From: Williamsia sp. DF01-3 | Lineage (GTDB): Bacteria > Actinomycetota > Actinomycetes > Mycobacteriales > Mycobacteriaceae | Direction: 5' to 3' | DNA length: 64,000 bases | NCBI RefSeq assembly: GCF_023051145.1 | Contig: NZ_JALKFS010000005.1 | Coordinates: forward strand, 1-64,000 | In this document: one piece after another, positions 1 through 64,000 of the stretch | Position numbering within the stretch: position 1 is the first letter of the stretch | Layout: the number at the start of each line of letters is the position of its first letter | Program-made: the position numbers and the translations under genes | Notes under the pieces: model-generated | Database searches by the model: none | Told to the model about the DNA's origin: nothing | Seen by the model: the letters and a program-made list of their open reading frames with translations, nothing else

Positions 1-92
1 CTGATTCTGAGATACGTGTGACTACGCCACCATTGTGATCGGCTGTCCCAATGTTGTTGTCTCAGTGTTGTTGTCTTGGAGGGGGTGTGGTG

Positions 93-1323
93 ATGGCTGT
101 TGTTGATCTGGTTGATGAGGTCGTCGGGGTGGAGTTTCCGGATGATCCGGCCGGGGTGGTGGCGGTGGTGAAAGATCTGATCACTGTGCGTAATGCTGTG
201 GAGGCGCGGTTGGCGGCCGGCGCAGCGGTCATCGACCGCCTGGCTGTGGCCAAACGTCTGGGGTCGACCACGTCGAAGGTGTTGCAGGCCAACGGTGCCG
301 CGCCGGGCGCGGCGGCTCGGTGGCTACGCATCGGCACCGGCCTGGAGGGGTTGGACCGTACAGTCGGATACTTTAGGGACGGGTTCCTGTCCGCCGAGCA
401 CGTCGATGCAATAGTTCGGGGTGTCGGCCATGTTCGCAGCCGCATCCCCGGTGAGGTGAGTGACGACTTCCGGTGGGAGGTCGAGGGAAAACTCCTGGCT
501 CATGCGGTCTCTGGTGCACCACCCGCCGAGATCGGCCGGATCGCCCGGGCGATGGGTAATGAGGTCGCCGGAGAGCAGGGTGGGGTGCCGGCCGCCAACG
601 ACGCCTCTTTGAACACTGTGGACTACGTGATCACTGACGATGGCCGATTGTCGGGCAGGTTTGATGTTGATGCGGTGACCGGAGAAAAATTTATGTCCGC
701 GCTGGACGTGTGGTCCAGGCCGCGTCCTGAACCGGACGGGAGCGCAGATACCCGCACACCGACGCAACGACGCAACGACGCAACGACGAGCTGATGCCCT
801 GCACCAACTGCTTGATTGTGGCGGCGGTGGGCAGGGTTTCGTCTCGGCGCCGAGAACCGAGGTCATGGTGACGGTTCCGGCTGATCATCCCGACCTTGCG
901 TCACTGCGGTGGATGGGTCCGGTCACCGAAGCAACCGCAGCGGCGTTGGCGTGTGATGCCAGCATTACCTCGATCACCCTGGACGGGCAGCAGGTGCCGA
1001 TTGATTTGAGTCCGCCCAAGCGTTTGTTCACCGGAGCTGTGCGTAAAGCGATATTGCTTCGCGATACCTGCTGCATCAAGTGCGGGGCGCCGGCGACCTG
1101 GTCGGACTGTCATCACATCGTGCACTGGGCTGACGGAGGGCCGACGACCCTGGGCAATGGGTGCTTGCTGTGCCGGACGTGTCATCGGGCCGTGCACCAC
1201 ACCGACTGGGACATCGTCATGGGACTCGACGGGCACCCTTGGCTGATCCCACCCGCCGATATCGACCCCACCCGACAACCACTACCGGCCTACAACCGCC
1301 GAACCCGTACTCTCGCAGCCTGA
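93..1323 (+). pseudogene. DUF222 / HNH endonuclease (13E12 repeat family), frameshifted
   Basis: The upstream part (93-794) is a DUF222 domain. The downstream part carries the HNH nuclease: CxxC at CCIKCGA, then the SDCHHIVHW core and a second CLLCRTCH zinc pair. The two parts lie in different frames. The first frame stops at 792-794, just after three copies of an 8-bp unit. Reading one unit only would give TQRR directly followed by ADALHQLL and on into the HNH part. The ATG at 93 is preferred over the upstream ATG at 51 because GGAGGGGG lies at 78-85. Proteins of this family are repeated in many actinobacterial genomes and are thought to be mobile or selfish nucleases. As read, only a DUF222 protein without nuclease can be made. 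Confidence 0.85.
762..790 (+). repeat. Triplicated 8-bp tandem repeat ACGCAACG causing a frameshift
   Basis: ACGCAACG occurs at 762-769, 770-777 and 778-785, followed by a partial copy (ACG). The two extra units add 16 bp and shift the DUF222/HNH frame by +1. One or four units would keep the frame open. This is a classic slipped-strand tract. Confidence 0.85.
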
Positions 1324-1425
1324 CTCAGGTTGCGTGACTCACGCAAACCAGCACAACACCGCACCCGCCACATCGCCGGGACCGCGGACGCACCCTGACA
1401 ACTCCATAGTGTGAAACCGCGTTCA

Positions 1426-1469
1426 AGGGCTGTCGCCTGCCCGACTGGCACAGGTCAGGCGACAGCCCT
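1426..1469. terminator. Bidirectional hairpin between convergent genes
   Basis: A 14-bp perfect inverted repeat (AGGGCTGTCGCCTG at 1426-1439, its complement at 1456-1469) lies between the HNH gene and the convergent TDT transporter. It overlaps the transporter stop codon. There is no U tract, which is common for actinobacterial terminators. Confidence 0.65.
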
Positions 1470-2567
1470 ACCAACACGGGCCGGCTCAGGAGCGAGATCA
1501 GGGCCACATGCGTTGGCGACTTCGAGACGTGAAAAGTGCTGTCGCTGAATGGTTGTTCTGTGCAGGTAGACCGAACTCCATCCTGCCACCACAACCCACG
1601 TGATCAGCAGTAGCGCGAACAACGCTGCAGCAATGACGCGCAAGGGTGTCGACCCCACCGCAACGGCAAGTGATGCCGAACCAGTCACGCACGTTCCGAT
1701 CGGAAAGGTGAAGCTCCACCAGGTGGGCGTGAAGGTCAGTCCCCGTCGGACGTTGTGCACGGTGATCAGCGCCGCGAGGACAAATACGAACCCTGCAAAC
1801 CCCGACATGACCAATCCGTAGCCGATACCGAAGATGCGCAGACCGTTTGCGATCGAGGCTTGCTCGCCGTCGAACACGAGGTGGGCACTCGACCCGAGTA
1901 ACACTGCGGCTGCGATGGATTGGCCGATCATCCCGAGCATGATCCATACCGTCGGTGCAACCTGCACAGACGGCAGTCCGCGATGGATGAGACGCGAGTA
2001 GATCATCGTCATCGTCAAGAACCCGACAATCAACGTCAGCCCGAACAGCGCGTAACACGTTGCGAGAAGTCCTGATCGGATGTCGCCGGGCGGCAGGTGC
2101 GGGAGGAGCAACGGTCCGGTGGCTGCCGACACCATCGGCGGAACCACCGGCATCAACCAACTCGGCATGGCACCGTCCGCCGAACTCTGCGTACCGGTGA
2201 TCGTCCGAAATGGAACCCACACGGTTGTGAACACGCCTGCGGCGGTACCCACCGCCCACAACGCACCGCCGACCCACACTGCGACCGAGTCGCCAAAGAA
2301 CTGCGGTCCGAGTTCAACCGTCCCGGCCCCGACCGTGAGCAAGGCCATGGCTGGGGCGCCGTAGAAGTGAGCCATACCGGGATCCGCGGCGTGATCGGCG
2401 GGCCCCTTTCCGAGGAACAGGCACGACGCGACCACAAGGCCGGCCAGCGCGATCACCCAGAAAGAGGTGGTGAGAACTCCCATCGCCGGCCAGGCCGAGT
2501 GCAACGCCACACCCGACGTGGCCACGATGCCCGTGCCCATCACTGCAGAGAACCAGTTCGGCGTCAT
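1455..2567 (-). CDS. TDT (TehA/SLAC1-type) family anion or dicarboxylate transporter
   Basis: This 370-residue protein is almost entirely hydrophobic, with about ten membrane segments. It opens with the family-typical NWFSAVMGTGIVAT, in which a helix begins with a Gly-rich stretch. TDT proteins include TehA, the sulfite exporter Ssu1 and malate permeases, so the substrate could be sulfite, malate or another monovalent or divalent anion; the sequence alone does not decide. The gene is divergent from a LysR regulator with an 83-bp shared promoter region, which suggests substrate-induced control by that regulator. Length and ends look complete. Confidence 0.8.
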   Translation of the reverse strand: MTPNWFSAVMGTGIVATSGVALHSAWPAMGVLTTSFWVIALAGLVVASCLFLGKGPADHAADPGMAHFYGAPAMALLTVGAGTVELGPQFFGDSVAVWVGGALWAVGTAAGVFTTVWVPFRTITGTQSSADGAMPSWLMPVVPPMVSAATGPLLLPHLPPGDIRSGLLATCYALFGLTLIVGFLTMTMIYSRLIHRGLPSVQVAPTVWIMLGMIGQSIAAAVLLGSSAHLVFDGEQASIANGLRIFGIGYGLVMSGFAGFVFVLAALITVHNVRRGLTFTPTWWSFTFPIGTCVTGSASLAVAVGSTPLRVIAAALFALLLITWVVVAGWSSVYLHRTTIQRQHFSRLEVANACGPDLAPEPARVGRAVA

Positions 2568-2623
2568 GGATTCATGGTCACCTCGTCTCGTCGAGACAGG
2601 TAGAGGACTTGTTGTTGTCCGGG

Positions 2624-2640
2624 TACAAGTCGGGCTTGTA
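2624..2640. promoter_or_regulatory. Candidate LysR operator, TACAAG-N5-CTTGTA
   Basis: TACAAGTCGGGCTTGTA is a 6-5-6 inverted repeat with the T-N(x)-A form of LysR boxes. It ends 10 bp before the LysR start codon, in the divergent region shared with the TDT transporter. A second exact palindrome, GTCTCGTCGAGAC, lies at 2585-2597. Confidence 0.5.
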
Positions 2641-2650
2641 ACCTCGACAG

Positions 2651-3559
2651 ATGGTGTTGCCCGCCCGAGTCCCCGACCTCTCCGCCCTCGACGTTGTCGT
2701 GTCAGTGGCTCGGCAGGGCAGTATGAGCGCCGCCGCCCGCGAGCAGAACCTCAGCCAGCAGGCCATCAGCGCACGCGTCCATGCCGTGGAACGCGAACTG
2801 GGTGTGGTGCTCTTCCGCCGGTCGCCGTCGGGCACTGAGCTGACGCCTGAAGGCGTCGCAGTGCTGGAGTGGGCATCGGGTCTGCTCGACGCGGCGGAAC
2901 GGTTCTCGGCCGGGATCGACTCGTTGCTGGGCAGCAAGCGCGCCACGGTCACGGTCGCGGCCTCGATGACGGTTGCCGAGTATCTGATTCCGTCCTGGGC
3001 CCTGGCCCTCCGGCGCCTCCACCCCGAAACACGGATACGGGTGCAGCCGATGAACTCCGCCGATGTCATCCGGGATGTGTTGGCAGGATCCGTCGACGTG
3101 GGGTTTGTCGAAGGGCCACACACCGATTCGCGTCTGGATCACCGGGCTGTCGCGCACGACGAGCTGGTGGTGATCACCCGGCCGGATCATCCCTGGGCAC
3201 GAGCCGGCCGCGCCATCTCTCCTGCCGAGTTGATGCGAACGCCGCTGGTTCAACGTGAGCTCGGCTCGGGCACGCGGGTCACCTTCGAGGCGGCGCTCGG
3301 TGAGGCCGCGGATCCGTTGCTCGAGCTGACGTCGGTAGCTGCCGTCAAGGCCGCGGTCCTCAGTTCCGACGCACCTGCCGTGCTTTCCAGTCTGTCCGTC
3401 GCGCCCGAACTGGCGGACGGCAAGTTGGTCCGCATCGAGGTGTCCGGCGTCGCGATGCCTCGGGTGTTGCGCGCAGTATGGGATCGAAATCGCGGGTTGC
3501 GCGGGCCAGCAAGGGATTTGGTCGACCTCGCGATCACCCGGTCTTCCGCTTCGCCCTGA
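2651..3559 (+). CDS. LysR family transcriptional regulator
   Basis: The 302-residue protein has the usual LysR layout. The N-terminal winged helix-turn-helix (about residues 10-70) includes GSMSAAAREQNLSQQAIS followed by VHAVERELGVVLFRR. A periplasmic-binding-like co-inducer domain runs from about 90 to 295. The ATG at 2651 follows a likely operator by only 10 bp and has no clear ribosome binding site, so the message may be leaderless or the start may vary. It is divergent from the TDT transporter, its likely target; autoregulation is probable. The effector is unknown. Confidence 0.85.
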   Translation: MVLPARVPDLSALDVVVSVARQGSMSAAAREQNLSQQAISARVHAVERELGVVLFRRSPSGTELTPEGVAVLEWASGLLDAAERFSAGIDSLLGSKRATVTVAASMTVAEYLIPSWALALRRLHPETRIRVQPMNSADVIRDVLAGSVDVGFVEGPHTDSRLDHRAVAHDELVVITRPDHPWARAGRAISPAELMRTPLVQRELGSGTRVTFEAALGEAADPLLELTSVAAVKAAVLSSDAPAVLSSLSVAPELADGKLVRIEVSGVAMPRVLRAVWDRNRGLRGPARDLVDLAITRSSASP

Positions 3560-3620
3560 CTGAGGTGCTGTCGGGCAATACCATCGGCTGAGGCAGTGGA
3601 TGCTGCCGAAAGGAGCCATC

Positions 3621-4046
3621 ATGAAGTTCAAAGTCCGCCACATCCCCACCCGGGTCGCCACCGGCGCATTCATCCTCAGTTCGGGTCTGGCCAAGCGACA
3701 GGCCGATGAGGAGACCGCCACGCAGCTTCACGGCCTCACCGCCGGGACATATCCACTGGCAACCAAGCTCAGCCCACCTGCGTTCATCCGGTTTGTCTCG
3801 ACCGGCGAGATCGCACTCGGTGCCGCGTTGTTGCTCCCCATCGTCCCCACCGCGGTTGCCGGCGCGGGTCTGACCGCCTTCTCGGCGGGTCTCCTCGGCC
3901 TCTACCTGAACACCCCCGGCATGCGGGAACCAGGCACTCTGGCCCCCACCCAGCAGGGCACTGCGCTTGCCAAGGATGTCTGGATGCTGGGCATCGGTGT
4001 GGGACTGATGGTTGACGCCCTCGGCGAGAAGGTCCGGTCGAAATAG
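3621..4046 (+). CDS. Small DoxX-like membrane protein of unknown function
   Basis: The protein has 141 residues from the chosen ATG at 3621, supported by AAAGGAG at 3609-3615; an upstream ATG at 3600 has no such site. After a basic start (MKFKVRHIPTRVATGAFI) come about three to four hydrophobic stretches, including TGEIALGAALLLPIVPTAVAG and a C-terminal helix. The pattern resembles small DoxX/DUF4267-type four-helix proteins, but no diagnostic motif is present. It lies between the LysR gene and an alpha/beta hydrolase whose GTG start follows its stop by 13 bp, so the two may be co-transcribed. Confidence 0.55.
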   Translation: MKFKVRHIPTRVATGAFILSSGLAKRQADEETATQLHGLTAGTYPLATKLSPPAFIRFVSTGEIALGAALLLPIVPTAVAGAGLTAFSAGLLGLYLNTPGMREPGTLAPTQQGTALAKDVWMLGIGVGLMVDALGEKVRSK

Positions 4047-4059
4047 CGGCGGCCTGCCG

Positions 4060-4869
4060 GTGAGCGGCCTGCCTGCATTCGTCCACACCACCGCGGTCGG
4101 GGACGCCGAACTCGCCTGGACAGAGTCGGGCCACGCCGTTAGGCCCGGCCGGACCGCCATCTGGGCGCATGGGCTGACGTCCAGCGCCACCGCACAAGAG
4201 ACCGTCGGCATGTTCGATTGGTCGCCGGTCACCCGCGATCACCGGCTGATCCGGTATGACGCCCGCGGCCACGGCCGATCGACGGGCGGTGCCGATCCGG
4301 AGCAGTACACCTGGCCGAATCTCGGCCGTGACCTGCTCGGCCTCCTCGACTCGATGAGCCCCGACGAGCCGGTCGCAGGGATCGGCTCGTCCATGGGGAC
4401 AGCCACACTGCTGTGGGCAGCGGTCGCCGAACCCCATCGGTTCCACCACCTCGTGTTGACCACCCCACCGACCGCCGGACAGGTCCGGGCCGCACACGTT
4501 GTCGCCTACCGGGCAGGCGCCGACCTCATCGAACGCAGTGGGCTGGCCGCCTATGAAGCAGCTTCCGCAGGGCCACCGCCTGCGGTGTTGTCGGGTCTCG
4601 CCGAGGCCCGAACTCCGATCGCTGTGCCCGAGTCCCTCCTGCCATCGGTCCTGCGGGGCGCCGCGCGGTCGGATCTGCCGGCGGACGTGGAGCTGCGTGC
4701 ACTGCGTATACCCACCCTGGTCCTCGCGTGGTCGGGAGACCCGGGCCATCCACTGTCCACCGCACGTCGGTTGGCAACCGTGATCCCGGGCGCGCAGTTG
4801 TGCGTCGCCGACACCCCGGGTCAGCTCCGCGAGTGGCCCCAAGGGGTCGCAGACTTCCTGGCGGGGTGA
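4060..4869 (+). CDS. Alpha/beta-fold hydrolase lacking an obvious catalytic histidine
   Basis: From GTG 4060 the protein has 269 residues. An ATG at 4012 would overlap the upstream gene by 35 bp. The fold shows the oxyanion strand IWAHGLTSS, the YDARGHGRS loop, the nucleophile elbow GIGSSMGTA and an acid-bearing strand SGDPGHP. The usual C-terminal histidine is not visible: where relatives have an H-x-P or G-H turn there is VADTPGQLREWPQ. The histidine of GHP is a possible but displaced substitute. It may therefore be a weak hydrolase or a non-enzymatic fold member. The substrate is unknown. Confidence 0.65.
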   Translation: MSGLPAFVHTTAVGDAELAWTESGHAVRPGRTAIWAHGLTSSATAQETVGMFDWSPVTRDHRLIRYDARGHGRSTGGADPEQYTWPNLGRDLLGLLDSMSPDEPVAGIGSSMGTATLLWAAVAEPHRFHHLVLTTPPTAGQVRAAHVVAYRAGADLIERSGLAAYEAASAGPPPAVLSGLAEARTPIAVPESLLPSVLRGAARSDLPADVELRALRIPTLVLAWSGDPGHPLSTARRLATVIPGAQLCVADTPGQLREWPQGVADFLAG

Positions 4870-4888
4870 GTCTGCCAACCGGTTGAAG

Positions 4889-4918
4889 TTGAAAGTTCGG
4901 GTACCCGAACTCTAAGGT
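4889..4918 (+). promoter_or_regulatory. Promoter with an 18-bp palindromic metalloregulator-type operator
   Basis: AGTTCGGGTACCCGAACT (4894-4911) is a perfect 18-bp palindrome. It sits between a possible -35 TTGAAA (4889-4894) and -10 TAAGGT (4913-4918). The -10 ends only 6 bp before the ATG at 4925, so the transcript may be leaderless. The shape TTCGGGT-ACCCGAA resembles DtxR/MntR-class operators, fitting the downstream Mn/Zn transporter. Confidence 0.6.
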
Positions 4919-4924
4919 GAGAGG

Positions 4925-5854
4925 ATGCGAACTCGGTCCAGGGTAGTGCGGGTGACCTCGGTGTTCGTCATCGCCCTGAGCGTTTTGGCCCTCAGTGCGT
5001 GCGTCGGCAAACGCGAGCGCAACGATGGCCGGCTCACGGTGCTCACCACCTTCACCGTGCTCCAAGACATCGTTGCCAACATCGCGGGGCCAGATGTCCG
5101 GGTCGAGTCGGTGACCAAAGCCGGTGCGGAGATCCACGGCTACGAACCGACACCGGGCGACCTGCGACGGGCAGCGGAAGCGGACCTCATCATCGACAAC
5201 GGCCTGCACCTGGAAGCCTGGTTCGAGCAGTTCGTCGACCGGCTCGATGTGGATCACGTGGTCGCCAGCAAGGGTGTCGAACCCATCCCGATCAGCGATG
5301 ACGCCGGAGCCGGTACCGCGAACCCCCACGCCTGGATGTCTCCCTTGAATGTCCAGACGTATGCCGACAACATCGCATCGGCACTCGCCGAACTCGATCC
5401 CGACCATGCTTCCGAGTACCTCCAGAACGCCGCCACCTACAAGGCGCAGCTGCAGGAGGTCCACGACCGGATGGTCACCGAATTGGCCAAATTGCCACCG
5501 CAGAGCAGAGCGCTGGTCAGTTGCGAAGGCGCCTTCTCATACCTAGCCCGCGACACCGGTATGCAGGAGAAATACGTATGGCCTGTGAACGCAGAACAGC
5601 AGGGCACATCGAAGCAACTGCAGTCCACGATCGACTTCGTCCGCGCGAACAACATCCGTGCGGTGTTCTGTGAGTCCACCGTGAGTGATTCGGTGATGCG
5701 CCAGGTCGAACGTGCCACCGACGCCGACTTCGGGGGCGTCCTCTACGTCGACTCGCTGTCCGAGTCCGATGGCCCGGTGCCGACGTATCTCGACCTCATC
5801 CGCCACGATTCCGACACGATCGTCAACGCACTGACCCGAGGTGGATCCCAATGA
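4925..5854 (+). CDS. Metal ABC transporter substrate-binding lipoprotein (Mn/Zn, cluster 9)
   Basis: The 309-residue protein has a lipoprotein signal with lipobox LSAC (Cys26), so it is anchored outside the membrane. The cluster 9 metal ligands are recognisable: His71 in HGYEPTP, His135 in NPHAWMSP, Glu201 in SCEGAFSY and Asp276 in LYVDSLSES. The H-H-E-D set is that of manganese binders such as PsaA/MntC; zinc binders usually have a third histidine. It heads a three-gene operon with an ATPase and a permease, all overlapping. A perfect palindrome in its promoter suggests metal-dependent repression. No MntR-type regulator gene lies in the window. Confidence 0.9.
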   Translation: MRTRSRVVRVTSVFVIALSVLALSACVGKRERNDGRLTVLTTFTVLQDIVANIAGPDVRVESVTKAGAEIHGYEPTPGDLRRAAEADLIIDNGLHLEAWFEQFVDRLDVDHVVASKGVEPIPISDDAGAGTANPHAWMSPLNVQTYADNIASALAELDPDHASEYLQNAATYKAQLQEVHDRMVTELAKLPPQSRALVSCEGAFSYLARDTGMQEKYVWPVNAEQQGTSKQLQSTIDFVRANNIRAVFCESTVSDSVMRQVERATDADFGGVLYVDSLSESDGPVPTYLDLIRHDSDTIVNALTRGGSQ

Positions 5855-6638
5855 CCACTCTTCCTTCCCAGCCTCAGCCGGGCCGCACCCCTCACGACGG
5901 CCCCCCGCCATCGCGATCAACGGGGTCAGCGTGTTCTACGGCGACGTGCACGCCCTCGACAACGTCTCCATCAACATTGCGCCGGGGCGCATCTGCGGAC
6001 TGATCGGGATGAACGGATCCGGCAAGTCGACACTGTTCAAGACCATCATGGGGCTGGTGAAACCCGACTCCGGATCGGTGGAGATCGCCGGAGGTACACC
6101 GGCAGAGGCGCGCGCCAACGGTCTCATCTCCTACGTCCCGCAGTCCGAAGACGTCGACTGGACATTCCCCATCTCGGTCCGCGAAGTCGCGATGACCGGG
6201 CGGTATGGCCGTCAGGGATTCACCCGCAGGCCACGTCGAGCCGACAAAGAGGCGGTCGACCACGCCCTCGCCCAGGTCGAGCTGACCGACTTGGCCGGCC
6301 GTCAGATCGGGCGATTGTCCGGTGGGCAACGCAAGCGGGCATTCGTCGCCCGCGGGATCGCCCAAGAGGCGGACGTCCTGCTGCTCGACGAACCCTTCGC
6401 AGGCGTCGACAAGAAGTCGGAAGCCACGATCATCGCCCTGTTGAGGTCCCTGGCCGCACAGGGAAAGACGATCCTCATCTCCACCCACGACCTCGGCTCG
6501 CTCGAGACCTTCTGCGACGAGGCGGTACTGCTGATGCGCACGGTCCTGATGCACGACGAGCCCGACGTCGTACTGAGGCCGGAGAGCCTTGCCCTGGCCT
6601 TCGGTATGGATGTGCTGGGACGGGGGGTGCGGTCATGA
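5841..6638 (+). CDS. Metal ABC transporter ATP-binding protein
   Basis: This is an ABC ATPase of the Mn/Zn/Fe chelate class with Walker A GMNGSGKST, the Q-loop region SYVPQSEDVDW, signature LSGGQRKRAFVARGIAQ, Walker B VLLLDEPFAGVD and the switch ISTHD. As read, the only in-frame start is GTG 5841, which overlaps the upstream stop by 14 bp. However, an ATG at 5851 forms a perfect ATGA overlap with that stop. It would enter the conserved frame if the C6 run at 5901-5906 were C7. The natural N terminus is therefore uncertain and a 1-nt sequencing deletion is likely. The downstream permease overlaps by ATGA. Confidence 0.88.
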   Translation: MDPNDHSSFPASAGPHPSRRPPAIAINGVSVFYGDVHALDNVSINIAPGRICGLIGMNGSGKSTLFKTIMGLVKPDSGSVEIAGGTPAEARANGLISYVPQSEDVDWTFPISVREVAMTGRYGRQGFTRRPRRADKEAVDHALAQVELTDLAGRQIGRLSGGQRKRAFVARGIAQEADVLLLDEPFAGVDKKSEATIIALLRSLAAQGKTILISTHDLGSLETFCDEAVLLMRTVLMHDEPDVVLRPESLALAFGMDVLGRGVRS

Positions 6639-7510
6639 TCATCGACTGGTGGCTCGATCCTCTCGCCGAGGACTTCATGGTGAACATGCTTCTCGCGACC
6701 ACGGTCGCGGCTGCGGTGTGCGCCATGATCAGTTGCTGGATCGTTCTGATCGGCTGGTCGCTGATGGGAGATGCCGTGTCCCACGCGGTTCTGCCCGGTG
6801 TGGTGCTCGCGTACATCTTCGGCGCGCCGTTTGCGGTGGGTGCGTTGATCTTCGGCCTCGGTGCCGTCCTGCTGATCGGCGTGGTCCGCGACACCAGCCG
6901 GGTCAAGGAAGACGCCGCGATCGGCATCGTCTTCAGCACACTGTTCGCCCTGGGCCTGGTACTCATCTCGATCACGCCGAGTCAGACCGACCTCAACCAC
7001 ATCCTTTTCGGCAACGTTCTCGGGGTCTCGCAATCGGACCTGTGGCAGATCCTCGGACTGGCCGTGGTCGCCGTGGTGGTCCTGACGCTCAAACGACGAG
7101 ACCTCACCCTGTTCGCCTTCGACCCCACCCACGCTCATGCGATCGGTTTGTCCCCTCGTCGCCTCGGCGCACTGCTGCTCGGACTGCTCGCCCTCACATG
7201 TGTTGTGGCACTGCAGATCGTCGGCGTTGTTCTTGTGGTCGCGATGCTGATCATCCCGGGTGCGTCCGCTTACCTGCTCACCGATCGATTCAACCGGATG
7301 CTGATCATCGCACCGATCTTGGCCTGTTCCTGCGCAGTCCTGGGGATCTACTATGCGTACTACCTGGACGTGGCACCCGGCGCGATGGTGGTACTCGCCC
7401 AGGGACTGGCGTTTGCGGTCATCTATCTGTTCGCACCTCGCCAGGGCGTGTTGATCAAGGCGATCAACCGGGCGCAGCGACGACGCTCCACGGCTCTCGC
7501 GGCGTCCTGA
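6635..7510 (+). CDS. Metal ABC transporter permease (ABC-3 family)
   Basis: The 291-residue integral membrane protein has about eight to nine hydrophobic segments and the ABC-3 hallmarks: an N-terminal WSLMGDAVSHAVLPGVVLA loop and a later GVVLVVAMLIIPGASAYLLT helix pair. It forms the pore for Mn2+ or Zn2+ import with the preceding ATPase and lipoprotein. Its ATG overlaps the ATPase stop (ATGA at 6635-6638), so translation is coupled. The gene ends the operon; the next gene starts 51 bp later. Confidence 0.9.
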   Translation: MIIDWWLDPLAEDFMVNMLLATTVAAAVCAMISCWIVLIGWSLMGDAVSHAVLPGVVLAYIFGAPFAVGALIFGLGAVLLIGVVRDTSRVKEDAAIGIVFSTLFALGLVLISITPSQTDLNHILFGNVLGVSQSDLWQILGLAVVAVVVLTLKRRDLTLFAFDPTHAHAIGLSPRRLGALLLGLLALTCVVALQIVGVVLVVAMLIIPGASAYLLTDRFNRMLIIAPILACSCAVLGIYYAYYLDVAPGAMVVLAQGLAFAVIYLFAPRQGVLIKAINRAQRRRSTALAAS

Positions 7511-7561
7511 CGCAGGGCCGGCTCTTCAGGGCCGTCCTGATCGGCGAGAGGATGGCGAGTG

Positions 7562-9439
7562 ATGGGGCTGTACGCGGAGGCTTTTGCGCAGAGTGTGGAC
7601 GACCCGGACGAGTTCTGGCTTCATGCGGCCAAAGCTGTTGATTGGTACACCGCGCCAACCGTCGCTCTCGGACGACGGAGCGAAACGCGGTACCAGTGGT
7701 TTCCCGGAGCAACCCTCAACACGAGTTTCAACGCGCTCGATCGGCATGTGGACGCCGGCCACGGCGATCGGCCGGCCCTGATCTGGGATTCGGCGATGAC
7801 CGGTGTCTCACGCACCTTCTCCTACTCCGACCTGCTGGCCGAGGTCTCCACATTCGCAGGCGCGCTGCGTGAGCGCGGCGTCACCGCCGGTGACCGCGTC
7901 ATCATCTACATGCCGATGATCCCGGAGGCCGCCATCGCCATGCTTGCGTGCGCACGGATCGGCGCCGTGCACTCGGTGGTGTTCGGCGGGTTCGCCGGAA
8001 AAGAACTCGCCACCCGCATCGACGACGCCCGCCCGGTTGCGCTCATCACCGCTTCGGGTGGACTCGAGCCGGGGCGCACCGTGGAGTACTTACCGATGGT
8101 GACCACAGCACTCGAACTGTCCGATCACCCACCCAGCACGGTGATCGTCAAGAATCGCGAGCAGGTCGCCGGGAGCGCGGCAGACCACGACGGCTGGTTC
8201 GACTGGGATGAGCTGACTGCCGAAGCGCCTGCCGCAGAACCTGTTCCGGTCGCGGCCACCGACCCGCTCTACATCCTGTACACCTCCGGGACCACCGGTA
8301 AACCCAAGGGCGTCGTCCGCGACAACGGCGGTCACGCCGTGGCACTGACGTGGTCGATGCGCAACATCTACGACATAGCGCCAGGCGACGTGTGGTGGAC
8401 GGCATCCGACGTCGGCTGGGTGGTGGGCCATTCGTACATCGTCTACGGCCCACTCCTGGCGGGCGCCACGTCCGTGATGTACGAGGGCAAGCCGGTGGGC
8501 ACGCCGGACGCGGGCGCTTTCTGGCGGGTCATCAACGACTACGGCGTGCGGGCGCTGTTCACCGCACCTACCGCCATCCGCGCCGTCCGGAAGCAGGATC
8601 CGGAGGCGAAACTCATTGCGCAGTACGATGTCTCGTCGCTTCGGACACTCTTCGCCGCCGGCGAACGACTCGATCCGGACACATACGAGTGGTCGACGAA
8701 GGTGCTCGCCGTCCCGGTGGTCGACCACTGGTGGCAGACCGAGACCGGCTGGGCGATCGCGGCCAATCTCCGCGGCCTCGAACCCATGCCACTCAAGGCC
8801 GGGTCGCCCACCGTGCCGGTGCCGGGATTCCGGGTGCAGGTGGTCGACGCCGAAGGGAAAGTCGTTCCGGCAGGCGGCGAAGGCAACATCGTCATCGAAC
8901 TCCCGCTTCCGCCGGGAACTCTCACCGGTCTGTGGAATGACGAAGCGCGCTATAACGATTCGTATCTCAAGGCATTCCCCGGTTTCTACCTCACCGGCGA
9001 CTCGGGATACATCGACTCCGACGGCTACGTGTTTGTCCTCGGACGTTCCGACGACGTGATCAATGTCGCCGGCCACCGGCTGTCCACCGGGAGTATCGAG
9101 GCCGTGGTCGCGGCACATCCGGCGGTCGCCGAATGCGCGGTGATCGGCATACAGGACGAACTCAAGGGTCAGCGGCCCAGCGGATATGTGGTTCTCAAAG
9201 AAGGGGTCGACATCGATCCGGAGAGTCTCCGTTCCGAACTGGTCGCCATGGTGCGCGAGCAGATCGGCGCAGTCGCGACCTTCCGCGATGTCACCGTCGT
9301 CAATGCGCTCCCCAAGACGAGGTCGGGCAAGATCCTGCGCAAGACGATGCGTCAGATCGCCGACCGCGAATCCTTCACGGTGCCATCGACAATCGAGGAC
9401 CCGGCTGTTCTCGAGGCGCTGAAGAGCCAACTCGAATGA
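7562..9439 (+). CDS. prpE: Propionyl-CoA synthetase-like acyl-CoA ligase (PrpE/ACSS3 type)
   Basis: The 625-residue AMP-forming ligase contains the N-terminal ACS domain, the P-loop ILYTSGTTGKPKGV, the acyl-pocket stretch DHWWQTETGW, the hinge LGRSDDVINVAGHRLS and the C-terminal catalytic lysine in RSGKILRKTMRQI. Length and motifs fit PrpE/ACSS3 (propionate plus CoA plus ATP to propionyl-CoA). ATG 7562 is chosen over GTG 7559; spacing to GAGAGG is compatible. Propionyl-CoA is a main product of steroid breakdown, but this gene lies outside the island and is probably an independent propionate or short-acid salvage enzyme. Confidence 0.85.
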   Translation: MGLYAEAFAQSVDDPDEFWLHAAKAVDWYTAPTVALGRRSETRYQWFPGATLNTSFNALDRHVDAGHGDRPALIWDSAMTGVSRTFSYSDLLAEVSTFAGALRERGVTAGDRVIIYMPMIPEAAIAMLACARIGAVHSVVFGGFAGKELATRIDDARPVALITASGGLEPGRTVEYLPMVTTALELSDHPPSTVIVKNREQVAGSAADHDGWFDWDELTAEAPAAEPVPVAATDPLYILYTSGTTGKPKGVVRDNGGHAVALTWSMRNIYDIAPGDVWWTASDVGWVVGHSYIVYGPLLAGATSVMYEGKPVGTPDAGAFWRVINDYGVRALFTAPTAIRAVRKQDPEAKLIAQYDVSSLRTLFAAGERLDPDTYEWSTKVLAVPVVDHWWQTETGWAIAANLRGLEPMPLKAGSPTVPVPGFRVQVVDAEGKVVPAGGEGNIVIELPLPPGTLTGLWNDEARYNDSYLKAFPGFYLTGDSGYIDSDGYVFVLGRSDDVINVAGHRLSTGSIEAVVAAHPAVAECAVIGIQDELKGQRPSGYVVLKEGVDIDPESLRSELVAMVREQIGAVATFRDVTVVNALPKTRSGKILRKTMRQIADRESFTVPSTIEDPAVLEALKSQLE

Positions 9440-9483
9440 TCGTGGTCACGGGACGTGTCGGTGGCCACCCGTAGATTTGCACC

Positions 9484-10599
9484 ATGCCATTCGCCGACGA
9501 ACTCCTGGGCGCCTCCGCGGTGGAGGGCTTGACGACGTGCCTGATGCTCGCCGGCTACGACACCGCCCGCACGTCGGCAACCGTCACCGAGTTCGACGGC
9601 ATGGCGCTCAAGAACCGATCAGACCTCGTCCGCGATGCCCTGATCGATGATCTGCCCGAGCCGTTCACCGGATTTGTCAGCGCGGTGAACAAACTCATCG
9701 ACCAGCCTGGCTGCACCGGGTGGATGGTCTGGCCGATCACCGAAGCAGTGGCCTTGCGTGCCACCGCACAAGGGACAACCGGAGCCTTCGACATCGGCCT
9801 GGCGTTGCTCGCCGAGCTCACTCCCCGACTCACATCCGAGTTCGCCTTGCGCACCATGCTTCTGGCCGATCTCGACCGCACCCTTGCCGCGGCGCGCGCA
9901 TGGGCGGAATCACCGGACCACCACGTGCGGCGGCTCGCGAGCGAAGGAACCCGGCAATACCTGCCGTGGGCACGCCGGATACCCGAATTGCTTCGGCATC
10001 CAGCGGCAACGCTCCCGATCGTCGATGCGCTCTACCGCGACCCCAGCGAGTACGTTCGACGGTCCGTGGCCAATCACGTCAACGACCTCAGCCGCCACCA
10101 CCCCGACCTGGTGGTCTCCACTGCGGCCCGCTGGCAGAATGCACCCGACGCCAACACCGGCAAGCTGGTGCGGCACGCGTTGCGGACGCTGGTGAAGAAA
10201 GGCGACCCGGACGCGCTGGCGCTGCTGGGCTTCGATGCGCCGACCGGCCTCTACCTCACCGAGCTGATCGTCGACCCAACCGTTGACACCGGGGACAAAC
10301 TCGCGTTCGCGATAACTCTCGCGCACTCTGGCGAGTCGCCGGTGAACGTGGTCGTCGACTACAGCATCGGATTCCGCAAGGCCAACGGCGCCATCACCCA
10401 CAAGGTGTTCAAGTTGGCCACGAAGACGATGAGACCGGGTGAACACCTACGTTTGACCAAGTCACATTCGTTTGTCCCCATCACCACCCGCCGGTACCAC
10501 CCCGGCCGCCATGAACTCGCCGTGCAGGTGAACGGCCGGCGCATGGGTGTTGCCGAATTCGATCTTCTCGGCGCCGCAGAGCCCACTGTCTTGCGCTGA
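9484..10599 (+). CDS. DNA alkylation repair protein (AlkD-like HEAT-repeat family)
   Basis: The 371-residue protein has repeated amphipathic helix pairs of HEAT type, for example HHVRRLASEGTRQYLPW and SEYVRRSVANHVNDLSRHHP. These are the signature repeats of AlkC/AlkD-like glycosylases, which remove N3/N7-alkylated purines. A C-terminal beta-rich extension of about 100 residues (from about 260) resembles the added domain of AlkC-type members. It stands alone, 44 bp after the acyl-CoA ligase, and is followed by a divergently controlled MFS gene. Family membership is good; the exact lesion specificity cannot be read. Confidence 0.75.
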   Translation: MPFADELLGASAVEGLTTCLMLAGYDTARTSATVTEFDGMALKNRSDLVRDALIDDLPEPFTGFVSAVNKLIDQPGCTGWMVWPITEAVALRATAQGTTGAFDIGLALLAELTPRLTSEFALRTMLLADLDRTLAAARAWAESPDHHVRRLASEGTRQYLPWARRIPELLRHPAATLPIVDALYRDPSEYVRRSVANHVNDLSRHHPDLVVSTAARWQNAPDANTGKLVRHALRTLVKKGDPDALALLGFDAPTGLYLTELIVDPTVDTGDKLAFAITLAHSGESPVNVVVDYSIGFRKANGAITHKVFKLATKTMRPGEHLRLTKSHSFVPITTRRYHPGRHELAVQVNGRRMGVAEFDLLGAAEPTVLR

Positions 10600-10600
10600 C

Positions 10601-10628
10601 CATAGTCAGGCCGTACCTTCTGACTATG
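10601..10628. promoter_or_regulatory. Inverted repeat overlapping the MFS start codon
   Basis: CATAGTCAG (10601-10609) and CTGACTATG (10620-10628) form a 9-bp perfect inverted repeat with a 10-bp spacer. The right arm ends in the ATG of the MFS exporter. It could be a repressor operator or an RNA hairpin that hides the start codon. Confidence 0.5.
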
Positions 10629-12050
10629 CTTATTAGTAGCCAGTCTGCCGCGCCGGCGACCGGCAGCGACAACACCCGGTGGTTTGCGCTGGCAGCGGTG
10701 TGCTTCGGCATGATGCTGACCTTCCTGAACATCACGGCCACCATTTCGGCCGTGCCCGCCATCCAATCCGATCTCGATGCCGACAGTGCCACGATGGTGT
10801 GGATCCCGAGCATCTTCGCGTTGGTGGTTGCCAGCCTGGTGCTCTCTGCGGGCACCGTCGGTGATGTCATCGGCAGGCGAACCGCGTTCATCGCCGGCTC
10901 CGCGATCATGTCGATCGGCAGCCTCTCATCGTTCCTCTCGCACAGCAGCGGCATGATCCTTGCCGCTCAGGCGATCACCGGTGTGGGAGCCGCGCTGGTA
11001 TTGCCCAACAGTCTGGCCATCATCAGCAACGGCTTCCCCGACCCGAAGGAGCGGACCGAGGCGATCAGCATCTGGGCTGCTTGCTCCGGCCTCGGCCTCG
11101 CGATCGGACCCCTGTCAGCCGGAGCGGTACTCGGGGCATTCTCCTGGAATGCCGTCTACCTCGTCAACGCCATCGCTGCCCTCGTGGTCGTGGCCGTCGC
11201 CCCGATTGTTGTGCCACGCAGTAAGGTTCAGGGAGCCAGACTCGACGTTCCCGGTCTCCTGTCCGCCACCACAGCCATCGCCGCGCTCACCTACTGGGTC
11301 ATCGACGGATCACGCAGTGGCTTCACGTCCACCCACGCGATCATCGCGATCATCCTATTTGCCTGCGCCTTGGCCTTTTTCATCGTCTATGAGCGGTCGA
11401 CGAACGCACCGATGCTTGATCTGCGACTCTTTCGGTCAGCGTCCTTCTCCACCGTCATGATGGTCAGCGCGACGGTGCTCTTCGGTTTCACCGGACTGTC
11501 CCTGATCTCGGTGTTGTTTCTCGAAAGGATAGGAAAGCTGAGCGCCTGGAGCACCGGGCTGCATTTGTTGGCCGTGATGGGCACCTACGTTGTCGTCAGC
11601 GCGATCGCGCCACGGTTGTTGCCGCGCATCGGTTTCAAGGTCATGCTCACCACCGGATTGATCATCACAGCGCTCGGATCATTACTGCTGCTGCGAGTCC
11701 ATCCGCATGAGGGTTGGACAAACCTGACAGTGGCACTGGTGGTCTTGGGAGTCGGCTTCGGTTCACTGATCGCGCCGGCCACCGCTGCCGCCATGAACAG
11801 TGTGGCGCCTGCCCAGGCAGGGATGGCCAGCGGCACGGTCAACATGTTCCGCCAGCTGGGTGGTGTACTCGGCACAAGCGTGCTCGGGTCGATACTCACC
11901 TCGCAGCTCGCTTCAGGTTTGCTGACCCACCCCGCCGACGAAGCGTTTGAGTCGGCATTCCACACCTGCGCACTGGTAGCCGCCGCAGTGTTCGCCGTGG
12001 TGGCCATCCCGACCGCTGTGTTCGTCCGAAGCAGGCCCTCACATGGGTGA
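10626..12050 (+). CDS. MFS transporter, DHA2-type (14-TM drug:H+ antiporter)
   Basis: The 474-residue membrane protein has about 14 hydrophobic helices. It shows the MFS motif A region GTVGDVIGRRTAFIAG after helix 2 and the DHA2-type motif C in GLGLAIGPLSAGAVLG. DHA2 members export drugs, dyes or small hydrophobic compounds. There is no Shine-Dalgarno sequence; an inverted repeat ends in the start codon. The last 8 bp overlap a PaaI-type thioesterase, so the two are coupled. The substrate is unknown. Confidence 0.85.
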   Translation: MLISSQSAAPATGSDNTRWFALAAVCFGMMLTFLNITATISAVPAIQSDLDADSATMVWIPSIFALVVASLVLSAGTVGDVIGRRTAFIAGSAIMSIGSLSSFLSHSSGMILAAQAITGVGAALVLPNSLAIISNGFPDPKERTEAISIWAACSGLGLAIGPLSAGAVLGAFSWNAVYLVNAIAALVVVAVAPIVVPRSKVQGARLDVPGLLSATTAIAALTYWVIDGSRSGFTSTHAIIAIILFACALAFFIVYERSTNAPMLDLRLFRSASFSTVMMVSATVLFGFTGLSLISVLFLERIGKLSAWSTGLHLLAVMGTYVVVSAIAPRLLPRIGFKVMLTTGLIITALGSLLLLRVHPHEGWTNLTVALVVLGVGFGSLIAPATAAAMNSVAPAQAGMASGTVNMFRQLGGVLGTSVLGSILTSQLASGLLTHPADEAFESAFHTCALVAAAVFAVVAIPTAVFVRSRPSHG

Positions 12051-12567
12051 CGCACTCGCATCCACACAGTGGGGTGAGCCCCGATCACGGACCGTCACAT
12101 GGCACGACCCGTCGAAACCCGCTGCCTTGTCGCAGACGATGTCAGGGTTGGACTACCTCCAGGCTCTCGCGGCCGGAACGATCCCCGCGCCGCCCATCGT
12201 CGGTTTGATCGACGCCCAGTTGGCATCGGTGGACTCGGGCACGGCCGTATTCACCCTCGAGCCCAACGAGTCTCACTTCAACCCGATCGGCGCGGTTCAC
12301 GGTGGCATCATCTGCACACTGCTCGATTCGGCCGCGGGATGCGCCGTGCACTCCACCTTGCCGCGCGGCACCGGCTACACATCCATCGAGATCAAGGTCA
12401 ATTTCATGCGGGGAGTCACCCTCGAATCCGGCCGGCTCACAGCACGCGGCTGGGTGAAGAAGCCAGGGCGGCGGGTGGCGTTTGCCGAGGCCGAGATCAC
12501 CGATGAGAGCGGCAAGACTGTCGCGACCGCATCGAGTGCACTGCTCGTCTTCGACATACCGTCCTGA
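12043..12567 (+). CDS. PaaI-type hotdog-fold thioesterase
   Basis: The 174-residue single hotdog domain has the PaaI signature AVHGGIICTLLDSAAGCAV (about residues 85-103), with the HGG turn and the conserved aspartate of the catalytic helix. Members hydrolyse aromatic or medium-chain acyl-CoAs. The start overlaps the MFS stop by 8 bp, so the two genes form a unit; the thioesterase might release the compound that is then exported. That functional link is an inference. Confidence 0.82.
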   Translation: MGDALASTQWGEPRSRTVTWHDPSKPAALSQTMSGLDYLQALAAGTIPAPPIVGLIDAQLASVDSGTAVFTLEPNESHFNPIGAVHGGIICTLLDSAAGCAVHSTLPRGTGYTSIEIKVNFMRGVTLESGRLTARGWVKKPGRRVAFAEAEITDESGKTVATASSALLVFDIPS

Positions 12568-12900
12568 CCACACGATCGCGAGCAATCAGACGTTCGTAGT
12601 AAGAACCCACTCATTCTGGCTTGCAGCGACTTCCGCTCAGTGAGACTCTCCAGTTACCTGTGCGCTGGGTCACTGCATCATTGCGTCATGCGCTCTCGGC
12701 TCAGCTCCCGCGTCTCGCGGACTGTCGGTGACTGGATGATGTCCACCGTGGCGGTCACCTACATCAGTGACGGTCAGGGCACCGGGCGGTGGTTCACTTC
12801 TTCACCTTGGACAGAGGTCACCGAGCTGCGGTTGTCGGCGGATACTGTCGGCACTCTGCTGCAGATGACGAGCCCTGTCATCATCGCTGGCCGATGTGGT
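12568..12900. other. Convergent gap with one stray island regulatory site and no gene
   Basis: No convincing gene is present; a 91-codon open frame (12640-12915, +) has no ribosome site and no recognisable domain. The gap holds ACTTCCGCTCAGTGAGACT (12629-12647), a good match to the island palindrome, and TGTGCGCTGGGTCACTG (12659-12675). The latter recurs with one mismatch at 52436-52452 near the other end of the island. The gap may be a relic of a promoter region. Confidence 0.5.
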
Positions 12901-13662
12901 TCATCCCCAACGTGATTGACCACCGTCGAGTGGAATGGTCGCTCCGGTGAGATACCCGGCATCTGGCCCCACCAGGAAGACGATGGCCCGGCCGATGTCG
13001 CTCTCGGGGTCACCTACACGGCCGAGCGGGATACCCGCCACAAACGCAGCTGCTTCTTCGGGATTCTTCTCCATCCACCGGTCGAGGGCGGGCGAGGCGG
13101 CGTGCGGGGCGACCGACAGGACTCTGATTCCGTCACCACCCCACTCGCACGCTGCCGCCCGCGTGAGCGACCGCATGCCTTCTTTGATCGACCCGTAGGC
13201 GCCGTAATTGCTTGCGTCCCAGCGCACTGCCGCTGAGGTCACGAGATTGATGATGACGCCGCCGCCACGTGCCTTCATGTGGGGATGGCATAGCTGCATC
13301 ATCCGTAGGGTCGCGAGCGGCCCGGTGGCAAACGACCGTTCGTAGTCCTCGTCGACGATCGACAGGATCGGGCCCGGCTTGCAGTCGTTGGCGTTGTTCA
13401 CCAGGATGTCGACCGACCCGAGAGCGGCCACCGTGCCATCGACCGCGCGCGCGATGTCCTCGCGATCGCTCACGTCGCAGACGATCGGTTCAGCACGCGC
13501 GCCCAGATCGGTCAGCATCGCACAGGTGTCGAGCAGCTTGGACGCCGTCCGGCCGGCCACGGCAATCGCCGCGCCCTCCTTGGCCAAGGCGAGTGCGATG
13601 CCCTGTCCGATCCCCTGACCTGCTCCGGTTATCAGCGCCACCTTGCCGTCGAGTGTTCCCAT
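12901..13662 (-). CDS. SDR family oxidoreductase (candidate hydroxysteroid dehydrogenase)
   Basis: The 253-residue classical SDR has the NAD(P)-binding TGAGQGIGQGIA, an altered NNAG motif (NNAN), the active-site serine in NLVTSAAV, YGAYGSIKE as the Y-x3-K pair and a C-terminal LTGATIPLDGG. AAAGGAAG lies 5' of the ATG. It is divergent from another SDR gene, with two copies of the island palindrome in the shared promoter region. It probably oxidises or reduces a ring hydroxyl or ketone of a steroid; the position cannot be read. Confidence 0.8.
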   Translation of the reverse strand: MGTLDGKVALITGAGQGIGQGIALALAKEGAAIAVAGRTASKLLDTCAMLTDLGARAEPIVCDVSDREDIARAVDGTVAALGSVDILVNNANDCKPGPILSIVDEDYERSFATGPLATLRMMQLCHPHMKARGGGVIINLVTSAAVRWDASNYGAYGSIKEGMRSLTRAAACEWGGDGIRVLSVAPHAASPALDRWMEKNPEEAAAFVAGIPLGRVGDPESDIGRAIVFLVGPDAGYLTGATIPLDGGQSRWG

Positions 13663-13772
13663 GCTGCACTTCCTTTCAAGGTTCTGTCAGATCTGTTCAC
13701 GTGCTGCGCGGGCAGGGGCGCGGGATCTCACGGGCCAGGACGGTAATGGCCGAGCTCGGCCGGGAGTCCTGC

Positions 13773-13817
13773 ACTCCCGTTCACCGAGACCCTGCTCAGA
13801 TCCCGCTGGGCGGGACT
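13773..13817. promoter_or_regulatory. Two tandem copies of the island 19-bp palindrome
   Basis: ACTCCCGTTCACCGAGACC (13773-13791) and GATCCCGCTGGGCGGGACT (13799-13817) have centres 26 bp apart. They lie in the divergent region between two SDR genes. Both match the consensus GGTCTCGCTNAGCGAGACC found throughout the island. Confidence 0.65.
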
Positions 13818-13894
13818 GCGACCAACCACGGCCACCGCAGCATCTAGCGTCCGTGGCAGGCGCCGGACAGCGCACCGACTGGGAAGGGATGCTG

Positions 13895-14707
13895 ATGGAT
13901 CCGCGTACCGACTGGGACTTCTCAGGCAGAAGTGTTGTCGTGACGGGCGGCACCAAAGGCATCGGATTCGTCGTGGCAACGGCGTTCCTAGAGGCCGGTG
14001 CCGACGTGATGGTCTGTGGTCGGCACACCCCCGCCACGCTGCCGCACCACTCCGGCCGAACGGCATCGTTCCGCGCCACCGATGTCCGGGATCCCTCGGA
14101 CGCAGCCGGCTTGATCGACGACACCGTCGCGGCACACGGCGGGCTCGACGTTCTGGTGAACAATGCCGGCGGTTCCCCCGATGCCGATGCCGCCACCGTC
14201 TCGCCGCGATTTGTCGAGAAGATACTCGCACTCAATCTCCTCGCGCCCTTTTACGCCGCCCAAGCCGCGAACTCGGTGATGCAAACCAATCCCGAGGGCG
14301 GTTCCATCATCAACATCGGCAGTGTCTCGGCCCACGACCCCCAGCCGGGCACTGCCGCATACAGCGCCGCCAAGGCCGGCCTGCTCGTCCTCACCAGAGC
14401 CCTGGCTCTGGAATGGGCGCCTGCCGTACGCATCAATCACATCACCACGGGTCTCATTCGCACCGAGAGCGCGGCCTCGGTATACGGCGACGACGGCGGG
14501 GCAGCCGTCATCAACACGCTCCCGATGGGCCGGATGGCCGTCCCAGACGACATCGCCAACGCCTGCCTGTTCCTCGCGAGCCGATCGGCGTCATATGTCA
14601 ACGGTGCAGACCTCGCCGTCCACGGCGGTGGTGAGTACCCCGCTCGGTATGTCGCCACCCACAGCGGTGTCAGCCAGCGCTCGGTGGCACGGGAAGGTGT
14701 GCGCTGA
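13895..14707 (+). CDS. SDR family oxidoreductase
   Basis: The 270-residue SDR has the cofactor site TGGTKGIGFVVA, NNAG (VLVNNAGGSP), active-site serine in NIGSVSAHD and Y-x3-K in AAYSAAKAGL. The ATG at 13895 follows GGAAGGGA at 13882-13889 with normal spacing; an in-frame ATG at 13889 overlaps that site. It is the first of four closely spaced + strand oxidoreductase genes (13895-17220). Substrate is probably a hydroxysteroid or an acyl-CoA intermediate, by context only. Confidence 0.8.
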   Translation: MDPRTDWDFSGRSVVVTGGTKGIGFVVATAFLEAGADVMVCGRHTPATLPHHSGRTASFRATDVRDPSDAAGLIDDTVAAHGGLDVLVNNAGGSPDADAATVSPRFVEKILALNLLAPFYAAQAANSVMQTNPEGGSIINIGSVSAHDPQPGTAAYSAAKAGLLVLTRALALEWAPAVRINHITTGLIRTESAASVYGDDGGAAVINTLPMGRMAVPDDIANACLFLASRSASYVNGADLAVHGGGEYPARYVATHSGVSQRSVAREGVR

Positions 14708-14712
14708 CCGCC

Positions 14713-15588
14713 ATGCGTATCGGGATCACATCACCCATCGTCGTCCAGCACCCGGCCGCCGCATCCGCATGGGAGCGTGACGCCGGGCCCGCAGAGCTGA
14801 TCCGTATCGCCCAGACGGCCGATCGACTCGGCTACCACCACCTCACGTGCAGCGAGCATGTCGCTGTCCCCATCGACGTCGCCGCCGAACGCGGAGGTAC
14901 CTACTGGGACCCGCTCGCCACCTTCGGTTTCGTTGCGGCGCACACGTCTCGGATCAAACTCGCCACCCAGGTGCTGGTCCTCGGCTATCACCATCCCCTC
15001 GAGATCGCCAAGCGGTACGGCACCCTCGATCTGGTCAGCGGCGGCCGCCTCGTGCTGGGACTCGGCGTGGGCAGCCTGAGAGAAGAGTTCGACACACTCG
15101 GTGCAGAATTCGCCGGCCGGGGTCGCATCGCCGACGACGCCCTCGCCGCGCTGCGTGCTTCGCTCTCTCGTCCCGACCCCGTCTACCACGGCCCTCATTA
15201 CGACTTCGGCAACGTTGTCGTCGAGCCCCACGCAGTACAGCCGCGCGTTCCGATGTGGATCGGCGGACGCACTCCCCGTTCTCTGCGCCGTGCCGTCACG
15301 CTCGGAGACGGATGGGTTCCGTTCGGCCTGCCGCTGCTGGACCTCGAGCGGCTCCTCGACGCCGCCGAACTGCCCCACGACTTCACGGTGGTCCTCCCCG
15401 CGAGTCACATCGACCCACTCGGCAACCGGTCGGGTGCCCTCAGATCGCTGGAGCGGCGCAGGGAGATGGGGGCCACCATCGTGAGCGTCAGTATCTCGGC
15501 CACCGGCGTGTCCCACTACTGCGACCAGCTCGAGGCGTTGCAGGAGGCCTGCATCGCGCTCGACATCGACTTCACTTCGGAGGACTGA
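14713..15588 (+). CDS. LLM-class oxidoreductase, probably F420-dependent
   Basis: The 291-residue luciferase-like monooxygenase fold begins MRIGITSPIVV and contains RLGYHHLTCSEHVAVP, the TIM-barrel stretch IKLATQVLVLGYHHPLEIAK and GGRLVLGLGVGSLREEF. These features match the F420-dependent TIGR03619-type group. Such enzymes use F420 or FMN for hydride transfer; F420-type members are found in mycobacterial cholesterol clusters. The gene starts 5 bp after the preceding SDR and ends 2 bp before the next, so it is part of one operon. Cofactor choice is an inference. Confidence 0.8.
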   Translation: MRIGITSPIVVQHPAAASAWERDAGPAELIRIAQTADRLGYHHLTCSEHVAVPIDVAAERGGTYWDPLATFGFVAAHTSRIKLATQVLVLGYHHPLEIAKRYGTLDLVSGGRLVLGLGVGSLREEFDTLGAEFAGRGRIADDALAALRASLSRPDPVYHGPHYDFGNVVVEPHAVQPRVPMWIGGRTPRSLRRAVTLGDGWVPFGLPLLDLERLLDAAELPHDFTVVLPASHIDPLGNRSGALRSLERRREMGATIVSVSISATGVSHYCDQLEALQEACIALDIDFTSED

Positions 15589-15590
15589 CC

Positions 15591-16334
15591 ATGAAACTGC
15601 AGGGAAAGACGGCGATTGTCACGGGCGGCGCGGGCGGGATCGGCAGTGCCATCACCCGCGTGTTCGTCGAGCAGGGCGCTAACGTCGTGTTTGCCGACAT
15701 CGACGACAAGCGCGGCCACGAATTGGAACGCGACCTCGGCCCGTCAGCACGCTTCCTGAATGTGGACATCTCGAAACCACAAGCTGCGGTGACCATTCGC
15801 GACACCGCCGTGTCGCACTTCGGTTCGGTCGACATCTTGGTCAACAACGCCCATGCGTCGCGCCAGGCGTCGCTGGTCGACCACACCGCTGAGATGTTCG
15901 AGTTGTCCTTCAACACCGGGTTCTATCCGATGGTGCACCTCATGCAAGCCTGCTACGAACAGCTGAGGGCTGCCTCGGGTTCGGTGATCAACTTCGCTTC
16001 CGGGTCGGGTCTGGAAGGAATGCCGACCCAGACGTCCTATGCCGCAGCCAAAGAAGCCATTCGGGGCGTGAGCCGGGTCGCCGCCAACGAGTGGGCGGCC
16101 GACGGTATCCGAGTGAACGTGATCTGCCCGTTTGCGGCCACCGAGGGTGTCATGGCATGGCAGAAGGCGTTCCCCGAGCGGGCCGCCGAATCGGCTGCCA
16201 AGGTGCCCCTCGGACGTATCGGGGACCCTGAGACCGATATCGCACCCATCGTCGTCTTTCTTGCTTCCGAGGATTCCAAGTACATGACCGGGCAGACTCT
16301 GATGGCAGACGGCGGCATCATCAAACTGCGGTAG
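15591..16334 (+). CDS. SDR family oxidoreductase
   Basis: The 247-residue SDR has TGGAGGIGSAIT as the cofactor loop, an unusual NNAH in place of NNAG, active-site serine in NFASGSGLEG and SYAAAKEAI as Y-x3-K. An acidic residue after the second beta strand (FADIDD) predicts NAD(H) preference. CGGAGGA at 15578-15584 serves the ATG. It is the third gene of the four-gene operon. It resembles the SDR at 12901-13662, which also has NNA followed by a residue other than Gly. Confidence 0.8.
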   Translation: MKLQGKTAIVTGGAGGIGSAITRVFVEQGANVVFADIDDKRGHELERDLGPSARFLNVDISKPQAAVTIRDTAVSHFGSVDILVNNAHASRQASLVDHTAEMFELSFNTGFYPMVHLMQACYEQLRAASGSVINFASGSGLEGMPTQTSYAAAKEAIRGVSRVAANEWAADGIRVNVICPFAATEGVMAWQKAFPERAAESAAKVPLGRIGDPETDIAPIVVFLASEDSKYMTGQTLMADGGIIKLR

Positions 16335-16380
16335 GCCCGGAAACCACTGCGTCAGCTTTCGAACAACAAGGAGTCAGCAC

Positions 16381-17220
16381 ATGACAGAGCGTTTCGACGG
16401 GCAGGTCGCCCTGATCACCGGCGGCGCCCGCGGCCAGGGCCGTAGCCACGCCATCGCCTTCGCCGAACGCGGCGCAGACGTCGTCATCTGTGACCGCTGT
16501 GAGGACAGCGCTTCCGTCGCGTACCCGCTGGCCACCGAAGCCGACCTCGACGAGACCGTGCGTCTTGTGAAAGCCACCGGGCGACAGTGCATCGCGGTCA
16601 AAGCCGACACAGCCGATCGCCCGGCGATGGACGCTCTGGTCGGCCGGGCCGAAGCAGAGCTGGGACGGATCGACATCGCGGTGGCCAACGCCGGCGTCTC
16701 GGTCGCCGCGCCCGTCCAGTCGATGACCGAGCAGCAGTGGTCAGAAGTCATCTCGTCCAACCTCACCGGCGTCTTCAACACCGTCGGCGCCGTGTCGCCG
16801 GGGATGATCAAGCGCGGCTACGGTCGAATCGTGACGATCTCCTCCATGCTCGGCCGAGCGGGGAACGTCAGCATGGTCGGCTACGCCGCGTCCAAGTGGG
16901 GCGTCATCGGCCTGACGAAGAGCGCTGCCCTCGATCTCGCGTCGCATGGCATCACGGTGAATGCAATTGCCCCGGGCAACATCTCGACTCCGATGATTCA
17001 CAACGACGCCCTGTACGCGATGATGCGACCCGACCTGGACCATCCGACCGACAAGGACGTCGAACCCGTCTTCGCATCACTGCACGCCCAGCCGGTGCCG
17101 TGGCTCGATGCCGACGAGATCACCCGGGTGGTGCTGTTCCTCACCGACAAGGCCAGTGCGCACATCAGCGGTACGGTCATTCCGGTCGACGCCGGGAATG
17201 CCGCACGCGTCACCGGTTGA
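16381..17220 (+). CDS. Mycofactocin-coupled SDR family oxidoreductase
   Basis: The 279-residue protein opens with GGARGQGRSHAIAFAERGADV, the hallmark of the mycofactocin-associated SDR subfamily. The subfamily also has an insertion between beta strands 2 and 3, seen here as about 25 residues after ICDRCED. NAG is present in VANAGVSV and the catalytic pair is GYAASKWGV. In this subfamily the bound NAD does not exchange and electrons pass to the peptide-derived carrier mycofactocin. The gene is last in a four-gene operon, 46 bp after the previous one. It likely oxidises a steroid hydroxyl. No mft biosynthesis genes are in the window. Confidence 0.82.
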   Translation: MTERFDGQVALITGGARGQGRSHAIAFAERGADVVICDRCEDSASVAYPLATEADLDETVRLVKATGRQCIAVKADTADRPAMDALVGRAEAELGRIDIAVANAGVSVAAPVQSMTEQQWSEVISSNLTGVFNTVGAVSPGMIKRGYGRIVTISSMLGRAGNVSMVGYAASKWGVIGLTKSAALDLASHGITVNAIAPGNISTPMIHNDALYAMMRPDLDHPTDKDVEPVFASLHAQPVPWLDADEITRVVLFLTDKASAHISGTVIPVDAGNAARVTG

Positions 17221-17232
17221 CGAGGAGCTGCG

Positions 17233-18288
17233 TCAGAACTCGATGGTGAGGTGCTCACTGAGCGGCCGGGCCTGACAAGCCAGGATGTAGCCGTCCGCGA
17301 TGTCCTCATCATCGAGGATCGACGTTTCACCCATTTCGACCTCGCCGTCGACAAGAGTGCATGCACAGGAACCACATTCGCCTTCGCGGCACGAGTACGG
17401 CACATCCAGTCCCTTGGACAGCAGAACGTCGACCAGCGTGGCCGACCGCGGCCAGCTCAGCTCGTGCGCTTCACCGTCGAGACTCACCGAGACCGTCGGC
17501 GCATCGCTGTGGTCACCCTCGGACGGCTGCGGCACCTCGATCTCGGCAAAGGGATCGCCGGACAATGACGTGAAGACCTCGGCGTGCACCCGGCCCCGGG
17601 CGATGCCCGATCGCGCGGTTGCCTTGTGCACCATGTCCATGAACGGTTTGGGACCACACATGAACACCCGGTGGTTCCCGAATGCCGAACAGAGGGGCAC
17701 AAGCTGGTCGACGGTCGGCCGGCCCTGCACACTCTCCAGCCAGTGCAGCACCAACAGCCTGTCGGCGAACCGGGTTGCGAGATCTCGTAGTTCTTGTCGG
17801 AAGATGATCGCGTTCTCGTCGCGATTGGCGTAGACCAGAACAACTTTTCCGGCACCTCCGCTCAGCGCGGTCTTGAGAATGGAGATCACCGGCGTCACCC
17901 CACTGCCCGCGGCGAACAGCAGCAAGTCGTCGTCCAGATTCGCCGGGGTGAAGACGCCGGACGGGGGCAGCACTTCGAGGACATCACCGACATTGACGTT
18001 GTCGCACAGCCAGTGCGAACCGTATCCACCGTCGGTGCGCTTGACGGTGACCTTCGGTCGGTCGTCGGTCAGCGGCGAACTGGCCAGTGAATAGCACCGG
18101 GCAACCGACCCCGTCCGGTCGCTGGGGATTCGCAGGGTGAGGAACTGCCCTGGCTTGTATCTGAAGTCGTCGCTGCGGTCGACGGGCACGTCGAACACCA
18201 GCGATCGCGCGTCAGCCGTCTCCTCGACCACGGCCGCAACGGTCACCATCACTGACCGCGAATTACGCTGAGCTACAGCATTTGTCAT
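17233..18288 (-). CDS. kshB: 3-ketosteroid 9-alpha-monooxygenase, ferredoxin reductase subunit KshB
   Basis: The 351-residue three-domain reductase has an FAD-binding barrel (YKPGQFLTLRIP, RCYSLASSP), an NAD domain (AAGSGVTPVISILKTAL and a C-terminal CGPKPFMDMV) and a C-terminal plant-type [2Fe-2S] domain (CREGECGSCACTLVDG, then ILACQARP). It passes electrons from NADH to the Rieske oxygenase KshA, which lies 20 kb away in the island. ATG 18288 is preferred because AGAGG precedes it; GTG 18318 is the alternative. It ends the long leftward operon but has an 80-bp gap and its own island palindrome upstream, so it may be transcribed independently. Confidence 0.9.
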   Translation of the reverse strand: MTNAVAQRNSRSVMVTVAAVVEETADARSLVFDVPVDRSDDFRYKPGQFLTLRIPSDRTGSVARCYSLASSPLTDDRPKVTVKRTDGGYGSHWLCDNVNVGDVLEVLPPSGVFTPANLDDDLLLFAAGSGVTPVISILKTALSGGAGKVVLVYANRDENAIIFRQELRDLATRFADRLLVLHWLESVQGRPTVDQLVPLCSAFGNHRVFMCGPKPFMDMVHKATARSGIARGRVHAEVFTSLSGDPFAEIEVPQPSEGDHSDAPTVSVSLDGEAHELSWPRSATLVDVLLSKGLDVPYSCREGECGSCACTLVDGEVEMGETSILDDEDIADGYILACQARPLSEHLTIEF

Positions 18289-18360
18289 CGCCGGTGTTAC
18301 CTCTCCCTGCGTGGACACGACTCGCCGAAACTAGATGAACGGGCGCTTCGGTGCGCCGCC

Positions 18361-18379
18361 GCTCCCGCTCAACGGGACG
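18361..18379. promoter_or_regulatory. Island palindrome upstream of kshB
   Basis: GCTCCCGCTCAACGGGACG matches the 19-bp consensus. It overlaps the end of the MaoC-like gene, 73 bp upstream of the kshB ATG. Confidence 0.6.
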
Positions 18380-19205
18380 AGATCGAAACCCCTGCCGTGG
18401 TGGCAAACGACACCCTGCCTCCCGAGATCGCCGGCCTGCCGTCTTTGACGAGTTCGAACGTGAGATCCGAGGCATCGCCCCAGGCCCGTAACACCGGGGA
18501 CTCACCGGGATGGAGTGCCGCTGCGAATCGGCCGTCGAGACTCACCAGGTCTGCCGGATGTGCGCCGGTCAGACGGGCGCATTCCAGCGCTCCGGCGGCC
18601 AGGGTGCACAGTCCGTGCATGATCGGCCGCGGCTGACCGATCCGCTCCGACGCGTCGGGGTCGATGTGGATGTGGTGCCGGTCGCCGGTGAGTCGATAGA
18701 GTGCCGCTTGATTCTCACGCGTGTGCAACACGGATTCGAATGACGGATCACTCTGCGCATCAACCGGTCTCGCCGGTCCTCGCTCGCCACCGAAACCTCC
18801 TGCGCCCGGTGCGAACAACGACCATGTCGCGATGAAGTACTCACTGCGCACCTCGACCTCGAAGACCGCTGCCGCGCCCTTGTCCCACACATTGCCGACC
18901 GACGCCGACAGCGTCACCTCGCCGCTGCGTGGCAAAGGTGCCAGTACCGTCAGCTGTTGTGACCCGTGCAGTGCCGTGCGGGTATCGAACGCACCCCGCG
19001 ACCCGAGCTCGTCCGGGGCCCACTGCGCGAGTGTCAGCGCGAACGTCGGCAATACCCTCAGCCGGTCCTCGAACACCAGGTCCAGCTCGGTTGCTTTGGC
19101 GCCCACGGCCAACGCGTAGATGATCGCATCGCGTTCGTCGTAGGACACGGTGCGTGTGCCGAGATCGACTCCTCGCCACCGGCCCGCGTTCTCCCAGCTC
19201 CTCAC
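18369..19205 (-). CDS. MaoC-like (hydratase 2-type) enoyl-CoA hydratase, altered motif
   Basis: The 278-residue double-hotdog protein is of the MFE-2 hydratase type. The N-terminal half carries LPTFALTLAQ and VWDKGAAAVFEVE, as in its paralogue at 29713-30582. The C-terminal half has YRLTGDRHHIHIDPDA, where the canonical hydratase 2 signature is GDxNPLH. The Asp and final His are kept but Asn-Pro is replaced by His-His. The GTG start overlaps the Ltp2 stop by one base. A longer upstream reading in this frame is an overlap of the ltp2 gene. It probably hydrates a side-chain enoyl-CoA, possibly with shifted specificity. Confidence 0.8.
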   Translation of the reverse strand: MRSWENAGRWRGVDLGTRTVSYDERDAIIYALAVGAKATELDLVFEDRLRVLPTFALTLAQWAPDELGSRGAFDTRTALHGSQQLTVLAPLPRSGEVTLSASVGNVWDKGAAAVFEVEVRSEYFIATWSLFAPGAGGFGGERGPARPVDAQSDPSFESVLHTRENQAALYRLTGDRHHIHIDPDASERIGQPRPIMHGLCTLAAGALECARLTGAHPADLVSLDGRFAAALHPGESPVLRAWGDASDLTFELVKDGRPAISGGRVSFATTAGVSISSR

Positions 19206-20380
19206 TACGCCACCCCGAGAACGAGACCACTGGTCGGAACCGCGGTGCCGGCGGTGACGATGATGTTCTCGGCCGCGTCGGGCTGATTGGTCGAGGTGCC
19301 CCGGATCAGACGGACCGCTTCCGCTATCCCGTTGACGCCGTGCAGATACGCCTCTCCGATCTGTCCGCCGTGAGTGTTGGAGGGCAACAGTCCGCCGACC
19401 TCCAGGTTGCCGTCGGCGATGAAGTCCTTCGCTTCGCCCCGGGCGCAGAATCCGAGCTCTTCGAGCTGAGGTAGCACAAGCGGCGTGAAGTGGTCGTACA
19501 GGATCGCAGCGTCGATGTCTTCGGGCCCCAGCCCACTCTGGGCGTAGAGCTGGCGGCCCACAAGACCCATCTCCGGAATGCCGGTGATGTCGGGACGGTA
19601 GTAGCTGGTCATCATGTGTTGGTCCCTGCCGCTGCCCTGTGCCGCGCCTTTGATGATCGCCGGCGTGTTGTCGAGGGTCGCGGCCCGCTCGGCCGAGACG
19701 ACGACGAGTGCCTGGCCCCCATCGGTTTCCTGACAGCAATCCAGCAGATGTAGGGGTTCGGCGATCCAGCGCGAGTTCTGATGGTCGTCGAGGGTGATGG
19801 GCCGGCCGTAGAACCATGCCTCGGGGTTGTTCGCGGCGTGCTTGCGGGCCACCACCGCAACCCGCCCGAAATCCTCACTGGTGGCGCCGTGCTCATGCAT
19901 GTACCGCCGAGCGAACATCGCGACCCACTGCGCCGGCGTCGACAGTCCCTGCGGCGTCATCCACGCGTAGGCGGCGCGATCTGCAGTGCTGTCCATGGGG
20001 CGATCGTGTTGGCCCAGCCCATATCGGACTCCTGATCGCTCGTTGAAAGCGCGGTAACAGACCACCACGTCTGCGACGCCTGCTGTCACCGCCATCGCAG
20101 CCTGCTGCACGGTGGCACATGCGGCTCCCCCGCCATACCCGATGCGGGAGAAGAATTTCAGCTCCCCCAGCCCGCAGTTGCGGGCCACGAGCACCTCACC
20201 GTTTGTCTCGGCGGTGTACGTCGACAGGCCGTCGACTTCAGATGGGTCGATGCCTGCGTCGGCCAGAGCGGCCACGATCGCCTCACACGCGAGCTGCAGT
20301 TCGCTACGGCCCGAGTTCTTGGAGAACTCAGTGGCGCCGATCCCGACGATGGCCGCCGACCCGGACAGTGGACTGGGCAT
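19205..20380 (-). CDS. ltp2: Thiolase-like steroid side-chain aldolase (Ltp2-like lipid-transfer protein)
   Basis: The 391-residue protein has the SCP-X/thiolase-like fold (AAIVGIGATEFSK, the ISHxPxDVDG-type stretch GLSTYTAETNG, and SNTHGGQIGEAYLHG near the C terminus). No thiolase nucleophile cysteine in a CASS setting is visible, as expected for Ltp-type retro-aldolases. In M. tuberculosis Ltp2 works with ChsH2's DUF35 domain to cleave 17-hydroxy C22-CoA into a 17-ketosteroid and propionyl-CoA. Here it follows chsH1 with a TGATG overlap and AAAGGAGG before the ATG, as in the igr operon. Function is by family and gene order. Confidence 0.85.
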   Translation of the reverse strand: MPSPLSGSAAIVGIGATEFSKNSGRSELQLACEAIVAALADAGIDPSEVDGLSTYTAETNGEVLVARNCGLGELKFFSRIGYGGGAACATVQQAAMAVTAGVADVVVCYRAFNERSGVRYGLGQHDRPMDSTADRAAYAWMTPQGLSTPAQWVAMFARRYMHEHGATSEDFGRVAVVARKHAANNPEAWFYGRPITLDDHQNSRWIAEPLHLLDCCQETDGGQALVVVSAERAATLDNTPAIIKGAAQGSGRDQHMMTSYYRPDITGIPEMGLVGRQLYAQSGLGPEDIDAAILYDHFTPLVLPQLEELGFCARGEAKDFIADGNLEVGGLLPSNTHGGQIGEAYLHGVNGIAEAVRLIRGTSTNQPDAAENIIVTAGTAVPTSGLVLGVA

Positions 20381-20784
20381 CAACTGCCTCCTTTGCTGAC
20401 GGTGACCGTCACAGTGCCGGTGACATGCGCGCCGATGCTGTTGACACCGCGCACGTGGACCGACGCCACACCGTCCTCGTTCGCGATCACCTTCCCGGTA
20501 AGGGTCATGGTGTCGCCGGGGTAGTTGGGCGCACCGAGTCGGATCGCGACCTTACGCAGTGATGCACCGGGACCCGCCCAGTCTGTGATGTACCGGCCGA
20601 CAAGACCATTGGTGGTGAGGATGTTCATGAAGACGTCTGGGGATCCACGCTCGACTGCCAGCGCCGGATCATGGTGGACATCCTGGTAGTCGCGACTGGC
20701 GATGGCCGTCGCCACGATCAACGTGCGAGTGATCGGGACAACGAGTTCGGGCAGTTCGTGACCCACGGCCATATCGGTGATCAC
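20380..20784 (-). CDS. chsH1: ChsH1-like MaoC hydratase subunit
   Basis: The 134-residue single hotdog domain has DYQDVHHDPALA, the short MaoC active-site motif with its Asp/His pair, then a hotdog helix NILTTNGLVGRYITDW. Its size matches ChsH1 of the mycobacterial igr operon, which pairs with ChsH2 to hydrate the side-chain enoyl-CoA. The GTG start at 20784 overlaps the upstream stop (GTGA); ATG 20772 is an alternative. Longer readings upstream in this frame are shadows of the acyl-CoA dehydrogenase gene. Confidence 0.85.
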   Translation of the reverse strand: MITDMAVGHELPELVVPITRTLIVATAIASRDYQDVHHDPALAVERGSPDVFMNILTTNGLVGRYITDWAGPGASLRKVAIRLGAPNYPGDTMTLTGKVIANEDGVASVHVRGVNSIGAHVTGTVTVTVSKGGS

Positions 20785-21884
20785 GAGGCCACGCCCAGCG
20801 CAAGCTGCGCTCCGAGCCGCGCGAGGTCGGCACTCGACCCACCCAGTGACGCCGCGATCTGTTTGCCCCACAGAAGGTGCCGATGCACCGGGTAATCGGT
20901 GTCGACCCCGATTCCGCCGTGGACGTGCTGGGTTCGGTGCACCACACGTTGACCGGCGTCGGTCGCCCACCACTTGGCGACCAGCACGGCGGTACCCGGA
21001 GCAGCTCCGTTCGTCAGCATCCAGGCCGCCTGCCACAACGTGACACGCATGGCCTCGAGATCGATGTAGCAGTCCGCCAACTGGTGGCTCACCGCCTGGA
21101 ACGTCGCCAGCGGACGACCGAACTGTTCGCGGCCGTTCAGATAGGTCACCGCCTGCTCGACCGCCCCGGCACCCACTCCGACTTGCAGTGCGGCCAGCGC
21201 GACCTCGACCCGATCGACGAGCCAATTGACCGCATCGCCTCTTGCCAGCAGCTGCGCCTTCGCGGCGTCGAAAGTCAAGTTGGCCGCGATCGCGCGGGTG
21301 GTCGTCTCGTTGTTCTGCACGTGTACCGCGGGATCGGCCGGGTCGACAAGGAAGAGACCCGTTCCTGCCGGGGTCACGGCCGAGACCACAACGCCGGCGG
21401 CGACGTGCGCTGACGGCACAACCGCTTTCGCGCCGTGCAACGTCCACGACCCGGCCGCGCCTTCGCGGGCACTCATCGTCGGCTCGGTCGGATCGTGGGG
21501 TCCGAACTCCTCGATGCCGACGGTGAGGAAGATTTCGCCGGCGGCGGCCGGGGCCACGAACATCCGTTTCTGCTCCGCAGTACCGAATTGCGCGATGGCC
21601 GCAGCGGCGAGCGCCGTTTCCCAGAGCGGAACCGGTGCCACGTATCGTCCCTGCTGTTCGAGCACCACGCAGAGTTCACTGAAACCCATGGCACCACCAC
21701 CGAATTCGTCGGGCAGGGCGATTCCCACGAGTCCTGCCTGTGCCAGCTCTCGCCAGAGGTCGCGGTCGATTCGCTCGTCGGAGGCCTCGACAGCCTTGAC
21801 GCGGTCGATGCCTGACCTCTGCGAGAAGATGTTCGCAGCCAGGTCGCCGATCGCGGTTTGCTCTTCGTTGAAGGTGAAGTCCAT
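20781..21884 (-). CDS. chsE1: Acyl-CoA dehydrogenase, ChsE1-like subunit
   Basis: The 367-residue acyl-CoA dehydrogenase starts MDFTFNEEQTAIGDLA and has the FAD-proximal helix GIALPDEFGGGAMGFSEL. Near the C terminus is HVHGGIGVDTDYPVHRHLLWGK, the adenine-binding segment. In the igr system ChsE1 and ChsE2 form an alpha2beta2 enzyme that desaturates the C3 side chain of steroid-CoA; one active site per dimer pair is usually degenerate. The ATG overlaps the chsH2 stop (TGATG). Which of the two ACAD genes is E1 and which is E2 was decided by order and similarity in size only. Confidence 0.8.
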   Translation of the reverse strand: MDFTFNEEQTAIGDLAANIFSQRSGIDRVKAVEASDERIDRDLWRELAQAGLVGIALPDEFGGGAMGFSELCVVLEQQGRYVAPVPLWETALAAAAIAQFGTAEQKRMFVAPAAAGEIFLTVGIEEFGPHDPTEPTMSAREGAAGSWTLHGAKAVVPSAHVAAGVVVSAVTPAGTGLFLVDPADPAVHVQNNETTTRAIAANLTFDAAKAQLLARGDAVNWLVDRVEVALAALQVGVGAGAVEQAVTYLNGREQFGRPLATFQAVSHQLADCYIDLEAMRVTLWQAAWMLTNGAAPGTAVLVAKWWATDAGQRVVHRTQHVHGGIGVDTDYPVHRHLLWGKQIAASLGGSSADLARLGAQLALGVAS

Positions 21885-22819
21885 CAGTTCTCCTCGGGTA
21901 CAGACGGCCGGAAACCTGGAAGCGTCAGGTCCGGATCGGCGTCGATCCACTCCAGCTCCACCGGCATGTCGATGGTCACTTCGTCCGGGGCCACTCCGAC
22001 CATGTTGGCGATCAGCCGGGTGCCCTCTTCCAGTTCGATCACCGCGACGATGAGCGGGTAGTCGAAGGCTTCGATCTTCGGGTGGTGGTTGACCACGAAG
22101 CTGTAGACGGTGCCCTTGCCGGACGCATCGATGGTGTCCCACTCCAGCGACCGGCACTGCCCGCACATGGGCCCGGTCGGGTGACGCAGGGTGAGACAAT
22201 TCGAACATCGCTGGATCACCAGGCGGTGCTCCTTGGCGGCTTGGAACCAGAAGGCGTTGTCCTGGTTGAGCGCCGGTCGAGGCCGTGGCGGTCGTGGTTT
22301 CGGTTTCTCCGCGGGCCGGAACCGCAATGTTCGCCACCGCTGCGTGGCAACAACCTCGCCGTCGTCGTCGCGGTAGGTCTTGAGCGTGGTCACGAAATGT
22401 CCGACGCCCAGCCCGGTCTTCTTCTCCGGGGAGATCGACTCGATCACCTCGGTGACATTGATCCGGGTACCAGGTCGGAGTTCGGTGAAGAACTCCTGCT
22501 CGGAATCTGTTGCCACCACGGAGGTGAAGCCCGCATCTGCGAGGACGCCGAGCAGCTGGGTGGCAGTATCCGACACCGAGCCACCGGAGACGGTCGCCGC
22601 GTAACCCCGCATCGTCCACGCCTGGATCATGCTGGGCGGGGCGATGATCCCGGCACGACCGGTGTCGCGGGCGGCGGCGTCATCGAGGTAGATCGGGTTG
22701 GTGTCTCCCATCGCCTCTACCCAGTGCCGAATCATGGGGACGTTCACCGGGTCCTGTGCCCACGCAGTCGGGACCAGTTCCCGCCCGACGAACTCGTCGA
22801 GCACTCGGGTCTCGATCAT
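21884..22819 (-). CDS. chsH2: ChsH2-like MaoC plus DUF35 fusion
   Basis: The 311-residue protein has the same length as described for ChsH2. The N-terminal hotdog domain (about 1-175) is followed by a Pro/Arg-rich linker and a C-terminal DUF35/OB domain. That domain bears a zinc ribbon CSNCLTLRHPTGPMCGQC (about 210-227). The hotdog half pairs with ChsH1 for hydration; the DUF35 half binds Ltp2 for retro-aldol cleavage. It overlaps both neighbours by 1-4 bp. The fusion architecture is the best single marker that this is an igr-type side-chain module. Confidence 0.9.
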   Translation of the reverse strand: MIETRVLDEFVGRELVPTAWAQDPVNVPMIRHWVEAMGDTNPIYLDDAAARDTGRAGIIAPPSMIQAWTMRGYAATVSGGSVSDTATQLLGVLADAGFTSVVATDSEQEFFTELRPGTRINVTEVIESISPEKKTGLGVGHFVTTLKTYRDDDGEVVATQRWRTLRFRPAEKPKPRPPRPRPALNQDNAFWFQAAKEHRLVIQRCSNCLTLRHPTGPMCGQCRSLEWDTIDASGKGTVYSFVVNHHPKIEAFDYPLIVAVIELEEGTRLIANMVGVAPDEVTIDMPVELEWIDADPDLTLPGFRPSVPEEN

Positions 22820-23982
22820 TTGTCCCGTCCGAGTTTCGCGGTGCCCAGGCCAATGGTGGCGACCATGTCGCGGAGCACCTCGTTCACACCTCCGCCGAAC
22901 GTGTTGACCACTCCCTGCCGGGAGATCTGCTCGATCTGCCCTGCCAGGATGGCACCCGGATTGTCGGGGCGGATTCTCCCCGCAGCGCCGAGGATGCCCA
23001 GCAGCGTGCGGTACACGTCGACGTGGGTTTCGGTGCCGAACACCTTGGCCGCTCCTGCGTCAGCACCAGAGAGCGTGTCGGTCGCCACCGCAGCCGTCAT
23101 CTTCCAGTTCATCAGCCGCATCGCCACCAGTTTGGCGTGGGTACGCGCGAATTCTTGCTGTACCCATGGAATCTCGATGGCACCAGACTCCCGCGCCCAG
23201 TCGATCACCTGCGTCCACAGTCCTTCCGTCCGTCCACCGAGCGCTGCCAGTCCGATCCGCTCGTGGTTAAGCTGGGCCGTGATCAAGCGCCAGCCGCCGT
23301 TGAGATCCCCCACCAGCGCGTCCACACCGACCCGGATTCCGCTGTAGTAGGTCGAGGTGACCATCAGTCCCCCGACCGTCGGGATCGGTGACCACGAGAA
23401 ACCGGGGTCGTCGGTGGGAATGATGAGGATCGAAATACCCTTGTGCTTGGGCGCTTCGGGGTCGGTGCGACAAGCGAGCCACACGTAGTCGGCGGTGTTG
23501 GCACCGGAGGTGAAGATCTTGTTGCCGTCCACCACCCACTCATCGCCGTCGCGCACTGCCCGGGTCTTGAGGGACGCGAGGTCGGTGCCCGCGTCGGGTT
23601 CGGTGTATCCGATCGCGAAAACGATGTCTCCCGAGAGGATTCCGGGCAGGTAACGTGCCTTCTGCTCCTCGGTCCCGTACTTCTGTAGCGTCGGCCCCAC
23701 GGTGTTGACGGTGACAAAAGGAAAAGGCAATCCCGCGCGCTGCACCTCATCGAAGAAGACGAACTGATCCTCGATCGACCGACCCTGGCCTCCGAACTCC
23801 GTCGGCCAGCCGATGCCCAGCCAGCCGTCCTCTCCGAGCATCTTGACGATCTCCCGGAATCTCGGACCGCCCACGCCCTGTTCTCCGGCAGCGCGGCGCT
23901 CGTCTTCGGGGAGCAGCGTGGAAAAGTAGGCTCGCAGCTCCTTCCTGAGCTGCTGCTGCTCAGGCGATTCGGTCAGATCCAT
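22816..23982 (-). CDS. chsE2: Acyl-CoA dehydrogenase, ChsE2-like subunit
   Basis: The 388-residue acyl-CoA dehydrogenase has the substrate/FAD segment AIGYTEPDAGTDLASLKTRA, DEWVVDGNKIFTSGA and the C-terminal NTFGGGVNEVLRDMVATIGLG. The ATG follows GAGGAG. It is the first gene of the tightly overlapping igr-like set (ATGA overlap with chsH2) and lies 52 bp after the frameshifted acyl-CoA synthetase. With ChsE1 it should introduce a double bond in the C22 steroid side chain. Confidence 0.82.
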   Translation of the reverse strand: MDLTESPEQQQLRKELRAYFSTLLPEDERRAAGEQGVGGPRFREIVKMLGEDGWLGIGWPTEFGGQGRSIEDQFVFFDEVQRAGLPFPFVTVNTVGPTLQKYGTEEQKARYLPGILSGDIVFAIGYTEPDAGTDLASLKTRAVRDGDEWVVDGNKIFTSGANTADYVWLACRTDPEAPKHKGISILIIPTDDPGFSWSPIPTVGGLMVTSTYYSGIRVGVDALVGDLNGGWRLITAQLNHERIGLAALGGRTEGLWTQVIDWARESGAIEIPWVQQEFARTHAKLVAMRLMNWKMTAAVATDTLSGADAGAAKVFGTETHVDVYRTLLGILGAAGRIRPDNPGAILAGQIEQISRQGVVNTFGGGVNEVLRDMVATIGLGTAKLGRDK

Positions 23983-24034
23983 CGTTGGTTCTCCTCGAGA
24001 AGTTCAGGGGCACAGAGTCGAGTCGGGCGTGGAA

Positions 24035-25748
24035 TCAGAGGAAGCGAGCGCGACCGTGGTCGCGGAAGTCCTGCTCGAGCGCTCGGCGATCGGCGTCGGT
24101 CATCAGCGTGTACCGCGGCGTTCCTCGACCCACCCAGTGGAACACCGGCTCCTCACACCGCCAGCCCTCGGACTGCAGTGCACGCTTGAGCACCTTGTTC
24201 GATCCGGTGACCGGGAGATCGGTCGAGATCCGGACGAACCGGGGTGCCGCCTTGGTTCCGAGATCGGCTTGCGCCGAGAGGTATTCGGCGAACTCGTCGG
24301 GATCGAAGTCGGACAGGTCGGCCACTTCGACGGCAGCCATCACCTGGTCACCGGACCGGGGGTCCGGGACTGCGAACACACCGGTGGCGATCACCTTCGG
24401 GTGGCGACGCAGGATGTGCTCGATCATCAGGGCAGAGGTGTTCTCCCCGTCGACCCGGATCCAATCACCCTTGCGACCGGCAAAGTAGAGAAAGCCGGCT
24501 TCGTCGACATACCCGAGATCACCGGTCCAGTACCAGCCGTGGCGAATTCGCTCGGCGACCGCCGATTCGTTCTTGTAGTAACCCTCGAATCGCGCGGCAC
24601 CGGCCTTGTCGATCATCTCCCCGATGGCCACGTCGGGGTTGACGACATGGCCGTGCTCGTCCAGCACTGCGCGCGGACACTCCTGGAGTGTCTCCGGGTC
24701 TACGATGACAACATTGTCGTTGGCCGGCCGGCCCAGTGCTCCGGCGGGCGCATCGGGATCGAGCTTCACCGAGCCTGCGCCCTCGCTCGAGCCGTACGCC
24801 TCGTACAGCTTCGCCCCGAAGCGGCGGACGAACTCGGCCTTGTCACCGGGGGACGCCTCCGTCCCGAACCCGTGGGTCAACGTGTTCACGTGGTCATCGG
24901 GCGATTCCTCGGTGGACATCAGGTAACCGAGCGCCTTGCCCACGTACGTGAAATACGTTGCCCCGTAATAACGAACGTCCGACATGAACCCCGAGGCCGT
25001 GAACTTCGGCACCAGCGCCACCGTGGCGCCCTGAGACAGGGCCGGTGCCCACAGACCCATCAACGCGTTGCCGTGGAACAGCGGCATGCAGCAATAGCAG
25101 ACGTCGTCCCTGTCGATGTCGTACTTCGCGCAGTTCGAGTAGGCCAGCCGAGTGATCCGACCCTGACTGCACCGCACGGCTTGACATCCCGGTGGTGCCG
25201 GAGGTGAACAGCAGCAGAAACAGCGTGGTGGCGTCGACGTCGTCTGCCACAGAGGGTTCGGTGGCGTGCTCGGACACCGTGTTGATGTACGAATCGGCGT
25301 CGACCATGACAAATCTGTCGTCGGTGAGGCCCAGGTCCAGGCCGGCCAGCTTCTCTCGTCCTTTGTGGTCTGTGACGATCAGCTGGCAGTCGACGTAGCG
25401 GACCTCGGCCTCGAGTTCTCTACCCCGGCGGGTCGGGTTGATGCCGACGATCGTGGCCCCGGTCAAGGCCGCTGCGCCCAGCCAGAACACGAACTCGGGA
25501 GTGTTCTCCAGCAGGACCCCGATGTGGAAGGGACCGGGCCGTCGCAGCGACTGTGCCAGCGCGCCGCGTGCCGCGCTCTCCCGCACCACCTCATCCCATG
25601 TCCAGTCCCGGGCGCGGGTACGCAATCCGAGGTGCTGGTCGCCTACCCGCTCCATGAGCATCCGGGCGACGTCGGGGTGGTGGGTTGTCGATGAGGCTGC
25701 TGTCGTGCCGGCGTCGGTGGTGGTCGGGTTCAAGACATCAGTCCTCAT
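24035..25748 (-). pseudogene. Acyl-CoA synthetase (AMP-forming), frameshifted in the P-loop
   Basis: The N-terminal part reads from ATG 25748 (ATGA overlap with the OYE gene) to LLLFTSGTTGMS. The rest reads in another frame from AVRCSQGRITRLAYSN through YEAYGSSEGAGS, WTGDLGYVDEAG and NKVLKRALQ to 24035. About two bases are missing near 25178-25187, exactly where the P-loop lysine should be (expected GMSKAV). Both flanks are otherwise intact and well conserved, so a recent mutation or sequencing error is likely. If functional it would make steroid-acyl-CoA for the downstream ChsE enzymes, 52 bp away. Confidence 0.82.
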
Positions 25749-26938
25749 CGTGGACGCAGCACACAGTGTGTGCCGCCGTAGATCGCCGTCATGCATTTGT
25801 TGTTGTGATTACACAGGCCTGGCGAGTGGGTGTCAGCGGAAATGCGGTTCACGAGGTCGGGCTCACGGAGCAGCGCCCTGGCGACGGCCACGAACTGGAA
25901 CCCCTCCCTCATCGCGAGGTCCATGGTTTCGCGGCCGGTGATCCCACCGAGCAGGACCAGGGGCATCTTGACCGCTTCGCGGATCTGGCGGGCGTCGTCG
26001 AGGAGATACGCGTCCTTGTACGGGTACTCCTTCAGAAAGTGTTTGCCCACCAGCTGGATTCCCAGTTTGGTCGGCTGCGGCATCACTGCGGCGAAGTCAC
26101 GCAGAGGCGCGTCACCCTTGAACAGATACATCGGGTTGAGCAGTGAACTGCCCGCGGTGAGTTCGAGCGCGTCCAGGGATCCGTCCTGCTCGAGCCACTG
26201 CGCAACCTGGATGGCTTCATCGACCCAGAATCCCCCGGGCACACCGTCGTCCATGTTCAGCTTGGCCAGGATCGCGATCCTGTCCCCGACGGCGTCGCGC
26301 ACCGCGCGAGCGACCTCACGGGCAAAACGCGCCCGGTTCTTCAGGGACCCGCCATAGTCGTCTTTGCGCTTGTTCACCCGTGGGCTCAGGAATGAGCTGA
26401 CCAGGTAGTTGTGACCGAAGTGGAGCTCGACGGCGTCGAAACCGGTCTCGATGGCGCGGCGTGCGGCATCGGCGTGCGCCTCCACGATCCGTGCGATGTC
26501 CGCCGTGGAGGCCGGCTTGGAGAAGTTCTGTGTGGTCATCCGGAAGGCCCGGGAGGGGCCCAGAGCCGGCGTACCAAGGTATTTCGAGCCTGCCACCGGG
26601 CCGGCATGACCGATCTGCGCCGACACCGCCGCTCCCTCGTCGTGAATGGCGTCGGTGAGCCTGCGCAGACCTGGCATGGCCTCGTCACGCCAGTAGATCT
26701 GGGCCGGCGAGGTCCGGCCCTCGTACGACACCGCGCAGTAAGCAACGGTTGTCATCCCGACGCCACCAGCGGCCGGTCGGCGATGGAATTCGATCAGTTC
26801 GTCGGAGACGAGCCCTTTAGGGGTCAGACCCTCAAAGGTGGCGGCCTTGATGACCCGGTTACGTAGGGAGATCGGCCCCAATTTTGCCGGTGCAAGCGGG
26901 TCGGCGTGCACCGGGGGAAACCCGAGTTCTGTGGTCAT
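25745..26938 (-). CDS. NADH:flavin oxidoreductase (old yellow enzyme family)
   Basis: The 397-residue FMN TIM barrel has LRNRVIKAATFEGLTP, the active-site region in AQIGHAGP, HFGHNYLVSSFLSPRVNKRKDDYGGS and the phosphate-binding GITGRETMDLAM. This is the dienoyl-CoA reductase/OYE class but without the C-terminal FAD/NADH domain of the longer BaiCD-type enzymes. It may reduce a conjugated C=C in a steroid ring or side chain. It heads the leftward operon to kshB, and a weak island palindrome lies upstream. The C terminus CNHNNKCM has two cysteines that might be a relic of a cluster-binding site. Confidence 0.82.
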   Translation of the reverse strand: MTTELGFPPVHADPLAPAKLGPISLRNRVIKAATFEGLTPKGLVSDELIEFHRRPAAGGVGMTTVAYCAVSYEGRTSPAQIYWRDEAMPGLRRLTDAIHDEGAAVSAQIGHAGPVAGSKYLGTPALGPSRAFRMTTQNFSKPASTADIARIVEAHADAARRAIETGFDAVELHFGHNYLVSSFLSPRVNKRKDDYGGSLKNRARFAREVARAVRDAVGDRIAILAKLNMDDGVPGGFWVDEAIQVAQWLEQDGSLDALELTAGSSLLNPMYLFKGDAPLRDFAAVMPQPTKLGIQLVGKHFLKEYPYKDAYLLDDARQIREAVKMPLVLLGGITGRETMDLAMREGFQFVAVARALLREPDLVNRISADTHSPGLCNHNNKCMTAIYGGTHCVLRPR

Positions 26939-27004
26939 GATGATATTCCTCCAGCTGCGAGACTGGGCCGAACCGTATCGCCGCCCACCGATACCGAACA
27001 GGCA

Positions 27005-27023
27005 AGTCTCGGTGAGTGGTAAC
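27005..27023. promoter_or_regulatory. Weak island palindrome between OYE and acyl-CoA synthetase
   Basis: AGTCTCGGTGAGTGGTAAC has a good left half and a poor right half. It lies in the divergent gap 26939-27128, in a position comparable with the other sites. Confidence 0.4.
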
Positions 27024-27128
27024 GGTCACCATGAATACGTGGCGCCATGACATTTTGTGACCAGAATCCCAGTCCCGTTGAGCAGCCCGAGCGTGGCGAG
27101 CACAGCAGTACTACCGAAAGGCCTCCGC

Positions 27129-28790
27129 ATGACTGCGTCCACCGATCTCCAGCACCATCTTGATCAAGTGGTGGCCCGCCTGGTCGGCCCGGGTGGGCCG
27201 TTCGAGCTGGTCGACGAAGAGATCCTCGGCGCCAGCATGTCGGTGATGAAACACCGCAGGCGCGCCGTGGCCGAACTGCTCCCGTTGTCGGCGACATGGG
27301 GGACAAACGATTACCTTGTCACCACCGACCGGCGGATCTCGTACGCCGACCATCTTTCTGCAGTTGCCGCACTGGCAGCTGGGTTCGCCGAGAGGTACGG
27401 GGTGGGCAAGGGTGACCGGGTCGCAATCCTGGCGGCGAACACCCCGGAGTGGGTCATGACCTTCTGGGCCACACAGGCGCTCGGGGCCATCACCGTTGGC
27501 CTGAACGGCTGGTGGGTACCTCGCGAGGTCACCTACGGGATCGAGCACAGTCGGCCGAAGGTACTGGTGGTCGACGCCAAAAGGGCTGCCGCCCTACCGG
27601 AACTGCCGGACACCGTCACCGTCCTGACCATGGAAGACGACCTCCCCGCGCTGATCGCGGAGTTCAGCGGCGTCGACCTTCCGAGCGTCGACATCGACGA
27701 AGACGACCCTTCGGTGATCCTCTACACCAGCGGCACCAGCGGGCGCCCCAAGGGCGCTCTGCACTCGCAGCGCAACCTGCTCGCGGTCGTGGACTACCAG
27801 CGGTTCGCCGAGGCGTTCACGGCCGAGCTACGCGGACAGACTCCTGACCCGTCTGCGCCCAGTTCTGCACGCCACCTGCTGACCTCGCCGCTCTTCCACA
27901 TCGCGAGCCTGCACAACCTCGTGGTCCCGCGCCTGGCGACCGGCAGCGCGGTCGTGATGAATCAGGGGGCTTTCGACGCCGACACCGTCCTGGCGCTCAT
28001 CGAGCGTGAACGGGTCACCAATTGGGGTGCCGTGCCCACCATGGCCACCAGGCTCCTCGAGCACGACAACGTCGAGAAGTACGACCTCTCGTCCCTGACG
28101 TCGTTTGCGTTGGCTTCCGCGCCGTCATCGGTGGCGTTCAAAGAACGCTTGCAGGAGAAGTTCCCCTTCGCCCGCGGCGCGCTGGTCGACAGCTACGGCC
28201 TCACCGAGTGCAGCACTGCCATCGCCGTCGCGACCCCAGCCGACATCGAAGCCTTCCCCGGAACACTCGGAAGGCCGATCATCACCGTCAGCATGGAGAT
28301 CCGCGATGCGTCGGGAGACCCGGTGCCCGACGGGACCGAGGGAGAGGTCTGCGTGCGCAGCCCGTTCGTGATGCTCGGCTACTGGGAAGACGAGCAGGCC
28401 ACAGCTGCCGCCATCGCCCCCGGGCGCTGGCTTCGCACAGGCGATTTCGGCTTGATCGACAACGGCAGGCTCCGGCTCACCGGTCGCCGATCGGACCTGA
28501 TCCTGCGCGGCGGCGAGAATGTCTACCCGACAGAGATCGAACAGTGCCTCGACGAACATCCGGACGTGGCCGAGTGCGCGGTGGTCGGCGTACCGCATCC
28601 GGACCTCGGCCAGGAGGTGGCCGCAGTGGTGGTGACCCGCCCCGGATCGACCACCACCGAGGACCGATTGCGCGCCTTCGCAGCCGAACGACTCTCGTAC
28701 TACAAGGTCCCGACGCAGTGGCGGATCACCGATCAGCCGTTGCCGCGCAACGCAACCGGGAAGATGATGCGTAGGCAGATCGCGTTGTGA
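27129..28790 (+). CDS. Class I adenylate-forming acyl-CoA synthetase (FadD-like)
   Basis: The 553-residue ligase has a complete motif set: P-loop [33 protein letters not shown], hinge [16 protein letters not shown] and the catalytic lysine [13 protein letters not shown] 27129 follows GAAAGG at 27116-27121; in-frame sequence further upstream lacks a ribosome site. In the island it is the only intact ligase, so it is the best candidate for activating a bile-acid or shortened steroid side chain. Substrate specificity cannot be read. Confidence 0.85.
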
Positions 28791-28794
28791 GTTC

Positions 28795-28826
28795 TCCGGC
28801 GCCGGTGGTCAACCGCCGGCGCCGGA
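28795..28826 (+). terminator. Hairpin terminator after the acyl-CoA synthetase
   Basis: TCCGGCGCCGG (28795-28805) and CCGGCGCCGGA (28816-28826) form an 11-bp perfect stem 5 bp after the stop. A second inverted repeat, TGCACACAAG (28842-28851) with CTTGTGTGCA (28889-28898), follows with a 37-nt loop. Confidence 0.65.
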
Positions 28827-28923
28827 CCTCGCGGGTCCAGCTGCACACAAGATGCCCCGCAGCGTCACATCCGGCCGGACGACCCCGACTTGTGTGCAAC
28901 CAGGCTCTGCCAGAGGGCAGCGC

Positions 28924-29045
28924 CTAGTCGACAGCCGGCGCCCACTGCACGCCGTTGATGTGCGCGCCGCCGTCGACGAACAGTGTGTTTCCCGTCAGGT
29001 ACCGGCGCCGGCGCCCACGGCCACCCGTCCGTTCAGTGTGGCCAT
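28924..29045 (-). pseudogene. SDR gene collapsed by an internal deletion
   Basis: Reading leftward, ATG 29045 gives MATLNGRVAVGAGAGT then a stop. In another frame the sequence directly continues with YLTGNTLFVDGGAHINGVQ to a stop at 28924. These are the first about 15 and last about 25 residues of a classical SDR with roughly 200 residues missing. AAGGGGTG before the ATG survives. The join lies in GGCGCCGGCGCCGGT, a short GC repeat, which could have mediated the deletion. Its position behind the thioesterase suggests it once closed the 34814-29072 operon. Confidence 0.8.
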
Positions 29046-29071
29046 GAAAGCACCCCTTCATCGGCCCGCAC

Positions 29072-29716
29072 CTATCGAGGGCGCGGCACCGTCTTGTCGA
29101 TGAACAGTGCCTCGACCGAGACACATACGGTGCCGTCGGCAGTGCGGATGTCGCCGACGGTATTGATCTTGATCCCCTCTTCGGCGACCATCCGGCCGCT
29201 CACGGTCAGCGGTTCGAACAGAGGAGTAGGACGGTGGTAGCGGACGTTGAGTTGTGCTGTGGCACCGCTACGGCCCGCCCAGGCATTCGCCACACCGAGG
29301 GTGTGGTCGAGAAGCAGTGCTGCCACGCCGCCATGAAGGTGTCCGGGTGGTCCCTGGTAAGGAAAAGTCAGTGTCACTTCACCTTCTACTGAACCGTCCT
29401 CGCGGCCGGCCAGTGTCAGCGGCGGCGCAATCGCATTCTCTGGTCCGGTGACCGGGTCGTGGCGGGTGACGCCCTCGCCGTGCCACATGTCGATCAGCCG
29501 CTCGGCGATCTCCGGCGAGTGTTCTTCGAGGTGCTCGGCGATGTTGTCCAGCTCCTCGGCGACCCGTTGCAGATTGGCATTCGTCCGGTCTGTGCGCAAC
29601 AGGGCGTCCACGACCCGACGCGCCGCAGCCGTGGCGCGGTCGACGGGCCGGTCCTGAGGCGCCGAGGTGAGCACGGTTCCGTCAGGCGCATTACCGACGG
29701 TGGGGTGAAGGGTCAT
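29072..29716 (-). CDS. PaaI/4HBT-type hotdog thioesterase
   Basis: The 214-residue protein has an N-terminal helical extension of about 90 residues (AEELDNIAEHLEEHSPEIAE) followed by a hotdog domain with GHLHGGVAALLLDHTLGVAN and LNVRYHRPTPL. The HGG-x-A-x3-D arrangement fits acyl-CoA thioesterases. The start overlaps the upstream hydratase stop (ATGA). It could free CoA from dead-end steroid acyl-CoAs. The acidic helical extension is not typical of short PaaI proteins. Confidence 0.78.
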   Translation of the reverse strand: MTLHPTVGNAPDGTVLTSAPQDRPVDRATAAARRVVDALLRTDRTNANLQRVAEELDNIAEHLEEHSPEIAERLIDMWHGEGVTRHDPVTGPENAIAPPLTLAGREDGSVEGEVTLTFPYQGPPGHLHGGVAALLLDHTLGVANAWAGRSGATAQLNVRYHRPTPLFEPLTVSGRMVAEEGIKINTVGDIRTADGTVCVSVEALFIDKTVPRPR

Positions 29717-30582
29717 CGGATCTCCATGTGGGCGTGGGTCAATACCGCCTGACCATCACGGTCCGGGCAGACAGAGTGCAGGATGAGTCGGTTGTTCTCG
29801 CGCCACACCGATGTCTCGATGGCCTCACCGGGATAGATCGATCCGGCGAACCGCGCCGAAAACGTCTGGACAGCTGCGGTATCACCGCCGAGGATGCCAT
29901 CGACGACGGCCTTGCAGACCACGCCGTAGGATGCCAGGCCGTGCAGGATGGGACGATCGAAACCGGCGTGCGCGGCGAAATCCGGATCCGCGTGCAGAGG
30001 GTTCATGTCGCCGCTGAGACGGTAGACAAGGGCTTGGCGGGCGGTGGTCTGCGATCTCAGTACCTTGTCCGGCGCACGGTCCGGGGCAACTGCGGACGTC
30101 TCGGGGCCCGCGGGGCCTCCGAATCCGCCCTCACCCCTGGCCCAGATCTGCATCTCGCTGGTCCACAACGGGCTCCCGTCCACGTCGGCGGCCGCCTGCT
30201 CCAAGACGATGACCGCCGCCTTGCCCTTGTCCCAGACATCAGCGACGCGGGACGACAGCAACGCTGACCCCGAGGCAGGGATCGGGCCGTGCATCGTGAG
30301 CGACTGACCGCCGTGCAGGATCTTGCGGAGGTCGATGTCGATTCCCGGCAGGGTCATCCCAGGCGGCGCAATTTCTCCCGCCGAAACACCCTGTCCGGCA
30401 ACCACGGCGAAAGTCGGGAGCACGCTGATGTTCTTCTCGTACACCCAGCGCAATTCCGCCGGATCGACGGGATCGGCGCCCGCGCCGATCCCGAGTTGAT
30501 ACAGCAACACGTCCCGCTCGGTCCAGGACACCTCTCGAACGGAGGGCTCAGCGGCCAGTGCTGCGAGACGATCGATACCCAC
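29713..30582 (-). CDS. MaoC-like (hydratase 2-type) steroid enoyl-CoA hydratase
   Basis: The 289-residue double-hotdog protein has the complete hydratase 2 signature YRLSGDMNPLHADPDFA, with Asp and His in place, then PILHGLASYG. The N-terminal hotdog carries LPTFAVVAGQ and VWDKGKAAVIVLE. GTG 30582 is chosen because AAAGGAG precedes it. It lies 34 bp after the FadE34-like gene, so it is the likely hydratase acting on the C24 enoyl-CoA formed by that enzyme, giving a (3R)-type hydroxyacyl-CoA. Confidence 0.85.
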   Translation of the reverse strand: MGIDRLAALAAEPSVREVSWTERDVLLYQLGIGAGADPVDPAELRWVYEKNISVLPTFAVVAGQGVSAGEIAPPGMTLPGIDIDLRKILHGGQSLTMHGPIPASGSALLSSRVADVWDKGKAAVIVLEQAAADVDGSPLWTSEMQIWARGEGGFGGPAGPETSAVAPDRAPDKVLRSQTTARQALVYRLSGDMNPLHADPDFAAHAGFDRPILHGLASYGVVCKAVVDGILGGDTAAVQTFSARFAGSIYPGEAIETSVWRENNRLILHSVCPDRDGQAVLTHAHMEIR

Positions 30583-30616
30583 GGTCAGGGCTCCTTTGTG
30601 GTGCGAACGGGTTGCC

Positions 30617-32806
30617 TCACTTGCCGGGCGCGGGGTCACGAGGTAGACCGAGGATCCGCTCAGCGATGATGTTCAGCTGGACGTTGGTGGTACCACCGGC
30701 GATCGACAGACACTGCGAGTTCAGGAACTGCTGCGTGGGCGACCACCGGTCCTGTTCTCCGAGTAGCGCATCAGGTCCGGTCCACTCCATCGCCACCTCC
30801 CAGATCTGCTGGATGTGCTCGACGCCCAGCAGCTTGGCGATGGACGACTCGGCACCGGGTTGTCCTCCGGCGAGCGAGCGCAGTGTGGTCCGGAGCGCCA
30901 TCAAACCGCCGGACTGTGCGTCGCACAGCACTTTTCCGAGAACGGTCAGTTGTTCATCGTCGAGACCGCCGGGCAACGACGCGGCCAGGTTCAGCAGCGT
31001 TTCGCCACCCGATCCCAACGACGAGTCGTTCGACAGTGAGACCCGTTCGTTCGCCAGCGTGGTGCGCGCGAGCTTCCAGCCTTCGCCGGGCTCGCCGACG
31101 AGGCAGTCGTCGGGGACGAACACGTCGTCGAGGAACACCTCGTTGAATAGTGACTCGCCGGTGATCTCCCGCAGTGGCCTGATGTCGAGGCCAGGACTGT
31201 TCTGGATGTCGACCAGGAAGTACGACAGACCTTTGTGTTTCGCGACGTAGCCGTCCGTGCGGGCCAGGCAGATGCCCCAGTGGGCGTCGCGCGCGCCGGA
31301 CGTCCACACCTTCTGCCCCTGCAGTCTCCACCCGCCGTCGACCTTGGTGGCCTTGGTGCTGAGCCCGGCGAGATCCGACCCGGCTCCTGGTTCGGAGAAC
31401 AATTGACACCAGACGATGTCGCCCCGCAGCGACGGCCGCACAAAACGCTGCAGCTGCTGGTGGTTGCCGTGGGCGATGAGTGTAGGGACCACCCAGTTGC
31501 CGATGATCATGTCGTGCGGCTCCAGAGCCGCCGCGCCCAATTCCTCGGCGATGACCAACTGCGTCACGGCGTCCGCCCCCTTACCCCAGGGCGCAGCGAA
31601 ATGTGGTGCGGTATACCCCTTGTCGGCCAGGTAGCGCGACCGCCGACCCGCTTCCAGCGCGGTGGCACCGGCCAGCTCCGCACGGATATCGGCGCGGATC
31701 TGCTCTGCCTCCGCAGGCAAGTCGATGCCGAGCACACGACGGACTCCGTTGATCGTCAGGCTCGCCACCCGTCGTTGCCAGGTGGCGGTGGATCCGAGCA
31801 GGATCCGGAGGGATTGGGCGCGCCGCATGTACAGGTGAGCGTCGTGTTCCCAGGTGTACCCGATGCCGCCGAGGATCTGGATGCAGTCCTTGGTGACGGT
31901 GAAGGCAGCCTCCGGGGCCACGGCCCCTGCGACAGCGGCGGCCAACGACGCCTCGGATCGATTTGTCGACGGCGCCATAGCGCGGGCGGCGTCCCACGCG
32001 GTCACCCGGGCCTGTTCGGTGGAGGCGAGCATCCGCGCGGCCTTGTGCTTGACACCCTGGAACTGACCGATGACTCGGCCGAATTGCTGTCGTATCCGGG
32101 CATATTCGGCCGCTGTGTCGGTGGCCCAGCCGGCCAGACCTGCGGCTTCGGCAGAGAACAGTGTCGACGCGAGGTCGAGTACCCGCTGCGGATCGAGATC
32201 GAGGACGTCTTCGGGGGAGAGTTCCACGTTCTCGGCCTCGATCTGCGCGTTTCGTCGGACGAGATCGTGACTGGGCAGTTCGGTGACCGAGATCTGGTCG
32301 CGCCGGACGACCACGTACCCACGGGTGCCGTTGTCCTCAGCGGCCACCAAGAACAGGTCTGCAACCTGACCACCGAGAACGTGACCGGATCTTCCGGCCA
32401 GTGTCACGGTGTCGCCGTCGCGGATCAGTCGCAGTGAGCCCGGTTGCAGCGCAACGGCTCCGAACATGGAGCCGTCCACAAGAGATGCCAGATCAGCGGT
32501 ACGTCCGGCCTCGTGCAGGACAGCCGAGACGATGACGGTCGGCAAGAACGGCCCGGGCACCATCGAACGACCAAGCTCTTCGGTCACTATGGCCAGCTCC
32601 ACGAATCCGGCTCCCGCTCCGCCGAATTCTTCCGGCAGGTGCAGGCCCAGCATGCCGAGCTCCGCCAGCGAGTTCCAGAACACGGGTCGCGCTTCGGATT
32701 TGGCTTCGACGGCGTCGCGTATCACCGCGGCGGTCACGTGGCGCTCCGCCCACCCCCGCACCGAATCGCGCAGGTCGCGGTGGTCGTCGCTCAGTTCAAT
32801 TCCCAT
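30617..32806 (-). CDS. Two-domain acyl-CoA dehydrogenase (FadE34-like)
   Basis: The 729-residue protein holds two acyl-CoA dehydrogenase domains in tandem. The first (about 1-350) ends with QILGGIGYTWEHDAHLYMRR; the second (about 380-729) has SEPGAGSDLAGLSTKA and ends near SIAGGTTNVQLNIIAERILG. In M. tuberculosis the fused FadE34 (ChsE3) desaturates C24 steroid-CoA, and its gene lies next to kstR. Here too a KstR-like gene is two genes upstream. The C24 chain length is that of bile acids, which supports the island's proposed substrate. Confidence 0.85.
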   Translation of the reverse strand: MGIELSDDHRDLRDSVRGWAERHVTAAVIRDAVEAKSEARPVFWNSLAELGMLGLHLPEEFGGAGAGFVELAIVTEELGRSMVPGPFLPTVIVSAVLHEAGRTADLASLVDGSMFGAVALQPGSLRLIRDGDTVTLAGRSGHVLGGQVADLFLVAAEDNGTRGYVVVRRDQISVTELPSHDLVRRNAQIEAENVELSPEDVLDLDPQRVLDLASTLFSAEAAGLAGWATDTAAEYARIRQQFGRVIGQFQGVKHKAARMLASTEQARVTAWDAARAMAPSTNRSEASLAAAVAGAVAPEAAFTVTKDCIQILGGIGYTWEHDAHLYMRRAQSLRILLGSTATWQRRVASLTINGVRRVLGIDLPAEAEQIRADIRAELAGATALEAGRRSRYLADKGYTAPHFAAPWGKGADAVTQLVIAEELGAAALEPHDMIIGNWVVPTLIAHGNHQQLQRFVRPSLRGDIVWCQLFSEPGAGSDLAGLSTKATKVDGGWRLQGQKVWTSGARDAHWGICLARTDGYVAKHKGLSYFLVDIQNSPGLDIRPLREITGESLFNEVFLDDVFVPDDCLVGEPGEGWKLARTTLANERVSLSNDSSLGSGGETLLNLAASLPGGLDDEQLTVLGKVLCDAQSGGLMALRTTLRSLAGGQPGAESSIAKLLGVEHIQQIWEVAMEWTGPDALLGEQDRWSPTQQFLNSQCLSIAGGTTNVQLNIIAERILGLPRDPAPGK

Positions 32807-32858
32807 AATGCTTCAAATTCCTGTCGTGCGCGGTGTACGCCGGGCACCCGGCGAGTTG

Positions 32859-34094
<1,236 letters not shown>

Positions 34095-34166
34095 TCAGCA
34101 ATGCACGCAAAGGCCTGCGTCCCTGGCGTGCTTCCTACCGCGAAGCGCGGCGGTCAAGAATGTATT

Positions 34167-34814
34167 TCAGTACAGGTTCGTGGACAACCGCGTGAGCAGG
34201 AGGTCGCACGCGGTACGAATGTCCGACTCGGCATCCGGGATGGAGATGCGGCCGTTGAGGCACGACTGGATGACACCCAGCCAGAGCTGCATCATCAACC
34301 GGACCGCGGTGGAATCGTCCTCGGACGGATTCTCGATGCCCGCGGCCTCGAGCAGGATCTGGTGGAATACGCGGTCCACCTTCCCCGCGTCCGGCACGGT
34401 GGCGGCGTTGGCCGTGCTGTTCGACTGGATCATCGCAGTGGAGAGCGCGGGGCGGCGAAGCAGCGCACGGGTCGCTCGGACCAGTACCTCGTAGATCGCA
34501 TCCGGACCCTGACCCGCAGGTGGCCGCCTGTCGAGGTTGTCCCTGATCTGATCGATCTGCTCGACCATGACGGCGACGAACAGATGCGTCTTGGACGGAA
34601 AATACCGGTAGAGCGTGCCGATCGCGACACCCGCACGCTTGGCCACCTCGTGCATCTGAACCCGCGCCAGCTCCTTCTCGGTCGCGAGTTCGGCCGCGGC
34701 CTCGAGCATCCGCACATGACGGGCCCGCTGATCGTCGGAACTGGGTTCCGCCGCGTCCCTCGCCTCGCCAATTCTCGGCAACGTCCATCTCCCGTCGTGC
34801 GACACCAACATCAT
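34167..34814 (-). CDS. TetR family regulator, KstR-like
   Basis: The 215-residue protein has a helix-turn-helix in VQMHEVAKRAGVAIGTLYRYFPSK (about residues 55-80), very close in wording to mycobacterial KstR (VQMRAVADRADVAVGTLYRYFPSK), and a ligand-binding helical domain. KstR-type repressors release DNA when they bind steroid-CoA thioesters. The ATG pair at 34814/34811 is the likely start; no strong ribosome site is seen. The gene is the first of the operon with the thiolase and FadE34-like genes. It probably binds the CTAGAAT-type boxes. It is likely a paralogue with its own effector rather than the global KstR. Confidence 0.85.
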   Translation of the reverse strand: MMLVSHDGRWTLPRIGEARDAAEPSSDDQRARHVRMLEAAAELATEKELARVQMHEVAKRAGVAIGTLYRYFPSKTHLFVAVMVEQIDQIRDNLDRRPPAGQGPDAIYEVLVRATRALLRRPALSTAMIQSNSTANAATVPDAGKVDRVFHQILLEAAGIENPSEDDSTAVRLMMQLWLGVIQSCLNGRISIPDAESDIRTACDLLLTRLSTNLY

Positions 34815-34855
34815 GTGGTGAATGACTCTCTCATCACCGTAGGAAATTGCGCACT

Positions 34856-34874
34856 TTTCCCGGTGAGTGGGACC
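34856..34874. promoter_or_regulatory. Island palindrome between TetR and the KstD-like gene
   Basis: TTTCCCGGTGAGTGGGACC matches the 19-bp consensus with an intact centre and right half. It lies in the divergent gap 34815-34941. Confidence 0.6.
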
Positions 34875-34941
34875 TGCGGAGCAATGCCCCGCGTATTGGG
34901 ATTGCGTGAAACGAACGACAGACCCGATGGAGGCAATGACG

Positions 34942-36486
34942 ATGCAGGACTGGACCATCCGATGCGACGTACTGGTCGTCGGTTCCGGCGGCGGCGCCCT
35001 GACCGGCGCATACACGGCGGCGGCACAAGGCCTCGACACGGTCGTCCTGGAGAAGACCAGCCTGTTCGGTGGCACATCTGCCTATTCGGGCGCCGCTGTG
35101 TGGCTGCCGGCAACGGCCGTGCAGGAACGGGCCGGGATCGGCGACACCCCGGAGAAAGCGCGCACCTATCTGCGCGCCGTGGTCGGAGACAACGAGGTCG
35201 ATCGCCAGGAGGCCTACCTGTCCACTGCCCCCGTTGTCGTGGACTTCCTCGAACGTGATCCGAACATCGAGTTCGAGTGGCGCGCGTTCCCCGACTACTA
35301 CCGCGCCCCGGGCAGGATGGACGCCGGCCGGGCGATCAATCCACTGGATCTGCCGAGCTCTGAGATCGGCGACCTACGTGAACTGATCCGGCCCGAACCC
35401 GGTGTCGATCGGGCCGGCCGATCACATCCCGACGAAACCCTGATCGGTGGACGTGCACTCATCGGCCGTCTGCTCCTGGCGTTGCGGGGGACCGGCAACG
35501 CCGATCTCCGTACCGGCACCGCAGCCCGCCGCCTCATCACCGAAGACGGCCGGGTGGCAGGTGTCGAGGCCGTCACCGCCAGCGGCGAGACCTTCTCCAT
35601 CCGCGCCAACCGCGGCGTCCTCCTCGCTGCCGGCGGCATCGAGAGCAATGCGGAATTGCGAGCGGCCAACGGCACACCCGGCCGCGCCGCATGGACGATG
35701 GGCCCCAACGGTGCCAACACGGGTGACCTCATCCGGGCGGCAGTGGACACGGGCGCCGACACCGCCCTCCTCGACGAGGCGTGGTGGTGCCCGGGCATCG
35801 AGATGCCAGACGGCTCCGGCGCTTTCATGGTCGGCGTGCGCGGCGGCATCCTGGTCGACGGATCGGGCGAACGGTACCTCAACGAGTCGCTCCCCTACGA
35901 CCAATTCGGTCGGGCCATGATCGCCCGGGGCACCGACTCCGCCATCCCCTCGTATCTCGTCTTCGACTCCGCCGAAGGTGGCCCGGTGCTGCCGGCCATC
36001 TCCATCCCACAGGCTTCAGCCGCTGAACATCTCGACGCCGGCACGTGGGTGCAGGCGGACACGATCGAGGCGCTCGCAGACAAGATCGGCGTCCCCTCCG
36101 GCACACTGCGCCGCACGGTCGAGAAGTTCAACGGCTACGCCGAGGCCGGGGTCGACGAGGAGTTCCGACGCGGCGAAGACCCCTACGACACGTTCTTCTG
36201 CCGGCCGAGCAAGGCTGCAGATGCACCCAACGCGGCCTTGCGGCCGATCTCCGCCGGACCCTTCTATGCGGCCCGGATCATCCTCAGCGACCTCGGCACC
36301 AAGGGTGGTGTGCGAACCGATGTCGACGGCCGCGCGCTGCGTCAGGATGGCTCTGCCATCGACGGTCTCTACGCGGCCGGTAACACGAGTGCTTCACTCA
36401 GCGGCCGGTTCTATCCGGGACCCGGTGTACCTCTCGGGACCGCGATGGCGTTCGCCTATCGGGCCGTCCAGCACATGATCCGATAG
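34942..36486 (+). CDS. KstD-like FAD-dependent 3-oxosteroid dehydrogenase
   Basis: The 514-residue flavoprotein has the dinucleotide motif VLVVGSGGGALTGAYTAA, FGGTSAYSGAAVWLPA and the C-terminal AAGNTSASLSGRFYPGPGVPLG. Relatives include delta-1 and delta-4(5) 3-ketosteroid dehydrogenases. The true KstD of the island is at 45105-46808. This second, divergent enzyme may make the delta-4 bond in a 5-alpha or 5-beta 3-oxosteroid, a step needed for bile acids. ATG 34942 is chosen because TGGAGG lies at 34928-34933; ATGs at 34927 and 34936 are alternatives. Confidence 0.8.
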   Translation: MQDWTIRCDVLVVGSGGGALTGAYTAAAQGLDTVVLEKTSLFGGTSAYSGAAVWLPATAVQERAGIGDTPEKARTYLRAVVGDNEVDRQEAYLSTAPVVVDFLERDPNIEFEWRAFPDYYRAPGRMDAGRAINPLDLPSSEIGDLRELIRPEPGVDRAGRSHPDETLIGGRALIGRLLLALRGTGNADLRTGTAARRLITEDGRVAGVEAVTASGETFSIRANRGVLLAAGGIESNAELRAANGTPGRAAWTMGPNGANTGDLIRAAVDTGADTALLDEAWWCPGIEMPDGSGAFMVGVRGGILVDGSGERYLNESLPYDQFGRAMIARGTDSAIPSYLVFDSAEGGPVLPAISIPQASAAEHLDAGTWVQADTIEALADKIGVPSGTLRRTVEKFNGYAEAGVDEEFRRGEDPYDTFFCRPSKAADAPNAALRPISAGPFYAARIILSDLGTKGGVRTDVDGRALRQDGSAIDGLYAAGNTSASLSGRFYPGPGVPLGTAMAFAYRAVQHMIR

Positions 36487-36503
36487 CCGATCCCACGCGG
36501 GCG

Positions 36504-37670
36504 TCAGACGAGATTGTCCTCGACGGGCAGCCCAAATGCGCCGCGGCCATATAGTGCCAGTGCACGTTCGGGTTCGTTGGCGACGTGGACGCTGCCCGCA
36601 TGGGCGTCCCGCCATGCTCGCTCGATGGGGTTGCCGCGGGTCAGCGAATTGCCTCCCGCGGTCTTGAACAGCAGGTCGATCGCCTCGAGCGCCCGCTCGG
36701 TGGCGCGCACCTGATCGCGGCGAGCCCGCAGTCGCATCCACATCGGCAGATCCTCCCCGGCGCGCGCGAGGTCCCACATCTCGCGGACGTTGCGATCCAT
36801 CTGCAGTGTCGCAGCGTCGATCTCGGATGCGGCGCGGGCCACCGACACCTGGGCGACGTGGTCTTCGGTGAATCGTCCGCCGCCGAGACTGAGCCGCACC
36901 CGCTCACGCATCACGCTCACGTAGGACTCGTGGCACCCCGTGACCACACCCACGATCGGCGCCGCGACGGCGGAGGTGAAGATCGTGGCAAACGGCAGCC
37001 GGTACAGCGGACCTGAGTTGATCTTCTGGCCGGGGCCACGCAGTTGGGCCGTCTCGTAGTTGCGGATCGTCCGATGTTCGGGCACAAAGGCTTTGGTCAC
37101 GGTGATCTCGTTGCTCGCGGTGCCCCGCATTCCAACCACGTCCCAGACGTCGTGGATGGTGTAGTCGGCGCGTGGAACGAGCACGGTCATGAAGTCGACC
37201 GGCCGGCCCTCTGCCCCGAACTGCAGAGCACCGAGCAGCGCCCACGATGCATGGTCACATCCCGACGAGAACTTCCAGGTACCCGAAAGCTCGTATCCAC
37301 CCTCCACCGGCAGCAATTGGCCCATCGGCGCGTAGGCCGACGACACGAGTTCGAGTCGGTTGCGGCCCCACACGTCCTCCTGTGCGCGTTGGTCGAACAG
37401 GGCCAGGTGCCACGGGTGCACACCCAGTACCGACACGATCCAGCCCGTGGAACCACAGGCCCCCGAAATGGCGCGCACCACTTCGTAGAACTCGACCGGA
37501 TCGATCTCCAATCCGCCATACCGCCTGGGCTGCAACATCCTCAGCACACCGGTGTTCTGCAGATCCTCGATCACGTCGTCGGACACCCGGCGTGTCTCGT
37601 CGACCACCTGCGCTTGCTCGGCGATCCCGGGCAGCAGGTCACGGACCGAGCGCAGCGTCTCATTTGTCAT
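36504..37670 (-). CDS. HsaA-like flavin-dependent monooxygenase (acyl-CoA dehydrogenase fold)
   Basis: The 388-residue protein has the ACAD fold used by two-component FMNH2/FADH2 monooxygenases: GVLRMLQPRRYGGLEIDP, WHLALFDQRAQEDVWG, SSGCDHASWALLGA and WRDAHAGSVHVANEP. It is a paralogue of HsaA at 41131-42309 (shared VIRMLQPKEYGGYE-type and DAHAG motifs). Only one reductase partner (HsaB) is in the window. ATG 37670 is used; an upstream in-frame extension covers the promoter region that holds the island palindrome. It may hydroxylate a different seco-steroid or a side-chain variant. Confidence 0.82.
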   Translation of the reverse strand: MTNETLRSVRDLLPGIAEQAQVVDETRRVSDDVIEDLQNTGVLRMLQPRRYGGLEIDPVEFYEVVRAISGACGSTGWIVSVLGVHPWHLALFDQRAQEDVWGRNRLELVSSAYAPMGQLLPVEGGYELSGTWKFSSGCDHASWALLGALQFGAEGRPVDFMTVLVPRADYTIHDVWDVVGMRGTASNEITVTKAFVPEHRTIRNYETAQLRGPGQKINSGPLYRLPFATIFTSAVAAPIVGVVTGCHESYVSVMRERVRLSLGGGRFTEDHVAQVSVARAASEIDAATLQMDRNVREMWDLARAGEDLPMWMRLRARRDQVRATERALEAIDLLFKTAGGNSLTRGNPIERAWRDAHAGSVHVANEPERALALYGRGAFGLPVEDNLV

Positions 37671-37742
37671 CTTCGAACTCCATCGATGCAGCGCAGTGAT
37701 TTCGCGATGGTAGGCCGACGGGCCCGGCCACCGCAGCGACCA

Positions 37743-37761
37743 GGTCTCGGTTAGTGAGACC
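37743..37761. promoter_or_regulatory. Best example of the island palindrome, between an HsaA-like gene and kshA
   Basis: GGTCTCGGTTAGTGAGACC has perfect outer arms GGTCTC/GAGACC. It is centred about 93 bp from the kshA start and 82 bp from the HsaA-like start. Confidence 0.7.
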
Positions 37762-37844
37762 TCCGCCGTGAATGTGGCCGTGGTCACCTAGCGTTCGGTT
37801 CACAACTGTTCTGCCGCAACTCCTCAAGAAAGGACGGACGCATC

Positions 37845-39008
37845 GTGACCACCTCGCAGTCCGAAACAGGTGAGATCCGTGAGATCGACACGGGGGCCCC
37901 ACCCACGCGATTCGCCCGCGGCTGGCACTGCCTCGGCCTCTCCGAATCCTTCAAGGATGGTCAGCCCCATTCCGTCCAGGCATTTGGCACCAAACTCGTG
38001 GTATTCGCCGACAGCTCAGGGAAATTGGCCGTCCTCGACGGATACTGCCGGCACATGGGTGGTGACCTGAGTCAGGGCACCATCAAGGGTGACGAGGTGG
38101 CGTGCCCGTTCCACGACTGGCGATGGGGTGCGGGCGGTCGGTGCAAGAAGATCCCGTACGCGCGCCGCGTGCCCCCGATCGCGAAGACGCGCAGCTGGAA
38201 GGCGCTCGACCAAGACGGCATGCTGTTCGTCTGGAACGATCCCGAAGGCAAGCCACCGCCTGCAGATGTCACCATTCCCCGAATCGAGGGAGCGCTCAGC
38301 GACGAATGGTCGGATTGGGTCTGGTACCAGGTCACCGTCGACACCAACTGCCGCGAGGTGGTCGACAACATCGTCGACATGGCCCACTTTTTCTACGTCC
38401 ACTACTCGTTCCCCACCTACTTCAAGAACGTTTTCGAGGGGCATGTGGCCAGCCAGTTCATGCGTGGCGAGGCCCGTGAGGACATGCGTCCCCACGCCTC
38501 CGGACAACCGAAGATGCTCGGGAGTCGTTCGGATGCCACGTACTTCGGCCCGTCATTCATGATCGACGACCTCGTGTACCAGTACGAGGACCATGACGTG
38601 GAGTCCATCCTGATCAACTGCCATTACCCGGTGAGTGCAAACCAGTTCGTGCTGCAGTACGGAATGATCGTCAAGAAGTCCAAGCGGCTCGAAGGAGCTG
38701 CCGCAGACGAGATGGCCAAGAACTTCGGGGTGTTCATCGCCAAGGGCTTCGAGCAGGACATCGAGATCTGGAAGAACAAGACGCGCATCGAGAACCCGCT
38801 TCTGTGCGAGGAGGACGGTCCCGTCTACCAACTACGGCGCTGGTACGAGCAGTTCTATGTCGATGTCGCGGACGTGACCCCGGAGATGACCGAACGCTTC
38901 GAGTTCGAACTCGACACCACCCGTCCGGTGGAGTCGTGGAAGAAGGAAGTGGAAGCCAACGTCGCCCGAAAGGCCATCGGTTCCGATGCAGCCATTGCAG
39001 TGCACTGA
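37845..39008 (+). CDS. kshA: 3-ketosteroid 9-alpha-monooxygenase, oxygenase subunit KshA
   Basis: The 387-residue Rieske oxygenase has the [2Fe-2S] ligands Cys68 and His70 (YCRHMGG) and Cys87 and His90 (CPFHDW). The mononuclear iron site is DNIVDMAHFFYVH, with His181 and His186. With KshB it hydroxylates C9 of 1,4-diene-3-one steroids; the product opens by retro-aldol to the 9,10-seco phenol. The GTG start follows an AAAGGA ribosome site. The next small gene overlaps its 3' end by 23 bp. Confidence 0.93.
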   Translation: MTTSQSETGEIREIDTGAPPTRFARGWHCLGLSESFKDGQPHSVQAFGTKLVVFADSSGKLAVLDGYCRHMGGDLSQGTIKGDEVACPFHDWRWGAGGRCKKIPYARRVPPIAKTRSWKALDQDGMLFVWNDPEGKPPPADVTIPRIEGALSDEWSDWVWYQVTVDTNCREVVDNIVDMAHFFYVHYSFPTYFKNVFEGHVASQFMRGEAREDMRPHASGQPKMLGSRSDATYFGPSFMIDDLVYQYEDHDVESILINCHYPVSANQFVLQYGMIVKKSKRLEGAAADEMAKNFGVFIAKGFEQDIEIWKNKTRIENPLLCEEDGPVYQLRRWYEQFYVDVADVTPEMTERFEFELDTTRPVESWKKEVEANVARKAIGSDAAIAVH

Positions 39009-39240
39009 GTGTGAGGCAGCGGTTCTCGTCCAGAAGAACAGCTGGGAACACACCTCGGTGCAGTGGAACGACCATGCCCGCGCGGCATGCCGAGAACTCA
39101 CCGGTGGTGCTGCCCGCCGCGTGGGGGCGCCGTTGGAGCGATGCCAGACGCTGACCGACGTGATCGAGAACGCCGCCCGCTCCGGTTCCGTCCCGGTGGC
39201 CGATGACACGCCGGTTCGGCCTCTGTCGCAATCACATTGA
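38986..39240 (+). CDS. Small CxxC protein of unknown function coupled to kshA
   Basis: The 84-residue protein starts MQPLQCTECEAAVLV and contains HTSVQWNDHARAAC and CQTLTDVIENAA. The N-terminal CxxC and later Cys residues could bind zinc or serve redox chemistry. It overlaps the end of kshA and is followed 47 bp later by an SDR, so it is translated in the same unit. Composition looks like a real folded protein. I do not recognise a family with confidence; a steroid-cluster-specific accessory to KshA or the SDR is possible. Confidence 0.6.
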   Translation: MQPLQCTECEAAVLVQKNSWEHTSVQWNDHARAACRELTGGAARRVGAPLERCQTLTDVIENAARSGSVPVADDTPVRPLSQSH

Positions 39241-39287
39241 CAGTCCGTTCCACACTCTCGTCCGCATCATCCCGAAGGAGTACGTCC

Positions 39288-40079
39288 TTGATCGACAAGA
39301 ACCACTACGGTCCGTGGGCGGTGATCGCCGGCGGGTCCGAAGGCGTCGGCGCCTCGTTCGCCGATCTCCTGAGCACTGCAGGTTTCAATTTGGTGCTCAT
39401 CGCGCGTAAGCCGGGCCCCCTCGCGGAGACCGCGGAGCGAGCGCGCGGCAATGGGGCCGAGGTCAGGACTCTTGCGCTTGACCTGCTCTCGCCCGACGCG
39501 TTCGACCAGATCCGGGCGGCCACCGACGACATCGAGGTGGGCCTGCTGATCTTCAACGCCGGGGCCAACAGCTACGGGCACGAGTTCGTCACCGGTGACC
39601 TCGCCGGGTTCCAAGGTGTCATCGACCTGAACATCACGTCTCAGCTCACCCTGTCCCACCACTTCGGGGCCAAGATGAAAGAACGCGGGCGTGGCGGCAT
39701 CATGTTGCTCGGATCCCTGGCCGGCTACATGGGCTCAGAAGATCAGAGCATCTACGCCGCATCCAAGGCGTTCGGCCGTATCTTCGCCGAGAGTCTGTGG
39801 TTGGAGCTCGAGCCGTTCGGCGTGCACGTGGTCGAGTTGGTGCTCGGGGTGACACGCACCCCGGCGATGATCCGGGCCGGACTGAACTTCGATGTGCCCG
39901 GCATGAACGTTGCCGAGCCCGAAGATGTTGCCCGCGAGGGGATCGAGCATCTCACCGACGGCCCGGTGTGGGTTGCCGGCGGCAACTACGAGGCAGCACA
40001 GAAGCGCAACGGGTTTCCCCGCGACAAACTCGTCAAAGGTGCGGCCGAGAGTATGCGCAAGTTACTCGGCCGACGCTGA
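39288..40079 (+). CDS. SDR family oxidoreductase
   Basis: The 263-residue SDR has the atypical cofactor loop AGGSEGVGASFADLL, NAG in IFNAGANSYG, active-site serine in LLGSLAGYMG and IYAASKAFG as Y-x3-K. A TTG start at 39288 is chosen because GAAGGAG lies at 39274-39280 with 7-bp spacing; the upstream in-frame GTG at 39237 has no such site. It is the third gene behind kshA and ends 11 bp before a strong terminator. It likely acts on a steroid ketone or hydroxyl. Confidence 0.8.
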   Translation: MIDKNHYGPWAVIAGGSEGVGASFADLLSTAGFNLVLIARKPGPLAETAERARGNGAEVRTLALDLLSPDAFDQIRAATDDIEVGLLIFNAGANSYGHEFVTGDLAGFQGVIDLNITSQLTLSHHFGAKMKERGRGGIMLLGSLAGYMGSEDQSIYAASKAFGRIFAESLWLELEPFGVHVVELVLGVTRTPAMIRAGLNFDVPGMNVAEPEDVAREGIEHLTDGPVWVAGGNYEAAQKRNGFPRDKLVKGAAESMRKLLGRR

Positions 40080-40090
40080 TCCACGACTGA

Positions 40091-40158
40091 CAAAGCCTCC
40101 CGTTTCGGTCACATCCTCCGGTTGCAACTGGAGGATGTGAACGAAGCGGGAGGCTTTG
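40091..40158. terminator. Long bidirectional terminator hairpin
   Basis: Outer arms CAAAGCCTCCCG (40091-40102) and CGGGAGGCTTTG (40147-40158) enclose inner arms TCACATCCTCC (40109-40119) and GGAGGATGTGA (40130-40140). They form an imperfect stem of about 29 bp with a 10-nt loop between the convergent SDR and hsaC operons. Confidence 0.9.
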
Positions 40159-40182
40159 TCTTGGTCAGACGTGGGCAGGTGG

Positions 40183-41109
40183 TCAGATGTCGACCGGTGG
40201 CGCAAAGGCGGCAAGGGGTTCGGAGCCCGACCAATCGTGACCCCAGTAGCTGTCGGCGGTGATTTCTTCGGCGGTGTAATGGCTTTCGTCGACCAGCATG
40301 CCCTCGGTGCCGAACTCGAGGTCCCAGCCGCCGGGTGCGCGCACATAGAACGACACCATCTTGTCGTTGGTGTGGCGGCCCAGTGTCGAGGAGAGGCTGA
40401 ACCCCAACTTGTTCACACGATCGAGGGCCTGCCCGACGGCGTCGAGAGTGTCGACCTCCACCATCAGGTGCACCATGCCGGGGTCCTGACTCGCCGGCGC
40501 CGGACACAGCGCGAGGCTGTGGTGACGCTGATTGACTCCGAGGAACCGCACTCTCCGGGCCGGGGCGGGGGCATCGGGACCGCCGAGGCGGATGGCGCCT
40601 CGCGGGAGGAAGCCGAGCACCTCGGTGTAGAAGGCGTACGTCTCGTCGAATGCCGAGGTCGGGAGCACAGCATGACCGAGTCCCTCTGTGCCGGTGACGA
40701 ACCGGCCGCCGTGGGGGGTGACGACCGGGCTGTGGTCGAGTACCGGACCGAAGAAGATCTCCGTCCTGGTACCGGACGGGTCGTCGAAGGCGATGACCTG
40801 CTCGGCATCGCGATACAGCGATTCCTTCTCGGACAACACGTCCACCGTGATGCCCGCCTTCTCGATCGCCTCGCGAACACGCTGCAGGGCAAATTGGTCG
40901 CGTACCTCCCAGCCGATGGCCAGCGCCTTGTCCGACTCGCCGGGCAAGACGACGATGCGGGAACGCCGCTCGTCGAGGCGGAGGTAGAGACCGTCGGCTT
41001 CCGGACCCGAACCCGTCGACATGCCCAATCCGTCGACTGTCAGTTCGCGCCAGCGGTCGACGTCCCGGGTCTGGACCCGCAGGTATCCGAGTGCTCGTAT
41101 GTCGGTCAT
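40183..41109 (-). CDS. hsaC: 3,4-DHSA extradiol dioxygenase HsaC
   Basis: The 308-residue type I extradiol dioxygenase has two vicinal-oxygen-chelate repeats. The iron ligands are His146 (GLGHAVLP), His214 (MVHLMVEVD) and Glu265 (WDLEFGTEG). HsaC cleaves the catechol ring of 3,4-dihydroxy-9,10-seco steroid. GAAAGG precedes the ATG. It is the last gene of the seven-gene hsaD-kstD-hsaEGFA-hsaC operon and ends at a strong hairpin. Confidence 0.93.
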   Translation of the reverse strand: MTDIRALGYLRVQTRDVDRWRELTVDGLGMSTGSGPEADGLYLRLDERRSRIVVLPGESDKALAIGWEVRDQFALQRVREAIEKAGITVDVLSEKESLYRDAEQVIAFDDPSGTRTEIFFGPVLDHSPVVTPHGGRFVTGTEGLGHAVLPTSAFDETYAFYTEVLGFLPRGAIRLGGPDAPAPARRVRFLGVNQRHHSLALCPAPASQDPGMVHLMVEVDTLDAVGQALDRVNKLGFSLSSTLGRHTNDKMVSFYVRAPGGWDLEFGTEGMLVDESHYTAEEITADSYWGHDWSGSEPLAAFAPPVDI

Positions 41110-41130
41110 GGTGAACCTTTCGTTTCCGGT

Positions 41131-42309
41131 CTAGATCATCGAGCGATGCGGGCCCTGGGGCTCGCCGCCCATCTGGGTGAGCGCAGAGGCGTGAAAGATC
41201 GACCCCGGCACGTGGATTGCGTGCGCCAAGCCCGCGTGGGCGTCGCGCCAAAACCGTTGCATCGGGGTCTTGAGCTGCAACGCGCCGCCGCCCGACCGTG
41301 CAAAGACCTCGTCGACCGCCCGCACCACACGCCATGCTGCAGCGGTTTGAGTTCGCCTGCCGATGGCACGCAGCTCGAACGACACCTCCTGGCCCTTTTC
41401 CGTCATGTCCCAGAATCGGTCGACCGTCTCGAGGATCGCCGCCCTTGATGCAGCGATCTCCGCCGCTGCCTCACCGATTGCGAACAGAACGTAGGGGTCT
41501 TCTTTGATCGCCGTGCCCGACACCGTGACCCGATCGCGCTGAGTGTTGATGTGACACGCGAGCGCGCCCTCGGCGATACCGATCAGGGACGAGGTGATCC
41601 CGAGCGGGAAGATGCACGAGAACGGGAAGTTGTAGAGGGTCTGGGTGCGGCCGAACTCCTTGGCTGCGGTTCCGTCGAACACCTTGCCTGCGGCGAGAGT
41701 TCGATACGTGGGGATGAAGGCGTCCTTGACGATGAGGTCTTTGCTGCCGGTACCGCGCAGCCCCACGACATTCCAGCTGTCCGGGTCGATGTCGTAGTCC
41801 GAGCGCGGGAGCAACACGTGCAGGTTCTGCGGCGGCATCAGCCGGTTGCCGTCTTTGTCGCCGACGGCGGCGCCGATCATGATCCACCCGCAATGGTCGG
41901 TACCTGAGGAGAACGACCAGCGCCCGTTGAGGATGTAGCCGCCCTCTACAGGCTTCGCCACACCCATGGGGGCATAGGGGGAGGCCATCCACATGTCGGG
42001 GTCCTCACCCCAGATCTCGTCCTGCGCCTTGCGATCGAAGAAGGCGAGTTCCCACGGGTGCACACCGACGATGCCGCTCACCCAGCCGGCCGCGCCGTCG
42101 ATGGCTCCAATACCCATTGCGGTCTCCGCGAACTCGCGAGGATGTGCCTCGTATCCGCCGTATTCCTTCGGCTGCAGCATGCGGATGACCCCGGAGTCTC
42201 GCAATCGTTTCGCCGAGGTGTCCGACAGCCGCATGAGCTTGTCACCTTCCACGCCCTCCGCGCGGATCTCCTCGGCGAATTGCTGAATGTTGTCCAGAAC
42301 CTGGCCCAT
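41131..42309 (-). CDS. hsaA: 3-HSA hydroxylase, oxygenase subunit HsaA
   Basis: The 392-residue flavin-dependent monooxygenase of acyl-CoA dehydrogenase fold has VIRMLQPKEYGGYEAHP, WELAFFDRKAQDEIWG, FSSGTDHCGWIMIGA and WRDAHAGLAHAIHVPG. It uses reduced flavin from HsaB to hydroxylate the phenolic ring A (C4) of 3-HSA. It sits 21 bp upstream of hsaC, as expected for consecutive steps. Size matches characterised HsaA. Confidence 0.9.
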   Translation of the reverse strand: MGQVLDNIQQFAEEIRAEGVEGDKLMRLSDTSAKRLRDSGVIRMLQPKEYGGYEAHPREFAETAMGIGAIDGAAGWVSGIVGVHPWELAFFDRKAQDEIWGEDPDMWMASPYAPMGVAKPVEGGYILNGRWSFSSGTDHCGWIMIGAAVGDKDGNRLMPPQNLHVLLPRSDYDIDPDSWNVVGLRGTGSKDLIVKDAFIPTYRTLAAGKVFDGTAAKEFGRTQTLYNFPFSCIFPLGITSSLIGIAEGALACHINTQRDRVTVSGTAIKEDPYVLFAIGEAAAEIAASRAAILETVDRFWDMTEKGQEVSFELRAIGRRTQTAAAWRVVRAVDEVFARSGGGALQLKTPMQRFWRDAHAGLAHAIHVPGSIFHASALTQMGGEPQGPHRSMI

Positions 42310-42346
42310 GATGTTCTCGGCTTTCTGATAGGTACCCGGCGAACGC

Positions 42347-43375
42347 CTAGGCAGAGGTTGTTTCCGCGAGACCGATCGCGATCTCGATCAGCTGGTCTTC
42401 TTGTCCGCCCACGAGCTTGCGTCGACCGGCCTCGATGAGGATTTCCGCGCCGGAGACCCCATAGCGTTCGCCCTGTTTGTCGGCGTGCTTGAGGAAACTC
42501 GAGTAGACGCCTGCGTATCCCATCGTCAGCGACATCCGATCCAGGAGGCACTCGCCGTCCATGATCGGCCGTACGACGTCCTCGGCGGCGTCGAACATCC
42601 TGAGTGTGTCGATACCCGTTCGGATGCCGAGCTTCTCGGTCACCGCGGCGAATGCCTCTACCGGGGTGTTGCCCGCCCCGGCCCCGAATCGGCGAGTGGA
42701 ACCGTCGATCTGGAGTGCACCGGCCTTCACCGCGAGGACGGAGTTCGCAACGCCTAGTCCGAGGTTCTCGTGTCCGTGGAAACCGACCTGAGCGTCCTCC
42801 CCGAGTTCTGATACCAGAGCAGACACTCGATCGCTGACGTCGTCGAGTACCAGTGCGCCGGCTGAATCCACCACGTACACACACTGACAACCCGCGTCAG
42901 CCATGATCCGCGCCTGCTTCGCGAGCACCTCGGGCGGTTGACTGTGCGACATCATCAAGAACCCCACGGTCTCGAGCCCCAACTCACGCGCCAACCCGAA
43001 ATGCTGAATCGACACATCGGCCTCGGTGCAATGCGTCGCGATACGACAGATCTGCGCACCGTTGTCCTGGGCCGCCCGGATATCGTCCTTGATCCCCAGA
43101 CCAGGCAACATCAAGAACGCGATCTTCGCCGTCGTCGCCGTCTCGACCGCCGCCCGGATCAACTGCTGCTCAGGAGTCTTCGAGAACCCATAGTTGAACG
43201 ACGACCCACCCAGACCATCACCATGGGTCACCTCGATAACCGGAACACCCGCACCATCGAGGGCGGCGACGACCGCCTTGACGTGCTCAACGGTGAATTG
43301 GTGGCGCTTTGCGTGGGACCCGTCGCGCAACGACGAGTCGGTGATCCGGATGTCGAGATCAGGACTGTAGGGCAT
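42347..43375 (-). CDS. hsaF: 4-hydroxy-2-oxovalerate/-hexanoate aldolase HsaF
   Basis: The 342-residue class II aldolase of DRE-TIM type has [17 protein letters not shown] (metal Asp and catalytic His/Arg), [15 protein letters not shown] and the metal-binding [15 protein letters not shown]. It splits 4-hydroxy-2-oxohexanoate into pyruvate and propanal, which is channelled to HsaG. As the sequence stands, its start overlaps the 3' end of hsaG, but that overlap is an effect of a frameshift in hsaG; the natural gap is probably 32 bp. Confidence 0.93.
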
Positions 43376-44309
43376 GAGTGTTCCTTAGGAAGATCAGTTC
43401 GGGCGGTTCAGACGGCGCCGGCGAGCAGGTTCGAAGCGAAACCTCGCCGACTTTGGTCGCGGCGGCGGTCATGATGTCGAGGTTGCCCGAGTAGGGCGGC
43501 AAATAGTCGCCGGCGCCTTCCACCTCGAGAAAGATCTCGACGCGCGCCAGTCCGCCGCTCACCGCGCTGGGTTCGTCGAATTGCGGTTCGGTCCGCAACC
43601 GGTAGCCGGGCACGTACTGCTGCACCGAGCCCGCCATCTCGTAGATCGACGCCGCGATGGCATCACGATCGGCGTCGGCCGGGATGGAACAGAAGACCGT
43701 GTCCCGCATGAACATCGGCGGCTCGGCGGGGTTCAGGATGATGATCGCCTTGCCCCGCTTTGCCCCACCTATGGTCTCGATTCCGCGACTGGTGGTGATG
43801 GTGAACTCGTCGATGTTGCCTCGGGTTCCAGGCCCCGCAGACGGTGACGCGACACTCGCGACGATCTCGGCGTAGGCGACCTCAGCAACACGAGACACCG
43901 CGTGCACCATGGGGATCGTGGCCTGGCCACCACAGGTGATGAGATTGACGTTGGGCGCGTCGAGGTGTTCGCCCATGTTCACCGACGGGATCACCGCCGG
44001 ACCGAGCGCCGCGGGCGTCAGATCGACGGCGGTGATACCGAGTTCGGCGTACCGAGGCGCGTTTGCACGGTGAACATAGGCCGAGGTCGCCTCGAAGACG
44101 AGGTCGGGCTTCTCGTCCTGCGAGAGAAGCCAATCGACGCCTTCCGAACTGGTCGCCATGCCGGCGTCGGTCGCGCGCCGAAGCCCTTCACTCTGGGGAT
44201 CGACTCCGATCATCCACCGCGGCTCGATGATGTCCGAGCGCAGCAACTTGTACATCAGATCGGTGCCGATGTTGCCGGATCCGACGATGGCGGCCTTCGC
44301 CTTGGTCAT
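43359..44309 (-). CDS. hsaG: Acylating acetaldehyde/propanal dehydrogenase HsaG, C terminus frameshifted
   Basis: The 316-residue reading has [16 protein letters not shown], the catalytic Cys126 in [11 protein letters not shown] and [19 protein letters not shown]. After GE the read frame gives [15 protein letters not shown], unlike the family. Adding one base near 43439-43443 gives [11 protein letters not shown] and a stop at 43408, the normal ending. It converts propanal plus CoA plus NAD+ to propionyl-CoA, bound to HsaF. The aberrant tail is probably a sequencing deletion; if real, only the last helix is altered. Confidence 0.9.
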
Positions 44310-44319
44310 GGGTTCTTCC

Positions 44320-45105
44320 TCACTTGAATTGCGCTGTCACGGAGCCGATGCCGCTGAAGTCGGCCCGGAAGGTCGAGCCTGCATGCACGTCGATCGCCCG
44401 GGTACACGAGCCGGGCAGGATGACGTGACCGGCCTCGAGGCGTACCCCGAAGCCCGCGACCGTGCGTGCCAGCCACGCAACGGCCTTCGTCGGATTCCCG
44501 AGAACTGCGCTCGCCTCTCCGTGAGCGATCTCCACGCCGTCCTCGAAGAGCACCGCTGAGATGCCTCCGATGTCGATGTCCGACGGCCGGACTCTCCCCG
44601 CACCGAGGATGACCCCTGCGGACGAAGCATTGTCGGCGATGGTGTCGACCAGACCGATCTTCCAATTCCTGATCCGTGAATCGATCAGCTCGATACTCGG
44701 AACGATGTATTCGGTGGCAGCGAGCACGTCTTCTTCGGTGCAGCCCTCGCCAGGAAGGGTCTCGCCCAGCACGTAGCCGATCTCGACTTCGATACGGGGG
44801 TAACAGAATTGCGCGGTGTCGATCGGGGCGTCCTCGGAATACACCATCGACGACAGGAGATGTCCGTAGTCGGGCTCGTCGACACCCATCATCGCCTGCA
44901 TCACCTCGGAAGACAGGCCGACCTTGTGGCCGTACACGGTCTCGCCGGCAGCCAGGCGCCTGCCGATGTTGATCAGCGCGATCTCGTACGCGTCGACCAC
45001 ATCGATCTGCTCGAATGTCGTACTCAGAGGATCGATCGGCGAGCGGTGTGCTTCGGCGTACCACAGGAGGTCGGCGGCCGACAGGCGTTCGTCATCGATC
45101 AGCAT
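44320..45105 (-). CDS. hsaE: 2-hydroxyhexa-2,4-dienoate hydratase HsaE
   Basis: The 261-residue hydratase of the MhpD/FAH-related family has [41 protein letters not shown] (metal-binding Glu residues) and a C-terminal [16 protein letters not shown]. It hydrates the C6 dienoate freed by HsaD. The ATG overlaps the kstD stop (ATGA). Longer readings upstream in the frame run into kstD and are discarded. Next to hsaG and hsaF, as in other seco-steroid clusters. Confidence 0.92.
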
Positions 45106-46808
45106 CAGGCTGTGGCCGAATCGAGCGTTGCGCCCCGTTCGGTCGCCGACACATGCCGGGCCGCGATGTAGCCGAACACCATCGACGGTCCGATCGTCGC
45201 TCCTGCGCCGGCATATTCGTTGCCCATCACCGACGCCGACGTGTTGCCGGTGGCGTACAGGCCGTCGATGACCGTTCCGTCCTCGCGCAGCACTCGACTG
45301 TCTGCGTCGCACACCAAACCACCCTTGGTTCCCAGGTCACCTGCCTCACAACGGATTGCGTAGAAGGGCCCCTTGACGATCTCGTCGAGGTTGGGGTTCT
45401 TCATCGTCGGATCTCCGTAGTAACGGTCGTATGCGCTCTCGCCGCGACCGAAGTCCTCGTCCACACCTGAGCGCGCGAAGCCGTTGAAACGGTCGATCGT
45501 CTCCACCAGCGCGTCGGCTGGGACACCGATCGCTTCGGCCAGCTCACGCAGCGTGTCGGCTTTATGCACGACGCCGGAGTCGTAGAACCCCTGAGGGAAG
45601 GGAACGTTCGGAAGTACTTGCGCGAACGGGTACCGATTCTTGGCCTTGGTGTCCATGATGAACCATGCCGGGATGTGCCCGCCCTCCAGCTGTTCGTGCA
45701 CGAAGTTCACGTAGGGAGCCGACTCATTGGTGAAACGCTTTCCGGCGCTGTTCACGATCACCGATGGCGGGATACACCGCTCAGAAACCAACGGGATGAC
45801 TGCACCCATGGGATGAAGGACCGATGGCATCCACCACGCGTCGTCCATGAGGTCTACTGCCGCCCCGAGACGCTGTCCCGCAACGATCCCGTCGCCGACG
45901 TTCTCTCGGGCACCCGAACTGACGTCGGCCACACCGTGTCGGGGCAGGTACTGTGCCCGCATCTCTTTGTTGTGGTCGAAACCGCCGGTCGCCAGCAACA
46001 CGCCGCGGCGCGCACCGATACGAATGGTTGTGCCATCACGTTCGGCCACCACACCGATGACCGTTCCGCGGTCGTCGGTGATCAGTTCGGTCATCGACGT
46101 CTTCAGCCATAGGGGGACGCCTGCGTCCTTGAGGACCATGCGCATCCGTGCGACCAGGGCACGGCCGCCGGTCGCCATGTGCCGGCGTCGGATCACGTTG
46201 GAGGACACCCGCCACGCTGCGACCAGCGAGGCCCTGCGCCCCTTCCACGTTCTCTTGACCATGGCGAGGTCGTGGTAGTCCTTCGATGTGACCCAGAGTC
46301 CCAGTGGACCTTTCATGCTGTTCGGGCGCTGGAACTTCTCGTCTTCCTTCAGCGCGCGGGTGTCGAAGGGCTTGCACTCGATGGTGCGGCCCAGCGCGCT
46401 CCCACCTTCGAACTCGGGGTGATAGTCCGAGTACCCCTTGACCCAGTAGAGCTTCATGTGCGGGCTCTTGTCGAGCAGTTCCATGAGCGCGGGCCCGTTG
46501 TCGACAAAAGCGTCGAGGCGATCCGCGGGCACCTTGCCGTCGGTGATGACGTCGAGGTAGCGACGAATTGAACTGCGCTTGTCGACTACACCCTTTGCCC
46601 GGAGTGTGGGCGCGTTGGGAATCCAGATGCCGCCGCCGGAGATGGCGGTGGATCCACCGTAGGTGGCGCCCTTGTCGATGATGAGTGTGTCGAGTCCGCT
46701 GTGCGCGGCGGTGATTCCGGCCGCCATGCCACCGCCGCCGCTCCCCACGATCAGGAAGTCGACGACTGTCTCGAACTGTCGGGTGTCGAACCGGTTGTTG
46801 TCGGTCAT
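45105..46808 (-). CDS. kstD: 3-ketosteroid delta-1-dehydrogenase KstD
   Basis: The 567-residue flavoprotein has FAD motif VGSGGGGMAAGITAA (21-35), YGGSTAISGGGIWIPN, GVLLATGGFDHNKEMR and the C-terminal TGNTSASVMGNEYAGAGATIGP. It introduces the 1,2 double bond that, with C9 hydroxylation by KshAB, triggers ring B opening. The ATG lies 2 bp after the hsaD stop. The extension of this frame upstream of 46808 is a shadow of hsaD. The start of hsaE overlaps the end. Confidence 0.92.
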   Translation of the reverse strand: MTDNNRFDTRQFETVVDFLIVGSGGGGMAAGITAAHSGLDTLIIDKGATYGGSTAISGGGIWIPNAPTLRAKGVVDKRSSIRRYLDVITDGKVPADRLDAFVDNGPALMELLDKSPHMKLYWVKGYSDYHPEFEGGSALGRTIECKPFDTRALKEDEKFQRPNSMKGPLGLWVTSKDYHDLAMVKRTWKGRRASLVAAWRVSSNVIRRRHMATGGRALVARMRMVLKDAGVPLWLKTSMTELITDDRGTVIGVVAERDGTTIRIGARRGVLLATGGFDHNKEMRAQYLPRHGVADVSSGARENVGDGIVAGQRLGAAVDLMDDAWWMPSVLHPMGAVIPLVSERCIPPSVIVNSAGKRFTNESAPYVNFVHEQLEGGHIPAWFIMDTKAKNRYPFAQVLPNVPFPQGFYDSGVVHKADTLRELAEAIGVPADALVETIDRFNGFARSGVDEDFGRGESAYDRYYGDPTMKNPNLDEIVKGPFYAIRCEAGDLGTKGGLVCDADSRVLREDGTVIDGLYATGNTSASVMGNEYAGAGATIGPSMVFGYIAARHVSATERGATLDSATA

Positions 46809-46810
46809 GT

Positions 46811-47680
46811 CTACGTCCTGTCCTTGCGGGTGAGGAAGGCCAGCACCGCCGAGACCCAGGCGTCGCGGGCCTCGATCATCGTCCAGTGCCCGCACTTCGG
46901 GAAAACGTGGAGTTCGCTGTTCGGGATGTCTCGCATCGGCAGGATCGCCATGTCGACCGGACTCACCCGGTCGTCGCGCCCCCAGGTCAGGAGCGTCGGA
47001 GCTTTGATTTTGCCGAGCTGCGACCAATACGGCGGCGCCTCTGAGCGCGCTGCCGCGACCATGGTGGCGGCAAAGGCCTTGCTGCTGTACATCCGTCGGG
47101 CGATCTCGAGGGTTGTCGGCTCGGTCGCCAGCTCCCAGCGCTCGTCGATCAGTTCAGGGGTGATCACGGCCGGGTCATAGACCATCGACCGGAGCCAGCG
47201 GACCAATCCTTCGCGGGTGGGGTTGTCGGTGAACTCCATCAGGAGCTTGATTCCCTCGCTGGGCCCCGGAGAAAAGGCGGCCTTGCCCATTCCACCGATG
47301 GTGACCAACTTGTCGACCCTGCTGGGTTCATCGATCGCGACCTTGGTGGCGACGATCCCGCCCATCGAGTTCCCGATCATGTGCGCGGTATCGATCTCGA
47401 GACCATCGAGAAAGAGTCCGACGGCGGACTGCGCCATCGACATCGGGTGGCCGTCACCGGGATCACTTACCCCGAAACCAGGGAATTCGAGTATCAGGCA
47501 ACGGAAATGCTCGGCCAGTTCGGGAAGCACTCCCCGATAGTTCCTCCACCCGGTCACCCCGGGCCCGGAGCCGTGGAGCAGCAGCAGTGGTGGGCCCTCG
47601 CCTGCCTCATGGAACCGGAGCACCCCGAGATCGGTGTTCAACTCCCGCAGACTGCGCTCGTAGCTCACGTCTGTCGTCAT
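46811..47680 (-). CDS. hsaD: Meta-cleavage product hydrolase HsaD (4,9-DSHA hydrolase)
   Basis: The 289-residue alpha/beta hydrolase has the oxyanion motif LLHGSGPGVTGW, the nucleophile Ser105 in GNSMGG, Asp236 in WGRDDRVSP and His265 in KCGHWTMIE. HsaD cleaves the C-C bond in the HsaC product to give the dienoate for HsaE and the C/D-ring propionate (HIP-type) acid. It is the first gene of the leftward operon; two island palindromes lie in the divergent promoter shared with hsaB. Confidence 0.93.
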   Translation of the reverse strand: MTTDVSYERSLRELNTDLGVLRFHEAGEGPPLLLLHGSGPGVTGWRNYRGVLPELAEHFRCLILEFPGFGVSDPGDGHPMSMAQSAVGLFLDGLEIDTAHMIGNSMGGIVATKVAIDEPSRVDKLVTIGGMGKAAFSPGPSEGIKLLMEFTDNPTREGLVRWLRSMVYDPAVITPELIDERWELATEPTTLEIARRMYSSKAFAATMVAAARSEAPPYWSQLGKIKAPTLLTWGRDDRVSPVDMAILPMRDIPNSELHVFPKCGHWTMIEARDAWVSAVLAFLTRKDRT

Positions 47681-47720
47681 GGGCCGAACGTTGCCAGCCC
47701 GGCGCCCCGTCCACAGCCCA

Positions 47721-47789
47721 GGTCTCGTTGAGCGAGATCCCCAGCACGCCAGGGCCAGCCGGATTCTGGCGCTTCCGCTGAGCGAGACC
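47721..47789. promoter_or_regulatory. Two island palindromes in the hsaD-hsaB divergent promoter
   Basis: GGTCTCGTTGAGCGAGATC (47721-47739) lies next to hsaD and GCTTCCGCTGAGCGAGACC (47771-47789) next to hsaB; centres are 50 bp apart. The 183-bp gap controls both the seven-gene hsa operon and the flavin reductase gene. Confidence 0.7.
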
Positions 47790-47863
47790 TGGTATGGCTT
47801 CCGAGGCCGGCCGCAATAGCCTCACCTCATCATCGACCACACAACGGAACCGGAGGTGTTCGG

Positions 47864-48367
47864 ATGTCGATCGAAACGATGTCGCAGACCGACATGCGAA
47901 AGGCACTGGGTCAGTTCGCAAGCGGTGTCACCGTGGTCGCCGGTATGGACGACGAGGGACCTATCGGTTTCGCCTGCCAGTCGTTCGCCTCGGTGTCGCT
48001 TGAGCCTCCCCTGATCCTGTTCTGCGCCGACCACCGCGGGAGGTCTTGGCCCCGTATCCGGAACACGGGCCGCTTCAGCATCAACGTGCTGCACGAGAAC
48101 CAAACCGATCTGTGTTCCCGATTCGGATCGAGCAACGGGCGCAAGTACGAGGGGCTCGACTGGGATCTGAGCAAGTGGGCGACGCCGTCGCTCCCAGGTG
48201 TGCTGATGCGGGTACATGCCGAGATCCACGACGTGCACACCGCAGGCGATCACGACGTGGTGATCGGCCGAATCCTGGAGTTGGAGTCGGTCACCGAGGA
48301 GCGTCCGATGATCTTCTTCCGCGGCGGATTCGGCCTCGACACCGCTTCAAAGCTCCTGCGTGCCTAA
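47864..48367 (+). CDS. hsaB: 3-HSA hydroxylase, flavin reductase subunit HsaB
   Basis: The 167-residue flavin reductase-like protein has MRKALGQFASGVTVVAGM, FACQSFASVSLEPPLILFC and RFSINVLHENQTDLCSRF, typical of HpaC-type two-component reductases. It makes reduced flavin with NADH for HsaA, and possibly for the HsaA-like oxygenase at 36504-37670. It is divergent from hsaD and convergent with the IclR gene. ATG 47864 is used; 47879 is an alternative. Confidence 0.9.
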   Translation: MSIETMSQTDMRKALGQFASGVTVVAGMDDEGPIGFACQSFASVSLEPPLILFCADHRGRSWPRIRNTGRFSINVLHENQTDLCSRFGSSNGRKYEGLDWDLSKWATPSLPGVLMRVHAEIHDVHTAGDHDVVIGRILELESVTEERPMIFFRGGFGLDTASKLLRA

Positions 48368-48401
48368 GGCATCGACTGGGTCATCGCGCGTGGCGAATCG
48401 A

Positions 48402-49294
48402 CTACAGCCACTGTCCGGACTGCACGGCGAGCAGTCGATCCAAGGCCTCTGCCGACCATGTGTTGTCCGGCATCGGAGGGGTTTTGCGCCCCCGGCGAGC
48501 GGTACCGGCCTCGGGATACAGGGTGCGCGTGACTTCTCGGACCGCCCGCACGACCAGGGGGGCAACCCGTTTGAGCTGAGCGGTCCGTGCGTCTCCGCAG
48601 AGGGAGATCGCCGCAACCGGGCCGTCGTATCCGCGGACCGCCACTCCGACGCACGCGGCGCCGCGCACGGACTCACCGCGCTCGAATGCCAATCCGCTGC
48701 GCTGTCGGATGCGGTTGAGTTCCTGATGGAGGGTCGGCAGATCAGGGATCGTGTGGTCGGTGCACCGATTCAGACGCTGTTGATAGATCGCGTCGACGCG
48801 CTCCGGATCGAGCCAGGCGAGCATCGACTTTCCGCCGGCGGTGGAATACGCCGCCCGCGTCCACCGACTCGTGAAGGCAGCGATGCAGCGAACCGTCCAC
48901 CGACCTTGTCGAGGTAGATGCTCTCGCCCCCGTCGAGGACCGACAGATGGACCACCATGCCGGTCTGCATGTGCAGATCGTGCAACAGAGGCGCGGCCGC
49001 CGCACGCACCTGTGCATGACCACCGTCCCCTCCGCCGAGACCCATCGACCGCCGGCCGAGTCGGTAGCCGAAAGAGGCGTGTTCCACCCAGTTCAACCGG
49101 ACGAGTTGGTCGAGGATGCGGTGCACCGTCGAACGCGGCAGCTGCGTGCGCCCGGCCACTTCTTCGAGAGTCAGCCGCGACGCCGGGCCGCCGAATGAAT
49201 CGAGGATGAGCGTCATTCGTTCGAGCATCGAGGGCGGCAGATCCCGCTTACCGGCAGAGCGGGGGTGTGCAGCACCGGAATCAATGACCGTCAT
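48402..49294 (-). pseudogene. IclR family regulator, frameshifted in the effector domain
   Basis: From ATG 49294 the winged helix domain is intact (LTLEEVAGRTQLPRSTVHRI, then YRLGRRSMGL). The effector domain begins with MVVHLSVLDGGESIYLDKV. After SRVGGR the frame breaks; the continuation AAYSTAGGKSMLAWLDPERV lies in another frame and runs to 48402. One missing base in the run at 48851-48858 explains it. IclR proteins bind palindromes of 15-20 bp. This gene has an island palindrome in its promoter, so it is a leading candidate for the regulator of that motif. The break may be a sequencing error. Confidence 0.85.
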
Positions 49295-49365
49295 CGAGCC
49301 TCCATAACCTGGTCGAATGCGAGATCCAGGACAAAACTGAAATGAATTCTTGTAATACTAACAGC

Positions 49366-49384
49366 AGTCCCGGTGACTGGGAAG
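49366..49384. promoter_or_regulatory. Island palindrome in the IclR-SnoaL divergent promoter
   Basis: AGTCCCGGTGACTGGGAAG has a strong left half and weaker right half. It lies in the 164-bp divergent gap and could serve autoregulation of the IclR gene. Confidence 0.5.
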
Positions 49385-49458
49385 CGTGCCGCGGCAGCCG
49401 CTGTCGGCGGCGCAGCCAATCCCCGCCCTCTCCGGCCAACACAACGAAAGGCCTATCC

Positions 49459-49965
49459 ATGACCGGCACCACCCCTGACGTGGCCCTTCTCATCCACACC
49501 CTCACCGAACGCGTCACCCTACTCGAGGACAAACTGGCGATCACCGAGTTGATGACGGCCTACGGCCCGGCCGTCGACAGCGGTTCGGCCGAGGCCGTGG
49601 CCCGCCTGTGGACCGAAGATGGCGTCTACGACGTGGACACCGGTGTCATGCGCGGACATGCCGAGATCACGGCGATGGTGAGATCGCAGGCCCACCAGGC
49701 GTGGATCGACGGTGGCTGCGGGCACATATTGGAGCCGGGTCACATCATCGTCGATGGTGACACAGCAGTCGCAACATGTAAGTCGCAGTTGATCATTCGC
49801 GATGGTGACCACTTCACGGTCCTGCGGGTGACCGCGACCCGCTGGGAGCTGCAGAAGATCGACGGCACCTGGAAGGTGACATACCGGACCGGGCGCCTGC
49901 TCGACGGCCGCCCCGACGCACGCGCGTTGCTGGCCGAGGGGGTCCGAGCCGAGCATGAAGGTTGA
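49459..49965 (+). CDS. SnoaL-like (NTF2-fold) protein, candidate bile-acid dehydratase
   Basis: The 168-residue protein starts with a helix LTERVTLLEDKLAITELMTAY, then DSGSAEAVARLWTEDGVYDV and GHAEITAMV. The layout matches SnoaL_4 proteins such as the bile-acid 7-alpha-dehydratase BaiE, which begins with a similar RVEALEKE-type helix and acidic Tyr/Asp active site. A late WKVTYRTGRLLDGRP segment is also family-like. ATG 49459 follows GAAAGG. It is divergent from the IclR gene and upstream of an Hsd4A-like SDR. Dehydratase activity is an inference from fold and context. Confidence 0.7.
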   Translation: MTGTTPDVALLIHTLTERVTLLEDKLAITELMTAYGPAVDSGSAEAVARLWTEDGVYDVDTGVMRGHAEITAMVRSQAHQAWIDGGCGHILEPGHIIVDGDTAVATCKSQLIIRDGDHFTVLRVTATRWELQKIDGTWKVTYRTGRLLDGRPDARALLAEGVRAEHEG

Positions 49966-49980
49966 CCACTTGCGCCGAAA

Positions 49981-49996
49981 CTAGAATGAATACTAG
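49981..49996. promoter_or_regulatory. KstR-box-like operator CTAGAATGAATACTAG
   Basis: This 16-mer differs from the box at 34069-34084 at two positions and is flanked by AAA and TTT. It lies 37 bp before the Hsd4A-like ATG. Confidence 0.55.
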
Positions 49997-50032
49997 TTTT
50001 CTTGCAGTAGCCAACACACTGAGGAGCTCAAC

Positions 50033-50968
50033 ATGGTGGACACACTCGATCTGGCCGGCCGCGTCGCCGTGGTCACGGGCGCGGGCGCGGGTCTCGGACG
50101 CGCGGAAGCCCTGGCGCTGGCCGAGGCGGGCGCCGCCGTGGTCGTCAACGACATGGGTGACAACGCGCATCTGGTGGTCGACGAGATCACGTCCGCCGGT
50201 GGTCGAGCTGTCGCGCTCACCGGTGACGTCTCGGACTGGTCGATGGGCGAGCGCCTTGTCCAGGAGGCGGTCACCCGATTCGGGTCATTCGACATCCTGG
50301 TCAACAACGCCGGGATTCTCCGGGACAAGATGATCTTCAATCTGACCGAGTCCGATTGGGACGACGTGATCCGGGTGCACCTCAAAGGCCACGCCGCCAC
50401 CTCGCGCGCCGCCGCCGTCCACTGGCGCGAAGCGAGCAAGAGTGCAGGTGAACCTGTCTTCGGGCGTGTCATCAACACGTCGTCAGAGGCTTTTCTGTTC
50501 GGCTCGGCCGGACAGCCGAACTACTCGGCGGCAAAGGCGGGCATCACCGCGTTGACACTCTCGACCGCACAGGGTTTGTCACGCTATGGGGTGCGCGCCA
50601 ACGCCATCTGCCCGCGGGCACGCACCGCGATGACCGCCGATGCCTTCGGCGCGAACACCGTTGCCGCAGAGAGCGATCCGCTTTCGCCCGAGCGGGTGGC
50701 CACCCTGGTTCGGTATCTCGCCTCCCCCGCGTCCGACGAGATCAATGGTCAGGTGTTTGTCGTGTACGGCAAGATGGTCGCGCTGATGCACGCCCCTGAG
50801 GTGGAGAATCGTTTCGACGCAGCCGGTTCCGCGTTCTCCGCCGAGGAGCTCGCAAGCCTGCTGACGCCGTACTTCTCGGGCCGCGGAGAGTACGAGACGT
50901 ACGCCGCCTACGGGGTGGCCGAGCTGGAGAAGCCCGCCCTGGCCACCAACGAAGGCACTCTGCGGTGA
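50033..50968 (+). CDS. SDR, Hsd4A-like (3R)-hydroxyacyl-CoA dehydrogenase
   Basis: The 311-residue SDR is of the MFE-2 type: VVTGAGAGLGRAEALALAEAG, VVVNDMGDN (Asp for NAD), NNAGILRDKMIFNLTESDWD and NYSAAKAGITALTLS. The ILRDKMIFNL stretch is typical of peroxisomal MFE-2 and of Hsd4A. The last about 60 residues, after the Rossmann core, also fit that class. It would oxidise the hydroxyacyl-CoA made by the MaoC hydratases before thiolase cleavage. A KstR-like box lies just upstream. TGAGGAG precedes the ATG. Confidence 0.85.
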   Translation: MVDTLDLAGRVAVVTGAGAGLGRAEALALAEAGAAVVVNDMGDNAHLVVDEITSAGGRAVALTGDVSDWSMGERLVQEAVTRFGSFDILVNNAGILRDKMIFNLTESDWDDVIRVHLKGHAATSRAAAVHWREASKSAGEPVFGRVINTSSEAFLFGSAGQPNYSAAKAGITALTLSTAQGLSRYGVRANAICPRARTAMTADAFGANTVAAESDPLSPERVATLVRYLASPASDEINGQVFVVYGKMVALMHAPEVENRFDAAGSAFSAEELASLLTPYFSGRGEYETYAAYGVAELEKPALATNEGTLR

Positions 50969-51014
50969 CCTCTGTCCTGCCCGCCCGCGTCGGGCGGACG
51001 GGCAGGGTTGTCGG

Positions 51015-52228
51015 TCAGCAGCCGTCGGCTGCCGGGCCCCCGGTTTCCACCGCAGAGACGAAAGACTGGATGTCGCTCAACGAGGCGCCGATGGTCTGGC
51101 GGTGGTCGGCGCCCTCGTACAGTCGGTAGTCGATCTGGTTGCCTCGAGCACACAGGGTGTCGACCAGGACATCGGTGCCGGATTTCGGCACCACCGCGTC
51201 GGTGGAGCTTTGAGCGATCATCGTCGGCACAACCACTTTCACCGCCGCGGGCTCTTGTTTCGTCATGTAGTCCGTCAACGGACCGAGGTCGGCATCGGCC
51301 CGGAACACCTGGCCGCCCACCACCGGTGGCACGCGGCGGATGTCGTCCAGACAGCCGGTCCTGGCGGAGTCGAGGAGCGGACGAGCCTGTTCGGTCAGCA
51401 GGTCCTCGGGACGAATCGACGGATCGGCTGCTTGTGCACCGAGGAGAATCAGCGGGAGAAACGACTGTGCCGCAGCGATTCCGGGCACACCCGATTTGAA
51501 GTACTCCGGCAGTCGATCGAGTCCACTCCCGGGCGCGATGGCCGCTGCAGCTCGCAGATCGAGCTCCGGTGCACGTTCGGGAGCGTTTGCGGCGGCGAAC
51601 AATGCGGCCTGGCCTCCTTGACTGTGGCCGACCGCGTACCAGTCTGTGCCGATCGACTGGTCGAGGTCACGTGCTGCCCGCACGATGTCGGTGAGCGCGT
51701 TCACCTCCGAGTCGGCGTTGACATAGGGATGGACCCCCGGAGTACCCAGACCTTCGTAGTCGGTGCGAACGACGGCAAAGCCCTTGCTCAGCCAATCATT
51801 CAATGCGGCATCGACTTCGGTGAGATAAGCCTGGGTCGGACCGCCTTCGAAAGCCGCGGACGGTGCGCACGCATCTGCCACGCCGGTGGTTCCATGCGCC
51901 CAGCTGATCACCGGGTAACCCCAGCCGGGGCGGGAGTTCTCGGTACCGCAACCGTTCCGGACACCACGATGGCGTTCCCGCTCGCGTCTTCCGACGAGTA
52001 CGTGATCAAGGTGGTCTGGGCCGCATCTCGCAGAGCAACCGGTCCCCCGACCACGGCCGCGGACAAAACTCGGCCTGCTTTCACCGGCGCCGTATCACCT
52101 TTCGTTCCATCGTCTGTGCCGGACGAGCAGGAAACCACTGCCGAGGTGACCACTGCAGCGGCGGCCAGCGCCGACCATCGGACGGGTACCGCCTTCCGGC
52201 GATGTCGTGCGGCAGGGTTTTCACTCAT
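51015..52228 (-). pseudogene. Secreted lipase/esterase lipoprotein (LIP family), frameshifted
   Basis: The N terminus from ATG 52228 (AGAGG upstream) has a signal peptide with lipobox VVSC, then SGTVAVPRTPAPAG. The frame then fails at the C4 run 51919-51922. One extra base gives AGGYPVISWAHGTTG, and the body continues intact with the nucleophile GHSQGGQAA, acid STDAVVP and GADHRQTI. This is the secretory lipase family (triacylglycerol lipase LipA-like), which may hydrolyse steroid esters or conjugates outside the cell. A 1-nt sequencing deletion is likely. Confidence 0.82.
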
Positions 52229-52246
52229 TTGTGCGCCTCTTTTCAT

Positions 52247-52589
52247 GCAGGCACTGTGACAGCGCCCACCCTTTGGGATCAGAACAGTCCCGGTGAGCGA
52301 GACCTGCCTGTATCGGACGTACCCGCATCACACATCGCCCGGCTCGGCGACTCATCTGTCTCCTCCAAGCCGCCGCGGCGACGACTCGTAGCGCCGAGCA
52401 ACATCCGATTCCGGCCAGTGGGACTGAGCAGTTTGTGTGCGCTGCGTCACTGTAGCTTTTGGCTCACCGCGGCGGAGGCAGCCCGTCTTCGCCCGATCGA
52501 ATCCACATGTACTGCGCCACAGACCTATACGCCGCAGTCGGCGACAGCCGCGTTCGTCACACATGATCACGTCTACCTGGAGGACATCC
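52247..52589. other. Divergent promoter region with an island palindrome
   Basis: No gene is seen. AGTCCCGGTGAGCGAGACC (52286-52304) is a strong island palindrome near the lipase start. TGTGCGCTGCGTCACTG (52436-52452) repeats, with one mismatch, the 17-mer at 12659-12675. Confidence 0.6.
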
Positions 52590-54041
52590 ATGACAACAAT
52601 CCCCGACCCGACGGCACCGGCAAAGCCGTTGCCCGAACGCGGACGCTTCAACCGTCGACGCTCCACCGGGGTGATCATCGGCATCCTGGTCCTGGTCGAG
52701 ATCATCAGCGCTTTCGAGACCTCGATGGTGTTCGCCGCGATCCCGACCATCATCGCCGACTTCAACAGCGACGCTGCGACGGTCGGTTGGGCGGTGACAG
52801 CCTTTCTGCTGGTCGCCGCGGCCTCTGCGGCCGTCTGCGGTCGGCTCGGCGACATGTACGGGCGCGAGCGAGTTCTGGTGTTCATCCTCGCCGCCGCCAC
52901 CATCGGGTCACTGATCAGTGCCCTCGGCGACAGCATCAGTGCCATCATCATCGGCCGTGCGATCCAGGGCGTCGCCGGCGCCATCCTGCCGCTGTGCATC
53001 GGTTTGGCCCGCGAACACCTGCCCAATGTGAAGGTCCCGGTGGCTGTCGCCCTGATCTCCGGGACGGCGGTGGCCGCCGGCGCAGCGTCCGCCTACGTTG
53101 CCGGTTTGATGATCGATCACGCCAGCTGGCACATGATCTTCATCGTCGCGGCCGTCTACGCCGCATTCACCTTGCTGCTTGTGCTGTTCGTGCTGCCCTG
53201 GCGCCGGCCGGTCGGTACCAGCCAGAAGGTGGACTTCCTCGGCACCATCGCCTTCGCCCCGGCAATCGCGGCAATCCTGCTTGCCATCAACAAGTCCGGC
53301 GCCTGGGGATGGAGTGATGCCAAGACACTCGGCCTGCTCATCGGTGGTGCGGTGGTGCTGGCGCTCTGGGTGGTGTGGGAGTTGCGGGTCACCGATCCGA
53401 TCGCAAACGTGCGACTCCTGGCTCACCGCAAGGTCGCGTTGACGATGCTCGCGACGCTGACGCTGGCCGCCGGTCCCTTCGGTATCAGCAACATGATCGT
53501 TCCCCTCGTGCTGCAGACGCCCACGAGCGCGCCCTTCGGCCTGGGCATGACCCCGACCGACGCCGGACTGCTGGCATTCGTCGCAGCACTCCTCGGGTTC
53601 GCGTTCACCCCGTTGAGTGGCCGGATCACGCGCACCATGGGATCGCGGGTCTCGCTCCTGATCGGCGGCCTGGTGTACGGGGTGTCGGGCGTGATGCTGA
53701 TGATGTTCCACGATTCCAAGGTCGGGATGTTTGTCATGGTGGTCACCGTGTCCATCGCGACATCGTTTGCCTACACGGCCCTGCCGAACCTGATCGTGGA
53801 GGAGGTTCCGGTCGAGAACACCAGCGAGGCAACCGGTCTCAACACCGTTGTGCGCACTGCCGGGCAGGGCGTCGGCACGTCGATCGCCACGACCATCCTG
53901 GCGTCGTCCGCTGTTGCCGGTAGCGTCGCGCCCACCGTCAGCGGGCTCAACACCGTCGCCATCGTGATCCTTGTCGGCACCGGATTGACCGTTGGCCTCA
54001 CCTTGATGCTCCGCCGCGGGACGGTCTACGCCGACGCCTGA
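52590..54041 (+). CDS. MFS transporter, DHA2-type, candidate steroid carrier
   Basis: The 483-residue membrane protein has about 14 helices. It shows the motif A region GRLGDMYGRERVLVF and a DHA2-type QGVAGAILPLCIGLARE. ATG 52590 follows GGAGGA at 52579-52584. It is divergent from the lipase with an island palindrome between them, so it is probably induced with the island. In Rhodococcus an MFS protein (CamM) and an ABC system move cholate or its metabolites; this gene could play such a role. It ends at a strong hairpin, which marks the island's right edge. Confidence 0.82.
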   Translation: MTTIPDPTAPAKPLPERGRFNRRRSTGVIIGILVLVEIISAFETSMVFAAIPTIIADFNSDAATVGWAVTAFLLVAAASAAVCGRLGDMYGRERVLVFILAAATIGSLISALGDSISAIIIGRAIQGVAGAILPLCIGLAREHLPNVKVPVAVALISGTAVAAGAASAYVAGLMIDHASWHMIFIVAAVYAAFTLLLVLFVLPWRRPVGTSQKVDFLGTIAFAPAIAAILLAINKSGAWGWSDAKTLGLLIGGAVVLALWVVWELRVTDPIANVRLLAHRKVALTMLATLTLAAGPFGISNMIVPLVLQTPTSAPFGLGMTPTDAGLLAFVAALLGFAFTPLSGRITRTMGSRVSLLIGGLVYGVSGVMLMMFHDSKVGMFVMVVTVSIATSFAYTALPNLIVEEVPVENTSEATGLNTVVRTAGQGVGTSIATTILASSAVAGSVAPTVSGLNTVAIVILVGTGLTVGLTLMLRRGTVYADA

Positions 54042-54053
54042 CTCCATCTGATC

Positions 54054-54118
54054 CCGATGATGTGCCCTTCTGGCGGACCCCACCTGGGGATATCTTCGCC
54101 ACAAGGGCACATCATCGG
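54054..54118. terminator. Bidirectional terminator at the island edge
   Basis: CCGATGATGTGCCCTT (54054-54069) and AAGGGCACATCATCGG (54103-54118) form a 16-bp perfect stem; TGGCG/CGCCA extend it inward. It lies between convergent MFS and quinone reductase genes. Confidence 0.88.
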
Positions 54119-54125
54119 TTGTGGG

Positions 54126-55148
54126 TCAGGCCTCGACCACCACTTTGCCGATCATCTTGCCACTCTCGACGGCACGATGAGCCTCGCGGATGTTCCGCGC
54201 GTCCAGGGGCGAGAAATGCTGCGTGGCAGTGGTTCTTACGACACCACGATCGACCAGATCGGCAACCCGGTTGAGCAGGTGGTGCTGGCTGAGGTCATCC
54301 GGCGCGTGCAGGGGCACGGTGAACATCAGCTCCCACTGCCACGATTGACTCTTGGACTTGAGCGGTAGCAGGTCCAGACCCTCGGGCTCGTCGATCGCCA
54401 CGACAGCACCTCTCACAGCCATGATCTCGGCGTACGTTTCGACGTTTCCCGCGGAGAACGGTGAGAAGATCCAGTTGATCCCCTCCGGTGCAACAGCTTT
54501 CGCCTCCTCTCGCAAGTGGTGATGGTTGATGACGTGGTGCGCACCCATGGCCTCGGCCCATTTCACCGACTCGGGCCGCGACGCTGTCGCGAGCACTTTG
54601 ACGCCCGTCAAAGCCCGCGCGAGCTGGATCATCACCGACCCGACACCACCCGCGCCACCCATCACCAACAAGGTGCCGGTGGATTCGGTGGTCAGACGCA
54701 TCTCGGTGAACAGTGCCTCCCACGCGGTGATCGACGTAAGAGGCAACGCCGCCGCGTCCCCGTAGCTCAGCGACGACGGCTTTCGGCCGACAACACGCGC
54801 GTCGACAACGTGGCACTCGGTGTTGGTCCCGGGCCGCGCGATTGATCCCGCATAGAACACGTCATCACCTACGGCGAACAGTGTCACGTCGGTGCCGACG
54901 GCCACCACGGTGCCGGCCGCGTCGTATCCGAGAACCTTCGGCTCCCCCTGCTCTTGGTTGCCGGCACGCTGCTTCACGTCCACCGGATTCACGGACACCG
55001 CTTTCACCGCGACCAGGAGGTCGTGCGGTCCGATTTCGCCGATCGGCAGGTCGACTTCGACAAAAGAGTCTGCGGCGTCGATGGGGCCGGCCGACAGTGT
55101 GGCGACCGATCTGGATGTGGACGGGACGAACGACTGTGTAGTGGACAT
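54126..55148 (-). CDS. Zinc-type alcohol dehydrogenase-like quinone oxidoreductase
   Basis: The 340-residue MDR protein has VNPVDVKQRAG, GYDAAGTVVAVG, LLVMGGAGGVGSVMIQLARAL (NADPH site) and a C-terminal GKMIGKVVVEA. No catalytic zinc cysteine/histidine set is seen, as in quinone reductase-like members of the adh_fam_1 group. It is divergent from an HxlR gene, the standard arrangement for redox-controlled quinone reductases. It probably protects against quinones or electrophiles. Confidence 0.85.
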   Translation of the reverse strand: MSTTQSFVPSTSRSVATLSAGPIDAADSFVEVDLPIGEIGPHDLLVAVKAVSVNPVDVKQRAGNQEQGEPKVLGYDAAGTVVAVGTDVTLFAVGDDVFYAGSIARPGTNTECHVVDARVVGRKPSSLSYGDAAALPLTSITAWEALFTEMRLTTESTGTLLVMGGAGGVGSVMIQLARALTGVKVLATASRPESVKWAEAMGAHHVINHHHLREEAKAVAPEGINWIFSPFSAGNVETYAEIMAVRGAVVAIDEPEGLDLLPLKSKSQSWQWELMFTVPLHAPDDLSQHHLLNRVADLVDRGVVRTTATQHFSPLDARNIREAHRAVESGKMIGKVVVEA

Positions 55149-55188
55149 GGGGCAACGGTATGCAATACCCCCTAGTTACCCGCAAGGC

Positions 55189-55198
55189 ATACTAGTAT
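55189..55198. promoter_or_regulatory. Palindromic HxlR-type operator
   Basis: ATACTAGTAT is a perfect 10-bp palindrome within GTTACC (55175-55180) and GGTAAC (55204-55209). It lies in the 89-bp gap between the divergent quinone reductase and HxlR genes. It resembles the AGTATACT-type sites of QorR/HypR regulators. Confidence 0.5.
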
Positions 55199-55237
55199 CC
55201 ATTGGTAACCAGACCGCGAAAAGGCACAGGAGCTCCG

Positions 55238-55591
55238 ATGACCGCGACACGAGACCATGGCGATGTGTACTCAGCCACCTGCCCGTGCCGGCCGATTCTG
55301 GATCTGCTCGCAGACAAGTGGAGCGCGCTGATCATCGGGGCACTCGAAGACGGCCCCCTGCGGTTCGGCGAACTGAAGGTGCGCCTGCAGGGCGTCAGTC
55401 CCAAGGTGCTGACCGCCGCGCTCCGCCGGCTGGAAAGCGGTGGCTTCCTCACCCGAACCGTTTTGCCCGAGGTGCCCCTGCACGTCGAGTACGAGCTCAC
55501 CGATCTGGGTCGCGGCGCCAGTGAACCGCTTGCATCCCTGCGGACATGGGTGGAAGAAAACCTCGAACATTTCGGCTCACATACATCGTGA
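55238..55591 (+). CDS. HxlR family (DUF24) transcriptional regulator
   Basis: The 117-residue winged-helix protein has TCPCRPILDLLADKWSALII, where the N-terminal cysteine is the redox sensor in HypR/QorR relatives; here there are two (CPC). It also has LRFGELKVRLQGVSPKVLT and LRRLESGGFLTR. ATG 55238 follows GGAG; a TTG at 55202 lies inside the operator and is rejected. It probably represses the divergent quinone reductase until oxidised or alkylated. Confidence 0.87.
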   Translation: MTATRDHGDVYSATCPCRPILDLLADKWSALIIGALEDGPLRFGELKVRLQGVSPKVLTAALRRLESGGFLTRTVLPEVPLHVEYELTDLGRGASEPLASLRTWVEENLEHFGSHTS

Positions 55592-55823
55592 TCGACCCTT
55601 CCGGGCAGTAAATCGTGCCTTAGGAATCGACAGCGCCGCAGGTGATGCAAGGTCGCTCGCAAAGCTCACAATCGCCGACGCCATCAGCGACGATGCCAGG
55701 CGTGCGCACAGCGGAAGGCCCTGTTATTTTGCTGTTACCTTCCCCGCCGGGCCGCATGCGGCACCGGGGAGAGCACCGGTCCGGATCGGGCCATTCACTG
55801 GCACCACGTACAAAAGGAAACTG

Positions 55824-56783
55824 ATGCGCGCAAAGCACGCCTGGCGAAAGTTCGTCGCCGGAGCCCTTGCCCTTGTGGCCGGAGTGGCAGTCTCGGTGAC
55901 TGCGGCGCCCGGCACTGCGTCGGCAGCCCCTCAGACGGTCTACGTCTACTCCGCCGCGATGAACAAGAACATCCCAGTTCGCGTTCTCCCCGCGTCGGGC
56001 GGTGGCAGCCACGCCACCCTCTACCTGCTCGACGGCTTGCGTGCACCCAACAACAACAGCGGCTGGCTCATCGAGACCGATGTGCAGCAGTTCTTCGCGG
56101 GCAAGAACGTGAATGTGGCGATCCCCTTCGGCGGCGGCGGGAGTTTCTACACCGACTGGCAGCGCGACGACCCGACCCTGGGCCGGCAGAAATGGGAAAC
56201 CTTCCTCACCCGGGAGCTGCCCGCCTACCTGAAGTCGGCGTTCAACAGCGACAACCGCCGCAACGCCATTGCCGGACTCTCGATGAGCGGCACCTCCGCA
56301 TTGAACCTTGCTTCCAAGCACCCCAACTTCTACCGGGGCGTCGCGTCGTACAGCGGCTACCCCACGGTCAGCACCCCCGGGTTTGCACAAGGCATCGCCG
56401 CATCCGTCCTCGAGATGGGCGGCAACCCGGTGAACATGTGGGGCCTGTGGCCGGCCGGAGCCTGGACGGCGAACGATCCCTCGCTGCACACCGGAAACCT
56501 GCGTGGCAAACGTGTATACGTGTCCTCAGGTGCGGGTTCGCCTCGGACAAACCCGATCTTCAACCCGGCGAGCCCGTCATTCGACCCGATCAAGTTCTCC
56601 CAGATGGTGCCGCTGGAGACGGCGGCGTCGATCAGCAGCCAGCTCTACATCGCGAGCCTTCGTGTCGCCGGCGTCAACCCGCAGGTCCACATCACGCCGG
56701 AGGGTGTGCACTGGTGGACCCACTGGGAGGACCGCCTCAAGGAATCCTGGTACGGAACGCTCGCTCCTTCGCTGGGCGTTTAG
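55824..56783 (+). CDS. Antigen 85-type mycolyltransferase / esterase
   Basis: The 319-residue secreted protein has a signal peptide ending near ASA (residues 32-34). The alpha/beta hydrolase fold has the nucleophile Ser153 in GLSMSGTSAL and the C-terminal histidine in VHWWTHWEDRL. These match the Ag85/FbpC family, which transfers mycolic acids between trehalose monomycolates and arabinogalactan. ATG 55824 follows AAAGGAAA. A long in-frame extension to 55440 runs through the HxlR gene and is a shadow. A perfect terminator follows. Confidence 0.88.
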   Translation: MRAKHAWRKFVAGALALVAGVAVSVTAAPGTASAAPQTVYVYSAAMNKNIPVRVLPASGGGSHATLYLLDGLRAPNNNSGWLIETDVQQFFAGKNVNVAIPFGGGGSFYTDWQRDDPTLGRQKWETFLTRELPAYLKSAFNSDNRRNAIAGLSMSGTSALNLASKHPNFYRGVASYSGYPTVSTPGFAQGIAASVLEMGGNPVNMWGLWPAGAWTANDPSLHTGNLRGKRVYVSSGAGSPRTNPIFNPASPSFDPIKFSQMVPLETAASISSQLYIASLRVAGVNPQVHITPEGVHWWTHWEDRLKESWYGTLAPSLGV

Positions 56784-56798
56784 CCCCCACACCAGTTC

Positions 56799-56834
56799 GT
56801 CGGCCGCGACCCAGCTTCCTGGGTCGCGGCCGAC
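56799..56834 (+). terminator. Rho-independent-type terminator
   Basis: A 16-bp perfect stem, GTCGGCCGCGACCCAG (56799-56814) with its complement (56819-56834), encloses a CTTC tetraloop and is followed by a T-rich tract (GTCGTTGTTCTGTGTT). Confidence 0.92.
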
Positions 56835-56860
56835 GTCGTTGTTCTGTGTTCAGGAGACCA

Positions 56861-56879
56861 GGTCTCGGTTCAGTACGTT
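56861..56879. promoter_or_regulatory. Half-match to the island palindrome upstream of the AcuI-like gene
   Basis: GGTCTCGGTTCAGTACGTT has a perfect left arm and a lost right arm. It is preceded by GAGACCA, so GAGACCAGGTCTC (56854-56866) is itself palindromic. It is 49 bp before the next start. Confidence 0.35.
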
Positions 56880-56928
56880 CGGGCTCCCCGTCGTCCGGAC
56901 GTGCCGTCGGTGGCGTTAACGTCGCTTC

Positions 56929-57951
56929 ATGGATCAGTTCTCAGCCCTGGTGGCGCGGCAGACCGACGACGGTATCGAGACGGCGATCGAGACCGTGGAC
57001 GCATCGTTCTTGCCCGAAGGTGGCACTCCCACCGCGGATACGGGAGACGTCACCATCCGCGTGTTGTACTCCAGTGTCAACTACAAGGACGCACTCGCTC
57101 TGACGCCGAAAGGCGGTGTGGTACGCGACTATCCGATCGTTCCCGGCATCGACCTCACCGGCGAGGTCGTGGAATCGAAGTCACCCGACTTCGCGGTCGG
57201 CGATCTGGTTCTCGCCCACGGCTACGAAATCGGCACCGGCCGCCACGGCGGCTACGCCGAGTACGCACGCGTTCCGGCCGACTGGGTGGTTGCCCTCGGG
57301 GAACTCTCGCCACGCGACGGTGCCGCGATCGGGACCGCCGGGTTCACCGCGGCGATGAGCGTGCAAGCACTGCTCGATCGCGGGATTTCCCCCGCCGACG
57401 GCCCGGTACTGGTGACCGGCGCAACCGGCGGCGTCGGTTCGGTCAGCGTCGACATCCTTGCGGGTCAGGGCTTCGAGGTGGTCGCGTCCACGGGTAAGAC
57501 AGACGCTGGCGATCGCCTGCGACAACTCGGTGCCGCCGACGTCATCGGCCGACTGCCACTGGACCTGGATGCCAAACCCCGCCCGCTCGGCAAGGCCCAG
57601 TGGGCGGGCGCCGTCGACTGTGTCGGCGGCAAGACGCTCGCCCACGTGCTGAGCGGCATCAAGTACGGCGGCGCCGTGGCGGCCAGCGGCCTGACCGGAG
57701 GACCCGCGTTGGCCACCACCGTGCTGCCGTTCATCCTGCGCGGTGTCGCCCTGCTCGGCATGGACTCGGTGCAGATGCCAATCGAGCCTCGACGAACCAT
57801 CTGGGCTGCACTTGCCGGACCGCTTGCCCCCAAGCACCTCGCGCACATCGTGTCGGAGGTCGACGTCAAAGACGTGGTCGGCGTGATCGACCAGGTTCGC
57901 GCGGGAGAGTTCTCAGGCCGGGCCGTGGTGCGGGTGGCCGGCGGGTTCTGA
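56929..57951 (+). CDS. YhdH/AcuI-type acrylyl-CoA reductase or quinone oxidoreductase
   Basis: The 340-residue MDR family protein has SSVNYKDALALTPKGGV, PGIDLTGEVVES, LVTGATGGVGSVSVDILAGQG (NADPH site) and TIWAALAGPLAPKHL near the end. AcuI/YhdH members reduce acryloyl-CoA to propionyl-CoA with NADPH. A link to propionyl-CoA from steroids is possible but not shown. It ends 4 bp before the convergent DUF427 gene. Confidence 0.85.
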   Translation: MDQFSALVARQTDDGIETAIETVDASFLPEGGTPTADTGDVTIRVLYSSVNYKDALALTPKGGVVRDYPIVPGIDLTGEVVESKSPDFAVGDLVLAHGYEIGTGRHGGYAEYARVPADWVVALGELSPRDGAAIGTAGFTAAMSVQALLDRGISPADGPVLVTGATGGVGSVSVDILAGQGFEVVASTGKTDAGDRLRQLGAADVIGRLPLDLDAKPRPLGKAQWAGAVDCVGGKTLAHVLSGIKYGGAVAASGLTGGPALATTVLPFILRGVALLGMDSVQMPIEPRRTIWAALAGPLAPKHLAHIVSEVDVKDVVGVIDQVRAGEFSGRAVVRVAGGF

Positions 57952-57955
57952 GGAC

Positions 57956-58333
57956 TCAGCTCGCAGGGTCAACAGCAATGTCGACCCGGTCGGGATAGAA
58001 GGCGAGGTGCCCGACGATCGGCGCGACCGCATCGTAGGGCTCCTCGTACGTCCAGGCCGCATCTTTGATGACGCCTTCGTCGGTGACGACATCGAAGTAG
58101 GAGGCACTGCCCTTGAACGGGCAGTAACTCTCGGTGTCGCTGCGTTGCAGCACTTTTGGATCGACCGCAGCCAGCGGCACGTACGCCACCGGCGGGTAGG
58201 ACGCCTCACGCAGGGTGAGCGTCTTGTCGGTGTCGGCGACGAGCGTGCCGCCTGCGGTCACGGTCACCGAGTCGGTGCTCGGTTCCACCGTGATCGGATG
58301 GTCGGGGCCAGGGATCAATTGCGTTCTCGACAT
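57956..58333 (-). CDS. DUF427 domain protein
   Basis: The 125-residue protein has the DUF427 core: VYVPLAAVDPKVLQRSDTESYCPFKGSA-type sequence (about 58-84) and FYPDRVDIAV at the C terminus. The TxCPxKG-like stretch and acidic residues are conserved in the family, whose function is not established. The start is ATG 58333 with AAAGAGG upstream; a farther in-frame start exists at 58363. It is convergent with the AcuI-like gene and is followed upstream by an XRE gene on the same strand. Confidence 0.82.
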   Translation of the reverse strand: MSRTQLIPGPDHPITVEPSTDSVTVTAGGTLVADTDKTLTLREASYPPVAYVPLAAVDPKVLQRSDTESYCPFKGSASYFDVVTDEGVIKDAAWTYEEPYDAVAPIVGHLAFYPDRVDIAVDPAS

Positions 58334-58398
58334 GGTTCGCCTCTTTCTCTCCCTCGATGCCAACGCTCACCGCAGCCGTGCATTCCCCGCGTCACCGA

Positions 58399-59193
58399 TC
58401 AGCGAAGTCGCAGGAACTCCGCCGTCTTGTCGTCGGCCGGATAGAAGCTCTCGACGCTGAGTTCGTCGACCGTCACGTCGAGCGGGGTACCGAACGTGGT
58501 GACGGTGCTGAAGAACGACAGCTCACCCTGGTCGCTGCGCAGCCTCAGGTAGATCGCAACATCGCCGGAGAGTGCGGCATCTGCGTCGGCATCCTCGTCG
58601 CTGTCGGGGACCGGGTACCGCTGGAGGCGGGCCAGCAGTGCTTTCAGTTCCGGGTCGCCGGTCACCCTGATCTGCCGGTCGAGTCGTTCGAACAAGTGCC
58701 TGCGCCACTGCCGATGGTTGATGATCCTGGACCCGAGCCCCCGCGGGTCGAGGCTGAACTCGAGCACGTTGAACGGAGGTTCCAGCAGGTCGTCGGGAGC
58801 ACCGTCGGTGAAGGCGGCAACCGCTGCGTTGGCGTCCACGAGATTCCAGTGCCGGTCCACCGCCAAGGCCGGGTACGGTTCGGTCGCGGCCAGCACCTGA
58901 CGTAAAGCGCTCCGCACCATGGTCATTCGGGAACCGTCGAGCGGCGTCTCACCGTAGGACGGGGCGTATCCGGCGGCGAGCAACATCTGGTTGCGCTCAC
59001 GCAGCGGCACATCGAGATGTTCGGCCAGTCTGAGCACCATGGCGCGGCTCGGCACCGATCGGCCGGTCTCCAGGAAACTCAGATGCCTCGCGGAGACGTC
59101 GGCCGCTGACGCGAGATCCAGTTGCGGCACCTTGCGGGTGGTGCGCCACTGCCGCAGCAGGTCACCGAAAAGGTAACGCTGTTCTTCGGTCAT
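58399..59193 (-). CDS. XRE-type regulator with MmyB-like ligand domain
   Basis: The 264-residue protein has an N-terminal helix-turn-helix, VPQLDLASAADVSARHLSFLE-type (about residues 22-42), and a C-terminal PAS-like domain (HWNLVDANAAVAAFTDGAP) as in MmyB-class regulators. That domain binds fatty acids or similar small molecules. It is divergent from an SDR gene by 111 bp and is the probable local regulator of it. The DUF427 gene downstream may be co-transcribed (65-bp gap). Confidence 0.85.
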   Translation of the reverse strand: MTEEQRYLFGDLLRQWRTTRKVPQLDLASAADVSARHLSFLETGRSVPSRAMVLRLAEHLDVPLRERNQMLLAAGYAPSYGETPLDGSRMTMVRSALRQVLAATEPYPALAVDRHWNLVDANAAVAAFTDGAPDDLLEPPFNVLEFSLDPRGLGSRIINHRQWRRHLFERLDRQIRVTGDPELKALLARLQRYPVPDSDEDADADAALSGDVAIYLRLRSDQGELSFFSTVTTFGTPLDVTVDELSVESFYPADDKTAEFLRLR

Positions 59194-59304
59194 GTACTGA
59201 TCTCCCGGGTTGATCTGTCAGCATTATGGACTGCGGGTTTTGCACCGAGCTCAAGTTCGACTGCTGCCCGTGGGTGGGTGTTCGACGATCGAAGAGGAGT
59301 TCTC

Positions 59305-60066
59305 ATGACCGTGCTCGACCGCTTTCGGCTCGATGACCGGGTGGTGATCGTCACCGGCGCCTCGTCCGGCTTGGGGGTTGCCTTCGCCAAGGGGTTCGCT
59401 GAGGCCGGAGCCCGCGTGGTGCTCGCCGCCCGCCGCGCCGACAAGCTCGAAAAGACAGCAGCGTTGGTCGAATCCGTGGGAGGCACCTCCCTGTCGGTGG
59501 TCACCGACATCACGCAGGTCGAGCAGGCCACCGCGATGGTCGAGGCTGCGATGACCGAGTTCGGCCAGGTGGATGTCTTGATCAACAACGCCGGAGTGGG
59601 AACGGCCGTGCCGGCCACCCGGGAGACTCCCGAGCAATTCCGGTCGGTGATCGACATCAACCTCAACGGTTCCTACTGGGCCGCGCAGGCCTGCGGCCGG
59701 GTGATGAAGCCGGGAAGCTCGATCGTCAACATCTCGAGCGTCCTCGGCATCACCACTGCAGGCCTTCCGCAGGCCGCATACTCCGCGAGCAAGGCCGCCA
59801 TCTCGGGTCTCACCCGCGACCTCGCGCAGCAGTGGGGATCGCGAAAAGGTATCCGGGTGAACGCGATCGCCCCTGGGTTCTTCGAGTCCGAGATGACCGC
59901 CCAGTACCCCGACGGCTATCTGCAACAGATGGCTGCGCGGCAGGTACTGCCCCGCAGTGGCGACCCCGAAGAACTTGCGGCCACCGCGGTCTGGCTCGCC
60001 TCACCGGCCGGCGGGTATGTCACCGGTCAGACCATCGTCGTCGACGGCGGCCTCACCATCACATAG
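59305..60066 (+). CDS. SDR family oxidoreductase
   Basis: The 253-residue classical SDR has VTGASSGLGVAFAKGF, an Arg-rich cofactor pocket (AARRADKLE, suggesting NADPH), NNAGVGTAVP, NISSVLGIT and AAYSASKAAI. ATG 59305 follows AGAGGAG at 59293-59299; earlier in-frame sequence lies in the divergent promoter. It is convergent with, and overlaps by 8 bp, a SnoaL-like gene. It lies outside the steroid island and has no island palindrome. Substrate unknown. Confidence 0.82.
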   Translation: MTVLDRFRLDDRVVIVTGASSGLGVAFAKGFAEAGARVVLAARRADKLEKTAALVESVGGTSLSVVTDITQVEQATAMVEAAMTEFGQVDVLINNAGVGTAVPATRETPEQFRSVIDINLNGSYWAAQACGRVMKPGSSIVNISSVLGITTAGLPQAAYSASKAAISGLTRDLAQQWGSRKGIRVNAIAPGFFESEMTAQYPDGYLQQMAARQVLPRSGDPEELAATAVWLASPAGGYVTGQTIVVDGGLTIT

Positions 60067-60433
60067 CGGTCTGACCCGGCATCTTGTCGATGAACCCGTA
60101 GACGCTGGTGATCTTCTCGTCGTTCACCGCGACCACATCGAAGCCGATCACCACTGCCTCTCCTCCGCTCGCCGGTACCAGTTCCCAGGTGAAACGAGCG
60201 ACGTTGTGGTGCGTCTCGAACACGTCACCCCGAACGAACCGCATCCCCGCGAATTGTTGCTGAGCCCCGGCGAGCACCTGATCGATCGCTTCGGTGCCCG
60301 CCACCGAAGCGAGCGGATCGGTGTAGACACCCTCGGGATCCCAGACCTTCTCGACGATCGCCCGCCGTGCGCCTGGATCGGTTTCGTTCCAGGCGTTCAG
60401 GTAGTCGTCAACCAGGGCAGTCATCTCGGTCAT
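60059..60433 (-). CDS. SnoaL-like nuclear transport factor 2 family protein
   Basis: The 124-residue NTF2-fold protein has YLNAWNETDPGARRAIVEKVWDPEGVY-type start (about residues 9-35), then DPLASVAGTEAIDQVL and RFTWELVPA. Members include polyketide cyclases, isomerases and proteins of unknown function. ATG 60433 follows AAGGAGA. It differs from the longer SnoaL_4-type protein at 49459. The 3' end overlaps the convergent SDR. Confidence 0.78.
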   Translation of the reverse strand: MTEMTALVDDYLNAWNETDPGARRAIVEKVWDPEGVYTDPLASVAGTEAIDQVLAGAQQQFAGMRFVRGDVFETHHNVARFTWELVPASGGEAVVIGFDVVAVNDEKITSVYGFIDKMPGQTAM

Positions 60434-60590
60434 CGCGTCTCCTTCGTCTTGCGTTGGTGTTGTGATGACCATGCTGCTGCGCGGCGGTGGGTTGGAGCGA
60501 TGACCTCCGGGGTAATAGTTTTCGGTCCGCGGCCCACCCCTTCCGTACGGTGGTCACCACAGAACGACGTGTCACCGATGAGAGGACCCC

Positions 60591-60740
60591 ATGACCTTTC
60601 CGCATGAAAACGAAGAGCCCGTCGGCGAAACCGACGAGACAGCCGAGCAGAAGAAGACGTACGAGGCAGGCGAAGAAGGCACCGGGGAAGAACGCGACCA
60701 TGCGCTCGGTGGCAGCGAGGGCACGTCCGACGGTCAGTAG
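60591..60740 (+). CDS. 49-residue acidic protein of unknown function
   Basis: ATG 60591 follows GAGAGGA at 60580-60586 and opens a 49-residue frame: MTFPHENEEPVGETDETAEQ, then KKTYEAGEEGTGEERDHALG and a short Gly/Ser tail. About a third of the residues are Asp or Glu; there are no cysteines or hydrophobic segments, so it is probably disordered in the cytosol. It lies 130 bp before the UspA gene and may belong to the same stress unit. No family recognised. Confidence 0.55.
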   Translation: MTFPHENEEPVGETDETAEQKKTYEAGEEGTGEERDHALGGSEGTSDGQ

Positions 60741-60870
60741 ATGACCGCGGCGCGGACTCGAGGACGTTGATGCCGCCGACACTGCCGACATAGGGTTCGA
60801 AGCGAGCCGGGCACTGTTTCCAGCGATCCGCTGGCCTCGATCATCCGGTTCACCGGACCGAGGATGTGAG

Positions 60871-61769
60871 ATGAACACCGACGCCAGCAACGCACCGGCC
60901 ATCGTCGTGGGGATCGATGGCTCCGAGGCCGCACTCGGCGCCGCCCGATGGGCGGCGGACTATGCCGCAGCAAGCCATTCGCCTCTGTCCCTCTTCCACG
61001 CGATACCTCGGATCGACTGGTACTTCGCCAACGCGATGGTGTTCACGCCCGAGGCCTTGGCCACCGAACTCGCCGAGGAGGGCCGCAAGAAGATCGACGA
61101 GGCGGAATCCGCCATCCGGGCGGTGCATCCTGATCTGACCGTCGAGCGGCACATCGTGAACGAGGCCGTCGGTCCGGCGTTCGAAAAGGTCTCGGCCACT
61201 GCGAGGTTGGTGGTCATCGGATCTCACTGGACCAGCGCTGCAAGCGATCTCATCCTCGGCGGCCATGTGATCCGGATCGTCAACAACTCGCGCTGCCCGG
61301 TCTTGGTGTGGCGCAGGACGGCCTGCCCCGACACCGACGAGGCGCTACCCGTTGTTGTCGGAGTGGACGAGTCGGAGAACTCGACGCGCGCGCTGGAGTC
61401 GGCGTTCGAAGTCGCCGACACGCTGCACGCACCGGTGACGGTTGCGCACATGTGGGAGACCGGCGCCGCGGTCGGGCTCGGCTACGGCGAGGGGCCGGTC
61501 GACTGGAACCTGCTGCACCTCTTGCAATCCAACCAGGAACAGAAGTTGGACGAATTGGTCGCACCGTTGCGCGCGCGTTTCCCCGGGGCCCACGTCAACA
61601 AGGTCTACACCGACACCGGGCGGCCAAGGGGCTCAAGGAACTCTCCCGATCCGCACAACTCGTGGTCGTGGGCAGCCGTGGGCACGGCAAACTCGCCGGG
61701 GCCGTGCTGGGTTCGGTCAGCCAGAGCCTGATCCACCATGCTGATTGTTCGGTGCTCGTGGTGCACTGA
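60871..61769 (+). pseudogene. Tandem-domain universal stress protein (UspA), frameshifted near the end
   Basis: Two Usp domains are present. The first (about 1-150) has VVVGIDGSEAALGAARWAADYA and VVIGSHWTSAASDLILGG. The second starts at VVVGVDESENSTRALESA. After VYTDTG the frame breaks; in another frame AAKGLKELSRSAQLVVVGSRG-type sequence continues with LAGAVLGSVSQSLIHHADCSVLVVH to 61769. One base is missing at 61618-61622. The second ATP-binding signature (GSRGHGKLAGAVLGSVS) lies after the break. A sequencing deletion is likely. It is convergent with the AraC gene by 14 bp. Confidence 0.85.
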
Positions 61770-61783
61770 CGGGAACTCGCCGC

Positions 61784-62872
61784 TCAACTGGGCGGGCGGG
61801 TGCCGGGCGCGGCGACGGCCGACCTCTTGGTCGATGTATTGATCAGGTGAGGTCGACCACGGGTCGATCGCATTGTCTGTGAGGGCATTTCACCCAACAG
61901 TTCCCGGTACTGCTGCGCGAAACGACCCAGGTGGACGAAGCCCCATTTTCGGGCTACCGCTGCCACCGTTGTCGATTCGGCGGCTTCATCACTCAGTTCT
62001 GCAAGAACGCGATGAAGTCGTAATTCCCGGAGATAAGTCATGGGGGAGGGTTGATCGGAGTCGGCGAACGCCTGTTGCAACGTCCTCCCGCTGACACCCA
62101 CCTCGCCTGCCAGTTCGCCAGTGGTCCACGCCCGTTCCGGTTGAGCGTGCATGAAATCGATTGCTTGCTTCGTCGCCTTCCCGCCCGCACTGCTCGCTCT
62201 CCGACCCACCATTTCGTCGGCAAATGTATGTGGCTGCGTGAGAAGCAGACCCTGGATCAGAAGATGCTGCACATTTGCTACTGCAAGACGGTGACCAAAG
62301 ACTCCGTCGGGCCGCACTCCGTCCTGTGCCAACACCTTGACCAGGGCCAACCAGGTGAATGCGGTTGGTGTAGATACGTTCAACAGCGATGGGAACACCA
62401 GGCTCGATCGAACCGGTCGATCAAGCATCATCTCCAACTCGCGATGAAGCGTTCCAGGTCGAATCTTGAGGTAGAGCTGGCTGCAGTCCCGCGACCAGGC
62501 GATGGCACCCGCCGACCCAGGAGCGAACACCGCAGCAAAACCCGGCCGCGTGATGATTGCCCCCGCACCCCCATCCCAAGTGTTCACCGCACGGCCGGCC
62601 AGCACGATGTTGATGTAGTAGTCGGCGATCTCCCTTACCTCGGTTCTGACCGCGGCCCCGAAAGAGAGGCGTCCCAACGTCAGCGCCGGCAGCTCCAGCG
62701 CCTGCAGGTGGGCATCGAGTACCCCCGCCCGGAGGACGGTGAGCTCAGTTGCCAGATAGATGCGCTCCATAGTCTCACGCGCCTCATCAACGTCACCGGT
62801 GCGCACAGCAGACAGTCCGTCCCTTGGGCCGAAAGTGCCGGCGGCAGATGCTTTTATTTCGCGACTATCCAT
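61784..62872 (-). CDS. AraC family transcriptional regulator
   Basis: The 362-residue protein has an N-terminal AraC-binding-like domain (about 40-220) and a C-terminal double helix-turn-helix: RAWTTGELAGEVGVSGRTLQQAF and VAAVARKWGFVHLGRFAQQYRE. ATG 62872 is chosen; in-frame codons upstream extend into an A+T-rich region. Upstream lies a 9-bp inverted repeat (62885-62893, 62941-62949) that may be its own operator. It is divergent from a SipW-type surface gene but separated by 378 bp. Confidence 0.82.
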   Translation of the reverse strand: MDSREIKASAAGTFGPRDGLSAVRTGDVDEARETMERIYLATELTVLRAGVLDAHLQALELPALTLGRLSFGAAVRTEVREIADYYINIVLAGRAVNTWDGGAGAIITRPGFAAVFAPGSAGAIAWSRDCSQLYLKIRPGTLHRELEMMLDRPVRSSLVFPSLLNVSTPTAFTWLALVKVLAQDGVRPDGVFGHRLAVANVQHLLIQGLLLTQPHTFADEMVGRRASSAGGKATKQAIDFMHAQPERAWTTGELAGEVGVSGRTLQQAFADSDQPSPMTYLRELRLHRVLAELSDEAAESTTVAAVARKWGFVHLGRFAQQYRELLGEMPSQTMRSTRGRPHLINTSTKRSAVAAPGTRPPS

Positions 62873-63250
62873 TAAACGATAATAGTGTGGCCGCAAAACG
62901 AATACAAGCAAATGCGAATATCGGTCCAATTTGATCTTGTCGGCCACACGAAATGCGCAAAATCGGAGACATATTTGCGATATTTAGGAAGCCTGGCCCG
63001 CGCTGCGACGCCTTGACCTGCCCATTTAGCGGGTGAAAAAATATCCGTAACGGAAAGCTCAAAAATGCGACATACTAGATGAGCGCTGGGTGATGTACCT
63101 GTTTCGAGGTACTTGTTTCGGGCCAGTCGGCGCTGAGGGCGAAATGAATTCGTCCGACCTCTCGAGTTTCATTTCGGGTTTTCGAGGTTGAGCCGCGTCC
63201 ATCGTTCCATCTCAGCGGGTCCAAGCGGGCCCACTACAGGAAGATTGACC
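62873..63250. other. A+T-rich intergenic region with several repeats
   Basis: No gene is seen. GTGTGGCCG (62885-62893) and CGGCCACAC (62941-62949) are inverted 47 bp apart. GTACCTGTTTCG (63094-63105) and GTACTTGTTTCG (63108-63119) are direct repeats 14 bp apart. GAAATGA (63141-63147) and TCATTTC (63169-63175) are inverted. The direct repeat looks like an activator site for the surface-protein operon. Confidence 0.55.
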
Positions 63251-63808
63251 ATGAAGAAGCAAACCAAAGCAGCAGTTGCCGCCGGCGCGGGAGCCATCCT
63301 TCTACTCGGCGGTGCCGGCAGCCTTGCCTACTGGAATGACGAGGGCACCTCTCCTGGCGGGGAGATCAGTTCCGGCCAGCTGTCGCTCGAGGACTGCACC
63401 GACGGCGGAACCTGGACCGATGTCAACAACGGCACCCCGATCGCGAGCATCACCGATTTCCGCATCGTCCCCGGCGACCAGGTTTCGTACACCTGCGAGA
63501 CCGCCGTCAACGCCACCGGAGACAACCTCACTGCAACTCTGTCCGTCGACCTCGGCGACGTCACCGGAGATACAGCGCTGGAGGCGGCGCTGAACCCGGT
63601 GGTGTCGGCAACCTCAAACGGCGTCACACTCCCGGGCGGCCCCACGGGAGTACAGATTGTTCCCACAGGAGCAGCTCAGCCCATCGTCGTCACGGTGACA
63701 ATGACATTCGACCCAGGCACCTTGGGTACGACCGCGCAGAACGAGACGATCAATCTCTCTGCCACGACGCTCACCCTGGTCCAGAACACCAATCCAGTTA
63801 CTCCCTAA
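63251..63808 (+). CDS. Exported protein with SipW-type alternate signal peptide
   Basis: The 185-residue protein starts MKKQTKAAVAAGAGAILLLGGAG and then SLAYWNDEGTSPGG. The SLAYWND junction is the mark of the alternate-type (SipW-dependent, TasA/CalY-like) signal peptide. The mature part is Thr/Asn/Val-rich with two cysteines (EDCTDGG and SYTCETA) and little charge, as in fibre-forming surface proteins. The ATG follows CAGGAAG. The next gene starts 4 bp after the stop and has a similar signal. Confidence 0.85.
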   Translation: MKKQTKAAVAAGAGAILLLGGAGSLAYWNDEGTSPGGEISSGQLSLEDCTDGGTWTDVNNGTPIASITDFRIVPGDQVSYTCETAVNATGDNLTATLSVDLGDVTGDTALEAALNPVVSATSNGVTLPGGPTGVQIVPTGAAQPIVVTVTMTFDPGTLGTTAQNETINLSATTLTLVQNTNPVTP

Positions 63809-63812
63809 TTAG

Positions 63813-64000
63813 GTGAAGAAGCTCTGGTTGGGGGCTGCGGCCGCCGTGACGATCACCGTGCTGGTTTTGCTGTCAACGCAGCAAACCAGCGCGACCTGGC
63901 GTGGCCAGGATCAGATCGGCGCCGCAACCCTCACATCAGGCGAGTTGAGGATTCTCGCCGGCGGCTCGAACACGTACCCGTGGACGGCCTTCGGCGGGAT
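63813..64000 (+). CDS. Second SipW-type exported protein (partial, runs off the window)
   Basis: GTG 63813 opens KKLWLGAAAAVTITVLVLLS followed by TQQTSATWRGQDQIGAATLT. The SATWRGQD junction and GELRILAGG start of the mature part parallel the preceding protein (SLAYWND, GQLSLEDC). The two are translationally close (4-bp gap). A dedicated SipW signal peptidase gene would be expected further right, outside the window. Confidence 0.75.
   Translation, partial: MKKLWLGAAAAVTITVLVLLSTQQTSATWRGQDQIGAATLTSGELRILAGGSNTYPWTAFGG

Follow-up and report, generated by a model that had tools for sequence, protein, structure and literature searches.

A 19-bp palindrome that recurs in the promoters of a steroid degradation cluster (motif A) is, with a probability that we put at about 75%, the operator of an IclR protein encoded in the same cluster (iclR, 48402-49294, minus strand), which would work as an activator, and a KstR-like TetR protein (tetR, 34170-34781, minus strand) would read a second palindrome, motif B, and repress iclR. 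This proposal builds on motif A, its density, conservation and promoter spacing, on motif B and on the pattern of gene presence among genomes, all of which were computed. A wider picture also seems to us likely, with somewhat less confidence: a two-tier switch for aerobic bile-acid and steroid degradation, shared by several actinobacterial families, in which TetR represses iclR and IclR activates the regulon from -49. The DNA analysed, hereafter the window, is a 64-kb stretch from Williamsia, and not from Gordonia as had been supposed.

The original prediction had described an orphan palindrome, operator-like and unlike the KstR box, with IclR as first candidate for its regulator. The operator-like character, the unlikeness and IclR stand, whereas the orphan status and one of the listed sites do not, another site had been missed and the activator geometry had not been seen.

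Motif A and its density

The palindrome is real. Allowing up to 3 mismatches, the 19-bp pattern as first written matches the 64-kb window 4 times, whereas 100 shuffles gave 0.05 matches on average and never more than 1. A symmetric matrix was trained on 10 of the 12 listed sites, with 27005 and 56861 excluded; the training sites then took ranks 1-10 and 27005 rank 11, an order that is partly circular, and in leave-one-out runs all 10 sites stayed within ranks 1-11 with at least 15.2 bits each. Eleven of the 12 listed sites were confirmed, 56861 was rejected (matrix rank 2142), and the list proved incomplete, a site at 52407 (14.3 bits) having been overlooked. Its conserved core reads TCYCGNTNANCGRGA. 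By simple gene calling, 11 of the 12 accepted sites are intergenic, the exception being 18361, which shares bases with the 3' end of a MaoC-type gene. Two sets of inverted repeats, at 40089-40160 and at 56798-56835, were rejected as copies of motif A.

At 16 bits or more, motif A occurs 11 times between 12 and 58 kb of the window, and neither in the remaining 18 kb nor in 400 kb of the genome elsewhere (20 stretches, a sample rather than the whole genome); the corresponding counts are 11, 0 and 3 at 15 bits or more, and 14, 0 and 9 at 12 bits. Single weak matches are common in the genome, as TCNCGNTNANCGNGA matches 47 times in its 5.59 Mb (the pattern read backwards, 5 times) and a stricter TCYC...GRGA form is found at 4 places inside the window and at 6 outside it. 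Dense, high-scoring promoter arrays, compared with the 400-kb control, were found in the window only. Around 80 named iclR loci (1.557 Mb) there are 250 matches of at least 15 bits, or 3.2 per 20 kb, against 0.15 per 20 kb in the 400-kb control from the window's own genome. A similar density in other DNA or an absence from orthologous clusters had been named as grounds for discarding the motif; the contrast of 11 to 0 at 16 bits or more and the 250 matches around the iclR loci point the other way.

Target genes and promoter spacing

The sites are given here with their matrix scores in bits, and the starts of -10-like YANNNT hexamers are counted from the motif centre. Site 12629-12647 (20.0) faces no called gene, with CATCAT at +38 on the plus side. 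Site 13773-13791 (21.4) serves an SDR gene (12901-13662, minus strand; TACCGT at +37), site 13799-13817 (18.2) the SDR-LLM-SDR-SDR genes (13853-17220, plus strand; TAGCGT at +37) and site 18361-18379 (19.6) a ferredoxin-reductase-like gene ending at 17233 (minus strand; TAGTTT at +37). Site 27005-27023, which reaches 16.9 from outside the training set, is flanked by OYE-led side-chain genes (minus strand; TACGGT at +37) and by casG for the steroid-24-oyl-CoA synthetase CasG (27057-28790, plus strand; 997.8 bits, cut-off 750; CATTTT at +37). Site 34856-34874 (18.8) separates tetR (minus strand) from kstD for a KstD-like flavoprotein (34927-36486, plus strand; FAD_binding_2), and YANNNT was not found from +34 to +41 on either side of it. 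Site 37743-37761 (21.1) stands between hsaA (36504-37670, minus strand; NF045629, 632.8 bits, cut-off 450; TACCAT at +40) and kshA (37845-39008, plus strand; KshA_C; TAGCGT at +37). Site 47721-47739 (22.5) serves the ring genes hsaD-kstD-hsaE-hsaG-hsaF-HsaA-like-hsaC (40183-47680, minus strand; CAACGT at +37), which probably form one operon, and site 47771-47789 (21.0) serves hsaB for an HsaB-like flavin reductase (47864-48367, plus strand; TAGCCT at +37). Site 49366-49384 (17.9) lies between iclR (minus strand) and a SnoaL-like gene (plus strand); on the iclR side TAGTAT is at about +15, and therefore motif A falls near the -35 region there. Site 52286-52304 (23.7) serves a lipase-like gene (minus strand; CACAGT at +37) and site 52407-52425 (14.3) an MFS transporter (52437-54041, plus strand, start uncertain; TAGCTT at +37). 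These positions bear out the claim that one operator-like palindrome is common to side-chain, ring and transport genes.

The spacing recurs beyond the window. Among 462 site-gene pairs, YANNNT starts 37-39 nt from the centre of motif A in 178 (77, 70 and 31 at +37, +38 and +39), compared with 13-16 pairs for control offset triplets; in a stricter set of 300 pairs, 115 have it at the preferred spacing and a mean of 3.8 at each other offset. In the window it stands at exactly +37 in 10 of 24 motif A orientations (binomial P 1.6e-12). No conserved -35 element was found among the motif A promoters. This placement, near -49 relative to the predicted transcription start, is activator-like, and the earlier view of motif A was incomplete in this respect. 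Counting against a fixed spacing, 284 of the 462 pairs lack YANNNT at +37 to +39, with the LLM15 (1/39), KstD (1/11), TetR (8/42) and IclR (9/47) promoters being particularly poor.

Readers of the two palindromes

The iclR gene of the window is frameshifted, with pieces at 48402-48824 and 48770-49294 in two frames, on which Pfam recognises IclR_C and HTH_IclR. Its protein is the best candidate for reading motif A, as had been proposed, considering the linkage of motif A to iclR where TetR is missing, its likeness to the consensus of the IclR family and the better box that TetR has of its own. Few genomes separate TetR from IclR because the two nearly always occur together (in 23 of 23 chosen IclR genomes and in 10 of 10 TetR genomes of families f19 and f29), and the IclRs of those few are 52-68% relatives. 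An IclR relative occurs without a TetR orthologue in nine examined genomes, seven of which carry motif A upstream of the iclR relative, with 18.1 bits in G029, 14.6 in G068, 14.4 in G195, 13.5 in G014, 12.8 in G065, 10.1 in G022 and 9.8 in G096. A subset of the TetR-less genomes has motif A also at kshA-, hsaB- or CasG-like genes, such as a CasG-like gene in G022 and G096 (17.1 bits) and kshA-like genes in G065 and G014; in G022, G096 and G014, YANNNT lies at +38. An iclR paralogue of G039, in a 20-kb locus without TetR, has motif A at 17.6 bits. Counting against IclR, motif A is missing at the IclR relative in the remaining two of the nine genomes, with scores of 1.3 bits in G093, which is 81% complete, and of 0.7 bits in G181. 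In 17 of the 80 named iclR loci the best score immediately upstream of iclR is at most 7.2; 7 of the 80 have no match of 15 bits anywhere in the locus, and 29 of 38 fetched iclR paralogues are without motif A of at least 12 bits.

The recognition helix of IclR, PRST[VA]HR, has the His in 18 of 19 cases and gives His32, which a study of the family links weakly with C at operator position 10 (PMC8222616); motif A departs from the IclR consensus at that position. NCBIfam and PDB comparisons of IclR returned distant relatives only. For the intact IclR of W. muralis, the best of 6 NCBIfam matches was PcaR/PcaU/PobR (TIGR02431) with 115.6 bits, below the cut-off of 284.75, and the protein, while outside TIGR02431 membership, may work like PobR or PcaU.

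The best NCBIfam match of the window's TetR is KstR (NF033703), with 124.8 bits and below the cut-off of 280; as judged from its sequence, it is a relative of KstR and not KstR itself. Its best PDB match is 3bjb (E 5.7e-100), from Rhodococcus jostii RHA1. Motif B, which consists of CTAGAATnnATTCTAG and its flanks and spans 22 bp, lies near the predicted iclR transcript start, at 49334-49355 in the iclR promoter, on the downstream side of the -10-like TAGTAT. Further copies are at 49978-49999, upstream of an SDR gene (50033-50968, plus strand), and at 34066-34087, upstream of the gene for a steroid 3-ketoacyl-CoA thiolase (32859-34022, minus strand; NF005889, 687.5 bits, cut-off 515), with a weaker one at 34152-34173, at the tetR end and upstream of the same gene. 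With at most one mismatch, CTAGAATnnATTCTAG occurs twice in its own genome, both times inside the window. The KstR-like TetR is probably the reader of motif B, its candidate site. Motif B persists at iclR in the TetR-less G022, G096 and G068, and its reader may therefore be a different KstR-like protein.

It is improbable, in our judgement, that this TetR (KstR-like; KstR3/SRTF1-type) is the reader of motif A and a repressor of the cluster, the role suggested for KR76_18060 at Lcin1 in N. simplex. TetR was nevertheless our first candidate, on the strength of published work on SRTF1 and Lcin1. SRTF1 of Pimelobacter simplex, a TetR divergent from kstD with progesterone as ligand, binds a 22-bp palindrome between tetR and kstD (PMC7062782), and the factor presumed for Lcin1 is KR76_18060, an orthologue of KstR3 (PMC7593942). 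Motif A likewise stands between these two genes in the window. TetR promoters carry it with at least 12 bits in 26 of 30 family loci, as expected of an auto-operator, which counts against the IclR reading, and it is also found upstream of tetR in most f19/f29 loci; in G093 and G181 an IclR relative occurs with neither TetR nor motif A. The idea was overturned by the TetR-less genomes, seven of nine of which keep motif A at iclR, by the TetR promoters of family f21 and by motif B. In family f21, all 17 genomes that have a TetR relative (39-43%) but lack an IclR match at 1e-42 have TetR promoters without motif A (best below 10 bits) and with a KstR-type box (13.0-17.1 bits), these TetRs probably being a different clade; the cluster of the window has a matching box in motif B. 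Moreover, the SRTF1 site, 22 bp long and with another site upstream of the IclR gene SRTF2 (PMC7062782), agrees in length and position better with motif B than with motif A, and a fixed distance to the -10 is unnecessary for a repressor.

Still less probable is an activator from another part of the genome, with IclR and TetR merely as targets: both are only putative binders of motif A and the geometry calls for some activator, no particular one, but motif A stands next to iclR where TetR is missing and also next to some iclR paralogues, and its shape resembles that of IclR-family operators. The notion of a functionless palindrome due to chance or codon bias, to which the 47 weak core matches (5 backwards) could be ascribed, is refuted for practical purposes by the density contrast, the conservation across actinobacterial families and the fixed -10 spacing.

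We infer which protein binds which motif, the activation, the ligand and the feedback. IclR would sit on motif A, its centre some 49 bp ahead of the transcription start, at promoters with no recognisable -35 element, and would activate the cholate-type steroid operons for CasG and the side-chain genes, KstD, HsaA and KshA, as well as the hsaD-to-hsaC genes, hsaB, the SDRs and the MFS transporter. It would activate tetR too, giving negative feedback, and at its own promoter, where motif A is nearer the -10 (about +15), auto-repression is possible. TetR on motif B, just downstream of the iclR -10, would silence iclR until a steroid ligand lifts the repression; motif B is also found upstream of the steroid thiolase gene and of an SDR gene.

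If true, the two-tier switch would reassign Lcin1 from repressor to activator and correct its proposed regulator. With operator and promoter geometry defined, a conserved activator would be a handle to turn on steroid-degrading strains and, possibly, a second pair of biosensor parts next to SRTF1. Owing to the fixed spacing, the activator claim is directly testable.

Comparison with known systems

The KstR box is CTAGAACnnGTTCTAG. Motif B resembles it, with T/A where that box has C/G beside the centre, and TetR shares a KstR-like HTH with KstR. Over the 14 specified positions of a CTAGAAYnnRTTCTAG-like box, the 4 motif B sites have 0-3 mismatches and the 12 motif A sites 7-9, which upholds the view that motif A is unlike the KstR box. 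Motif B at iclR fits the SRTF1/SRTF2 layout in site length and position.

The group 1 consensus of the IclR family is GKTYCRYW3-4RYGRAMC (PMC8222616). By eye, the motif A consensus agrees with it at 12 of 17 positions, partly at 2 and not at 3; the 12 motif A sites have 3-6 mismatches to it, where an average position has 10.3, and that consensus alone does not rank the motif A sites first in the window. An odd-length palindrome and YCR and RYGR half-sites are shared with group 1 operators as described there, whereas motif A has C/G at -6/+6 and at the centre and group 1 T/A at -6/+6. With PcaR/PcaU/PobR-type regulators, IclR shares the helix PRSTxHR and catabolic targets.

Motif A is not an orphan, as the same motif has been described as Lcin1 of Nocardioides simplex VKM Ac-2033D. 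Lcin1 is the palindrome TCCCGGT[C/G]ACCGGGA, located in the lithocholate-induced cholate-type cluster E and also before HsaEGF-type genes, and is tentatively credited to KR76_18060 (PMC7593942). Motif A shares the 15-bp layout, its sites in the window following TCYCGNTNANCGRGA with no perfect copy, and an exact TCCCGGTCACCGGGA stands upstream of iclR in a locus of family f29 (L201). Like Lcin1 as there described, motif A precedes cholate-type and HsaEGF-type genes (CasG, HsaA, KshA and the hsaD-led genes including hsaE-G-F); the two accounts differ in the regulator, which is presumed to be KR76_18060 for Lcin1 and for which we favour IclR, with its activator spacing, for motif A. A search of main texts in one open-access library gave no link of Lcin1 to an IclR protein.

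A cholate cluster of Rhodococcus jostii RHA1 was reportedly described by Mohn in 2012. The cluster of the window has genes for CasG, HsaA, KshA, KstD and a steroid thiolase in common with it. The RHA1 cholate cluster also encodes a KstR homologue, according to a further paper (PMC8399759).

Motif A in a cholate-type steroid cluster

We scored the window with a symmetric matrix built from 10 of the originally listed sites of motif A, a 19-bp palindrome with the core TCYCGNTNANCGRGA. Results showed that the top 11 places of the 64 kb were the 10 training sites plus 27005, and in leave-one-out scoring each training site stayed within ranks 1-11. At 16 bits or more, 11 sites lie within 12-58 kb, whereas the remaining 18 kb and 20 sampled 20-kb stretches from across the host's own genome (400 kb) have none. 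The palindrome noticed in the original prediction is borne out. The half-match proposed at 56861 ranked 2142 in the window and was discarded, and 52407, next in rank after the top 11 and absent from that prediction, was accepted as an A site because of its position and spacing.

The source of the window is a Williamsia near W. muralis: over 147 residues, the iclR piece shows 100% identity with loci in two W. muralis records, and W. muralis loci match the cluster DNA at 94-97% identity. By profile matches, its genes form a cholate-type steroid cluster. CasG (997.8 bits, cut-off 750), HsaA (632.8, cut-off 450), the steroid thiolase NF005889 (687.5, cut-off 515), 4-hydroxy-2-oxovalerate aldolase and acetaldehyde dehydrogenase each exceeded their NCBIfam cut-offs, the CasI-like, HsaB, HsaC and HsaD matches each fell under theirs, and Pfam matched KshA, a flavin reductase, an MFS transporter, TetR, and IclR in two pieces. 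Gene borders came from a simple codon-bias script, and starts are approximate.

Compared with W. muralis, a frameshift breaks the iclR gene (48402-49294, minus strand) into two frames, and whole copies are present in relatives; the lipase-like gene (51015-52246, minus strand) likewise seems broken into two frames by this comparison, near 51911. These may be real mutations or an assembly fault, the latter being possible for both. In W. muralis BULT 1.1 the iclR frame differs near the gene's end. A record named Kitasatospora arboriphila (NZ_JNYV01000002.1) is probably mislabelled or contaminated: over 147 residues its iclR and the W. muralis one are 100% identical. The CasI-like ligase (24035-25796, minus strand) seemingly consists of two overlapping frames (24035-25312 and 24894-25796), and its profile match begins only at position 169. 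A long inverted repeat (40089-40160, 36-nt arms, 92%), perhaps a bidirectional terminator, separates the hsaC-like gene from an SDR gene.

Spacing between motif A and the -10 element

We also looked at the distance from the centre of A to the start of a -10-like hexamer YANNNT in 462 non-redundant site-gene pairs from relatives (sites of at least 13 bits, 25-260 nt upstream of a window-gene homologue). The hexamer started at +37, +38 and +39 in 77, 70 and 31 pairs (mean over offsets 5.3), that is, in 178 of the 462 pairs versus 13, 16, 15 and 13 for four triplets of control offsets; stricter removal of redundancy gave 115/300. The spacing was found before kshA (21/24), hsaD (42/78), hsaB (33/70), thiolase (7/9) and SDR56 (7/7) genes, and failed for LLM15 (1/39), KstD (1/11), TetR (8/42) and IclR (9/47), some LLM15 and hsaE promoters showing by eye a different AT-rich hexamer at roughly the same spot. 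No position was kept between palindrome and -10 in the 462 pairs, so a -35 signal is absent.

In the window, YANNNT stood at exactly +37 in 10 of the 24 orientations of the 12 A sites (binomial chance 1.6e-12 against intergenic background), and in the pairs 13773/13799, 47721/47771 and 52286/52407 the two sites face divergent promoters, one each. If the hexamer start is taken as -12, the centre of A falls at -49; fixed spacing near -49 is the typical stance of activators adjoining the -35 region. Site 12629 faces no called gene. At its +38, a -10-like CATCAT precedes the ATG at 12688 of a small plus-strand ORF (12688-12915), which runs into the end of an SDR gene and could be leaderless.

Genomes separating IclR from TetR

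Motif A is in the promoters of both iclR and tetR, the KstR-like gene at 34170-34781 (minus strand). In the host's family, TetR orthologues were found in 31 of 101 genomes (E 1e-40 or better) and IclR relatives, many of them paralogues, in 68 of 101 (1e-15 or better). Matches of at least 15 bits numbered 41 in 393 kb (20 stretches) around TetR and 53 in 388 kb (20 stretches, some with a second TetR) around IclR, against 3 in 400 kb of the own-genome control, and A of at least 12 bits lay upstream in 26 of 30 TetR loci. In two further families, f19 and f29, all 10 genomes holding a TetR match also had an IclR match, and 23/23 chosen named genomes of other groups with IclR had a TetR of 49-64% identity. 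As most genomes with one regulator hold the other, few separate the two.

Nine genomes with an IclR relative were TetR-less, with no orthologue at 1e-40 (host-family search) or 1e-38 (other families); in G014, G022, G065, G068, G093 and G096 the best TetR matches reached at most 39% identity. In seven of the nine, A was found upstream of the IclR relative: G029 (18.1 bits), G068 (14.6), G195 (14.4), G014 (66% complete; 13.5), G065 (12.8), G022 (10.1) and G096 (9.8). It was absent there in G093 (81% complete; best 1.3 bits) and G181 (best 0.7 bits). G022 and G096 carry a second A site (17.1 bits) at a CasG-like gene, G065 and G014 a further one at a kshA-like gene, and G022, G096 and G014 have YANNNT at +38 of A. 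Conversely, in family f21, the 17/17 genomes that have a TetR relative (39-43%) and no IclR match at 1e-42 were without A at the TetR promoter, and all 17 of these promoters bear a KstR-type box (13.0-17.1 bits). Since these TetRs probably belong to a different clade, this pattern is supporting evidence only.

A scan of 410 nt at each of 38 iclR paralogues gave A of at least 12 bits in 9 (in one case within the gene itself) and none in the other 29; the control density would give about 0.35. One paralogue (G039) bears an A of 17.6 bits with no TetR within its 20-kb locus. The IclR family is expanded in five genomes of genus g10 (G009, G039, G058, G075 and G091), with 11-17 relatives each (E 1e-15 or better).

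Motif B, a putative circuit and known systems

A strongly kept element, AAGAATTCATTTCAGTTTT, was found in iclR promoters and belongs to a 22-bp palindrome family, AAACTAGAATnnATTCTAGTTT (motif B), present at 49334-49355 in the iclR promoter, at 49978-49999 upstream of the SDR gene at 50033, and twice (34066-34087 and 34152-34173) upstream of the thiolase gene. Of the 80 named iclR loci, 76 contain at least one B of 15 bits or more at some position, and the 400-kb control holds one of at least 12 bits. Allowing up to 2 mismatches, CTAGAATnnATTCTAG matched seven times in the host genome, against four matches for the reversed pattern. The seven are two in the window (0 and 1 mismatch), four as CTAGAACryGTTCTAG, the form of KstR boxes, elsewhere, and one other. 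B is related to the KstR box but has T/A at the inner position. B is predicted to be the natural box of TetR, because the best NCBIfam match of the window TetR is KstR and its aligned HTH is near that of KstR. When 53 non-redundant B-bearing iclR promoters were compared, no single upstream distance had a -10-like hexamer in more than 11 of them, unlike with A. Among TetR-less genomes, B is also at iclR in G022, G096 and G068, and absent there in G029, G014 and G065.

In the model that we propose, TetR would repress iclR at B, a steroid ligand would free TetR, IclR would activate at A, and tetR, bearing A in its own promoter, would receive feedback. The sequence features alone are the observed part of this circuit, from which we infer binding, activation and ligand. 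The model is a clearer mechanism than that of the original prediction or of the passages of the Lcin1 paper (PMC7593942) used here.

The original interpretation was half right. Its suggestion of IclR as regulator was a good one; its view of A as an orphan motif has to be given up: according to those passages, A is already in print as Lcin1, TCCCGGT[C/G]ACCGGGA, from cluster E of Nocardioides simplex, which lithocholate induces. The exact Lcin1 core lies upstream of iclR in an f29 genome. The presumed Lcin1 regulator there is KR76_18060, a KstR3 orthologue, for which the authors ask for further research (PMC7593942).

Compared with the IclR-family group 1 motif GKTYCRYW3-4RYGRAMC, in the parts of PMC8222616 consulted, A by our reading matches 12 of the 17 positions in full and 2 in part, and departs at -6, +6 and the centre. 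CatR, PcaR, PcaU, PobR and GenR are among the known factors with GTNCG-N5-6-CGNAC motifs (PMC8222616). The recognition helix is PRST[VA][HY]R in 19 aligned IclRs, with His in 18 (Pro27-Arg28-Ser29-Thr30-x-His32-Arg33, numbering of Table 5 of PMC8222616); His32 is tied weakly to C at position 10, equivalent to -6, where A differs from the group 1 consensus. That consensus has 3-6 mismatches to the 12 A sites (mean over all positions 10.3) and many other places score alike, making it a weak blind scan for A. Two IclR-type activators of catabolic genes are described for Rhodococcus opacus in the portion of PMC9582017 cited here. Lastly, in the sections of PMC7062782 drawn upon, the Pimelobacter simplex TetR SRTF1 has a 22-bp palindrome as its site and also binds upstream of the IclR gene SRTF2, a picture that B, as predicted TetR box present at iclR, fits.
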